Source: Phycisphaerae bacterium
GTDB taxonomy: Bacteria; Planctomycetota; Phycisphaerae; Phycisphaerales; SM1A02
Direction of reading: 5' to 3'
Length of the DNA: 42,002 nt
Assembly: GCA_016873275.1 (NCBI GenBank)
Contig: VGXO01000023.1
Coordinates: forward strand, 1 to 42,002
Made by a program: the position numbers and the translations under genes. Below, piece after piece: positions 1 to 42,002 of the stretch. How positions within the stretch are numbered: position 1 is the stretch's first letter; the number at the start of each line of letters is the position of its first letter. Below the pieces are notes generated by a model, which worked only from the letters and a program-made list of their open reading frames with translations, was not told where the DNA came from and made no database searches.

Positions 1-298
1 GAGTTCCAGAGCGCACCACGTCGGGATCGCGCGTTCCGACACTCCGGAACTCCTCCTCGACCGAGCACCGCGAGGTCGGGGAGGTGGCTCGCTGGCGAAG
101 CCAGCGAGACGGAGGGGAGGTCCGATCGACGGGTTGCCACCATCGCGCAGCGCTCGCACTCGCAACCCGTCAGACCACCGCCCCTCCGTCCACTCGCTCC
201 GCGAGGAGAGAGGTGTCGCCTCCGAACGGTGGGTTGACGCGAGTTGCCTTCTTCCCGCGTCCCTCCGACGATCGCCCGCCGCCTCCCGGAGTTCCGCC
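1..298. repeat. Palindrome-rich non-coding region at the left edge
   Basis: I see no convincing gene here. The DNA is full of inverted repeats. CTCGCTGGC (88-96) and GCCAGCGAG (100-108) form a perfect 9-bp stem around a GAA loop. The 10-mer at 108-117 is complementary to 181-190, and inside it 128-137 is complementary to 162-171, giving a nested long hairpin. A further 5-bp hairpin lies at 193-205, and GAGTTCC (1-7) is complementary to 46-52. The end of the region holds the GGAG ribosome binding site of the next gene. It resembles the palindromic block at 41527-42002 in style but is not the same sequence. Confidence 0.6.
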
Positions 299-2287
<1,989 letters not shown>

Positions 2288-2315
2288 CGACGCGGGGGTC
2301 ACGGCGGTCGCGGGC

Positions 2316-2321
2316 TACCAT
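2316..2321 (+). promoter_or_regulatory. Candidate -10 box for a leaderless mntA transcript
   Basis: TACCAT ends 6 bases before the mntA ATG, so transcription would start at or next to the start codon. No Shine-Dalgarno sequence is visible. The same arrangement recurs at several genes in this window. No good -35 box is seen. Confidence 0.45.
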
Positions 2322-2327
2322 CGCGTC

Positions 2328-2618
2328 ATGACCCTCGACGACGTCCGGCACCGGATCGCCCCGATCCGCTCGCGACTGGAGGAACTCGGCGTGACGCGGA
2401 TCCGCGTCTTCGGTTCCGTCGCGCGGGACGAGGCGACTTCCGCCTCCGACGTCGACTGCCTGCTCGACTTCGACGGCGCCCCGTCGCTCTTCACCCTCGC
2501 GCGGGCGAGGTCGCTGCTGTCGGAGGCGATCGGCGTCGAGGTCGACGTCGCGACGCCGGGGATGCTCCGAGGTCCGCTGGTGAAGGCGGTCGCGCGGGAC
2601 CTTCGCGATGTCGCGTGA
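2328..2618 (+). CDS. mntA: MntA-type minimal nucleotidyltransferase (antitoxin)
   Basis: A 96-residue single-domain nucleotidyltransferase of the MNT family. The signature GSx10DxD is complete: G29-S30, then D41 and D43. In characterised MntA-HepT pairs the MNT protein transfers AMP groups from ATP to a tyrosine of the HepT ribonuclease and so silences it. The stop overlaps the next gene by 11 bases, the usual layout of this two-gene module. The start is ATG 2328, which has no ribosome binding site but a TACCAT box 6 bases upstream. It could equally be called a generic nucleotidyltransferase, but its HEPN neighbour supports the toxin-antitoxin reading. Confidence 0.85.
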   Translation: MTLDDVRHRIAPIRSRLEELGVTRIRVFGSVARDEATSASDVDCLLDFDGAPSLFTLARARSLLSEAIGVEVDVATPGMLRGPLVKAVARDLRDVA

Positions 2619-2964
2619 CGACGCGGAGTGGCTGGTCGAACTCGAAGGGTCGGCGCGGCGGATCCTGGAGATCCTCGGCGACCGTGACGTGGCGGCGATG
2701 ATCGCGACGCCCTTCCTGCTCGAGGCGATCCTCCACCACCTCGCGGTGCTCGGCGAGGCGGCGGGGAAGGTGAGCAACGACGTTCGACGCGGGATGCCCG
2801 AGCTCCCTTGGCGGGAGATGCGCGACACCAGGAACTTCGTGGTGCATGCCTACTTCCGGATCGATCCGGAGGTGATCTGGCGCACCTGCCGGCAGGACGT
2901 TCCCGCGCTGGTCCAAGCGATCGATCGGCTCCGTCGAGATGGTCGGTGGTCCGACGCGTCCTAG
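2608..2964 (+). CDS. hepT: HepT-like HEPN ribonuclease (toxin)
   Basis: A 118-residue all-helical HEPN protein (DUF86/HepT type). The catalytic RX4HXY motif is intact as RNFVVHAY, with R75, H80 and Y82. R and H make the RNase site of HepT dimers, and the tyrosine is the residue AMPylated by MntA in studied systems. Translation is coupled to mntA by an 11-base overlap (ATG 2608, mntA stop 2618). All key residues are present, so the module looks functional. The RNA target cannot be read from the sequence. Nothing around it marks a mobile element, although such modules are often mobile. Confidence 0.83.
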   Translation: MSRDDAEWLVELEGSARRILEILGDRDVAAMIATPFLLEAILHHLAVLGEAAGKVSNDVRRGMPELPWREMRDTRNFVVHAYFRIDPEVIWRTCRQDVPALVQAIDRLRRDGRWSDAS

Positions 2965-3019
2965 GTCCTGGACCAAACCTCGCCCCCTTGCCCCCGCCAC
3001 CGCCCGGACCCCCCCCGCC

Positions 3020-3499
3020 ATGCGCATCCTCCTCATGCTTGCCGTGTTCGCCGTCGGGTTCCTGCAGCCGGTGCAGGCGGGGTTCAACGCCCACGCCGCG
3101 GAGCAGACCGGCTCGCGGCTCCAGTCCTGCCTCGTCAACGGCATCGCCTACTTCGTCCTGATCCTTCCGGTGATGCTCGTGGTGCAGGCGGCGGGCGGGA
3201 AGGTGCTGCCGACCCTCGAGTCGATCAAGGCGGTGCCGTGGTGGGCGCACGCGGCGGGACTCTTCGGCGCGGCGATCGTGCTCACCCAGCTCACCGCGGC
3301 ACCGATGCTCGGCGCCGGGCTCCTCGTCGCGATCTTCGTGGCGGGTCAGGCGGTGGGCTCGATCGCCGCCGACCACTATGGCTTCCCCGGCTACCGGGTC
3401 CTCGTGACCCATCCCGAGCGGTGGATCGGTCTCGGTCTCGTGGTGATCGGGGTGATCCTGGTCGCCCGACCGTGGGCGGGATCCGCCGCCCTCGAGTGA
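3020..3499 (+). CDS. YdcZ/DUF606-like small membrane protein (DMT superfamily)
   Basis: A 159-residue integral membrane protein with about five hydrophobic helices: one at the N-terminus following MRILLMLAVFAVGF, others near residues 37-55, 70-90, 95-115 and 135-152. The motif QAGFNAHAAEQTGS after the first helix and the overall length fit the YdcZ (DUF606) family of half-size drug/metabolite-transporter proteins, thought to work as dimers. The substrate is unknown. I chose ATG 3020 because the first helix starts directly there; an in-frame upstream start at 2939 would overlap hepT and add a proline-rich, non-family extension. It may be co-transcribed with mntA-hepT (gap 55 bases), but no functional link is implied. 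Confidence 0.72.
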   Translation: MRILLMLAVFAVGFLQPVQAGFNAHAAEQTGSRLQSCLVNGIAYFVLILPVMLVVQAAGGKVLPTLESIKAVPWWAHAAGLFGAAIVLTQLTAAPMLGAGLLVAIFVAGQAVGSIAADHYGFPGYRVLVTHPERWIGLGLVVIGVILVARPWAGSAALE

Positions 3500-3596
3500 G
3501 ACCGCCCCGGGAGGCATGGGGAAGCGCCTCCGTCCGACCGGCGGGGAGCCGATCTTGGTCGATCCGTTCCTCGCCGCGGGACGGGAGCCGCCGGGC

Positions 3597-3664
3597 GGCT
3601 CATCCGACCCGACGGCTCATCCGATCCGACGGCTCATCCAACCCGACGGCTCATCCAACCCGTT
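3597..3664. repeat. Four tandem copies of a 17-bp repeat
   Basis: Four head-to-tail 17-bp units lie at 3597-3613, 3614-3630, 3631-3647 and 3648-3664. The consensus is GGCTCATCCGACCCGAC, with one or two differences in each unit. The array ends at the stop codon of the minus-strand sigma-region-4 gene, so it would form the first part of that gene's 3' untranslated region. The rest of 3500-3663 shows nothing else. Confidence 0.85.
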
Positions 3665-3903
3665 CAGGCGCTGCGGAGGCTCTCGAGCCGCGGACGACCG
3701 GCGAGCGCCGTCCGCACCCGGGCGGCGGCGGCGTCGAGGGTCCGCTGGACCTCGACCGCGGTGAGGCGGGTGACCGAGGCGATCTCCGCGACGGTCAGCT
3801 CCTCGGTGTAGCGGAGCGCGACCACCAACCGCTCGGTGCGGTCGAGTCCGGAGGCGAGATCACGAATGAGGGCGGCATCCTTGCCGTGCAACGAAGCGTG
3901 CAT
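3664..3903 (-). CDS. Small sigma-70 region 4-like DNA-binding protein
   Basis: A 79-residue protein that is almost entirely a sigma-70 region 4 helix-turn-helix: DRTERLVVALRYTEELTVAEIA and the following recognition helix around VTRLTAVEVQRTL. It has no region 2, so it cannot be a full sigma factor. It may be a degenerate sigma, a transcription modulator or a LuxR-like regulator. I placed the start at ATG 3903, which has GGGAG eight bases upstream. ATG 3969 or GTG 3984 would add a Cys/His-containing N-terminus and cannot be excluded, since a promoter-like TAGCAT sits at 4003-4008. It follows the HD-GYP gene by 150 bases on the same strand, but the intervening promoter suggests its own transcript. 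Confidence 0.62.
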   Translation of the reverse strand: MHASLHGKDAALIRDLASGLDRTERLVVALRYTEELTVAEIASVTRLTAVEVQRTLDAAAARVRTALAGRPRLESLRSA

Positions 3904-4002
3904 GGGCGACTCCCGGCGGTGACGGCATCCTGCCGTCGCCGAGGACCCGATCGTCCGCAGGTCGTCCATCCATGAACCACCCACGCGGTCGATCCGCGTC
4001 GG

Positions 4003-4008
4003 ATGCTA
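4003..4008 (-). promoter_or_regulatory. Candidate -10 box upstream of the sigma-region-4 gene
   Basis: TAGCAT on the minus strand would place the transcript start near 3996. The leader down to ATG 3903 would be about 93 bases, or much shorter if GTG 3984 or ATG 3969 is used. Confidence 0.35.
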
Positions 4009-4053
4009 CTGGCACCCCATCGCGCGGCAACTCTCCCTGACAAACCCCGACCA

Positions 4054-5247
4054 TCAGGCGGCGCGGCTCGAGCGCTCGTCGGAGCTCGATCGCCCCTGCC
4101 CGGCGCCGATGCCGGCCGCGTGCTCCGCGCGACGGAGCTCCTCGAACGCGCGGAAGTCGAGCCCAAGGAAGACCGGCACCATCTCCGGGTCGAAGTGGGT
4201 GCCGCGACCCCGCCGCAGTTCCGCGAACGCCTGCTCGTGGCTCAGCGCCACGCGATAGGGACGGTCGGAGACCATCGCGTCGTAGGCGTCTGCGATCGCG
4301 ACGATCCGGGCGAGCCGCGGGATCCGGGCGCCGCGGAGTCCCTTCGGATAGCCGAGCCCATCCCACCGCTCATGGTGATGCCGCACGGCGCCGAGCACCG
4401 ACTTCATGCCGAGCCACCCCCGCAGCAGCCGGCAGCCGATCTGCGGATGGCGGCGGACCTGGGCGTACTCCTGCCGGGTCAGCGGTCCGGGCTTCCGGAG
4501 GATCCGGCTCGGAAGCGCCACCTTGCCCACGTCGTGGACGAGCCCGGCGAGCTCCGCGCGGCGGACCTGGGTCGCCGAGAGACCCAGCGCCTCCGCGAGC
4601 ATCCGGCAGAGGAGCGACACCCGCCGCGAGTGACCGCGGTTGGTGGGATCTCGGCGGTCGATGCCGGAGACGAGCGCCACGATCGGCGCGTCGCCGGGAT
4701 CGGCAGAGTTCAGGGACGAGGTCATCGCGGTCGAGTCGGGAGTGCCGAGGAGTCCGGTCGCCTCCCGCGAACGGTCCACCAGCGACCAAAGCCGCCGGAG
4801 CATCCGGACCTGGCGATCGAGGTCGCCCTCCGCGACCAGACCCGCCCGACGCATGAGCGACTCCATCGCCCGCCGGTCCGCGCCGGCGGTCGCGCAGAGC
4901 TGGTCCATCGCCTCGCCCCGAAGGAGCGCGTCGGTGCAGGCGATCGCGGCGATCCAGCCGCCGGAGGCGACCTGAAGAGGGACCGCGACGCAACCCTCGG
5001 CGAGGGTCGCGACCTCCGGCTGCGGATGGCTGGTCCACCGCCGCGCGGCGTCCGCGAGGCGGCGGGCAAGCATGGTGCTCCGCTTGAAGAGCTCGATGCG
5101 GAGGGCGTCCGCGGCGCGGCGACCCTCGGGCCAGCGGACCTTGCCGTCCGCGCCGACGCGGACCGGCACGAGACCGACCTCGAGCAGGGTCGTCAGCGCA
5201 TCCTCGATCACCGACGGCGCGGCGCGGAACTCCACGGGCTGGTTCAT
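4054..5247 (-). CDS. HD-GYP domain protein (probable c-di-GMP phosphodiesterase)
   Basis: A 397-residue cytoplasmic protein. The C-terminal half is an HD-GYP domain: HDVGK with H238-D239, HPQIG, and the diagnostic HHHERWDGLGYPKGL, whose GYP triad marks enzymes that hydrolyse cyclic di-GMP. IADAYDAMVSDRPYR follows. Residues 1 to about 170 form a poorly conserved, probably GAF-like sensor region with a CVAVPLQ...GWIAAIAC segment. No membrane helix is seen. I prefer ATG 5247 because a purine-rich stretch precedes it; ATG 5271 is an alternative. It lies 177 bases after the TPR lipoprotein gene of the secretion operon on the same strand, so it may set c-di-GMP levels for that machine. All metal-binding residues of the family core appear intact. 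Confidence 0.85.
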   Translation of the reverse strand: MNQPVEFRAAPSVIEDALTTLLEVGLVPVRVGADGKVRWPEGRRAADALRIELFKRSTMLARRLADAARRWTSHPQPEVATLAEGCVAVPLQVASGGWIAAIACTDALLRGEAMDQLCATAGADRRAMESLMRRAGLVAEGDLDRQVRMLRRLWSLVDRSREATGLLGTPDSTAMTSSLNSADPGDAPIVALVSGIDRRDPTNRGHSRRVSLLCRMLAEALGLSATQVRRAELAGLVHDVGKVALPSRILRKPGPLTRQEYAQVRRHPQIGCRLLRGWLGMKSVLGAVRHHHERWDGLGYPKGLRGARIPRLARIVAIADAYDAMVSDRPYRVALSHEQAFAELRRGRGTHFDPEMVPVFLGLDFRAFEELRRAEHAAGIGAGQGRSSSDERSSRAA

Positions 5248-5424
5248 CTCTTCTCTGCCTCTCTGGTTCATGGTTCTCGATCGCCGCGGGAGGACTCCCT
5301 CGGCATCCTCCTCATCGGCACGGCTTCCGACCCGCTTCACGACCCGACCCGGCTCCCGCGAGGTCCGTCCGATCGGCGCTCCGCGCGAACGGCGCGACCC
5401 GCGCGGACGGACCGCGGGACCACC

Positions 5425-6618
5425 TCAGTTCGTCGCGGGTCGGCTCTCCGACACGAGCCGCTTCGCCACCGGATGATCCGGCTCGATGCGGAGCGTGCCC
5501 GCGAAGGTCCGGTAGGCATCGTCGTGTCGGCCGGCACTCCGCTGCTCGAGCCCGAGCACCAGGCGCGGCAGGGCGTCGCTCGGGTTCAGCTCGACCGCCT
5601 TGGTGAGCGCCGCGATCGCCTCCTCGTGGCGACCCTCCGTCCGGGCGAGCAGTCCCTTGAAGAACCACGCCTCCCAGCGGTCGGGCGCCAGCATCACGAT
5701 GCGGGCGATGCACTGCGACACCCGGCGGTCATCGCCGAGCTGGTGGGCGGCACCCGCGAGCTCGACCCACGCGTCGACGTCCTCCGGGAAGAGCCGGGTG
5801 ATCTCGACGAGGACGTTCCGCGACTCGCTGGTGCGACCGAGCTCCGCGAGGCAGCGCGCCTCGAGGCGGAGGAGGTCGATCGAGGGCTCGGGGGAGGCGT
5901 TCTGCAGGCGCCGGCAGCTCTCGAGGGCGCCCTTCACGTCGCCGTTCGCCTGCTGCGCCCGGCAGAGCTCCTCGAGGAGGATGCGGTCCTCCGGCTGCAG
6001 GAGCTGCGCCTTGCGGAAGCGGTCGACCGCGGTCGCGGGGTCGCCATCCATCATGGCGATCTGCCCGAGCAGCTGGTGCATCGCCGCGTTGTTCTCGAAG
6101 TAGGTGAGCTTCGGCTCGAGCAGCATCCTCGCCGCGTCGAGGCGCCCGAGGGCGACCTCGCACTCGGCCGCGGCGAGCAGGTACTGGACCTTGGTCGGAT
6201 CGGCGTCGAACGCGGCGCGGTGCGCCTCGGACGCCGCATGGTCGTCCGACCAGCGCTCGAGGACCACCGCCCGGTAGTAGTGCGCCTCGTGGCACTTCGG
6301 GTCGAGCTTGATCGCCTCGTCGAAGGCAAGCTTCGCGCCCTCGAGCCGATGCGTCTCGAGCATGATCCGACCGAGAAGGACCTGATACGCCGCCTGGTCG
6401 GGGCTCTTCGCGATCGCCCCGCCGACCTCCTTGAGTGCGCGGTCGAACTGCCCCGCGTGGAAGGACTGGAGCGCCTGCTCGTACCCCACCTTGCTGCTGA
6501 CGAGGTTCATCCGCGCGTTGGCGGCGGCGCGGTTCTCCTTGCCCTTGGGGCTCGGACCGTTGCAGCCGGCGGCGAGGAGGAGGGCGGTCGCGGCGAGGGC
6601 GGAGGCGATGAGGCGCAT
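5425..6618 (-). CDS. TPR-repeat lipoprotein of the secretion/pilus operon
   Basis: A 397-residue lipoprotein. The N-terminus is a lipoprotein signal with lipobox LAAGC (Cys about residue 19). The rest consists of roughly nine tetratricopeptide repeats, seen as recurring motifs such as AFDEAIKLDPKCHEAHYYRA and EAIAALTKAVELNPSDALPR. TPR lipoproteins of the PilF/PilW type help secretins multimerise in the outer membrane, and this gene directly follows the secretin gene (gap 47 bases). That role is inferred from position. ATG 6618 has AAGGA seven bases upstream; ATG 6633 would add five residues and is less well placed. Confidence 0.82.
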   Translation of the reverse strand: MRLIASALAATALLLAAGCNGPSPKGKENRAAANARMNLVSSKVGYEQALQSFHAGQFDRALKEVGGAIAKSPDQAAYQVLLGRIMLETHRLEGAKLAFDEAIKLDPKCHEAHYYRAVVLERWSDDHAASEAHRAAFDADPTKVQYLLAAAECEVALGRLDAARMLLEPKLTYFENNAAMHQLLGQIAMMDGDPATAVDRFRKAQLLQPEDRILLEELCRAQQANGDVKGALESCRRLQNASPEPSIDLLRLEARCLAELGRTSESRNVLVEITRLFPEDVDAWVELAGAAHQLGDDRRVSQCIARIVMLAPDRWEAWFFKGLLARTEGRHEEAIAALTKAVELNPSDALPRLVLGLEQRSAGRHDDAYRTFAGTLRIEPDHPVAKRLVSESRPATN

Positions 6619-6665
6619 CGAGGGTCCTTCCATGGCGGAGGCGCGGGCGCAGCAGGCGTGGTCGG

Positions 6666-8525
6666 TCACTCCCTCACCGAGCCGGGATCGACGGGCTCCG
6701 CGGCGAGCAGCGGGTCCTCGTCGGGCATCGCCGACTGACCGGGCGCCGGCTCCTGGCCGCGGGCGACCTCGACGTCGAGGATGCGGTCGAGCATGCTGCG
6801 GATCGGAAGATCGCTCCCCTGCTTCGCGGTGATCTCGTTGCGGAGCTTGATCATCTCCGGCTGGTTGGGGTTGATCCGGAGCGAGCTGTTGATGTGGAAG
6901 AGCGCCGTCTCGTAGTCGCCCTTCTCGTAGGCGGCGTACGCGTCCTGGTTCTGGTTGCTCGACATCAGCTCGCGGCTGAAGGGCAGCAGGCCCGCCCGGG
7001 CGCCGACCCGCACCGCGTCGACGAACTCCTGCGCCTCCTTGCTCCACGCCTCGACGAGGTGGTCGTGCACGATCGTCGGCGTGATCAGGAACATGATCTC
7101 GCGGCGGACGATCTTGTCGGCCTGACCGGAGAACGCGGCGCCGAGGATCGGGATGTCGCCGAGCCACGGCACCTGCTTGCGGCTGATCGAGGTGTCCTCC
7201 TGGAAGAGACCGCCGAGGACGAGGGTCTGACCGTCCCGCATGCGGACGTTCGTGGTGATCTCGCTGGTGCGCTCGTCGGGGATCTCCTGACCGAAGCCGC
7301 GGACGCCGGTCGAGGAGCGGAGCTTCGCCTCGGAGACGCTCGGGTAGAGCTCCATCCGGATCGACCCGTCGCTCGAGATGAACGGCCGGAAGATCAGCCG
7401 GATGCCCGTGTCGAGGAACTGCACCGTCTGGGTCGTGGAGGTCTCGGTCTGGGTCGTCGAGAGGTAGGCGATCCGCTCGCCGACGAGGACCTGCGCCCGC
7501 TGGCGGTTGAGCGCCATCACGCGGGGTCGGGCGAGCACGGTCGTGTCGCTCACCTCGTCGAGGACGCGGAGGAAGACCGCCACGTCCCCTTGGATCACGC
7601 CGACCTTCAGCCCGCCGGGACCGGTGGTGCCGCCGACGGTCGAGGTGATCGCCTCCGCCTCGTTGTTCGCGGGCACGAAGCCCTGCTCGGGATTCGTCGG
7701 CGTCGCGCCCGCGGTGTTGTTGCCCTGGAGCAGGTTGTTCACCGGGGCGAGCGGGTTGAAGTAGTTGGTGAACTCGGAGTTGAAGACGAGCGAGAAGTCG
7801 ACGCCGAAGGCGTTGTCCTCGTTGACGACCGTGGAGACGACCGTCGCCTCGACCACCACCTGCGTGGGCGGCGTGTCGAGCTCGCCGAGGAGCTTGCTGA
7901 TCGACTCGAGGTTGTCGACGTAGTCGTTGACGACCAGCATCGCCCCGTACGCCCAGCTGTCCTCGCCCGCCTCGGTGTCGTCGGGCTTGAAGCCCTTCTC
8001 GACGGCGCCGAGGAAGGAGATCTTGCCCTTCTCCGAGAGCAGCGGCTTCACGAACTCCGCCGCGTCCGCCGCGGAGAGGTACTCGAGCACGTAGCGGCGG
8101 CTCTCCCGCTGCATCGCGTTCTTCTCGAGCTCGTCGATCTCCTCGAGGGTGTAGACGTAGACGAAGTTCCCCTGCTCGAGGTAGCCGTAGCCGTTGACGT
8201 GGAGGATCGCGTCGAGCGCCTCCTGGAAGGTCACGTCGTAGAGGTTCGCCGTCACCCGGGCGGAGACCCGCTTGCTGGTGATGATGTTCTTCCGGCTCTG
8301 GAGCGAGAGCATCTGCAGGACCTGCGCAAGGTCGGTGTCCTGCACCGAGATGTCGACGGTCCCGAAGTCGTCGACGTCGACCTCGCCCGCGGATGGCGCA
8401 ATCCCGCCGCTCGGCGCCGCCTGCGTCTTCATGGGCGCGGCGGCGTCCTGGGCGAGGGTCGACGGAGGCGCGGCGAGGAGACCCGCCGCGAGCGCCGCGA
8501 GGGCGGCATGCCGGAAGTTGTCCAT
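6666..8525 (-). CDS. Secretin (GspD/PilQ family) outer-membrane channel
   Basis: A 619-residue exported protein that should form the outer-membrane ring of a type II secretion or type IV pilus machine. A signal peptide (about residues 1-26, ending STLAQ) is followed by an STN/N0-like domain (FGTVDISVQDTDLAQVLQML), an N1-like segment, and the C-terminal secretin domain, which includes ARPRVMALNRQRAQVLVGE, LVLGGLFQEDTS and VPWLGDIPILGAAFS. A TPR-like tail of about 110 residues follows, which is unusual for the family. An Asn-rich loop near the middle may form the gate or a spacer. ATG 8525 has AGGAG about nine bases upstream. The short N-domain array is more like PilQ than GspD. Neighbours are the pilin-biogenesis genes upstream and a TPR lipoprotein downstream. 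Confidence 0.9.
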   Translation of the reverse strand: MDNFRHAALAALAAGLLAAPPSTLAQDAAAPMKTQAAPSGGIAPSAGEVDVDDFGTVDISVQDTDLAQVLQMLSLQSRKNIITSKRVSARVTANLYDVTFQEALDAILHVNGYGYLEQGNFVYVYTLEEIDELEKNAMQRESRRYVLEYLSAADAAEFVKPLLSEKGKISFLGAVEKGFKPDDTEAGEDSWAYGAMLVVNDYVDNLESISKLLGELDTPPTQVVVEATVVSTVVNEDNAFGVDFSLVFNSEFTNYFNPLAPVNNLLQGNNTAGATPTNPEQGFVPANNEAEAITSTVGGTTGPGGLKVGVIQGDVAVFLRVLDEVSDTTVLARPRVMALNRQRAQVLVGERIAYLSTTQTETSTTQTVQFLDTGIRLIFRPFISSDGSIRMELYPSVSEAKLRSSTGVRGFGQEIPDERTSEITTNVRMRDGQTLVLGGLFQEDTSISRKQVPWLGDIPILGAAFSGQADKIVRREIMFLITPTIVHDHLVEAWSKEAQEFVDAVRVGARAGLLPFSRELMSSNQNQDAYAAYEKGDYETALFHINSSLRINPNQPEMIKLRNEITAKQGSDLPIRSMLDRILDVEVARGQEPAPGQSAMPDEDPLLAAEPVDPGSVRE

Positions 8526-8682
8526 GACTCGTCCGCTCCTGGTGGAACGGAGCAGCCCCTGCAGCGAGGCTCCCGCGCCGGAACTGAGGGCGTCGGTCGA
8601 TCGCGGGTCGAGATGATCGTGCACGGGTCCGCTCCGATCGGTCCGCGAGCGCGGACCGCCGGAACGACCGGACGGAACGCGA

Positions 8683-8982
8683 TCACGTGGTCTCGGGTTC
8701 CTCGGCGCGTTCCCGGTCCGACTTTGCCTCTCCCTCCGACTTGCCGGACGAGTCGGCGCACGGCGTGGACTGCTCCGACGGCGCCCGGTCCGGGAACCGC
8801 GGCGCCGCCTCGCGAGGCTCGGCGATCGCGGTGCGGGGGATGTTGGTGAGGATCCGAAGCCTCGCCCACATCAGGAGACCCATCGGCTTCAGCCAGAGCA
8901 CCGTGGCGATCGCGGCGAGCGGCACCGCCATCCTCGCGAGCCGCCCCAACTGCCGCCGCCTCGTCGTCGTGTTCGTCCTCAT
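8683..8982 (-). CDS. Small membrane protein in PilP position
   Basis: A 99-residue protein with a basic N-terminus (MRTNTTTRRRQ), one membrane helix at about residues 17-40, and a hydrophilic, charged C-terminus ending in a Glu-rich tail. Its ATG overlaps the stop of the preceding gene (ATGA), so translation is probably coupled. It stands between the PilO-like gene and the secretin, the position of PilP in type IV pilus operons, but it lacks a lipobox and is shorter than PilP. I do not recognise its family. The 157 bases between it and the secretin gene hold no gene that I can support. Confidence 0.6.
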   Translation of the reverse strand: MRTNTTTRRRQLGRLARMAVPLAAIATVLWLKPMGLLMWARLRILTNIPRTAIAEPREAAPRFPDRAPSEQSTPCADSSGKSEGEAKSDRERAEEPETT

Positions 8983-9362
8983 CGCCCTTCCTCCCTCCGC
9001 ATCGCCGCGTCGTCGAGGACCTCGGCGATGAGCCGCGGTCCGCCCTCGTCGACCGCCACCACCTCGAGCCGAAGCCCGCCGCGTCCCGCGGGCGCCTGCC
9101 GCTCGAAGGACCGGATCCACTCGAAGACCTCCGACGCCGAGCCCTCCCGCCGGACGAGGACTCCCTCCGTGCCGGCTCGCGCGAGGACGTCCTGGACCGC
9201 GACCGCCCGGCGCTCGAGGCGGGACGCCTCCAGCGACGCAGGCACTGCGACGCACGCCGCGATCGCCACGGCCGCGAGCACGCGGAGGATCGGCGACCTC
9301 CGGGATGCCTGAGGCTCGACGCCACCGCGAGCCAGGTCGTCCGACCTGACGTCCTCGCTCAT
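8979..9362 (-). CDS. PilO/GspM-like inner-membrane protein
   Basis: A 127-residue bitopic membrane protein. A short cytoplasmic N-terminus precedes one helix (about residues 24-44, ILRVLAAVAIAACVAVPASL), then a coiled region and a compact periplasmic domain. The ending LRLEVVAVDEGGPRLIAEVL is consistent with the ferredoxin-like fold of GspM/PilO. In such machines this protein pairs with PilN/GspL in the alignment complex. The identification rests on topology and gene order more than on sequence. Both ends overlap neighbours by four bases, showing tight translational coupling. Confidence 0.6.
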   Translation of the reverse strand: MSEDVRSDDLARGGVEPQASRRSPILRVLAAVAIAACVAVPASLEASRLERRAVAVQDVLARAGTEGVLVRREGSASEVFEWIRSFERQAPAGRGGLRLEVVAVDEGGPRLIAEVLDDAAMRREEGR

Positions 9363-9868
9363 GACGACCTCCCGTCCGCGAGGACCGAGGTGCCTCGCTC
9401 GCTCGTCCGCTCCGGACCTCCGAGGTCGAGGAGGAACCGCCCCGCGGATCCGCCCGGCTCCGGCAGGAAGAGTCCGTGGCGCACGCCCCCGAGGAAGCGA
9501 TGCTGGTCGAGCGCCTCGCGGAACGCCTCGAAGCGTCCGCGGGAGGTCGCGGTGCCCGCCACGCGGATCTCGAGGGACCGTCGCGGGAGCTGCCGCGCGA
9601 TCCAGCCGAGCTCGAACCGCTCGCAGCGGACCCCGTCGCCCGCGGCGGAGACGATCGTCGAGATCGCCGCGGTGAGCGGAGGGGCGGGCGCCGCGCCGTG
9701 CTCGACCATCGCCCGCTCCGACGCGTCCACGCTCGACTCGATCCGCGCGAGGCGGTCGAGCGTCGAGAGCCCGACGGCGGCGAGCATTCCCGCGACCGCC
9801 GCGATCCCGAGCGCCGACGCGGCGATCCGAGGACCGCGACCGCGCGGCGATGAGCAGCATCCGGGCAT
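9359..9868 (-). CDS. PilN/GspL-like inner-membrane protein
   Basis: A 169-residue bitopic protein with a membrane helix at about residues 13-37 and a periplasmic domain. The segment RSLEIRVAGTATSRGRFEAFREAL matches the pattern seen in PilN proteins (a beta strand ending in xGxA, then a helix). PilN links the inner-membrane alignment complex to the actin-like PilM; no pilM gene is present in this window. ATG 9868 is preceded by GGGAGG. The stop overlaps the next gene by four bases. Family assignment is by topology and context. Confidence 0.6.
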   Translation of the reverse strand: MPGCCSSPRGRGPRIAASALGIAAVAGMLAAVGLSTLDRLARIESSVDASERAMVEHGAAPAPPLTAAISTIVSAAGDGVRCERFELGWIARQLPRRSLEIRVAGTATSRGRFEAFREALDQHRFLGGVRHGLFLPEPGGSAGRFLLDLGGPERTSERGTSVLADGRSS

Positions 9869-9900
9869 CCCTGCCTCCCCTCTCCGAGCGCGTCATGGCG

Positions 9901-10458
9901 CTACGGTGCCGTCGGATCCTCGGCGGCGGCGACGCTGATCTTTCCGGTGAACGCATCGAACCCGACCCGATAGGTCAGGTTGTCCGAGCGCACCACGAGG
10001 ACTCCGCCGGTTCCCGGAACTCCTCCCTCGGAGATCGTGCCGCCGAGCGGATCGAAGGTGATCCAGGTGCGGCTGCCGTCGATCTCGATCCCCTCGAGCC
10101 GCACGCCGGCGTAGCGGCGGTCGGCGGCGAGGTCCATGACCATCTGCTGCTCCCCCGACGCGAGCGGATCCCGCACGAACTCCGCGGTGTCCGGATCGAA
10201 GGGAAGCCCGAGCTGCGACTCCTCGAGGCGCACCACGCTCCAGCCGAGGCCCGTCGGATCGAAGTAGACCCGGCGATATCCCTGGTCGGCGAGGGCATCC
10301 GACTGCGCGAAGGTCACGTCGCTCACGAGGCGGCGGAGCACCGCCTCGACGGCATAGGTGTCCCGCCGCACCAGGCTCGGGACGAGCAGGGTCGCCGCGA
10401 TCGCGAGGATCGCGATGACGATGATCAGCTCGAGCAGCGTGTAGCCCGCGCGGCGCAC
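9901..10458 (-). CDS. GspH-like pseudopilin
   Basis: A 185-residue minor pseudopilin. The type III signal is at the very N-terminus: a positively charged MRRAG followed by YTLLELIIVIAILAIAATLL. Cleavage by a prepilin peptidase is expected after the Gly, and the Glu at mature position 5 is present. The C-terminal domain is beta-rich and about 150 residues long, as in GspH/FimT proteins. Translation begins at a GTG codon only one base after the stop of the preceding gene, so the two are coupled. No prepilin peptidase gene is in the window. Confidence 0.85.
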   Translation of the reverse strand: MRRAGYTLLELIIVIAILAIAATLLVPSLVRRDTYAVEAVLRRLVSDVTFAQSDALADQGYRRVYFDPTGLGWSVVRLEESQLGLPFDPDTAEFVRDPLASGEQQMVMDLAADRRYAGVRLEGIEIDGSRTWITFDPLGGTISEGGVPGTGGVLVVRSDNLTYRVGFDAFTGKISVAAAEDPTAP

Positions 10459-10459
10459 C

Positions 10460-10786
10460 TCAGCGGTCCTCGTCGGGCAGGATCACCCGCACCGGGAGCG
10501 GCGCGGCGGAGAGCCGCTTCTCCATGGCGCCGAGCCGCGCGTCGATCGAGCGGAGGAGGTCGATCATCGACTGCCGCTGCCGTGGCGGGATGTTGTTGAC
10601 GCCCTCGTTCGAGTAGACGTCCGCATCCTGCGCCGAGGCGCCCGCGGGTCCGAAGGGTCCGGCGCCGCGCATCCAGAAGGACGCGGCGACCGCCGCGAGC
10701 AGCACCGCGTTCGCGAAGAGGAGCCCGCGGACGGGACGCAGCGCCCGCGCGAGGAACGCGTCGGTCGTGGGTTCGGTTCGGTGCAT
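10460..10786 (-). CDS. Small single-pass membrane protein of the secretion operon
   Basis: A 108-residue protein of unknown family. A membrane helix spans about residues 20-40 (GLLFANAVLLAAVAASFWM). It is followed by a Gly/Pro/Ala linker and a short helical region, RQSMIDLLRSIDARLGAMEKRL, that may form a coiled coil. ATG 10786 has GAGGAG about seven bases upstream. The stop is one base from the GTG of the GspH-like gene. Similar small anchored proteins occur in planctomycete secretion operons, but I cannot name this one. Confidence 0.68.
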   Translation of the reverse strand: MHRTEPTTDAFLARALRPVRGLLFANAVLLAAVAASFWMRGAGPFGPAGASAQDADVYSNEGVNNIPPRQRQSMIDLLRSIDARLGAMEKRLSAAPLPVRVILPDEDR

Positions 10787-10811
10787 GGGAGGATCTCCTC
10801 GAGGGCGCGGC

Positions 10812-11402
10812 TCATCGCCCGCCGTCGGGTTCTTCGGTCGGCGAGGGAGGCGGCATGACCTCCTCCGCCCGCCGCGTGGCAAGCCAGACCGCGATCGCCT
10901 CGTCGAGCGGCGACGGCTCGCTCGACGGGATGGGGACCGCCCGCACCCGCGGGCTGCTGCGCCACGCCGCCAGCGCGCCGAGGTCCGAGAGCGCACGTGC
11001 CTCGAGCGGCGGCGGCGCCTCGCGCGGCACCCCGAAGTAGGCGATCCAGATCCCGAGCCGCTGCAGCCGGACGAGCATCGCGACCTCGACGTCGCGTCCC
11101 GCGTCGTCGATCGAGGTCACCTCGCCCGAGGCATCGGACGGGAGAGGTCGATGCCGCAGCAGGATGCAGCGGTCTCCGCCCGCGAGCGTGCGCTCGCCGA
11201 TCAGCTCGAGGCGGTCTCCCGCGCGGCAGCGGTCCGCGACGAGCCGGTCGACCTCCTCGATCGGAGGATCGTCCGTCGGCTCGTCGACCTGCGGTCGCGC
11301 CGCCAGCACGACCACCGCGAGCAATGCGATCCCGCCGCTCCGCAGGACGGTGCGCCGGGCGCGCGGCTCGACGGGATGTCCAGTTCCTTCTCCCGATCCC
11401 AT
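10812..11402 (-). CDS. Hypothetical membrane-anchored protein of the secretion operon
   Basis: A 196-residue protein that I do not recognise. It has a basic N-terminus, one hydrophobic segment (about residues 22-36, GGIALLAVVVLAA) and a soluble domain with segments such as RCRAGDRLELIGE and EVAMLVRLQRLGIWIAYFG. Two cysteines in the soluble part (DRCRAGD and GDRCILL) could form a disulphide if the domain is periplasmic. The C-terminal tail is rich in Pro and Glu. ATG 11402 is preceded by GAAGGA. It sits between the pseudopilin genes with short gaps (76 and 25 bases), so it is probably part of the same machine. Confidence 0.7.
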   Translation of the reverse strand: MGSGEGTGHPVEPRARRTVLRSGGIALLAVVVLAARPQVDEPTDDPPIEEVDRLVADRCRAGDRLELIGERTLAGGDRCILLRHRPLPSDASGEVTSIDDAGRDVEVAMLVRLQRLGIWIAYFGVPREAPPPLEARALSDLGALAAWRSSPRVRAVPIPSSEPSPLDEAIAVWLATRRAEEVMPPPSPTEEPDGGR

Positions 11403-11478
11403 GTCCGGTCCTTCGCTCCAGCCCCGACCGCGCGATGGCGGTCACCGGGTCCGACGCACCGGGCGTCGCCCTCCCGAC

Positions 11479-11862
11479 TCACCAGCCGAGCACGGTCTCC
11501 TCGTCCACCAGGTCGCCGCCGACCGTGGGGTCGTAGGAGAGCCGCAGGAGCCCGTTCGACTCGTAGTAGCCGAGGTCGATCGAGAAGCCCGTGGGCCACT
11601 CCGGAACGCGCCGAATCAGCCCCGAGTCGACGAGCGACTCCATGAGCGACGCGGCGGGCGGAAGCTGACCTCGATGGATTGCGCGGTAGCTCTCGACCTG
11701 CGCCCGCATGGTCTGAAGCTGGTTGCGGACCGACGCGATCGTCGCCTCGCGTCGGGCATCGGCGAACTTCGGGACCACCATGGCGGCGAGGATCCCGATG
11801 ATCACCACCACCACGAGGATCTCGATGAGCGTGAAGCCGGTCCGACGATGACGAGCCCGCAT
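11479..11862 (-). CDS. GspG-like pseudopilin (second copy)
   Basis: A 127-residue pseudopilin. The leader MRARHRRTG is followed by FTLIEILVVVVIIGILAAMV, with the +5 Glu in place. The extended N-terminal helix continues through REATIASVRNQLQTMRAQVESYRAIH, and a short C-terminal domain of about 60 residues ends in LGW. Size and architecture fit a major pseudopilin (GspG). It is a paralogue of the gene at 11977-12390, sharing the xQLQTxRxQVExxR helix pattern and the DxGxxxRxPExPxGxxI region, so one arose by tandem duplication. The roles of the two copies cannot be separated from sequence. Confidence 0.87.
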   Translation of the reverse strand: MRARHRRTGFTLIEILVVVVIIGILAAMVVPKFADARREATIASVRNQLQTMRAQVESYRAIHRGQLPPAASLMESLVDSGLIRRVPEWPTGFSIDLGYYESNGLLRLSYDPTVGGDLVDEETVLGW

Positions 11863-11976
11863 GCGCCTGCCTCCTTCGTCGAGCCCCTCCTGTCGCCGCG
11901 CCGGGCAGGGCCGCGGGACCGTCGCCGATCCCGCGGCCCATCGCCGGGCGTCAGGGGCCGTTCCGTGCCGTCGCGA

Positions 11977-12390
11977 TCACCAGCTGGCGATGTCGTCGGC
12001 GGTGAGGTCGTTCGGAGCGTCGCCGGTGCCGACCCACTCGGCGGTCACGACGCCCGCGTCGCTCATGTTGATCTGCCATCCGGGCGGGACCTCGGGGAGC
12101 CGCTGGAGGTAGCCGCCGTCGACGAGCTCCTGGAAGCCGCCGGGGAGGTTCGCCTCGTCGTCGCTCGAGATCGCGCCCGCCTCGGGATACGCGTTGTTCT
12201 GCACGCGGAAGAGCTCGACCTGGCTCCGCAGGGTCTGCAGCTGGCTGCGGACGCTGCTGATGCCGGCCTCCTGGCTCGCGCTCGAGAACTGCGGGATGAC
12301 GATCGCGGCGAGGATGCCGAGGATCACCACCACGATCAGGATCTCGATCAGCGTGAACCCACGATTGCGGTTCCTGACGTTGCCCTTCAT
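11977..12390 (-). CDS. gspG: GspG-like major pseudopilin (first gene of the run)
   Basis: A 137-residue pseudopilin with leader MKGNVRNRNRG, then FTLIEILIVVVILGILAAIV (+5 Glu present) and a long helix, SVRSQLQTLRSQVELFRVQN. The C-terminal domain contains GYLQRLPEVPPGWQINMSD, a pattern common in planctomycete GspG-like proteins. ATG 12390 has AGGAGA seven bases upstream. It is the first gene of the minus-strand secretion run and is preceded by a long structured leader, as expected for a highly expressed major subunit. Confidence 0.87.
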   Translation of the reverse strand: MKGNVRNRNRGFTLIEILIVVVILGILAAIVIPQFSSASQEAGISSVRSQLQTLRSQVELFRVQNNAYPEAGAISSDDEANLPGGFQELVDGGYLQRLPEVPPGWQINMSDAGVVTAEWVGTGDAPNDLTADDIASW

Positions 12391-12728
12391 GAGAAGTCTC
12401 CTGGGTCGGAACAGGGCGTTCCTGACGGCCCGAACGAACCGGACGAGGACCCACCGCGGGTCCTCTTCAAGTCCCGACAGGACCTTTCGGTCAGGTCGGG
12501 CGGCGACTTTCGTCCGCGCGGTCCGGATGCCCATCCCTCCAACGGCATCCGTCGCGCGACGTCGGTGCGCACAAGGAGGTCATCGACGCGCGACGACGCG
12601 ACTTGAGCCGCCCGCGCAGGCAGGGCGCGACGAGGCGCCTCGCGATCCTCAGGGACCGCGCAGGTCGTCCGGATGCGGCACGGAAGTCACGCCGATCGGT
12701 CGCCGTCGCAGGGGCGAGAACCTGTCGC
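12391..12728 (-). promoter_or_regulatory. Structured leader between PilZ gene and gspG
   Basis: This 338-base gap has no gene. Two hairpins lie close together. 12445-12465 is a perfect 8-bp stem (GAGGACCC/GGGTCCTC) with a 5-base loop. 12473-12500 has a 6-bp outer stem and a 4-bp inner stem separated by a symmetrical two-base internal loop. On the minus (transcribed) strand the tip of the second hairpin reads GACC-GAAA-GGTC, a GNRA tetraloop. No T-tract follows, so they are not classical terminators. They could terminate weakly after the PilZ gene, protect the gspG mRNA or control its translation. I could not find a clear -10 box here. Confidence 0.5.
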
Positions 12729-13115
12729 TCACGCCGCGAGGCGCTGCTCGAAGCGGATCGCGACGCGGAAGCCGGCTCCCTCGCGGCGGCTCGCGATCAC
12801 CTCGCCGCGGCGGGCGGCGTAGCCGGTCGCCTCGAAGCCGAGCGAGATCCTCGTGCCCGGCTCGAGGTCCTCGGTCGTGGAGGCGAGCAGACCCTCGTGG
12901 CCGTAGGTCAGGTCCACGAGGTGCGCCATCCGCCCGAAGGCGTCGGCGCCGAGGCAGAAGAGCGTCGCGCAGCCGGGGATCGCCCAGAGGTCGCCCTCGA
13001 GCCGAAGCGGCGCACGATCGGCGAACGAGAGGTCGATGGTCGAGGGGGACGAGCTCGAGCGCGGCGAGGTCGAGGGTCCGATGGTGGCGAGGATCGGGGA
13101 GTCGTTCGGGCTCAT
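12729..13115 (-). CDS. PilZ-like domain protein (possible c-di-GMP receptor)
   Basis: A 128-residue soluble protein. The C-terminal half reads like a PilZ barrel: MAHLVDLTYGHEGLLASTT (compare the D/NxSxxG motif), LEPGTRISLGFEATGYAARRGEVIASRREGAGFRVAIRFE. The first PilZ motif (RxxxR) is not clearly present, so c-di-GMP binding is uncertain. ATG 13115 has GGAG seven bases upstream and is preferred over ATG 13127, which lies within that site. It stands upstream of the pseudopilin run on the same strand. With the HD-GYP gene at the far end, it suggests that the secretion system is under c-di-GMP control. Confidence 0.6.
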   Translation of the reverse strand: MSPNDSPILATIGPSTSPRSSSSPSTIDLSFADRAPLRLEGDLWAIPGCATLFCLGADAFGRMAHLVDLTYGHEGLLASTTEDLEPGTRISLGFEATGYAARRGEVIASRREGAGFRVAIRFEQRLAA

Positions 13116-13154
13116 GTCGGGCTCCATCCGCGTCGGCGGCGATCAGGTCCGTGC

Positions 13155-13178
13155 CGGGACTCCGACCTTGGAGTCCCG
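13155..13178 (-). promoter_or_regulatory. Perfect hairpin upstream of the PilZ-like gene
   Basis: CGGGACTCC and GGAGTCCCG form a 9-bp stem with a 6-base loop about 40 bases before the start codon. There is no T-tract. It may be a leader structure, an operator or a factor-dependent terminator. The rest of the 290-base divergent gap up to 13407 holds the candidate promoter at 13327. Confidence 0.4.
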
Positions 13179-13326
13179 ACGGTCCTCTCCCCGAGCACTT
13201 CCTCGTCCAGCGCCGCACGCGACTTCACGCCGAGGCATCGATTCCCGGTCGATGCCGCAGGATCCACGCCGCCCGCCCCGTCCCCGCGACCCCTTCGATC
13301 ACGCAAGGTCTCCCCGCTTGCCTTGC

Positions 13327-13332
13327 TAGCAT
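13327..13332 (+). promoter_or_regulatory. Candidate -10 box for the DUF1015-serA-serC operon
   Basis: TAGCAT would give a transcript start near 13339, about 70 bases before the GTG start at 13408. No clear -35 box is seen. Confidence 0.35.
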
Positions 13333-13407
13333 GACCCCTCGCCCGTCGGGATCCCCGGAGTGCCCCCGCCGTCGGCGTGCCCGCACTCGTCCCTGGGAGT
13401 CCCCGCG

Positions 13408-14658
13408 GTGATCCGCATCCACCCCTTCGCCGCCCTTCGACCCCCCGGCAGCCTGGCCGCGGAGGTCGCCTGCGATCCCTACGACGTCATCTCGACGGAG
13501 GAGGCGCGGGAGCGGGCCGAGGGGCGGACCCATTCGTTTCTTCACGTGGTGCGGTCGGAGATCGACCTCGACCCGGGAGTCGATCCGCACGTCCCGGAGG
13601 TCTACCGCACCGCGGACCGCAACCTGCAGTCGATGATCGACGCGAAGGTGCTCCTCCGCGATCCGTCGCCGACCCTGTACCTCTATCGGCAGGTCCGCGA
13701 GGGTCGCGAGCAGCTCGGGCTCGTCTGCTGCGTCGAGGTCGAGCAGTACCGCACCGGCGAGATCCGCCGGCACGAGAAGACCCGCCCCGACAAGGAGGAC
13801 GACCGCACCCGCCACCTGCTCGCGACGTCGAGCCACGCCGAGCCGGTCTTCCTCTGCTTCCGCGATCCGGGAACGATGGCGGGCATGATGCTCGGCGACA
13901 CCGCGACGCGACCGGTCTTCCACTTCGTCGCCCTCGACGGCGTGACCCACACCGGATGGCGGATCGCGAACCCGGCGCCCTACGTCGAGGCGTTCGCGCG
14001 GCTCGATCGGCTCTACATCGCCGACGGGCACCACCGCTCCGCCGGCGCCGACCGTGCCGCCCGCGCCGCGGCGAAGGCGAACCCCTCCCACTCCGGAGGC
14101 GCGGAGTACATGCGGTTCCTCGCGGTGGTCTTCCCCCACGACCAGCTTCGGATCATGCCCTACAACCGCGTGGTCAAGGACCTTCGGGGCATGAGACCCG
14201 ACGCGTTCCTCGAGGCGCTCCGGAAGGTCGGCGAGGTCTCCCCCGCCGCCGCCGGCGTGCCCGCGTCGCGGGGCGAGGTGCTCGTCTTCGTCGACGGCAG
14301 GTGGTGGCTCCTCCGCTTCCCCGCCGGCTCGATCGACCGCCGCGATCCCATCGCCTCGCTCGACGTGTCGCTCCTCCAGGACCGCGTGCTCTCGCCGATC
14401 CTCGGGATCGGCGACCCCCGCACCGATGCGCGGATCGAGTTCGTCGGCGGCATCCGCGGCTGCGGCGAGCTCGAACGCCGGGCGGGCGCCTGCGGCGGCG
14501 TCGCGTTCTCGATGCACCCCACGAGCACCGACGAGCTGCTCGCGGTCGCGGACGCCGGCGAGATCATGCCCCCCAAGAGCACCTGGTTCGAGCCGAAGCT
14601 CCGCAGCGGCCTGTTCGTGCACGAGTTCGAGCGAGTCCCCGAGGCGGTCCTCGCCTGA
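13408..14658 (+). CDS. DUF1015 family protein
   Basis: A 416-residue cytoplasmic protein of the DUF1015 family (COG4198). Family hallmarks are the N-terminal IRIHPFAALRPP, CDPYDVIS, SFLHVVRSEID, the central RHEKTRPDKEDDR, and the very conserved IADGHHRSAGADRAARAA. The activity is unproven; the His- and charge-rich motifs suggest an enzyme active site. The family often sits beside serine-biosynthesis genes, and here serA and serC follow directly (gap 19 bases), suggesting a linked role. I chose GTG 13408 because GGGAG lies just upstream and family similarity starts there; an upstream in-frame GTG at 13360 is less likely. Confidence 0.86.
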   Translation: MIRIHPFAALRPPGSLAAEVACDPYDVISTEEARERAEGRTHSFLHVVRSEIDLDPGVDPHVPEVYRTADRNLQSMIDAKVLLRDPSPTLYLYRQVREGREQLGLVCCVEVEQYRTGEIRRHEKTRPDKEDDRTRHLLATSSHAEPVFLCFRDPGTMAGMMLGDTATRPVFHFVALDGVTHTGWRIANPAPYVEAFARLDRLYIADGHHRSAGADRAARAAAKANPSHSGGAEYMRFLAVVFPHDQLRIMPYNRVVKDLRGMRPDAFLEALRKVGEVSPAAAGVPASRGEVLVFVDGRWWLLRFPAGSIDRRDPIASLDVSLLQDRVLSPILGIGDPRTDARIEFVGGIRGCGELERRAGACGGVAFSMHPTSTDELLAVADAGEIMPPKSTWFEPKLRSGLFVHEFERVPEAVLA

Positions 14659-14677
14659 CGCCCCCTCCGAGTCCCTC

Positions 14678-15967
14678 ATGAGCACCTCCACCGCGATTCC
14701 CGCTCCCCCGCCCGCCTCCTCCGAGGGCGGCTCGGCGCTCCGCGTCCTCGTCGCGGACAAGTTCGAGTCATCCGGCGTCGCCGCCCTGAAGGCCCGCGGC
14801 TTCGAGGTGATCGTCGACGCCGAGCTCTCGCCGGAGACCCTCGCCGCCGCGGTCGCGAAGCACGCCCCCAAGGTGCTGGTGGTCCGCTCGACGAAGGTGA
14901 AGGCGGACGCGATCGGCGCGAGCGAGTCGCTCGAGCTCATCGTGCGGGCCGGCGCCGGCTACGACAACATCGACGTCGCCGCGGCGAGCCGCCGCGGGAT
15001 CCTCGTCAGCAACTGCCCGGGCAAGAACGCGATCGCCGTCGCGGAGCTCGCGTGGGCGCTGATCCTCTCCTGCGACCGTCGCGTGCCCGACCAGGTCGCC
15101 GAGCTCCGCGCCGGCACCTGGAACAAGAAGGAGTACCAGAAGGCGCAGGGGCTCGCGGGCCGCACCGTCGGCATCGTCGGCTTCGGGCAGATCGGCCGCG
15201 AGGTCGCCAAGCGGGCGAAGGCGTTCGGCATGCCGGTGATCGCCTGGAGCCGCAGCCTCACCGAGGCGCAGGCGGCGGAGGCGGGCGTCGGCTGGTGCGG
15301 CAACCTGCTCAACCTCGCGAAGCTCGCCGACGTCATCACCGTGCACGTCGCCGCGACGCCCGACACCGAGAAGCTCTGCGGCGAGAAGTTCTTCGCCGCG
15401 CTCAAGAGCGGCGCGACCTTCGTGAACACGAGCCGCGGCACCGTGGTCGACGAGCAGGCGCTCGCGAACGCGGTCAAGACCAAGTCGCTGCGGGTCGGGC
15501 TCGACGTCTTCGCGCAGGAGCCGAGCGGCGGCACCGGGCAGTTCGCCGACGCCATCGTCACGCTGCCGGGGGTCTACGGCACCCACCACGTCGGCGCCTC
15601 GACCGACCAGGCGCAGCAGGCGATCGCCGCGGAGACCGTGCGGGTGATCGAGGTCTTCGAGCGGACCGGCGACGCGGCCAACTGCGTGAACCGCGCCGCC
15701 GCGACGCCCGCGACGGTCCTCCTCAGCATCCGTCACCTGAATCGACCGGGCGTCCTCGCCCACGTCTTCTACACCATCGGTCAGGCGGGGATCAACGTCG
15801 AGGAGATGGAGAACGTGATCTACGAGGGCGCCGAGGCCGCCTGCGCCCGCATCCACCTCGACGCGCCGCTCTCGAAGGAGCATCTCGACGCGATCCGGCG
15901 CAATCCCAACGTGCTCGCGATCGCCACCACGACCCTCGCCCGCAAGTCCGCCGGAGCCAGCCGATGA
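14678..15967 (+). CDS. serA: D-3-phosphoglycerate dehydrogenase
   Basis: This 429-residue enzyme oxidises 3-phosphoglycerate with NAD+ in the first step of serine synthesis. An N-terminal substrate-binding domain (about 20-115) is followed by the NAD-binding Rossmann domain with VGIVGFGQIGREVAKRA (near 165). The catalytic Arg is in VNTSRGTVVDE (near 250), the Glu in LDVFAQEPS (near 283) and the His in YGTHHVGAST (near 303). Residues from about 345 form an ACT domain (LLSIRHLNRPGVLAHVFYTI), usually used for serine feedback. The stop overlaps the serC start (ATGA), so they are translationally coupled. A Ser/Pro-rich stretch of about 20 residues at the N-terminus is not part of the fold. Confidence 0.93.
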   Translation: MSTSTAIPAPPPASSEGGSALRVLVADKFESSGVAALKARGFEVIVDAELSPETLAAAVAKHAPKVLVVRSTKVKADAIGASESLELIVRAGAGYDNIDVAAASRRGILVSNCPGKNAIAVAELAWALILSCDRRVPDQVAELRAGTWNKKEYQKAQGLAGRTVGIVGFGQIGREVAKRAKAFGMPVIAWSRSLTEAQAAEAGVGWCGNLLNLAKLADVITVHVAATPDTEKLCGEKFFAALKSGATFVNTSRGTVVDEQALANAVKTKSLRVGLDVFAQEPSGGTGQFADAIVTLPGVYGTHHVGASTDQAQQAIAAETVRVIEVFERTGDAANCVNRAAATPATVLLSIRHLNRPGVLAHVFYTIGQAGINVEEMENVIYEGAEAACARIHLDAPLSKEHLDAIRRNPNVLAIATTTLARKSAGASR

Positions 15968-17094
15968 CGACCACCGCCGCGCCCGCCCGTCCCTCCGCCT
16001 CGCCGAACGCGACCCACCGCATCCTGAACTTCTCCGCCGGGCCGGCAGTGCTGCCGGAGGAGGTCATCCGCCAGGCGCAGCAGGACCTGTGGGACGTGCG
16101 CGGCAGCGGCATCGGCATCTGCGAGCACAGCCACCGCGGTCCGGTCTTCGACGCGATCATCGACGAGGCGGTCGCGGACTGCCGCCGCCTCGCCTCGATC
16201 GGCGACGACCATGAGGTGCTCTTCCTCCAGGGCGGCGCGACGCTGCAGTTCGGGATGATCCCGATGAACTTCCTCGCCGCGGACGCGGTCGCCGACTACC
16301 CCGACACCGACGTGTGGACGACGAAGGCGATCAAGGAGGCGCAGCTCTTCGGTCGGACGAACCTCGCCTTCGAGGGCGCGAAGTCCGGCTACGACCACGT
16401 GCCGACCACGTCCGAGCTCTCGCTCTCGCCGAACGCGGCGTACCTCTACTACTGCTCGAACAACACGATCTACGGGACCCGCTACGACGCGCCGCCCAAG
16501 ACGACGGCGCCGCTCATCTGCGACGCGAGCAGCGAGATGTTCTCGCGACCGGTGGACATCGACCGCCACGCCCTCATCTACGCGGGCGCGCAGAAGAACC
16601 TCGGTCCCTCGGGCGTCGTCCTCGTGATCATCCGCAAGGACTTCATGGTCAAGAAGGTCCGCAAGGTGACCGTGATGATGGACTACGAGGTGCAGGCGAA
16701 GAACGGCTCGCGCCTGAACACCCCGCCCACCTTCGGCATCTACATGATGGGGCTCGTCTTCAAGTGGATCCTCGCCCAGGGCGGTCTCGCCGGCATGGAG
16801 CGGCGGAACGACGAGAAGGCGAAGGTGCTCTACGACGCGATCGACGGCTCCGGCGGCTTCTACCGCGGGGTGAGCCGCCCCGAGTGCCGCTCGCGGATGA
16901 ACGTCTCCTTCCGGCTCCCGAGCGAGGACCTCGAGAAGAGGTTCCTCAAGGAGGCGGCGGCGCAGGGCATGGACGGACTGAAGGGGCACCGCGACGCGGG
17001 CGGCATCCGCGCGTCGATCTACAACGCCTTCCCGAAGTCCGGCTGCGAGGCGCTCGCGTCGTTCATGAAGTCGTTCGTCGCGAAGAACGGCTGA
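15964..17094 (+). CDS. serC: Phosphoserine aminotransferase
   Basis: This 376-residue PLP enzyme converts 3-phosphohydroxypyruvate and glutamate to phosphoserine, the step after SerA. Family signs are LNFSAGPAVLPEEVIRQAQ, the HSHRGPVFD segment, FLQGGATLQFGMIPMNFL, and the PLP-binding lysine K211 in YAGAQKNLGPSG. NTPPTFGIYMMGLVFKWI and the C-terminal GGIRASIYNAFP complete the match. The length is typical. It overlaps serA by four bases. SerB (phosphoserine phosphatase) is not in the window. Confidence 0.94.
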   Translation: MTTTAAPARPSASPNATHRILNFSAGPAVLPEEVIRQAQQDLWDVRGSGIGICEHSHRGPVFDAIIDEAVADCRRLASIGDDHEVLFLQGGATLQFGMIPMNFLAADAVADYPDTDVWTTKAIKEAQLFGRTNLAFEGAKSGYDHVPTTSELSLSPNAAYLYYCSNNTIYGTRYDAPPKTTAPLICDASSEMFSRPVDIDRHALIYAGAQKNLGPSGVVLVIIRKDFMVKKVRKVTVMMDYEVQAKNGSRLNTPPTFGIYMMGLVFKWILAQGGLAGMERRNDEKAKVLYDAIDGSGGFYRGVSRPECRSRMNVSFRLPSEDLEKRFLKEAAAQGMDGLKGHRDAGGIRASIYNAFPKSGCEALASFMKSFVAKNG

Positions 17095-17121
17095 CCGATC
17101 CTCCCCGGAGGGGATCCGGTC
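17093..17121 (+). terminator. Possible terminator after serC
   Basis: An imperfect hairpin begins at the serC stop: GACCG pairs with CGGTC, and inside it TCCCC-GGA-GGGGA. No T-tract follows. A second perfect 8-bp hairpin (CGCCGGGC/GCCCGGCG) is at 17153-17172. These separate the serine operon from the CsgG operon. Confidence 0.4.
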
Positions 17122-17182
17122 GGTCGAGCGGTCCGAAGACGCTCCGCGGTCGCGCCGGGCGCCAGCCCGGCGGCGGGCCCCG

Positions 17183-17188
17183 TACCAT
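17183..17188 (+). promoter_or_regulatory. Candidate -10 box for the CsgG operon
   Basis: TACCAT lies 27 bases before ATG 17216. The leader contains GGAGG, so this transcript would carry a normal ribosome binding site, unlike the leaderless cases in this window. Confidence 0.4.
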
Positions 17189-17215
17189 CCACGGTCCGCC
17201 CTCGGAGGTGCCTCC

Positions 17216-19351
17216 ATGTCGAACCTGCTCCGCGTCCTCGCCCACGGCGCCTGCCGCGTCGCGGGCGCCGTCCTCGCGCTTGGTCTGACCCTCCCGACCC
17301 TCGCGCAGTCCGCGCCGTCGAAGCCTCGTCTCGCGATCCGCTCGATCGAGGCGTCGGCGGCGGTGATGGCGGAGGCGAGGGCGCAAGGTCAGCAGGCGGT
17401 CCTTGCGCAGGTGCTCGAGGGCGCCGACGGACTCCTCGTCACCGCCATCTCGCGCACCGGTCGGTTCGACCTCGTCGCCCGCCGCGACCTCCCCGACGTC
17501 CTCCGCGAGCAGGACCTCGCCGACTCCGGCAACGTCGATCCGAACGATCCGCAGACCGCCCGGAGCGGGCGCCTCGCGGGCGCCGCCTACCTCGCGACGG
17601 TCACCATCGAGAACTTCCAGCAGGTCGTCCGCCGCGGCGAGTTCGACGACCAGTTCGGGCGCACCGCCGCGGAGCGCCGCAGCCTCCAGATCCTCGCCAC
17701 GGTCAGGCTCTTCGACACGACGACGGGCGTGCTCGCGGCGAGCGCCACGATCCCGCTCGAGGAGTCGGTGGTCAGCGAGAACCTGCCCGGCGTCGCCGAG
17801 GAGGGTCGCCCGAGCAACATCCTCATCGGTCGCGCGACCGACGCCCTCGCGCAGGACGCCGCGAACCAGCTCATGAACTGGCTCGCGCCCGCGAAGGTGC
17901 TCGCGTACACCTCCGGCGTCGTCACGCTCAACCGCGGCGCCGGCACCGGCATCCGATCCGGTCAGTTCTGGCAGGTGCTCCATGCGGGCGACCGCCTGAT
18001 CGATCCGGAGACCGGCGAGGACCTCGGCGCCGAGGAGATCCCCATCGGCTGGGCGCGAATCACCGAGGTCTCCGAGCGCACGAGCCGCGCCGAGGCGATC
18101 GTCGACTTCGGCATCGACCGCGGCGCGATCATGCGCTGGTCCCGCGAGGGTCTTCCCGCGGAGGTCGATCCGAACGACCGCGCGACCGGCAGCGCGAGCC
18201 CCGGCGCGATGGGTGATGCCGCGACGAAGGGCGTCGCCCGCGCTCCGACGCCCGCGGCTCCTCCCGCCGCGGAGGGCGCCGCTTCCGCCTCGGCGGTGCG
18301 GCTCGCGATCTTCGTGCAGGACGTCGCGCCGAACGTGCCCGACCAGAAGGTCGAGGTGCTCGGCTCGATGCTCGGCTCGCTCCTCTCCTCGCCCGACGTC
18401 GAGGTCATCGGTCGGGAGGTCGTGCTGAACGCGGTGAGCGAGCTCGCGAGCGCCGGACCCAACCGCGGGACCGGCGATCCGAAGGTCACCGAGGTGCAGC
18501 GTCTCCTCTCCGACCAGGCGTCGGCGCTCGCGCTCTCGCGGATGCTCGGGGCGGACGGCTTGATCCTCGCGACCATCGACTCGCTGACCGAGGACGAGCG
18601 CCGCTTCGACGATCCCTCGATCGGCACCGCGACCACCGTGGTGATCTCGACGCTGATGACCTCGTGGTCGGTGGTGGACGGCTCGACCGGAGGCAGCGTG
18701 GACTCGGGCATGGCGACCGCCCGCACGCAGGTGCGGAACACCGCGGAGCTGCGGCGCTCCCCCGCCTTCCTCGACGACCTCCTCCGCGACGCCTCGCGGC
18801 AGATCGCGCCCTCGGTGCAGCGGGCGCTCCGCCTCGGCGCGCGGCGTCCCGCCGCAGCGGCGACCTCCGAGGTCGCGGTGCGGTTCGGGATCGAGATGCT
18901 CGACATGACCGTGCCGGAGGTCGTCGACCGCGGCGGCGAGTGGTTCATCACCGCGAACCGCTTCCCGCTCGTCCCGGTCGGATGCAACGTGCTCGTCGAC
19001 GGCGTCCTCGCGGGCACCGCCCCGGGCGAGGTGCGCATGACCCGCGGTCCGCACCGCCTGCGGATCGAGCGACCCGGCATCGACCCGGTCGATCAGTTCA
19101 TCGTCGCCCGCGAGGGACTCGCGGTGACCATCCCCGTGCAGCCGGACGCCGCGGCGCGGCGGCAGTGGATGGAGCAGGCGACGTTCTTCGAGGCGCTGAA
19201 GGACGACGCGGCGCTCCGCGAGGACCAGCGGACGCTCATCCAGGGCTACGCCGAATTCCTCCGCCGAAGCGGCGTGAACGTGGACACCTCGTCGCTCCAG
19301 AACCTGAACATCGGCGGCACGACCCTCTGGGAGCAGCTGCTGCTGCCGTGA
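17216..19351 (+). CDS. CsgG/HfaB-like exported protein with extended C-terminus
   Basis: A 711-residue exported protein. A Sec signal peptide (about 1-31, ending PTLAQ) precedes a CsgG-like domain of about 230 residues (LLVTAISRTGRFDLVARRDL, AYLATVTIENFQQVV, VRLFDTTTGVLAASATI, ATDALAQDAANQLMNWL). A Pro/Ala linker near 340-360 leads to a second, CsgG-like repeat (VEVIGREVVLNAV, RMLGADGLILATIDSL, SWSVVDGSTG). A PEGA-like beta domain (NVLVDGVLAGTAPGEVRMTRGPHRLRIERPG) follows. It is far longer than curli CsgG (about 280) and lacks a clear lipobox. Its stop overlaps the next gene (GTGA). It is probably a periplasmic or outer-membrane-associated factor working with the three lipoproteins encoded downstream. 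Confidence 0.75.
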   Translation: MSNLLRVLAHGACRVAGAVLALGLTLPTLAQSAPSKPRLAIRSIEASAAVMAEARAQGQQAVLAQVLEGADGLLVTAISRTGRFDLVARRDLPDVLREQDLADSGNVDPNDPQTARSGRLAGAAYLATVTIENFQQVVRRGEFDDQFGRTAAERRSLQILATVRLFDTTTGVLAASATIPLEESVVSENLPGVAEEGRPSNILIGRATDALAQDAANQLMNWLAPAKVLAYTSGVVTLNRGAGTGIRSGQFWQVLHAGDRLIDPETGEDLGAEEIPIGWARITEVSERTSRAEAIVDFGIDRGAIMRWSREGLPAEVDPNDRATGSASPGAMGDAATKGVARAPTPAAPPAAEGAASASAVRLAIFVQDVAPNVPDQKVEVLGSMLGSLLSSPDVEVIGREVVLNAVSELASAGPNRGTGDPKVTEVQRLLSDQASALALSRMLGADGLILATIDSLTEDERRFDDPSIGTATTVVISTLMTSWSVVDGSTGGSVDSGMATARTQVRNTAELRRSPAFLDDLLRDASRQIAPSVQRALRLGARRPAAAATSEVAVRFGIEMLDMTVPEVVDRGGEWFITANRFPLVPVGCNVLVDGVLAGTAPGEVRMTRGPHRLRIERPGIDPVDQFIVAREGLAVTIPVQPDAAARRQWMEQATFFEALKDDAALREDQRTLIQGYAEFLRRSGVNVDTSSLQNLNIGGTTLWEQLLLP

Positions 19352-20808
19352 CACCGGGACCCGCCGCCGCTCGGGAGGTCGTCGCGCGCCCCGCCCGCCG
19401 CGGGCTCGCCGGCTGCCTCGTCGCGCTCGCGGGACTCTCGATCGGATGCCAGAGCGGCTACCGCTCCTTCGAGCGTCAGCTCGTCGCGTCCCTCGATGCC
19501 GGGCGCTACTCCGAGGCATCGCAGCTCGCCGCCGCGACGCTGCGGAAGGTGCCGGCGGACGACTCCGATCGCGCGATCTACCTCCTCGAGGCGGGGCGAG
19601 CGGCGCAGGTCGCCGGCGATGCCGCGGCGAGCCGGGCGATCCTCGACGAGCTGCAGGAGCGGCTCCGACCCTACCTCGACGAGAAGGCGGAGGCGTCGGT
19701 CGGCGAGGCGATCGCCACCACCCTCGTGAACCAGACCCTCGCGGAGTACCGCGGCACGCCGCCCGACCGCGTGCTCGCGAGCGCCCTCAACGCGGTGAAC
19801 CTCATGGTCCTCGGCGACCTCGACGCCGCCCGGGTCGAGCTCAACCGCGCCGAGGACTGGCAGCAGGACGCCGTCGCGCGGGAGCAGTCGCGGATCGACG
19901 AGGCGATGAAGCAGGTCGAGAAGGACTCCGACGCCAAGGGCATCTCCTTCGAGACCGACGCGGTCATGCAGCGGGCGTCCCGCTACTTCGAGAACCTCGA
20001 GCCGCTTCGACCCTACGCCGACTTCGCGAATCCCTTCGTCGATCACCTCCGCGGCGTCTACTTCCTCGCCGCCGCGGCGGACGAGTCCGACCTCGACAAG
20101 GCGCGCTTCGCCTTCCGCCGGGTCGCCTCGATGGTGCCGGACGCGGCGCCGCTCCTCGCGGCGGATCTCGAGGCGGTCGATCAGGCGCGAACGGGCGGGC
20201 TGCCCCCCACGACCTGGGTCTACTTCCTCACCGGACTCGCGCCTCGGCTCGAGCAGTTCCGGCTCGACATCCCGATCCCGGTCGGACCGGTGAACTACGT
20301 CTCCGCGGCGTTCCCGATGATGAAGTTCGACCCGCGGTTCTCCGAGCCGCTCGTCGCGCGGCGGGGCGACCTCGCCGCGACCTCGGTCACCCTCGCCGAC
20401 ATGGACCGCATCGTGGGCACGGAGTTCCGCGGTCGCCTGCCCCTCATCGTCACGCAGGAGGTGCTCTCCTCCGCCCTCAAGACCGCCGCCACCTACGGGC
20501 TCCGCGAGGGACTCGGAACCTGGGGTCAGGTCGCCGGAATCATCTATCAGGCGGCATCGACCTCCGCCGACACCCGCTCGTGGCGGAGCATCCCGAAGCG
20601 GATCGCCGCGCTCCGCATCCGCACCCCCGAGGAGGGACGTATCTCCCTCTCGACGGGAGGTCGGTCGCTCGGCGAGGTCGCGCTCGAGCCCGGCACCTCG
20701 AACGTCGTCCTCGTGACGCTACCCTCCTCCGCCACGCCGAACGCCTCGATCATCTCCGCCCGTCTCCGCGAGCCGACGCGGACCGCCCTGGGGAACCCGA
20801 CGCCATGA
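19348..20808 (+). CDS. COG3014-like TPR lipoprotein
   Basis: A 486-residue lipoprotein. The start is GTG 19348, overlapping the upstream stop by four bases, with an Arg-rich N-terminus and lipobox LSIGC (Cys about residue 32). An N-terminal TPR-like region (SLDAGRYSEASQLAAATL; ALNAVNLMVLGDLDAARVELNRAEDWQQ) is followed by a globular part with PYADFANPFVDHLRGVYFLA and PPTTWVYFLTGLAPRLEQFRLDIPIP. These features match my recollection of the COG3014 family, which in Gram-negative bacteria is encoded beside YcfL and LpoB proteins, as here. The function is not established. It overlaps the next gene by four bases. Confidence 0.78.
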   Translation: MTPGPAAAREVVARPARRGLAGCLVALAGLSIGCQSGYRSFERQLVASLDAGRYSEASQLAAATLRKVPADDSDRAIYLLEAGRAAQVAGDAAASRAILDELQERLRPYLDEKAEASVGEAIATTLVNQTLAEYRGTPPDRVLASALNAVNLMVLGDLDAARVELNRAEDWQQDAVAREQSRIDEAMKQVEKDSDAKGISFETDAVMQRASRYFENLEPLRPYADFANPFVDHLRGVYFLAAAADESDLDKARFAFRRVASMVPDAAPLLAADLEAVDQARTGGLPPTTWVYFLTGLAPRLEQFRLDIPIPVGPVNYVSAAFPMMKFDPRFSEPLVARRGDLAATSVTLADMDRIVGTEFRGRLPLIVTQEVLSSALKTAATYGLREGLGTWGQVAGIIYQAASTSADTRSWRSIPKRIAALRIRTPEEGRISLSTGGRSLGEVALEPGTSNVVLVTLPSSATPNASIISARLREPTRTALGNPTP

Positions 20809-21239
20809 CCCGACGATCCATCGCCCCGCGCCTCGCGGTCCTCCTCGCCGCCTCGACCGCCGCGTCGCTGCTGCTCGGCGGCTGCGGCACCGTGAACACG
20901 ACCTCGACCCGCGAGGCGCCGAGCACCGACTCGGTGCCGGCGAGGACCCGCGTCAACGACCTCTTCACCGAGATCTTCCTGCACGTCCGCGACGTGCGGA
21001 TGTTCCCGGCGAAGAGCGGCGTGATGCAGGCGCAGATCGACGTCGCGAACGACGGCTTCGAGACCCGCGGCTTCTCCTACCTCATCACCTGGCTCGATGC
21101 CCGCGGCAACTCGATCGAGAGCCCGATGTCGACCTGGAAGACCGCGCGGGTCGCGGCGGGCGGCAGCATCACGATCTCCTCGGTCGCGCCCGGTCCCGAG
21201 GCGACCGACTTCTCGATCCAGGTCCGCCGCGCGAGCTGA
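20805..21239 (+). CDS. YcfL-like (DUF1425) lipoprotein
   Basis: A 144-residue lipoprotein with signal peptide and lipobox LLGGC (Cys about 26). The mature part is a small beta-sandwich: DVRMFPAKSGVMQAQIDVANDG, then FSYLITWLDARGNSIESPMSTWKTARVAAGGSITISSVAP. This pattern of alternating strands and the SPMSTWKT-type segment fit YcfL/DUF1425. The start overlaps the upstream gene by four bases, showing one operon. In enterobacteria ycfL lies next to lpoB, as it does here. The biochemical role is unknown. Confidence 0.75.
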   Translation: MTRRSIAPRLAVLLAASTAASLLLGGCGTVNTTSTREAPSTDSVPARTRVNDLFTEIFLHVRDVRMFPAKSGVMQAQIDVANDGFETRGFSYLITWLDARGNSIESPMSTWKTARVAAGGSITISSVAPGPEATDFSIQVRRAS

Positions 21240-21276
21240 ACCCCGCGCCCTCCACCTCCACCGCCGGAGAACCCCG

Positions 21277-21867
21277 ATGACCGCGTCCCGCGTCCTCGCC
21301 ACGAGCTCGCTCCTCCTCGCCCTCGCCGCCTGCGGCTCGCCGGGCAAGTACATCGAGACCGGCGGCACCGACTCGATCGTCAGCGTCGGCGAGGTCGACA
21401 TCCAGGACCTCCAGACCGCCGCGTCGGGCATGCTCGAGTCGCTCGTCGCGCAGGGCGTGCTCTCGACGGCGCCGCACCAGCCGGCGCGGCTCCGCATCGA
21501 GCGGGTGGTGAACGACACCTCGAGCGCCTTCGACGTCGGCGAGCTCACCTACCGGATGCGCGAGCAGCTGGTGAACTCCGGGCAGGCGACCGTCCTCACC
21601 GCCTACGGCGCCGACGCCGAGAGCCCCGAGGCGCAGGAGCGGCTGAAGCAGGAGGCGTTCCGCCAGGGTCAGACCACCGTGGACAGCCTGCAGCCCGACT
21701 TCTTCCTCACCGGCAAGATCACCCAGCTCAAGCGCTCCGCGGGCAGCACCAAGCAGGTGACCTACACCTTCCGGCTCACGCTCACCGACTCCCGCACCGG
21801 GCAGGAGGCGTGGACGAAGGTGGTGGACGTCACCAAGCAGGGCACGAAGAACGCGGTCGGGTACTGA
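21277..21867 (+). CDS. lpoB: LpoB-like penicillin-binding-protein activator lipoprotein
   Basis: A 196-residue lipoprotein with lipobox LALAAC (C19). The mature domain has LpoB features: VDIQDLQTAASGMLESLV, RLRIERVVNDTSSAFDVGELTYRMREQLVNSGQ, and the C-terminal PDFFLTGKITQLKRSAGSTKQVTYTFRLTLTD with GQEAWTK. In E. coli LpoB is an outer-membrane lipoprotein that activates the peptidoglycan synthase PBP1b. No partner synthase gene is visible here, and the lineage may have an unusual cell wall, so the target is open. It is the last gene of the four-gene envelope operon and ends 28 bases from a convergent gene. Confidence 0.82.
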   Translation: MTASRVLATSSLLLALAACGSPGKYIETGGTDSIVSVGEVDIQDLQTAASGMLESLVAQGVLSTAPHQPARLRIERVVNDTSSAFDVGELTYRMREQLVNSGQATVLTAYGADAESPEAQERLKQEAFRQGQTTVDSLQPDFFLTGKITQLKRSAGSTKQVTYTFRLTLTDSRTGQEAWTKVVDVTKQGTKNAVGY

Positions 21868-21895
21868 GCCGGCGGCAGCCGCGCGAGGTCCCGGA

Positions 21896-22423
21896 TCAGC
21901 CGCGGCGCAGTGCGGTCCGCGCCGCGACGCCCTCCGCGAGCCACGCCGCGAGTCCCTCGACGCCCCGCTCGATGAGTTCCGCCACGCGCTCGTGCGCGGC
22001 GAGGTCGCGACCGTGCGGATCGGGCACCTCGAGCCGGCCGAGCTCCGGCGCGAAGGAGAGGAGCAGGCGGACGAGAGGTCCGGGGGCACCCGGTCGCGCC
22101 GCGAGGGCGAGGTCGCGCTCGATCTCCTCGCGATGGTCCTCGTCCATGCAGACGATGACGTCCGACGAGGCGAGTCGCTCGGGCGTGGCGAGGGTCGCGA
22201 CCCCGCCGACGACCGCGCCTCGCCGGCGCCCGACCTCGATCACGCGACGCGAGGGCGGCTGTCCCAGCCGGACCGGGCGGAGCGCGGCGGAGTCGATCAC
22301 GACGTGGTCGGCGATCCCCCGCTCGCTCGTCCGCTTCGCGAGGAGCGCCGCCGCGAGGGGACTCCGGCAGTGGTTCGCGGTGCAGACGACGAGCACGCGG
22401 AGGGCGAGGATTCGTCTCGGCAT
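21896..22423 (-). CDS. Low-molecular-weight protein-tyrosine-phosphatase family protein
   Basis: A 175-residue cytoplasmic protein of the LMW-PTP/ArsC fold. The N-terminal phosphate loop reads VVCTANHCRSP, giving the CX5R motif with C14 and R20. The late Asp loop appears as VPDPHGRD, where D-P supplies the general acid. CMDEDHREEIERDL lies between. It may dephosphorylate protein tyrosines, for example on exopolysaccharide regulators, or act on arginine phosphate; the sequence does not decide. ATG 22423 puts the P-loop at the expected place. An in-frame ATG at 22504 would add 27 low-complexity residues. Neither start has a clear ribosome binding site. Confidence 0.82.
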   Translation of the reverse strand: MPRRILALRVLVVCTANHCRSPLAAALLAKRTSERGIADHVVIDSAALRPVRLGQPPSRRVIEVGRRRGAVVGGVATLATPERLASSDVIVCMDEDHREEIERDLALAARPGAPGPLVRLLLSFAPELGRLEVPDPHGRDLAAHERVAELIERGVEGLAAWLAEGVAARTALRRG

Positions 22424-22834
22424 CGCCGCCGGCGCGCCGGATGACGACTCGACCGCCGTCGAGGGCGGCGCGACGAGCGATGGGGATGGTGGCTCGTGAT
22501 GCATCGCAAGGAGCGAGGATCACGCCGCAGGGCATGATCCCCCGCGGAGTGAAGCATGCGTCGAGATCGAGGTCCGGCACGCCGAGGTCCGCGAAGATCG
22601 TCGAGATCGGTGCGAAGACCTCAAGGGGCAGCGTCCGAAAACGCGGGCGAGGTGCTCCCCGCCGAGACGCGGCGAGCGGTCCGCCCCGCGGAGCGGGAGG
22701 CACTCGGAGGGCTCGTCCGCATCCATCGGGTTCGGGGAGTCGGAGGTCGGCAGGTCGGTCGCCGGGTCGCGGCGTTGATCGAGGCTCGTCCTCGTCTCCG
22801 CGCCACGCTCCACGACGCGCCTTCGCGACCGCGC
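22424..22834. other. Gap before the tmRNA gene
   Basis: About 400 bases with no gene I can support. Open frames exist on both strands but show no recognisable family and run into either the phosphatase or the tmRNA. A minus-strand stretch at about 22505-22630 (FAPISTIFADLGVPDLDLDA in translation) looks mildly coding-like and might be the remnant of a gene. Confidence 0.4.
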
Positions 22835-22868
22835 TACACTCCGCTCCCCCGCCGGCATGGTGCCGGCG
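22835..22868 (+). promoter_or_regulatory. Candidate ssrA promoter and leader hairpin
   Basis: TACACT at 22835-22840 is a -10 candidate 35 bases before the mature 5' end. CGCCGGCA-TGG-TGCCGGCG at 22850-22868 is a perfect 8-bp hairpin that ends six bases before the mature tmRNA and would lie in the leader removed by RNase P. Confidence 0.45.
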
Positions 22869-22874
22869 AAACTC

Positions 22875-23220
22875 GGGGCCGATCGGCATCGACCGGACAG
22901 CAACGGACCGTCGTGGCGCGCCGTGGAGCATCCTTGCCACGTAAAAAGGATGCACCCTTACGACTGCCAACACGCAGTACGCTCTCGCGGCCTAACTGAC
23001 CGCGCAGTGCACCACCCGACGCCCGATGAGGCGGTGCACTGACGACCATCGGGCTGGTTCCAACGGGCTGGCATGCCTCCGCGGAACGAGACCTTTGCAT
23101 GCCTGGATCCGCGGCGGCCGTCGCCGGCCCAACCGCGGATCGAGATTCATTCGGCGACTACGCGCGTAGAGGCGACGGCTCGTCTGTTCCGGCACGGGGG
23201 TTCGAATCCCCCCGGCTCCA
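22875..23220 (+). ncRNA. ssrA: tmRNA (one-piece)
   Basis: A 346-nt transfer-messenger RNA that rescues stalled ribosomes and tags the unfinished protein for proteolysis. The 5' end GGGGCCG pairs with the 3' CGGCTCC of the acceptor stem, followed by the discriminator A at 23220; CCA is not encoded. The T-arm GGTTCGAATCC-type sequence lies just before. The tag frame at 22966-22995 reads GCC AAC ACG CAG TAC GCT CTC GCG GCC TAA, giving ANTQYALAA. The ALAA end is the usual ClpXP-type degron, and the GCC resume codon is alanine as expected. Several G/C-rich helices between 23000 and 23140 should be the pseudoknots. SmpB is not encoded here. The 3' end is a common integration site, but no integrase or duplicated end is seen. 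Confidence 0.95.
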
Positions 23221-23231
23221 TCGATCGACCT

Positions 23232-23260
23232 GCGGGGCGCGACCACCCGTCGCGCCCCGC
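23232..23260 (+). terminator. Terminator-like hairpin after ssrA
   Basis: GCGGGGCGCGAC and GTCGCGCCCCGC form a perfect 12-bp GC stem with a 5-base loop, 11 bases after the mature tmRNA end. The following bases are only weakly T-containing. It may stop both ssrA and the convergent minus-strand gene ending at 23299. Confidence 0.7.
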
Positions 23261-23298
23261 GGTCGCTTGGGCGAAGACCTCGACCCACCCGCACCCGC

Positions 23299-24123
23299 TC
23301 AGCGGCTCGACCCATCCTTCTCGAGGATCACCACCACCGCCTCGGCGACGCCGGTCGCGGAGGCGGGGTTCTGCCCGGTCACGAGACGCTCCGAGACCGC
23401 GACCTTCTTCTCGAAGTTCGGCGACTCGACGAACCTCGCGCCGCGGTCGCGCAGTCTCGACTCGAGCGCGAACGGCACGACCGTCTCGAGCCTGACCGCG
23501 ATCTCCTCCTCGTCGGTGAAGGCGGAGACCTCCTTGCCCGCGACGAGGAGCTCGCCGCTCGAGAGCCGCGCGTTCACGAGCGCCGCCGGACCATGGCAGA
23601 CCGCCGCGACGACGCCGCCCCGCTCGTAGACCGCGCGGATCAGCGCCTGCACCCCGGGATCGTCGGGGAAGTCCCACATCGTCCCGTGACCGCCGGAGAA
23701 GAACACCGCGTCGAAGCGCGCGGGATCGACCGCACCGATCGGCGTGGTCTGCCTCGTGCGGGCGACGAGCGCCTCGTCGGCGAGGAACGCCGCGTTGATC
23801 GGATCGCTCGCATCGACGCCATCCATCGGCGCGAGCCCGCCCTTCGGCGAGAGGAACTCCACCTCGTAGCCCGCCTCGTGGAACACCTCGTAGGGATGCG
23901 TCGCCTCGGAGAGGTAGAACCCGGTCGGCTTGCCGGTGTCGCCGAGCTGCCCGTGATTCGTCAGGACGATCGCCACCCGCCTCGGAGCGGGCGCCGCCGC
24001 GTTGGTCGCGCCGCGATCCGGCGTGCCCTCGCATCCGACGAGGGCGGTGATCGCGATCGAGGCAAAGGCGGTCGCGAGCCGGGTCGTCCTTCGCCGGGCG
24101 GCGGCGTCATGGGTCGAGTTCAT
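23299..24123 (-). CDS. DJ-1/PfpI family lipoprotein (Hsp31-like)
   Basis: A 274-residue lipoprotein with lipobox ALVGC (Cys about 31) followed by a DJ-1/PfpI domain. The nucleophile is C176 in AAVCHGPAALV. GFYLSEATHPYEVFHEAGY supplies the conserved Glu and GGHGTMWDFPDD the loop typical of Hsp31/YajL-like glyoxalase III proteins. Most relatives are cytoplasmic; membrane anchoring outside the cytoplasm is less common. The likely role is methylglyoxal detoxification or protein repair, but this is inferred. ATG 24123 has TGAGGA about eight bases upstream; an upstream in-frame start would put 38 residues before the signal peptide. Confidence 0.85.
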   Translation of the reverse strand: MNSTHDAAARRRTTRLATAFASIAITALVGCEGTPDRGATNAAAPAPRRVAIVLTNHGQLGDTGKPTGFYLSEATHPYEVFHEAGYEVEFLSPKGGLAPMDGVDASDPINAAFLADEALVARTRQTTPIGAVDPARFDAVFFSGGHGTMWDFPDDPGVQALIRAVYERGGVVAAVCHGPAALVNARLSSGELLVAGKEVSAFTDEEEIAVRLETVVPFALESRLRDRGARFVESPNFEKKVAVSERLVTGQNPASATGVAEAVVVILEKDGSSR

Positions 24124-24240
24124 CGAGCGGTCCTCACCGGGGGGTCGTTGGGGCGGACGGGCGAGCCGAGAGACGTTCGGCGACGCACCGGCGCGTTCGT
24201 ACACCCGAGCGGAGAGGTCGCTCGCGGGACGCTTCATCCC

Positions 24241-25908
24241 TCACGGTCCGCTGCAGCCCCACTCCGCGAGGTTCGGCGAGAGGATGCCGCCGGAGGTCGT
24301 GAACTGACCGCCCACGAACAGTGATCGGGTGCCGCCAAACTCGAACCCCCTGAGCGTGTAGACCTCGACGGTTCCGCCCGACGGCGAGCCGAGGCCGCCG
24401 CCGAACGGCGACCACGACCCGCCGTTCCACTTCCAGAGAAAGGAGGTGCCGCCTGCGTAGAGCGCCGGCCCCGTGCCGTCGTCGAAGCTCGCGAGCGAGA
24501 AGACGGACAGGAACGAGGTGGGGAACCCGACCGCCGACCACGCCTGACCGTTCCACCGCGCGAGCTTGTTGACCGGCACCCCGCCCGCGTTCAGGAAGTT
24601 GCCGCCCGCGTAGAGCGCCGGTCCCGCTCCATCGTCGTGCACGACGAGCGCCGACACCGCGTCGCTGACGCCGCCTCCGACCGCCGACCACGTCGAGCCG
24701 TTCCACCGGGCGATGCCGTAGCCGATGTTCACGCCGCCGGCGCTCGCGAAGCGCCCGCCGACGAAGAGCGCCGGTCCGGAGCCGTCGTCGTGGACCGCGA
24801 GCGTCCGCACGCCCTCGTCCCCGCAGGACGGGCAGGATCCGACGCCGCTCCCGAGCGGCGACCACGACGACCCGTTCCACCGCGCCACCCGCCTCACCGC
24901 GGTCGACCCCGAGAGGATGAAGTCCCCGCCGGCATGGAGCGCGGGCCCGCTTCCCGAGTCGAACACCGCGAGGGCGTTGACCGCGCCGTTGAAGCCGCTG
25001 CCGACCTTCGACCACGTCGAGCCGTTCCACCGAGCGATGCCGTAGCCGATGTTCACGCCGCCCGCGGTCGAGAAGATCCCGCCCACGTAGAGCTTCGGTC
25101 CGGAGCCGTCGTCGAAGACCTCGAGCGCCCGGACGTCGAGGTTCGTGCCGCTCCCCAGCGCCGACCACGTCGTGCCGTTCCACTTGGCGATGCAGTTCGC
25201 AGGAACGCCGCCGGCGCTCGTGAAGCGGCCGCCGACAAAGAGCGCCGGTCCGGAGCCGTCGTCGAAGACCGCCAGGGCATCGACCCAGTAGTTGAGACCG
25301 AGCGGCGAGAACGTCGGACGCCACGCGAAGCCCCCGGGGCAGGAGAACTGCGGCTCGAGGGTGATCGCGCCGACCTCGTTGGTGGCGCCCACGGCGACGT
25401 CCGACACGAGCAGGTCGCCGGCGTAGGACGCCGAGCCGATCGTGGCGCTCGCGGAGAGCGTCACCGAGGTCGCACCGATCGGGAGCGCGAGCGCGAGCTC
25501 GAACGCGCCTTCCTTCCCGCTCGTCGCCCCGCCGCCGAGGTCGGTGATGATCGAGGCGCCCGCGACGGGCGTGCCGTCGGAGAGGACGACCGTGCCCACG
25601 AGGATCGTCGCCGGCGGAGGAGGACACGCGCCCCATGCCGCGAGCAACAAGGTCAGGTCGATCCCATCCACGCGACCGTCCTCATCGAGATCGGCGGGAC
25701 ACCCGCCCGACGGGCAGCGACCCCACTGCGACAGCAGGCTCGAGAGGTCGGTCGAGTCGACGACGCCGTCGTCATCGAGATCGGCGGGACACCACGGCGA
25801 CGCCGTCGCGAGAGGGCTCCCAAGCAAGGTCGCGACGATCGCGGCCGTGATCCCGGCGCGGGGGGAGGACGCAGGGATCGATCGGGTCGGGCGGTGACGC
25901 GGGGGCAC
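24241..25908 (-). CDS. Secreted seven-repeat propeller protein with N-terminal dockerin-like modules
   Basis: A 555-residue exported protein. GTG 25908 gives an Arg-rich start and a signal peptide ending LATASP. Next come two EF-hand-like repeats, CPADLDDDGVVDSTDL and CPADLDEDGRVDGIDL, each ending LLxxWG. A Pro-rich linker leads to a carboxypeptidase-regulatory-like beta domain (LVGTVVLSDGTPVAGASI). Seven repeats of about 50 residues follow, with consensus VxALxVFDDGSGPALFVGGxFxxAGG...IARWNGxxWSxxG, probably a seven-bladed propeller. The final segment lacks the last strand and ends LAEWGCSGP. Repeats two and four share a near-identical DNA stretch, a sign of recent duplication. The binding partner is unknown. 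Confidence 0.83.
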   Translation of the reverse strand: MPPRHRPTRSIPASSPRAGITAAIVATLLGSPLATASPWCPADLDDDGVVDSTDLSSLLSQWGRCPSGGCPADLDEDGRVDGIDLTLLLAAWGACPPPPATILVGTVVLSDGTPVAGASIITDLGGGATSGKEGAFELALALPIGATSVTLSASATIGSASYAGDLLVSDVAVGATNEVGAITLEPQFSCPGGFAWRPTFSPLGLNYWVDALAVFDDGSGPALFVGGRFTSAGGVPANCIAKWNGTTWSALGSGTNLDVRALEVFDDGSGPKLYVGGIFSTAGGVNIGYGIARWNGSTWSKVGSGFNGAVNALAVFDSGSGPALHAGGDFILSGSTAVRRVARWNGSSWSPLGSGVGSCPSCGDEGVRTLAVHDDGSGPALFVGGRFASAGGVNIGYGIARWNGSTWSAVGGGVSDAVSALVVHDDGAGPALYAGGNFLNAGGVPVNKLARWNGQAWSAVGFPTSFLSVFSLASFDDGTGPALYAGGTSFLWKWNGGSWSPFGGGLGSPSGGTVEVYTLRGFEFGGTRSLFVGGQFTTSGGILSPNLAEWGCSGP

Positions 25909-25946
25909 GTGCAGGCTCCGAGGATGCCCGCCGGATCGGGCATCCG

Positions 25947-25974
25947 AATCTACGTCCGAAACGACTCCCGGCAA
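25947..25974 (-). promoter_or_regulatory. Candidate promoter of the propeller-protein gene
   Basis: On the minus strand, TTGCCG (25974-25969) and TAGATT (25952-25947) are 16 bp apart. The transcript would start near 25940, about 32 bases before GTG 25908, which has CGGAG upstream. Confidence 0.5.
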
Positions 25975-26034
25975 GCCGCAGGCGCTCGAGACGGGACGAG
26001 ATGCGTCCGGGGAGCGAAGCCGCCGCCGGCGGGC

Positions 26035-27255
26035 TCAGACCTGCCGCGAGGGCGTCGAGCCGGATGTCGCGGGCGCCGTCGCGACCGAGAACGACGCGAG
26101 GTCCGCGCCCGCGAACATGCCGCGCACGAACCCCACGGTGCCCTTGATCCCCCGCAGGACGGCGCCGTCCCGGACCGCGGCGGCGAGCCGCCGCGCGACG
26201 ACCGGCTCGTGTCCGCGGTAGCGGGGCGGAAGCGCGAAGCGCGCGGCGCGGTCCGGATCGCGGTCGGTCTCGACGACGCTCCAGATCACCCCGCGGGTCA
26301 GCGCAGGACCGCGGAGCGCGACCTCGCGCGACTGCTCGGGCATCACGAACATCGGGCGCCAGCGGAAGGTCGCGCCGCCGGGCGTCGGCTCGAGCGTGCC
26401 CATCGTGCGGACCGCCGGACCAAGTCCCCGCGACGCGACGAAGGCTCGAAGCGGTCCGCCCGAGGCATCCGTGCGCCGCCAGCGCCGCGTGAGCATGTCC
26501 CACGCGCAGAGGAGCGCGAAGAGGTTGAGCCTGACGCACGCCCCCGCGACGAGCCCGCAGGCGAGGACGATCGGCAGGCAGACGAGGAAGGTGAGCACCG
26601 GGATCCCGACGAGCGAGTCGATCGCGAGGACTCCGAGGACGAGCCAGAGCACCGCCGCGCGGGCGAGCGTCAGCACCGCGTCGATCGAGGCGAGCGGACA
26701 CAGGAACCGGAGCGCATCGACGGTGTTCGAGACGATCCACACCGAGCCGAACGCCGCGAGGAGGAGGAGCCCGATGCTCCAGGCGCCGACGCCCGCCCGC
26801 GCGACCTCCTCGCCGCCCCCGGCGAGACCGACCGCCTCGAGCGAGGCGACCACCGAGGGCAGGAAGATGCCGACCGCGATGAGCCCGGTGATCTTCGAGT
26901 GCACCTGCTGCGGGACGTCGACGAGGTACTTCGCGCCGGGGACGGTCAGGCACCCGGTGCGGGCAAGCGTCACGAGCACCGAGAGAAGAAGGAGCGGCGC
27001 CCACAGCCACGGCTGCGCGTGGAGCGGAAGCGCGTCGCCGTCGAGCCGCAGCCAGTCCCACAGCCCGAAGAGCCCCAGCACGAGGACCGGCGAGAGCGCG
27101 AGCCCGGTCATCTGACCGAGGGCGATCGAGACCGCGACCGCCCGCGTCTCGAGCGAGCCGCCCGAGGAGCCATCGAGCGCCGAGATCAGACCGCCGTCCT
27201 GGATGACGGGCGGAGCAGCGGCGGCGAGGAGCGGAATGGAGACCCCGAAGGGCAT
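26035..27255 (-). CDS. Multi-pass membrane protein of unknown function
   Basis: A 406-residue integral membrane protein with about six hydrophobic helices, for example around FGLWDW, WLWAPLLLLSVLVTLA, GLIAVGIFLPSVVA, IGLLLLAAFGSVWIV, LWLVLGVLAI and VLTFLVCLPIVLACGLVAGA. The last 120 residues are soluble and cytoplasmic by charge. I recognise no family motif; several features (a conserved CxxxP loop, DALRFLCPLASIDAVL) resemble planctomycete hypothetical proteins. ATG 27255 has no ribosome binding site but TACCGT seven bases upstream, which argues for a leaderless start; the frame is open further upstream, but that part is low-complexity. Confidence 0.72.
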   Translation of the reverse strand: MPFGVSIPLLAAAAPPVIQDGGLISALDGSSGGSLETRAVAVSIALGQMTGLALSPVLVLGLFGLWDWLRLDGDALPLHAQPWLWAPLLLLSVLVTLARTGCLTVPGAKYLVDVPQQVHSKITGLIAVGIFLPSVVASLEAVGLAGGGEEVARAGVGAWSIGLLLLAAFGSVWIVSNTVDALRFLCPLASIDAVLTLARAAVLWLVLGVLAIDSLVGIPVLTFLVCLPIVLACGLVAGACVRLNLFALLCAWDMLTRRWRRTDASGGPLRAFVASRGLGPAVRTMGTLEPTPGGATFRWRPMFVMPEQSREVALRGPALTRGVIWSVVETDRDPDRAARFALPPRYRGHEPVVARRLAAAVRDGAVLRGIKGTVGFVRGMFAGADLASFSVATAPATSGSTPSRQV

Positions 27256-27262
27256 GGTCGGC

Positions 27263-27268
27263 ACGGTA
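27263..27268 (-). promoter_or_regulatory. Candidate -10 box, leaderless
   Basis: TACCGT on the minus strand ends seven bases before ATG 27255. No Shine-Dalgarno sequence is seen. The 330-base divergent gap 27256-27586 holds this box and the one at 27575 and no gene. Confidence 0.45.
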
Positions 27269-27574
27269 CTCGGTGTGCGTCGGGAAAGAGCCGCGTCGGA
27301 AGAGACGCGCCAGGAACTTCTTGGGAATCCGAGGATCGGAGTTGCGCCCCGCGCGCCCCCCACCCTCCGCCGAGCGGATCCCTCGCCACCTCGACCAAGA
27401 AGGACCCTCTCGCCTCGGGAATCAGTTGCTTCGCCGGCTTCTGTTGCCGGCACGAGGCACGGGATCGTCGCCCCGGCGACGACCTCGACCGCGGTCGATC
27501 ACGAGGGTCTCGGGCGATCACGACGGATTCGCGGCCGAGGATCGAGCGCGGCAGGGTCGAGCGCGGCAGGTCGC

Positions 27575-27580
27575 TAATCT
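27575..27580 (+). promoter_or_regulatory. Candidate -10 box, leaderless gldA
   Basis: TAATCT ends six bases before ATG 27587. A 14-bp direct repeat (TCGAGCGCGGCAGG) lies immediately upstream, at about 27542-27555 and 27557-27570, and could be an operator. Confidence 0.5.
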
Positions 27581-27586
27581 CCTTCG

Positions 27587-28693
27587 ATGCCTGCCGTCTT
27601 CTGCGCTCCCCTTCGCTACACCCAAGGTCCCGACGCCACCCTGCTCCTCGGTCGCGAGATCAAGGGACTCGGACTCGCCGGTCCCGTGCTCATCGTGTCG
27701 AGCGCATCTCCCCGCCGGCTGCTCGGACCCGCGTGGAGCACCTCGCTCGGCGAGGCGTCGATTCCCTTTCGCGTGCACGACTTCGCGGGCGAGTGCACCG
27801 ACGCGGAGGTCGCCCGCATCGCCGCGACCGCGCGGGAGACCGGGAGCGTGGTCATCCTCGGCGCGGGCGGCGGCAAGGCACTCGACGCGGCGCGGGCGGC
27901 GGCGTGCGACCTCGACCTCCCCTTCGTCAGCTGCCCCACCGTCGCCTCCACGGATGCGCCCTGCAGCGCGGTGTCGGTCATCTACGACGACGCGGGCGTC
28001 TTCCTCCGCGCGAGGATCCTGCCGCGGAATCCCGAGCTCGTCCTCGTCGACACGAGGGTGATCATGCAGGCGCCGGTGCGGACGCTCGTCGCGGGGATGG
28101 GCGATGCCCTCAGCACGATGTTCGAGGCGAAGGCGTGCGTGCGGGCGGGCAAGCCGAACTTCCGAGGCGGATCCTGCACGCGCACGGCGCTCGCGATGGC
28201 GGAGCTCTGCCATCAGACGCTCATGACCGACGGCGTCGAGGCGCTCGCGGATGCGAAGGCGGGTCGGCTCACGCCCGCCCTCGAGCACGTCATCGAGGCG
28301 AACACGCTGCTCTCGGGACTCGGCTTCGAGTCGGCGGGGCTCGCCGCCGCCCACGGCGTGCACAACGGGCTGACCGCGGCGCCGGGCACGCATGACTTCA
28401 TGCACGGGGAGAAGGTCGCGTTCGGGGTGCTCGCGCAGCTGATGCTCGAGCGAGCCGACGACGCGACGCTCGAGCAGGTGCTCCGCTTCTGCACCGCGGT
28501 CGGCCTGCCGGTGACCCTCGCGCAGATCGGATGCCGCGACCTCTCGAAGGAGACGCTCGCGAAGGTCGCCGCCCGGGCGACGGCGCCAGGCGAGGTGACC
28601 CACAACATGCCCTTCGAGGTGACCCCGACCATGGTGGAGGCGGCGATCCTCGCGGCGGACGCCCGGGGGCGGAAGTTTCTCGAGCGGCGATGA
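27587..28693 (+). CDS. gldA: Glycerol dehydrogenase family protein
   Basis: A 368-residue NAD-dependent metal alcohol dehydrogenase that should oxidise glycerol to dihydroxyacetone. Family marks are GAGGGKALDAARAAA (NAD site, near 88), PTVASTDAPCSAVSVIY, the metal ligand Asp in AGMGDALSTMFEAKAC, and the two His ligands in AAHGVHNGL and MHGEKVAFGVL. The length is typical of GldA (about 365). Metal (zinc in characterised GldA) is expected. It has no ribosome binding site and a -10 box six bases upstream. The next gene is a glycerophosphodiester phosphodiesterase, so the two may share glycerol metabolism, though a 300-base gap separates them. Confidence 0.9.
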   Translation: MPAVFCAPLRYTQGPDATLLLGREIKGLGLAGPVLIVSSASPRRLLGPAWSTSLGEASIPFRVHDFAGECTDAEVARIAATARETGSVVILGAGGGKALDAARAAACDLDLPFVSCPTVASTDAPCSAVSVIYDDAGVFLRARILPRNPELVLVDTRVIMQAPVRTLVAGMGDALSTMFEAKACVRAGKPNFRGGSCTRTALAMAELCHQTLMTDGVEALADAKAGRLTPALEHVIEANTLLSGLGFESAGLAAAHGVHNGLTAAPGTHDFMHGEKVAFGVLAQLMLERADDATLEQVLRFCTAVGLPVTLAQIGCRDLSKETLAKVAARATAPGEVTHNMPFEVTPTMVEAAILAADARGRKFLERR

Positions 28694-28993
28694 CCGGCGT
28701 CATGCCTCGCTGGCAACGGACCGTCGCGTCCGAGGATGCCTCACCATGACGTCGCTGGCGTTGGCGAGGAGTCGACTCTCTGATCGAGACGCGGCCGGGA
28801 GACGCGGTCCGGGCAACGCCGCCCACGCAGCGCTGTCCCAGCAACACTCTCCGAGCAACACGCTCCTCCCACGACGCGTGAAGGCCCATCGATGACGCAG
28901 GACGGCTCACGCACGCGACTCCACGCGCTTCTTGACTGCGCCCATTCCACCCTCATCCCTCCATCGGGGAGGTCACCACGACATGAGGACTCC
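28694..28993 (+). other. Gap between gldA and the GDPD gene
   Basis: Three hundred bases with no gene. TTGACT at 28932-28937 could be a -35 box, but the hexamer 17 bases later (ATCCCT) is a poor -10. GAGGAC before ATG 28994 is the ribosome binding site. Nothing else stands out. Confidence 0.4.
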
Positions 28994-30118
28994 ATGAGAA
29001 CGAAGGCGAGAACGAAGGCGAGACCGACGCGGCTGCTCGCCGGCGTCGTCATCACGGGGTTGTGCCTGACCATGACTGCCTGCAGATCCGACGCACCTCA
29101 GGGCAAGGTCAATCTGCCGGAAGGCTTCGACCTTCAGGCGCACCGGGGTGGTCGGGATGCTCGACCCGAGAACACGCTGCCTGCCTTCGCCTACGCGCTC
29201 GCCATCGGCGTGACGACCATCGAACTCGACATGGTGATCACCGCCGACGGCGTCCCGGTGGTGCACCACTCCAACAAGCTGATGACCTGCCTCGCGAGGA
29301 ATCCGTGGGGCAAGTTCCTGACGATCGACGAGCAGCCGGACATCCGTCACTGGACTCTGGAGGACTTGAGGAAGTTCGATCTCGGCTCGATGAGCCCGGA
29401 TGCTCCCCATGGCTACTGGGAGGCGCACGGCAGGACCCAGAAGGCGATCCCCGGCACCCGGATCGCGACGCTAGAGGAGGTGCTGCGGTTGGTTCGGGAC
29501 TGGGGGAACGACCGCGTCTTCCTCAGCGTCGAGACCAAGTCGACGCCCTATCCCGTGAGTCCCGACAACCCGAGCCCCAAGGAGTGGGTCGAGGCGTTCT
29601 ACCGGCTGGTCGTCAAGCACGGCATGCAGGATCGAGTGATGCTGCAGTCCTTCGACTGGCGAGTCCTGCAGGAGATGAAGAAGGTCGATCCTCGAATCGC
29701 CACGGTCGCGCTCACCGCGAATCAGCCGTCGTGGCGCCTGGAGGGAGACGAAGGGGACTATCAGTGGCGTGACGCGGATGGCGCGGCGCCCTGGATGGCG
29801 GGTCTGAAGCTCGGCGAGCTGGACGACGATCCGGTCCGCGCCGCGGCCGAGATCGACGCCGACGTCTACTCGGCGTACTACGAGGAGATCACGCCCGAAG
29901 TCATCGCCCGGGCGCACTCCCTGGGCATGCGCGTCGTCCCCTACACGGTCAACGATCCTGAAGCGATGAGGACCTTGATCGAGATGGGCGTCGACGGACT
30001 CATCACCGATCGACCGGCGACCTTGCGCGGCGTCATGCAGGCACTCGGCATGCCGGTCCCGCCGAAGGATCCAGACCCCGCCGGCAAGCCGTACTTCAGC
30101 GGGACGGACGGTCCGTGA
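28994..30118 (+). CDS. Glycerophosphodiester phosphodiesterase lipoprotein
   Basis: A 374-residue lipoprotein: basic N-terminus with a small repeat (RTKARTKAR), lipobox MTAC, then a GDPD TIM-barrel. The catalytic pattern is complete: HRGG (H50), RPENTLPAFAYALAIG, IELDMVITADGVPVVHHS (Glu and Asp metal ligands, second His). It should release glycerol-3-phosphate and an alcohol from glycerophosphodiesters in the periplasm. ATG 28994 has GAGGAC upstream. Codon use differs from neighbours: it contains many codons rare elsewhere here (CTA, TTG, GTT, AGT, CGA, CCT, GAA), which suggests transfer or weaker selection. Confidence 0.9.
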   Translation: MRTKARTKARPTRLLAGVVITGLCLTMTACRSDAPQGKVNLPEGFDLQAHRGGRDARPENTLPAFAYALAIGVTTIELDMVITADGVPVVHHSNKLMTCLARNPWGKFLTIDEQPDIRHWTLEDLRKFDLGSMSPDAPHGYWEAHGRTQKAIPGTRIATLEEVLRLVRDWGNDRVFLSVETKSTPYPVSPDNPSPKEWVEAFYRLVVKHGMQDRVMLQSFDWRVLQEMKKVDPRIATVALTANQPSWRLEGDEGDYQWRDADGAAPWMAGLKLGELDDDPVRAAAEIDADVYSAYYEEITPEVIARAHSLGMRVVPYTVNDPEAMRTLIEMGVDGLITDRPATLRGVMQALGMPVPPKDPDPAGKPYFSGTDGP

Positions 30119-30240
30119 CGTCGCGGAGCCCGACCTCGACGCCGAGACCGACCTTCAGGGACCCGCTCGGTCGAGCCGCTCCGAGGGCTCGGTCGCGAGG
30201 GGACTCCACGGAACGGACCGAAGTCCTCCGTGCGGACCCG

Positions 30241-30246
30241 TAGACT
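30241..30246 (+). promoter_or_regulatory. Candidate -10 box, leaderless symporter gene
   Basis: TAGACT ends seven bases before ATG 30254. No ribosome binding site and no clear -35 box are visible. Confidence 0.45.
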
Positions 30247-30253
30247 GCCGCGG

Positions 30254-31570
30254 ATGCCCACCCGCCACGGGAACCACCGCTCGATCCTGCTTGGGCTGAT
30301 CCTCGGCGCGGTCGCGGGACTCCTCGCGCACTGGTGGGGCACGCGGCGCGAGGACGCGGCGCCGATCATCGACGGCTTCTCGAGCGTCGTCGCGTATCCG
30401 ATCGGGCAGGTCTTCCTGCGGCTCCTCTTCCTCGTGGTGGTGCCGCTCGTCTTCGCCTCGATCGCCGCGGGCGTCGCGCGGGTGGCGAGCCCCGCGGTGC
30501 TTGGTCGCATGGGCGGTCGGACGCTCGCCTGCTTCCTGCTGACCACCGCCTTCTCCGCGGTCCTCGGCGTGACCGCGATGCGGCTCGTCGCGCCGGGCGA
30601 GGGCTTCGATCCGGCGCTCCGCGACCAGCTGATGGCGTCGTTCGCCTCCGACGTCGCCCGGATCGACTCCGGCTCGAAGCCGGGCGGAGACGCGCCGATC
30701 AGCCTGCAGGCGCGGGTCGTGCAGGTCCTCGACGCGGTGCTGCCCCGCAACATCCTCGGCGCGGTCACGCAGCTCCAGATGCTGCCGCTCATCGTCCTCG
30801 CGCTCCTGACCGGCGTGGGGATCTCCACGCTGCCCGCGACGACCCGCGACCGCGCGGCGTCCGCGCTCGACGTCGTCGCGGACGCGATGGTCGCCATCGT
30901 CGGCATCGCGATGCGCCTCGCCCCGCTCGCGGTCTTCTGCCTGATCTTCGTGGTCGTCCAGCGGTTCGGGATCGACCTCCTCGGCAAGCTCGCGCTCTAC
31001 GTCTCCGTCGTCGTCGGCTGCTATCTGCTGCAGCTCCTCGTCCTGTATCCGACGCTCATCCGGATCCTCTCCGGACGCGACGGCTTCGCGACGCTCCGCC
31101 GGTGCATCCCGCTGATGATCACCGCGTTCTCGACCTCCTCGAGCAACGCGACCCTGCCCACCACGATCCGCACCGCGGAGAAGGAGCTCGGCGTGCGCCC
31201 CGCGGTCGCGGGGTTCGTCCTCCCCCTCGGGGCGACGATCAACATGAACGGCACCGCGCTCTTCGAGGGATGCGTGGTGCTCTTCGTCGCGCAGATCTTC
31301 GGCATCGACCTCTCGATCGCGGAGCAGGCGACGGTGGTGCTGCTCGCGGTGGTCACCTCGATCGGCGCGGCGGGCGTCCCGGGCGGCTCGCTGCCGCTCC
31401 TCATGCTGGTGATGGCGCAGGTCGGCGTGCCGGCGGAGGGGATCGCGATCATCCTCGGCGTCGATCGGCTCCTCGACATGGGTCGCACCGTCGTCAACGT
31501 GATGGGCGACGTCGTGACGAGCCTCTACGTGAACGCCGCCGAGGATCGCGCGGCGGCGAGGACGGCGTAG
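30254..31570 (+). CDS. Dicarboxylate/amino acid:cation symporter (DAACS family)
   Basis: A 438-residue transporter with about eight membrane helices and two re-entrant hairpins. Diagnostic motifs are the serine-rich hairpin TAFSTSSSNATLPTT, the helix-7 motif GATINMNGTALFEG, the second hairpin GAAGVPGGSLPLLML and the helix-8 LDMGRTVVNVMGD. These place it with GltP/DctA-type sodium- or proton-coupled uptake of glutamate, aspartate or C4-dicarboxylates. The Asp of helix 8 and the NMNGT sodium site are intact. The Arg in helix 8 (MGRTVVN) is typical of acidic-substrate carriers. Substrate specificity is otherwise not decided. ATG 30254 is preferred over the upstream in-frame start at 30230 because of the -10 box. 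Confidence 0.9.
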   Translation: MPTRHGNHRSILLGLILGAVAGLLAHWWGTRREDAAPIIDGFSSVVAYPIGQVFLRLLFLVVVPLVFASIAAGVARVASPAVLGRMGGRTLACFLLTTAFSAVLGVTAMRLVAPGEGFDPALRDQLMASFASDVARIDSGSKPGGDAPISLQARVVQVLDAVLPRNILGAVTQLQMLPLIVLALLTGVGISTLPATTRDRAASALDVVADAMVAIVGIAMRLAPLAVFCLIFVVVQRFGIDLLGKLALYVSVVVGCYLLQLLVLYPTLIRILSGRDGFATLRRCIPLMITAFSTSSSNATLPTTIRTAEKELGVRPAVAGFVLPLGATINMNGTALFEGCVVLFVAQIFGIDLSIAEQATVVLLAVVTSIGAAGVPGGSLPLLMLVMAQVGVPAEGIAIILGVDRLLDMGRTVVNVMGDVVTSLYVNAAEDRAAARTA

Positions 31571-31643
31571 CACCTCGCGGATGCCGCGGTCGAGGCTCCC
31601 GGGGGCGACGAGGGTCTCCGCGAGCTCGTCCGGATGCGGCGTC

Positions 31644-32660
31644 CTATCGACCGTGGCGTCGCGCCCAGCGCCGACGCGATGACGCGATGACGCCGAGCGT
31701 GCCGAAGTAGACGATGAGCGGCAGCGCCACCGCCGACGCGAGGCCGATCAGCATCATCGCGGGGAAGCCGAGACCGAGACCGTCCTTGGACCACGCGATC
31801 ATGATCGGCAAGGCGACGCCCGGCACCACGTACCCCGCCACGAAGACCACCTTGAAGAACCGCCCCCGCGCCCGGGGATCCGAGAGGGGCGCCCGCGGGA
31901 GGTCGCGAGGCGCCTGATCCGCGGAGATGCCCACGTCCTGCTCGAGGCGCGACGCGAGCATCGACGCCTGCCCTCCGGAGGAGTCGAGGGGTCGAAGACC
32001 ATCGAGGGTGTTGATCGAGCTCGGGACGAGGTCGATCGCGCGCCCCCCGGCGTCGAGCTTCCATGCCCACGCGGTGAGGAGCGCCGCGTCGCGGACCTCC
32101 GGCGTCCCGTCCGCGCCGCGGATCGTGACCCGCGCGGGCGATCCGGTCACCCGGTGGATCCGCGACGCGGGGATCATCGAGATCGTCGGCGGCTTGAGAA
32201 GCCTCCGACGGTCGATCGACCCGAGTCCCGCCGGCGAGAACACCCAGCGGATCTCGCGCCCGGCGGGCGCCGCCCGCGCGGCGCCCCTCGCCCGCCGCGA
32301 GCGGCGCCAGAGGTCCCATCCCAAGGAGAACGCGACGCCTCCGGAGCTGACGGCCAACCCGAGCGACGCGATCCGCGGCATGGGCGAGAACCCCCCGATC
32401 ACCGACGAGATCACGGCAAGGAAGGCGACGGCGTTCACGGCGAAGAACACCTTGACGATCGTCGGGTTCGCGCCAAGGTTCACCGGGTGCAGCGAGCCCT
32501 CGATCACCCGACCGCCCGCGGGCACCACCAGCCCGCACTCGGGACATGCGACGCGGTCGGTGAAGACGCCATCCGAGGTCGTCGGCGCCCCGTCGAGCGC
32601 CGCAAGGTCGTACTCGCACTTCGGGCAGTGCGGCGGCACCGCGGGGAGCGTGGTGATCAT
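31644..32660 (-). CDS. Zinc-ribbon membrane protein of unknown function
   Basis: A 338-residue protein. An N-terminal zinc ribbon (HCPKCEYDL and ACPECGLVV; four cysteines in two CxxC pairs) is followed by two close membrane helices near residues 70-115 (VKVFFAVNAVAFLAVISSVI; LGLAVSSGGVAFSLGW). A cytoplasmic beta-rich region and two C-terminal helices (FFKVVFVAGYVVPGVALPIM; MMLIGLASAVALPLIVYF) complete it. This layout is common among uncharacterised planctomycete proteins. ATG 32660 lacks a ribosome binding site, but TACCCT ends seven bases upstream. No function can be given. Confidence 0.75.
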   Translation of the reverse strand: MITTLPAVPPHCPKCEYDLAALDGAPTTSDGVFTDRVACPECGLVVPAGGRVIEGSLHPVNLGANPTIVKVFFAVNAVAFLAVISSVIGGFSPMPRIASLGLAVSSGGVAFSLGWDLWRRSRRARGAARAAPAGREIRWVFSPAGLGSIDRRRLLKPPTISMIPASRIHRVTGSPARVTIRGADGTPEVRDAALLTAWAWKLDAGGRAIDLVPSSINTLDGLRPLDSSGGQASMLASRLEQDVGISADQAPRDLPRAPLSDPRARGRFFKVVFVAGYVVPGVALPIMIAWSKDGLGLGFPAMMLIGLASAVALPLIVYFGTLGVIASSRRRWARRHGR

Positions 32661-32667
32661 GGGGCGG

Positions 32668-32673
32668 AGGGTA
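32668..32673 (-). promoter_or_regulatory. Candidate -10 box, leaderless
   Basis: TACCCT on the minus strand ends seven bases before ATG 32660; no ribosome binding site is seen. Confidence 0.45.
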
Positions 32674-32744
32674 GTGGCGACGTCGAGCCGCCGGACGAGG
32701 CATCCCCGCGGGTCTGCCAATCGCTTGATCGCGCCTCGAGCGCG

Positions 32745-32855
32745 TCGAGAGCATCGAGCGCGAGGAGAGCATCGAGCGCCGCGAGAGCATTGATCTCGCC
32801 TACATTGATCTCGCCCATGCGAGGTCGATCCTCGCCGCGGCCGCGGGCCCGCGGC
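32745..32855 (+). repeat. Short imperfect repeats and palindrome upstream of the alcohol dehydrogenase gene
   Basis: Three copies of a GAGAGCATCGAGCGC-like unit (about 15-17 bp) are followed by two copies of CATTGATCTCGCC and, at 32840-32855, a perfect 16-bp palindrome GCCGCGGGCCCGCGGC. They may be operator sites in the leader or promoter of the next gene. Confidence 0.6.
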
Positions 32856-32890
32856 GGCGTCGCCATGCTCGCCGCTCCCGGAGCCCCGCC

Positions 32891-33937
32891 ATGCCCGTCC
32901 GCGCCTACGCCGCCCAGTCACCCACCTCGCCGCTCGCGCCGCATCCGATCGAGCGCCGCACGCCGCTCGCGACCGACGTCGAGATCGACATCCTCTACTG
33001 CGGCGTCTGCCACTCCGACCTCCACTTTGCGCGGAACGAGTGGGGCTTCACGCAGTACCCGGTCGTGCCGGGGCACGAGATCCTCGGTCGCGTCGCCAAG
33101 GTCGGCGCGAAGGTCGGTCGCTTCAAGGTCGGCGACCTCGCGGCGGTCGGCTGCATGGTCGACTCCTGCCGCACGTGCGGCTCGTGCCGGCAGGGACTCG
33201 AGCAGTTCTGCGCGACCGGCGCGACCTTCACCTACAACGGCGAGGACAAGCACCTCGGCGGACTCACCTACGGCGGGTACTCGGAGCGGGTGGTCGTCGA
33301 CGAGGCGTTCACGCTGCGGGTTCCCGGCAACCTCGATCCCGCCGCGGCGGCACCCCTCCTCTGCGCGGGCATCACCACCTGGTCGCCGCTCCGCCACTGG
33401 AAGGCGGGACCGGGCAGGAAGGTCGGCATCAACGGGCTGGGCGGGCTCGGTCACATGGGCGTCAAGTTCGCCCGGGCGCTCGGTGCGCAGGTCGTCCTCC
33501 TCACGACCTCGCCCTCGAAGGTCGCCGACGGGATCCGCCTCGGGGCGCACGAGGTGGTGCTCTCGAAGGATCCCGACGCGATGGCGAAGCACGCGATGTC
33601 CTTCGACCTGATCGTGGACACGGTCTCCGCGGACCACTCGCTCGATGCGCTGATGGCGCTGCTGCGGCTCGACGGCGTCATGTGCATGGTCGGCGTGCCG
33701 CCGACGCCGCAGCAGCTCGCCGCGATGAGCGTGATCATGCCCCGCCGGATCCTCACCGGCTCCCTGATCGGCGGCATCCGCGAGACGCAGGAGATGCTCG
33801 ACTTCTGCGGGACGCACGGCATCGCCTGCGACGTCGAGAAGATCCGGATGGACCAGATCAACGACGCCTACGAGCGGATGCTGAGGAGCGACGTCAGGTA
33901 CCGGTTCGTGATCGACATGGCGTCGCTCGGGAAGTGA
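32891..33937 (+). CDS. Zinc-dependent alcohol dehydrogenase (YahK/cinnamyl-type)
   Basis: A 348-residue medium-chain dehydrogenase/reductase. Catalytic zinc ligands are in CGVCHSDLH (C40) and PGHEILG (H62-E63). A cluster of cysteines (SCRTCGSCRQGLEQFC) binds the structural zinc. The Rossmann motif is GINGLGGLGHMGVKFARALG, and the C-terminus VRYRFVIDMASL is typical of the NADP(H)-preferring YahK/CAD group, which reduces a wide range of aldehydes. Length and all zinc residues are normal. Short repeats and a palindrome lie upstream, suggesting regulated expression. The physiological substrate is not known. Confidence 0.92.
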   Translation: MPVRAYAAQSPTSPLAPHPIERRTPLATDVEIDILYCGVCHSDLHFARNEWGFTQYPVVPGHEILGRVAKVGAKVGRFKVGDLAAVGCMVDSCRTCGSCRQGLEQFCATGATFTYNGEDKHLGGLTYGGYSERVVVDEAFTLRVPGNLDPAAAAPLLCAGITTWSPLRHWKAGPGRKVGINGLGGLGHMGVKFARALGAQVVLLTTSPSKVADGIRLGAHEVVLSKDPDAMAKHAMSFDLIVDTVSADHSLDALMALLRLDGVMCMVGVPPTPQQLAAMSVIMPRRILTGSLIGGIRETQEMLDFCGTHGIACDVEKIRMDQINDAYERMLRSDVRYRFVIDMASLGK

Positions 33938-34034
33938 CCGCGCCGCGGGACTTCGGCGTGATTCCAGCGGGACTCCGGCGGGACTCCGGAGTCATCACCG
34001 CGCGGCTTCGGCACCATCCAGCATCAAGCGGCGA

Positions 34035-34060
34035 CGCCGCCCCCGCGAGGGAGGGCGGCG
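34035..34060. terminator. Possible bidirectional terminator hairpin
   Basis: CGCCGCCC and GGGCGGCG form an 8-bp stem with a 10-base loop between two convergent genes. No T-tract. A perfect 12-bp palindrome, GACTCCGGAGTC, lies at 33982-33993. Confidence 0.45.
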
Positions 34061-34132
34061 CCGGGGTCGCACACGCGAGTCGTCGCGGGATGAGCTCCGC
34101 CGGATGGCGGCATCCGCGGGCAGTCGATCCGC

Positions 34133-34720
34133 TCAGTTCGGCGAGAAGGGCAACGCCGACTTGTGCACGCAGAGGCGGAGGTTGCCCTCCTTGTCGCGGC
34201 GGAAGACGAAGGTCTTGTCGACCATGATCTCGGTGCCATCGGGACCGGTCAGGTAGACGTTGCCCATCGTGATGGCGATGTCGCCATGGATCTGGATCCC
34301 GTTCTCGGCGGCGTTGTTGTTGTAGCGGACCTTCGTCCAGCCCTTCAGCGCGAAGCCGGTGTCCTCGGGGAAGCTCGGGTTCCCGCCGACGAAGTAGGCG
34401 AGGGCTCCCTCGCGGGTCGGGCGGAAGGTGCGGGGACCGAACGCGAGCGTCGGCTTGAAGAACACCTTGCCCTCGGCGTAGTCGTAGAGGGCGTCGATCA
34501 TCGTGGCGGCCTCGGCGCTGGCGTCGCCGCCCTTCGCGTGGGTCTGCGCGACCCGCACGAGACCGTCGCACCACGCCTGCTGCGCGGCGTTGACCTGCGC
34601 CTCCGTGATGGGTCCACGGGGCTTCGCCGACTGGGGAAGGAGACCGAAGCCGACCGCTCCGAGGACCGCAGCGGCGAGCAGGAGCATCGTGAGACGACGA
34701 GCGCGGGGACCGTGGACCAT
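34133..34720 (-). CDS. Small exported protein, SnoaL/NTF2-like
   Basis: A 195-residue protein with an N-terminal signal anchor (about residues 8-28, RLTMLLLAAAVLGAVGFGLL) and a periplasmic domain. The pattern ITEAQVNAAQQAWCDGLVRVAQ, AATMIDALYDYAEGKVFFKP, AYFVGGNPSFPEDTGFALKGW and the final beta strands (AITMGNVYLTGPDG, KTFVFRRDKEGNLRLCVHKSALPF) fits an NTF2/SnoaL-like cone fold. Relatives are sometimes annotated as phosphoribosyl-AMP cyclohydrolase in databases; nothing here supports that activity. ATG 34720 has GGAG about ten bases upstream; ATG 34687 is an alternative. Confidence 0.72.
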   Translation of the reverse strand: MVHGPRARRLTMLLLAAAVLGAVGFGLLPQSAKPRGPITEAQVNAAQQAWCDGLVRVAQTHAKGGDASAEAATMIDALYDYAEGKVFFKPTLAFGPRTFRPTREGALAYFVGGNPSFPEDTGFALKGWTKVRYNNNAAENGIQIHGDIAITMGNVYLTGPDGTEIMVDKTFVFRRDKEGNLRLCVHKSALPFSPN

Positions 34721-34825
34721 GGCGGCACTCTCCGAGTGAGGTGGTGGGGCGGAAGGATCGGTGGACGGTCTCGGCGAAACTTCCGAGAGGACCTTCCGCC
34801 GATACCTACCGCCGTTGCGGTCGGG

Positions 34826-34831
34826 AGTCTA
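34826..34831 (-). promoter_or_regulatory. Candidate -10 box for the small exported protein
   Basis: TAGACT on the minus strand would start a leader of about 100 bases before ATG 34720. It lies just outside the repeat block that begins at 34888. Confidence 0.35.
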
Positions 34832-34887
34832 CCGACCTGATGTCGTTGTTTGGCGGTCGTGCGGTCGTGCAGTCGGACGTGCAGTCG

Positions 34888-35240
34888 TGGACAGGCAAGG
34901 ACCCATGACGGCTGCCTTCCGTCGTCAAGGGACTTCGATTCGGTGGACGTGGACCCGGTGGACCCAGTGGACCCAGTGGACAGGTGGGTAGGCGAAGCGC
35001 GACTCGACTCGCGGACTTCCAGACTTGTCCAGTCTTGTCCAGTCTTGGACAGGCATGTCCAGTCTTGGACAGGCAAGGACCCACGACGGCTGCCTTCCGT
35101 CGTCAAGGGACTTCGATTCGGTGGACGTGGACCCGGTGGACCCAGTGGACCCAGTGGACAGGTGGGTAGGCGAAGCGCGACTCGACTCGCAGACTTCCAG
35201 TCTTGTTCCAGTCTCCAGTCATGTTCCAGTCTTGGACAGG
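34888..35240. repeat. Duplicated repeat block with TGTCCA palindromes
   Basis: A unit of about 133 bp at 34888-35020 is repeated at 35066-35198 (spacing 178) with about two mismatches. Inside each copy, the 9-mer GTGGACCCA is repeated in tandem three to four times. Between and after the copies, TGTCCA-GTCT-TGGACA inverted repeats occur at 35036-35051 and 35056-35071, and a variant is near 35225-35240. No protein family is recognisable in any frame across the block, and there are no terminal inverted repeats or transposase. The region 34740-34887 holds nothing else beyond the candidate promoter. Confidence 0.85.
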
Positions 35241-35592
35241 CAACGACCGGGGCAGTCGTGGACACACGGGCGCCTCCGCTCCTGCAGCACGTGGCGGCCC
35301 ACCCGTCGTCGCGCCGCCGGGATCTTCATCCGAGTCGTCGATCGCGCCCGCGCCCGCTCGAGGCACGAGACCGACCGTGCGGCACGTCGAATCCGGGTTC
35401 GCCGCCGTCCACTTCGCGCCGCAGCCGCGATCGCGTCCGACGGTCGTCAGGCTCGACGACGAGTCGCTGCTTGCCTTGCTCGACGAGGCAGGTCTCTCGG
35501 CGATGCTTCGCTGCATCGAAGGTCCGGCGCCGCGGTGCGAACTGCGGCTTCTCGCGGCGGACCAAGGACCCACCTCCGATTCGACGCGCTGA
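35203..35592 (+). CDS. Possible small hypothetical protein
   Basis: A 129-residue open frame that I do not recognise. The first 15 residues come from the repeat block and are unlikely to be real; a later start, for example GTG near 35378, is more likely. The second half (VVRLDDESLLALLDEAGLSAMLRCIEG) has normal codon positions and amphipathic helices, so a short protein of about 70 residues is plausible. No ribosome binding site or promoter is convincing. An overlapping minus-strand frame is an alternative. Confidence 0.25.
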   Translation: MFQSPVMFQSWTGNDRGSRGHTGASAPAARGGPPVVAPPGSSSESSIAPAPARGTRPTVRHVESGFAAVHFAPQPRSRPTVVRLDDESLLALLDEAGLSAMLRCIEGPAPRCELRLLAADQGPTSDSTR

Positions 35593-35676
35593 CCCGGACT
35601 CCGTGCGGTCGCCGGTGACTCGACCGCGCGCCGATCAGAAGCCGGTCACGGCTCCGCGCCGTCCCACTCGGCGACG

Positions 35677-35706
35677 TTGCCGCCTGCCCGCGGCGCGCAT
35701 TACCAT
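35677..35706 (+). promoter_or_regulatory. Candidate promoter, leaderless lipoprotein gene
   Basis: TTGCCG (35677-35682) and TACCAT (35701-35706) are 18 bp apart. The -10 box ends eight bases before ATG 35715, and there is no ribosome binding site. Confidence 0.55.
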
Positions 35707-35714
35707 CCGCCCCC

Positions 35715-36956
35715 ATGCCCCGGACCATCCTCGCCGCCCTCCCCTCCCGCGCCCCGCGCCTCGCGACACTAGCCTGCCTTGCCTTGCTGCCGCTCGGCGG
35801 CTGCGCCTCGATGACCGCCAACCAGATCGAGGAGGAGCACGTCGCCTTCAACACCGCCGTCGCCGACGCGATGAACCGGCAGATGCTCCTCAACATCGTG
35901 CGGCTCTGGCGCGCGGAGTCCACGCAGTGGATGCAGGTGGCGTCCATCAACACCACCGCCGAGTACAGCGTGGGGATCGGCGGCGCGGCGTTCTTCAGGG
36001 ACGGTCAGACGACCGGCGACCTTTCCGGGCGCGGCGGATACTCCTACCGCCCCACGCTCACCTTCAACCCGCTCGAGGGCGAGCAGCTCGCCCGCGAGCT
36101 GATGTCGCCGGTGCAGGTCGAGAACATGGTCAACCTCGTCAGCGCCGGCTGGCCGGTGAGCTGGCTCCTCTTCCTCGTGGTGGACCGCTGCGAGGACCTC
36201 GAGTCCTTCGACGTCAGCGAGCACTTCGGGGTCATCGCGGGCGATCCGCGGTTCGGTCGCCTGCTCGAGATGTGCGACGACCTCGAGAGGCGGCAGCTGA
36301 TATCGCTCGTGCTCTCCCAGATCCCGGTGACGTGGAACGCGAAGCCGCTCGGTCCCGAGCAGGTGACCGCCGGGGCGATCTCCTCCGCCCGCGACGACAA
36401 CTGCCGCTTCATCCTGCGGGAGGATGGCGCGTACGACTACATGTCCGTCGAGGTCGCGCCGGTCTTCGTGATGTACCCGGGACTGGAGGATGACGAGGTC
36501 GGCAAGGAGTTCGTCTCGCTCATGCGGCTCGACCCCGGACCGAACTCCTACCGACTCGTCACCGTGGACTCGCCGATCATCGCCGACCTCACCGTCTCCG
36601 TGCAGACGCGGTCGATGCTCGCCATGCTGCGCTTCCTGAGCTACGGGGTCGCGGACTCGCTCGACCAGCCGCAGGTTCGACCGATGAGCCCGAGCGAGGT
36701 GTTCCGGTCCCTCACCGAGTCGGAGAGCCATGACCGCGTCGTCAAGAGCGCCGTCCGGAACTTCTTCCGGGTGAACCGGTCGACCTCCCGGCCGACCCGC
36801 GCGGCGGTCGAGGTCCTCCACGAGGGCTCGTGGTACTGGATCGCGGAAGACGACCTGCTCTCGAAGCAGCTCTTCTCGCTCATCCGCGACCTCTACGACC
36901 TGCAGGTGAAGTCGCAGTCGGGCGGTCGACCGATCCTCACGATCCCCGTCGGCTGA
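35715..36956 (+). CDS. Large lipoprotein of unknown function
   Basis: A 413-residue lipoprotein with lipobox LGGC (Cys about 32). The mature N-terminus has FNTAVADAMNRQMLLNIVRLWRAESTQWMQV, followed by a beta segment (AEYSVGIGGAAFF), a Gly-rich stretch and the motif YRPTLTFNPLEGEQLARELMSPVQVENM. The C-terminus ends LQVKSQSGGRPILTIPVG. These segments recur in uncharacterised Gram-negative lipoproteins that I recall as having an xLLNIVRLRY motif; no activity is assigned to them. It is probably attached to the outer membrane. The gene stands alone, with its own candidate promoter. Confidence 0.8.
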   Translation: MPRTILAALPSRAPRLATLACLALLPLGGCASMTANQIEEEHVAFNTAVADAMNRQMLLNIVRLWRAESTQWMQVASINTTAEYSVGIGGAAFFRDGQTTGDLSGRGGYSYRPTLTFNPLEGEQLARELMSPVQVENMVNLVSAGWPVSWLLFLVVDRCEDLESFDVSEHFGVIAGDPRFGRLLEMCDDLERRQLISLVLSQIPVTWNAKPLGPEQVTAGAISSARDDNCRFILREDGAYDYMSVEVAPVFVMYPGLEDDEVGKEFVSLMRLDPGPNSYRLVTVDSPIIADLTVSVQTRSMLAMLRFLSYGVADSLDQPQVRPMSPSEVFRSLTESESHDRVVKSAVRNFFRVNRSTSRPTRAAVEVLHEGSWYWIAEDDLLSKQLFSLIRDLYDLQVKSQSGGRPILTIPVG

Positions 36957-37003
36957 TCGGGGCGACGGGAGTCCTCGCGGCAAGGATGCCGGGCGGGACT
37001 CCT

Positions 37004-37024
37004 CGAGTCGGATCCATCGACTCG
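37004..37024. terminator. Hairpin between convergent genes
   Basis: CGAGTCG and CGACTCG form a 7-bp stem with a 7-base loop in the 130-base convergent gap. There is no T-tract, so its action as a terminator is uncertain. Confidence 0.35.
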
Positions 37025-37086
37025 GCGTACTTCCGCTCGCACCGCTCGCACTCGCCAATCCCTCATCGCTCGTCGCCCTTCCGTCG

Positions 37087-39690
37087 TCACGATCCCCACG
37101 CCGCGAGGAGCGTCGCGAGGTCGCTTCCGCCGACGAGCCCATCGGCGTCGAGGTCCGCGCTGCATCCGTCGCAGGATCCCCAGTCGGCAAGCAGCAACCC
37201 GAGGTCGGCGCCGCCCACCTCGCCGTCGCCGTTGAGGTCCGCGATCGGACCCTCGCAGGCGTCCGGCAGGAGGTTGCCGTTGCGGTCGGTCTCGCTCGCG
37301 GGAGCGACGACGATCGCGGTCGCCCTCGGCGCATCGATCGGATAGACGCGGAGCGTGCGCTCGACGTAGCCGTTCGCGACGACGTAGCCGTTGATCGACG
37401 CGCTCGAGACCGGCGAGGTCGCGACGACGCTGCGGTCGTCGCGGGCGAAGGCGATCGCCTGCACCCGCGCGGCAAAGCCGCTCCCCTGCACGTCCCAGCG
37501 ACCGAGCCATTCGCCGGTCGCGCTCACCCGGTGGATCGCGTCGAGGGCGCTCGCCGCGACGAGGATCGACCCGTCATGAAGCGGCAGGATCCCACGCAGC
37601 TCCGGCGCCATCGCCTGCATGTCGGCGAGGATCGTGCGGGTCCCCTGCGGCCACGCCAGCCGATGGACGAGCCCGCCTCCCGTCGAGACGAGCGCCTCGT
37701 GGGTGCCGTCCGCGAGCCTGCGGAAGGCGAGGTCGCGGGCGTCCCCCTCGGCGAACGCCGACGCGAAGGGCTCGACGCTCGCGCCGTCGGTCGAGAGGAG
37801 CACGATCCGTCCCGAGCCGAGCATCACCGCGAGTCGACCATCCGGCGCGACGGCGACCGAGCGCACCTCGCCCTCGAGCTCCGGACCCCACGGGCGTGCC
37901 GCCTGATCAAGCACCGGATCGAACGCCCACGCGCGGCTCCCCGACGCCGCGTAGAGGCGACCATCGGCGGCGAAGGCGAGGTCGAGGATCGGCGCGGTGC
38001 CGACGACCACCGTGCGCCGCAGCACGCCCGACCTCGGATCGAGCTCGCGGAGGAGCGCATCCGCCTCGCTTCCCACCCAGCGCGACTTCGAGCCGCGGAG
38101 CGCCTGGAAGTCGTCGATCCCGTCGCCGTCGCAGTCCTCGCAGGCGTCGATCCGGCCGTCGCGCGATCGGTCGAGCGTCATGTCCGCGTTGATCGCGTCG
38201 GAGTCGGCGACGCCGTCGCCATCGCAGTCCTCCTCGCAGGAGGCAAGGACGCCGTCGCCGTTTCGGTCGAGCGTCGGGTCCGCCTGCGCCTGGTCGTGGT
38301 CGGGCACGCCGTCCGAGTCGCAGTCCTGCTCGCAGGCGTCGGGTCGGAGGTCGCCGTCGGCATCGACGAGCTCGCCGGAGGCGATCTGCACCGGATCCGG
38401 CACGCCGTCCGAGTCGCAGTCCTGGCAGGCGTCCAGCACGCCGTCGAAGTTCTGGTCGAGCGAAGGATCGGCGGCGATCTCCTCGGCGTCGGGCAGCGCG
38501 TCGTCGTCGCAGTCGGAGTGGAGGCACTCCGCCGCGGCGAGCAGACCCACGATCGGCGCGACCGTGCCGCGGTGCAGGTAGAGGTCGATGTTCGCGCTCG
38601 CCCCGGACCGCACGTGGCAGTAGCTCATGATCGTGCCGCGCTGGACGACGCCGGAGGCGCAGCCGTCGATCCCGTAGTCGTGGGTATGCCACGTGCCGAG
38701 GTTGTGACCGAGCTCGTGGGCGACGACGTTGGGATCCCAGCTGCCCGGGCTGGTGCGCGATCCAGCGACGAAGCGACCGAACATGTAGCCGTTGACCGAG
38801 TAGCCGTAGTCGGGATTGCAGGCGGCGTTGAGCCACGCGACGCCGCCGTAGGGAAGGTTGCGCCGCCCGGTGAGCAGCGTGAAGAGGTCGCGCTCGATCG
38901 AGCCGCCCTCCGCGACCCAGTAGTCGCGGAAGGGTCCGAGCGGATCCGGCTCGTTGAAGAGATCCTCCGGCGAGGGCTGGAGGCGCAGGTAGGCGAGGAC
39001 GATTCCCGCGTCGCAGTCGCGTCGGTAGATCGAGGAGACCTCGCCGACGAGCGCCGCGACGTACTCGACGGCGGCGACCTCGCTCGGGAAGATCCGGAGG
39101 AACTCGTGGTCCGAGTCGACCGCGAGCTCGACGATCTTCCGCATGCCCGGCGGCACCGCGGCGAACCCGGCGACGGCGCCCTCGTCGCCCGGCGCCGGAG
39201 CGAGGCAGCGGCAGCGCTCGACCTCGGGATCGGCGGCGCCGGCGATGCGCACGAAGCTGCTCGGTCCGGCGCAGAGTCCCGCCGCAGCATCGTCGAGCCC
39301 ACGGAGACCGAAGAGCCCGCGGCCAGCGCCGAGGTCGATCATCGCCGCCACGCCGGTCGTGCCGACCGCGACGAAGGCACGCGAGCGATCGACTCCCTCG
39401 ACCACGCCCTCGAAGTGCGCGACGCCCTGCAGCGCCCGCGTGAGGTCCTCGTCGAGCGACCGCTTCATCGAGCCGACCTCCACGACCGCGTCCGGCGCGA
39501 CCACCGGGATCGGTCGCAAGGTCAGCGAGACCTCGCCGACGCCCGGCAGCAGGACTCGCGCGACGCCGCCGTGGGCGGTCACGCTCGAGAGCGCCGCGAC
39601 CGGATCGAGCGGGACCTCCGGGCGGGGCAGGCCCTTCGACGGGGGGAGCATCGCGACGCAGGCGAGGAGCACGCCGGGCAGGCTGGTCAT
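37087..39690 (-). CDS. Secreted metzincin metalloprotease with calcium repeats, propeller-like region and C-terminal dockerin-like pair
   Basis: An 867-residue exported protein. A signal peptide (about 1-20) and a prodomain-like region precede a zinc protease domain whose active site HELGHNLGTWH (residues 325-335) fits HExxHxxGxxH exactly; the Met-turn is GTIMSYCH. About five Asp-rich repeats of thrombospondin-type-3 style (DCDSDGVPDP, DCDGDGVADS) follow at about 385-500 and should bind calcium. Residues 510-790 form WD/NHL-like repeats (ILDLAFAADGRLYAAS; VRSVAVAPDGRLAVML). The C-terminus has two EF-hand modules, ADLNGDGEVGGADL and ADLDADGLVGGSDL. ATG 39690 lies eight bases after a TACCTT box. 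It resembles M12-type reprolysin-like proteases; the substrate is unknown. Confidence 0.88.
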   Translation of the reverse strand: MTSLPGVLLACVAMLPPSKGLPRPEVPLDPVAALSSVTAHGGVARVLLPGVGEVSLTLRPIPVVAPDAVVEVGSMKRSLDEDLTRALQGVAHFEGVVEGVDRSRAFVAVGTTGVAAMIDLGAGRGLFGLRGLDDAAAGLCAGPSSFVRIAGAADPEVERCRCLAPAPGDEGAVAGFAAVPPGMRKIVELAVDSDHEFLRIFPSEVAAVEYVAALVGEVSSIYRRDCDAGIVLAYLRLQPSPEDLFNEPDPLGPFRDYWVAEGGSIERDLFTLLTGRRNLPYGGVAWLNAACNPDYGYSVNGYMFGRFVAGSRTSPGSWDPNVVAHELGHNLGTWHTHDYGIDGCASGVVQRGTIMSYCHVRSGASANIDLYLHRGTVAPIVGLLAAAECLHSDCDDDALPDAEEIAADPSLDQNFDGVLDACQDCDSDGVPDPVQIASGELVDADGDLRPDACEQDCDSDGVPDHDQAQADPTLDRNGDGVLASCEEDCDGDGVADSDAINADMTLDRSRDGRIDACEDCDGDGIDDFQALRGSKSRWVGSEADALLRELDPRSGVLRRTVVVGTAPILDLAFAADGRLYAASGSRAWAFDPVLDQAARPWGPELEGEVRSVAVAPDGRLAVMLGSGRIVLLSTDGASVEPFASAFAEGDARDLAFRRLADGTHEALVSTGGGLVHRLAWPQGTRTILADMQAMAPELRGILPLHDGSILVAASALDAIHRVSATGEWLGRWDVQGSGFAARVQAIAFARDDRSVVATSPVSSASINGYVVANGYVERTLRVYPIDAPRATAIVVAPASETDRNGNLLPDACEGPIADLNGDGEVGGADLGLLLADWGSCDGCSADLDADGLVGGSDLATLLAAWGS

Positions 39691-39698
39691 GGTTCCTG

Positions 39699-39727
39699 AA
39701 GGTAGCCCCGCCTTGCTCGCCTCCCAA
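39699..39727 (-). promoter_or_regulatory. Candidate promoter of the metalloprotease gene, leaderless
   Basis: On the minus strand, TTGGGA and TACCTT are exactly 17 bp apart. The -10 box ends eight bases before ATG 39690. AGGAAC lies between, too close to act as a normal ribosome binding site if transcription starts at the ATG. Confidence 0.55.
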
Positions 39728-39905
39728 GCGGATCGGGCGAGGTTCGGTCGATCTTCGTCGAGCTCGCCATCTCGACCCATCGCCAACCGACCATCTCGCT
39801 TGCGGTCAGGAGGAACGCGCCGGAGACGAGTGCAGGTTCCGCCGCGAGCGACCGTTCCGCGAGCGCGGAGGCGGCTCGATCGCGCGGAGGTTCTCCCTGC
39901 GTGGA

Positions 39906-39978
39906 GTCCGTACGGACACTCTTCATGAGGGAGTTCTCCATGCGGGAGTTCCCCCTCCGACACTTCTCCATGAGGGAG
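39906..39978. repeat. Palindrome and short repeats between protease and agmatinase genes
   Basis: GTCCGTACGGAC (39906-39917) is a perfect 12-bp palindrome. Three copies of a TTCTCCATGAGGGAG-like unit follow at 39921-39933, 39934-39948 and 39963-39978. No gene is supported in 39728-40073. Confidence 0.6.
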
Positions 39979-40073
39979 CCTGATGAGGTCGCGGTCGAGG
40001 CGCTCTGCCGACTCCTCCCGTCTCCTCGCGCTCGACGCGCGATCGCGCGGAGATCGCGCGAAGATCGCGAGCC

Positions 40074-41288
40074 TCAGCGTCGTCGCGCGCCGCGGCGTCC
40101 GACCTGGCTCCGCAGCGTGCAGCCCATCAGCTTGTAGAGCACCCGCGCCCCGACGCTGCCGTCCCAGTCGACGCCGCGCGGTCCCGGGGCGACCTCGCAG
40201 AGGTCGAATCCCACCACCCGTCGCCCGCTCGTCGCGAGCATCTCGAGCAGATGGCATGTCTCCGCGAAGGAGAGCCCGCCCGGCACGGGCGTCCCCGTGT
40301 GCGGGCAGAGCTCGGGCGACAGCCCGTCGATGTCGAAGGAGACGTAGACCTCGCGGGGAAGCGCCTCGACGATCTCCCTGCAGAGGGCGCCCCACGTCGC
40401 GCCTCCGAACTGCCGCTCGCGAAGCCGCTGGTCATGGAAGACCCGCACCCGCCCGCGCGAGCGCTCGGCGAACTCGATCTCCCTCGCGCCGACGTCGCGG
40501 ATCCCGACCTGCACCAGTCGACCGACCCCGGGCAGGCGGGTCATCACGTTATGGAAGATGCTTGCGTGGCTCCACGCGAAGCCCTCGAAGGAGTCGCGGA
40601 GGTCCGCGTGCGCATCGATCTGCAGGATGCCCATGCCCGGATGGCGGCTCGCGAGCTCCGCGATCAGCCCGTACGGGCTCGCGTGATCGCCGCCGAGGAC
40701 CGCCGCGATCGCGCCGCGGTCGAGGATGCGGCTTGCCTCGCGCGAGACGTGGTCGCGCACCCGCTCGCTCGCGGCGTTCACCTTCGCGACCGCCGCGGCA
40801 TGTCGCCTGTTGCCCGGCTCTGCGCCGCCGGCGCGAATCACCGGCTCGGCCGCCGCCCGCGCCGAGCGAGAGAGCGCCGCGATCGCCTTCGGCACCGGCA
40901 GCATCGCGAGCCCGTACCGCCAGATCGCGCCGAACTGAAGATCCTCGAGGTCGACCTGCATGCTCGCCTCGAGCACGTGGTCCGGACCATTCGCCGTGCC
41001 GGGGCGATAGCTCGTGGTCGCGTCGAAGGGCACGGGGATCACCACGATCGCCGCGTCCTCCGGCGTCACGTCGAGCCCGAAGAGACCAGCGCCGGTGGCG
41101 GCGGCGTCGGGATCGAAGCCCGCAGGGACCACCGGCGCCGCCGCGACCCTCGCGCGATCCGGTCGCGACGCGGTGCGGGAGGTCTTGCTGGTTCGGTTCT
41201 TGGTCTGGCTCGTGGGTCGCCTCGTGGGTCGGTTCTTGGTTCGGCTCGTGGTGTGGCTCTTGATCTGGCTCTTGGTTCGGCGTGGCAT
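40074..41288 (-). CDS. Agmatinase/arginase family (ureohydrolase) protein with repeat-encoded N-terminus
   Basis: A 404-residue protein whose residues from about 75 on form a ureohydrolase domain. Metal-binding motifs are complete: AVLGGDHASPYG, QIDAHADLRDSF and VSFDIDGLSPE. PVPFDATTSYRPGTANGPDHVLEAS is the usual N-terminal segment. It should hydrolyse agmatine or a related guanidine compound with a binuclear Mn centre. The agmatinase-type spacing and ATTSYRPGT favour agmatinase or guanidinobutyrase over arginase. The first 45 residues are Lys/Arg/Thr/Ser-rich and are encoded by a 12-bp tandem repeat, so they may be an extension or the true start may be later (an in-frame GTG gives VVPAGFDPDA). 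An insertion of about 40 residues before GGDH is longer than usual. Confidence 0.87.
   Translation of the reverse strand: MPRRTKSQIKSHTTSRTKNRPTRRPTSQTKNRTSKTSRTASRPDRARVAAAPVVPAGFDPDAAATGAGLFGLDVTPEDAAIVVIPVPFDATTSYRPGTANGPDHVLEASMQVDLEDLQFGAIWRYGLAMLPVPKAIAALSRSARAAAEPVIRAGGAEPGNRRHAAAVAKVNAASERVRDHVSREASRILDRGAIAAVLGGDHASPYGLIAELASRHPGMGILQIDAHADLRDSFEGFAWSHASIFHNVMTRLPGVGRLVQVGIRDVGAREIEFAERSRGRVRVFHDQRLRERQFGGATWGALCREIVEALPREVYVSFDIDGLSPELCPHTGTPVPGGLSFAETCHLLEMLATSGRRVVGFDLCEVAPGPRGVDWDGSVGARVLYKLMGCTLRSQVGRRGARRR
41190..41285. repeat. Eight tandem 12-bp repeats
   Basis: Eight 12-bp units run from 41190 to 41285 with consensus GGTTCGGCTCTT and one to four changes per unit. They encode the basic N-terminus of the agmatinase-like protein. 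In another minus-strand frame the same DNA reads as repeated NQEP/DQEP/THEP tetrapeptides, and no frame is interrupted. Confidence 0.85.
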
Positions 41289-41363
41289 GGGCGTCGGTCG
41301 CGTGGACGGTGGCGAGGTCGAGGGAGCGTCGCGGAAGAGATCTATTGAGAGGTCGAAGCGCGG

Positions 41364-41369
41364 ATGCTA
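41364..41369 (-). promoter_or_regulatory. Candidate -10 box for the agmatinase-like gene
   Basis: TAGCAT on the minus strand would give a leader of about 70 bases before ATG 41288. No clear -35 box. Confidence 0.35.
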
Positions 41370-41526
41370 CCGACGCCGACCAAGCCGACCGGATCGCCGA
41401 TGCATCCTCCCTCGACCCGACCTCGCCCGCTCGGGACCACGTCGCCCGCACGCCGAGGCACGAGCGGACTTCCGGCTCCCGTCGCTTGCGAGCGAGTGCT
41501 GGACCGACCACGATTCGACGTGGACC

Positions 41527-41653
41527 GGGAGAGTGCCGGAAGTCGCAACGCCTCTCCCGCGAGGAGCCACGCGACGAGCGGGAGAGGCCGCCGCGCGAAC
41601 GAAGTTCGCGTGGCGGGTGAGGGTGGTACGACTCGAGACGAGCGTCGCGCAGC
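41527..41653. repeat. 127-bp direct repeat, copy 1
   Basis: Identical to 41876-42002 as far as I can read. It contains two hairpins: an 11-bp stem, GCCTCTCCCGC/GCGGGAGAGGC (41550-41588), and a 13-bp stem with one G-T pair around a GAA loop (41588-41616). The sequence style resembles the CTCTCCC...GGGAGAG imperfect palindromes scattered between genes in many bacterial genomes. Confidence 0.85.
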
Positions 41654-41723
41654 CCCTCGATCGAGACATCGCGTGTCGATTCAGGACCTCGACCCGCCCG
41701 TCGTCCTTCGATCCACCCCCACC

Positions 41724-41811
41724 GGACTTGTCGCGTCGCGACAAGTCCGACTCCCCCGCGAGCGGCGCTCGCGGGGGAGTGCCCGAACGACTCCTCCTCT
41801 CCCGAGAGGAG
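41724..41811. repeat. Three perfect palindromes between the direct repeats
   Basis: 41724-41748 is a 12-bp inverted repeat with one central base (GGACTTGTCGCG and its complement). 41750-41780 is a 14-bp stem with a GGC loop. 41794-41811 is an 8-bp stem (CTCCTCTC/GAGAGGAG). No gene is supported between 41289 and the window end. Confidence 0.8.
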
Positions 41812-41875
41812 CGCCGCGACGAGCACCTCGATGCCGGACGACCTCACCTCTTCCGCGAGTCGCCACGCGACGACT

Positions 41876-42002
41876 GGGAGAGTGCCGGAAGTCGCAACGC
41901 CTCTCCCGCGAGGAGCCACGCGACGAGCGGGAGAGGCCGCCGCGCGAACGAAGTTCGCGTGGCGGGTGAGGGTGGTACGACTCGAGACGAGCGTCGCGCA
42001 GC
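41876..42002. repeat. 127-bp direct repeat, copy 2 (runs to window edge)
   Basis: A second copy of 41527-41653, offset 349 bases. It is still identical at the last base of the window, so the repeat may be longer. A degraded partial copy lies just before it at about 41850-41880. Confidence 0.85.

Follow-up and report, generated by a model that had tools for sequence, protein, structure and literature searches.

The usual examples of leaderless-rich bacteria are the Actinobacteria and Deinococcus-Thermus, and the leaderless genes of Deinococcus are reportedly documented by RNA-seq in D. deserti. The sequence signature of such genes has been described by Zheng et al. 2011 (PMC3160421), whose TA-led genes carry a TANNNT motif with its first T some 12 bp ahead of the start codon and with middle bases that are uninformative in high-GC genomes. 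Among the groups listed in their table are Actinobacteria and Deinococcus-Thermus; the available text of that paper mentions no planctomycete, Rhodopirellula or Pirellula, and its "Other Bacteria" row (8/20 genomes) could include such organisms. For mycobacteria, the accessible part of Shell et al. 2015 (PMC4633059) reports that a 5′-terminal ATG or GTG is needed, and that CTG and TTG are ineffective. Nakagawa et al. 2017 (PMC5397173) include, in the text available, a single planctomycete with a bias ascribed to leaderless mRNA and/or S1. The signature itself is thus already known (Zheng et al. 2011), and what we add here is its reach across an order and a phylum.

The window we analyze is the whole stretch of 42,002 nucleotides. 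A preliminary description of it had proposed that seven genes carry a TANNNT hexamer 6–8 bases before their ATG, and all seven hexamers are found (Table 1). All seven ATGs are also picked by an order-4 Markov gene finder that is blind to upstream sequence. The further claim that these genes have no usable ribosome binding site is not literally true at 39690, where AGGA sits between the TACCTT box and the ATG. That they are first in their transcripts is beyond doubt for 27255, 27587, 32660, and 35715, and less sure for 2328 (a same-strand gene ends 40 bases upstream), 30254 (same-strand gene 135 bases upstream), and 39690 (same-strand gene 383 bases upstream). Three promoters with a −35 box had been proposed as well; two are as described, and the third, at 25974, is no case of the pattern, because its TAGATT and the next ATG are separated by just 3 bases, and this ATG is not in the reading frame of the local gene. 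As for relatives, the gene at 27587 has a 62%-identical one in L026 with TACACT-7-ATG at the same codon, and the one at 30254 has a distant homologue (34%) in G008 (L043) with TAGCCT-6-ATG. Footprinting with 18 kb of window DNA produced scattered partial matches, and conserved gene order was not found.

Table 1. Putative promoter elements in the window and the genes that follow them.
Feature	Position	Strand	Arrangement	Gene
Putative −10 box TACCAT	2316..2321	+	gap 6 to ATG 2328	NTP_transf_2 domain protein, 2328-2618
Putative −10 box TAATCT	27575..27580	+	gap 6 to ATG 27587	iron-containing alcohol dehydrogenase family, 27587-28693
Putative −10 box TAGACT	30241..30246	+	gap 7 to ATG 30254	sodium:dicarboxylate symporter, 30254-31570
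Putative −10 box TACCAT	35701..35706	+	gap 8 to ATG 35715	35715-36956, without Pfam match
Putative −10 box TACCGT	27263..27268	-	gap 7 to ATG 27255	26035-27255, without Pfam match
Putative −10 box TACCCT	32668..32673	-	gap 7 to ATG 32660	31644-32660, without Pfam match
Putative −10 box TACCTT	39699..39704	-	gap 8 to ATG 39690	reprolysin-like metallopeptidase, 37087-39690
Possible −35 box TTGCCG	35677..35682	+	18 bases ahead of −10 box	35715
Possible −35 box TTGGGA	39722..39727	-	17 bases ahead of −10 box	39690
TACCAT, leadered arrangement (contrast)	17183..17188	+	27 bases before ATG 17216, GGAGG site between	

Gene-based counts were made on a sample of 442 kb of the 3.23 Mb genome, which is GC-rich, using in-house gene calls. 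The 318 classed genes are either divergent (108) or co-directional, with a gap of at least 80 (96), of 31–79 (40), or of at most 30 (74). We call first genes the divergent ones together with the co-directional ones at a gap of at least 80 (n = 204), and inner genes the co-directional ones at a gap of at most 30 (n = 74). We say that a gene is box-led if a TANNNT lies 5–9 bases before its start. By this measure 32/108 divergent genes are box-led, while other distances give 1–6, and dinucleotide shuffles of the upstream sequence give a mean of 1.18 and a maximum of 5 in 300 rounds. A comparison with shuffled upstream sequence at the same distance had been set beforehand as one of the refutation tests, and the motif is far commoner than in the shuffles. 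For the co-directional genes, in order of decreasing gap, the box is found in 7/96, 4/40, and 4/74 (shuffle means 0.41, 0.17, and 0.23). The contrast between divergent and inner genes (p = 4.4e-5) is an enrichment in first genes, and the box at four operon-internal genes implies that some operon calls are wrong or that internal promoters exist. In total 47/318 genes are box-led, about 13–15% (after and before background subtraction, respectively).

Before divergent genes, the box peaks sharply at gaps 6 (7/108) and 7 (16/108), with none at gaps 0–5, and the 47 box-led genes distribute as 18, 19, 6, and 4 over gaps 6, 7, 8, and 9. Without any gene calls, the 442 kb contain 23 instances of TANNNT-N6-ATG and 24 of TANNNT-N7-ATG, while the remaining gaps between 0 and 30 give 0–7; over the whole genome, TANNNT-6-ATG occurs 152 times vs. 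26 at gap 12 and 21 at gap 18. GTG also peaks at gap 6 in the gene-call-free counts on the 442 kb (11 cases), and TTG, CTG, and ATC show no peak after TANNNT in those counts. When all motifs of the form X1X2NNNX6 are compared, TANNNT alone stands out (6.0-fold), the next one being TANNNC (1.35-fold). The base directly before the start is C in 79% of the 47 box-led genes vs. 52% of other first genes and 64% of inner genes.

Shine-Dalgarno (SD)-like sites are depleted in box-led genes: 3/39 box-led first genes have one vs. 70/165 other first genes (p = 2.6e-5). The anti-SD is intact in this genome, and operon-internal genes do mostly have SD-like sites instead (44/74), as had been suggested. The −35 boxes, on the other hand, are weak as support. 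A TTG at 16–18 bp is present in 3/47 cases in this genome, the two of Table 1 among the three, where five-wide windows at other spacings give 0–3; pooling 10 genomes of the order results in 12/138, where three-wide windows at other spacings give 1–6.

As controls, starts from the gene finder (order 3) agree with the annotation in 34/42 E. coli CDS and 31/39 D. deserti CDS. The same pipeline finds a box in 8/51 first genes of D. deserti plasmid 2 (100 kb) vs. 1.4 at control distances, and it finds no box excess in E. coli (3/51 first genes vs. 4.9 at control distances).

We think it very probable that transcription of the box-led genes begins at the start codon, yielding leaderless mRNAs. The hexamer has the TANNNT form of a sigma-70 type −10 box, and with a promoter box placed so near the start codon, the mRNA would be expected to begin at the start codon itself. 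If the boxes are −10 elements, an RNA polymerase starting 6–8 bases downstream of the hexamer would have the first base of the start codon, A or G, as its starting point; the resulting mRNA would have neither a 5′ leader nor an SD site, and its 5′-terminal AUG or GUG would be bound directly by the ribosome. Two systems would then run in parallel, a leaderless one for about 30% of the clearly first genes, and an SD-led one for most operon-internal genes and also for many other first genes. The earlier suggestion that first genes are often leaderless is supported to that extent by the box frequency in divergent genes. In orthologue pairs from the samples, the partner is box-led for 6/16 box-led genes vs. 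3/43 other genes (p = 0.009). Several observations go against the leaderless reading: the partner lacks a box in the other 10/16 pairs, the rate in distant co-directional genes is modest (7/96), 165/204 first genes have no box, four operon-internal genes do have one, and the −35 element, which a sigma-70 promoter should have, can hardly be detected. The limited sample (442 kb of 3.23 Mb) and its in-house gene calls also count against it.

Could the boxes be promoters whose RNA starts a few bases upstream, leaving leaders of 1–5 bases? The cases at gaps 8 and 9 (6 and 4 of 47) would allow it, as a start 6–7 bases past the box would fall 1–3 bases before the ATG; but gaps 6 and 7 make up most cases (18 and 19 of 47), and the restriction to ATG and GTG suits a start codon at the 5′ end, so we regard such leaders as improbable. 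We give even less credit to the box marking a regulon, under a single alternative sigma factor or a single regulator, as opposed to how the organism generally expresses its genes. With no clear −35, the sequence does not settle the promoter class, which leaves room for a regulon, but the box-led genes are mixed and largely housekeeping (20 of 40 cases outside the window examined), including SHMT, a W/Y-type tRNA synthetase, a lumazine-binding domain protein, a DNA polymerase beta-like protein, shikimate enzymes, and aldehyde dehydrogenase, and there are 152 sites in the whole genome at gap 6 alone.

An AT-rich unstructured patch, no promoter at all, could instead help leadered mRNAs without an SD site, for instance via ribosomal protein S1, which is present; gene starts are in fact less stably folded than gene interiors. 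This we consider close to impossible: T1, A2, and T6 are needed jointly, with TANNNA (0.55-fold) and TTNNNT (1.12-fold) not enriched, a motif specificity that rules out a general AT-rich patch. The flanks of the box are C/G rich, and box-led genes cannot be told from other first genes by their folding over +1..+40 (means −8.1 vs. −9.0, p = 0.52). Chance or an artifact of start calling has a similarly negligible probability. The window by itself holds only seven cases, but chance is ruled out by the shuffles, the distance controls, and the gene-call-free and whole-genome counts, and a start-calling artifact by the gene-call-free counts together with the gene finder controls on E. coli and D. 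deserti.

How far does the signature extend? With a whole-genome threshold of z = 4, it is present in 56/61 sampled genomes of the order and in 40/111 of the phylum's genomes outside the order, leaving 71/111 below the threshold. Within the order, G039 shows no whole-genome signature (417 vs. 413), and its sample gives 4/57 first genes vs. 1.4 (p = 0.055). Other sampled members of the class show no excess (15/164 divergent genes, control windows 5–21), and none of the three other families of the class in the whole-genome draw (f13, f18, and f20; 4 genomes) passes z = 4. We use the gap-12 count as a proxy for AT content in the compared genomes; whole-genome ratios shrink with rising gap-12 background, where the power of the test falls too. 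As an example at similar background, G144 has 225 vs. 43 at a gap-12 count of 18 per Mb, and G203 has 130 vs. 111 at 20 per Mb. We lean, by a small margin of belief, towards leaderless initiation being a major and old expression mode of the whole order and of several other families of the phylum (probably Planctomycetota), while other families, some with similarly low AT background, lost it or never had it; the switch between leaderless and leadered would then be traceable within one phylum.

Another large leaderless-rich group would affect start annotation and expression design, and a box 6–7 bases before an ATG or GTG would fix the start in annotation. It also bears on how leaderless and SD-led initiation evolve, a question that is testable by comparison because the phylum offers contrasts at similar background such as G144 vs. 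G203.

With respect to known systems, the planctomycete case of Nakagawa et al. 2017 (PMC5397173) concerns one species, the two causes are not separated, and TANNNT is absent from the available text. In mycobacteria, leaderless transcripts are identified by RNA-seq and ribosome profiling (in the accessible part of PMC4633059), while here we infer them from sequence; the restriction to ATG and GTG is the same. D. deserti shows the same signal in the same pipeline, and belongs to another phylum. The TA-led genes, as described in the available text of Zheng et al. 2011 (PMC3160421), have the same TANNNT, with the first T about 12 bp upstream vs. 12–13 bp here, and the distance, the SD absence, and the enrichment in first or single genes by which they are recognized are all found in this genome.

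The window is contig C23 of a genome that comprises 3,233,085 bases in 136 contigs. Together with the leading 20 kb from each of contigs C1-C20 it forms our sample of 442 kb (71% GC). Genes were called with our own gene finder, an order-4 three-phase Markov model in which starts are set by coding score and start type alone. As controls, the same program at order 3 was run on two annotated regions of 50 kb each, where 3′ ends were right in 41/42 and 38/39 genes, and exact starts in 34 and 31. The preliminary description had listed seven genes in the window with a TANNNT hexamer (the box) just before the ATG (starts 2328, 27587, 30254 and 35715 on the plus strand; 27255, 32660 and 39690 on the minus strand). 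The sequence bears out all seven, hexamers as well as start codons, and the gene finder picked each of these starts.

The sample has 340 called genes, 331 of them with 60 bases of upstream sequence. Excluding 13 edge genes, we classed the remainder by upstream neighbor as divergent (n=108) or co-directional at a distance of at least 80 (n=96), 31-79 (n=40) or at most 30 bases (n=74). We say that a gene is box-led if TANNNT lies 5-9 bases before its start. This holds for 32/108, 7/96, 4/40 and 4/74 genes, respectively. The comparison with shuffled upstream sequences that had been proposed leaves the motif far above chance: 300 rounds of dinucleotide shuffling give means of 1.18, 0.41, 0.17 and 0.23 genes, and maxima of 5, 3, 2 and 3. 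Seven control windows at other distances in the divergent class capture 1-6 genes each. Among the remaining genes, 4/76 divergent and 6/89 distant ones have an alternative start with a box at gap 6-8, versus 0-2 at control gaps, so our counts are probably slight underestimates.

The signal does not need gene calls! In the 442 kb, read on both strands, TANNNT-Nk-ATG occurs 23 times at k=6 and 24 times at k=7, while all other k from 0 to 30 give 0-7; with GTG there are 11 at k=6 and 0-7 elsewhere, and with TTG, CTG or ATC the peak at k=6-7 is absent. The whole genome has 152 occurrences with ATG at k=6, 26 at k=12 and 21 at k=18. Relative to phase-matched distances, TANNNT shows a 6.0-fold enrichment at k=6-7 among hexamers of the form X1X2NNNX6, and the runner-up, TANNNC, reaches 1.35-fold.

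Box-led genes are also depleted of Shine-Dalgarno (SD)-like sites, defined as GGAG, GAGG or AGGA at -18 to -4. Such sites precede 3/39 box-led first genes (divergent, or co-directional at least 80 bases away), 70/165 other first genes, and 44/74 inner genes (at most 30 bases from a co-directional neighbor), in agreement with the earlier remark that genes inside operons use GGAG-type sites. The anti-SD at the end of the 16S rRNA gene is intact (GGATCACCTCCTTTCT), and the genome encodes ribosomal proteins S1 and bS21. Gene 17216 has the contrasting layout, with TACCAT 27 bases upstream and GGAGG in between. A Pfam scan covered 20 of the 40 box-led genes that lie elsewhere in the sample; 16 match a family, mostly metabolic or housekeeping. 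The preliminary finding is correct in substance; the proposed mechanism, in which first genes are often leaderless, has good support from sequence, and we consider leaderless transcription from these boxes very likely.

Aligned on the hexamer, the 47 box-led genes have TACCAT as their most frequent box (7/47), C at hexamer position 3 in 66%, and a discriminator rich in C/G. The base directly before the start is C in 79% and never A or T; C occupies this position in 52% of other first genes (n=165) and 64% of inner genes (n=70). TTG is found 16-18 bases upstream of the box in 3/47 cases. Pooling the window's genome with nine others of the order gives 12/138, versus 1-6 for equal-width windows at other spacings. 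The -35 element is probably real but minor in the order. Of three -35 examples suggested initially, two are among the 3/47 cases, and for the one at 25974 no start lies at the proper spacing. In the dockerin-containing gene there (24241-25974, minus strand) we saw no in-frame Met codon ahead of the signal-peptide-like stretch; TAGATT at 25952-25947 (minus strand) lies 3 bases ahead of an out-of-frame ATG. Dockerin-type domains in the window match Pfam Dockerin_1, and NCBIfam dockerin_GC under its cut-off. These domains, a MAG of Planctomycetota among otherwise mixed database hits, and a 16S gene with no 23S gene evident close behind it (see below) hint that the organism may be a planctomycete, perhaps of class Phycisphaerae.

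Among 54 head-to-head pairs, one gene is box-led in 22 and both are in 5. In pairs as close as those tabulated, the two promoters must be near each other or overlap.

Head-to-head gene pairs in which both genes are box-led (coordinates on sampled DNA pieces)
Piece	Coordinates	Bases apart
L012	3180-3232	51
L002	12290-12348	57
L016	4386-4459	72
L005	4691-4786	94

A few other features were seen along the way. In L001, the piece carrying the 16S gene, the frame after that gene has a further box-led start (TACGCT-CCGCCC-ATG) and reads by eye like an ABC ATPase; visual inspection of the 1.5 kb following the 16S gene showed no 23S gene. The window has a tmRNA gene at 22875-23223 (plus strand; Rfam, 116.6 bits) that ARAGORN missed. 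A PilQ-like secretin, under the curated cut-off, occupies 6666-8525 (minus strand) within a run of minus-strand genes, 3664-13127, that may be a cluster for a type IV pilus or for secretion.

The box is conserved in some relatives. Comparing the sample with relatives' samples at 40% identity or more and 70% coverage gives 59 orthologue pairs, in which, with some genes in several pairs, the partner is box-led in 6/16 pairs for box-led genes vs. 3/43 for other genes (Fisher p=0.009). For gene 4786 of L005 and its 90% identical orthologue in genome G002, the 22 bases before the ATG are identical and the sequence just upstream differs. For the iron-containing alcohol dehydrogenase gene at 27587 (box TAATCT), the start is shared by the closest relative reaching the N-terminus, which is in L026 and has TACACT-7-ATG there; two further relatives, from L022 and L023, also align at this ATG but have GGAG-type sites and no box, and the remaining relatives do not align at an ATG. 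The MAGs that contain the L026 (62%) and L023 (55%) relatives carry the labels Bryobacterales and Methylocystis, suggesting transfer or misbinning of contigs.

How far does the signal spread? Divergent genes carry the box in 14/86 cases in the sampled genus (controls 0-3), 13/104 in the family (0-5), 26/116 in the order (1-10) and 13/122 in other sampled members of the phylum (2-7); in other members of the class the excess is absent (15/164, controls 5-21). The same count gives 1/24 in E. coli (0-4) and 4/28 in D. deserti (0-2). Using whole genomes at least 90% complete in both draws, with seven shared genomes counted once under the order, the k=6 vs. k=12 comparison exceeds z=4 in 56/61 genomes of the order and 40/111 others of the phylum. 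The k=6/k=12 ratio drops as the k=12 background (a proxy for AT content) climbs, where the test is also weaker. Background alone does not set the spread, since five genomes (G203, G215, G075, G086, G198) have ratios of 1.1-1.3 at backgrounds of 20-28 per Mb, like many positive genomes, and in family f38 0/7 genomes pass z=4, two of them at low background. In two genomes TANNNT-N18-ATG is above N12 (G087, 63 vs. 36; G190, 72 vs. 39), and many of the words listed for G087 include GGAGG or GGAG; this is perhaps a second arrangement, SD-led and very short.

In the literature on leaderless and Shine-Dalgarno initiation in planctomycetes, as far as its accessible text goes, we found no description of this promoter signature in the group, which the GeneMarkS-2 paper may cover. 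The available text of PMC10783764 treats Phycisphaerae and Planctomycetia only within classes sorted by anti-SD type, and for one planctomycete leaderless and/or S1 initiation has been suggested (Nakagawa et al. 2017, PMC5397173). Systems of this kind are already known: Zheng et al. 2011 (PMC3160421) described the same signal and read it as leaderless genes, with averages of 19% for Actinobacteria and 39% for Deinococcus-Thermus, and StartLink (PMC9581028) reports a predicted use of leaderless transcription in 21.6% of bacterial species. The interest of our finding is in the lineage and in the contrast within it.
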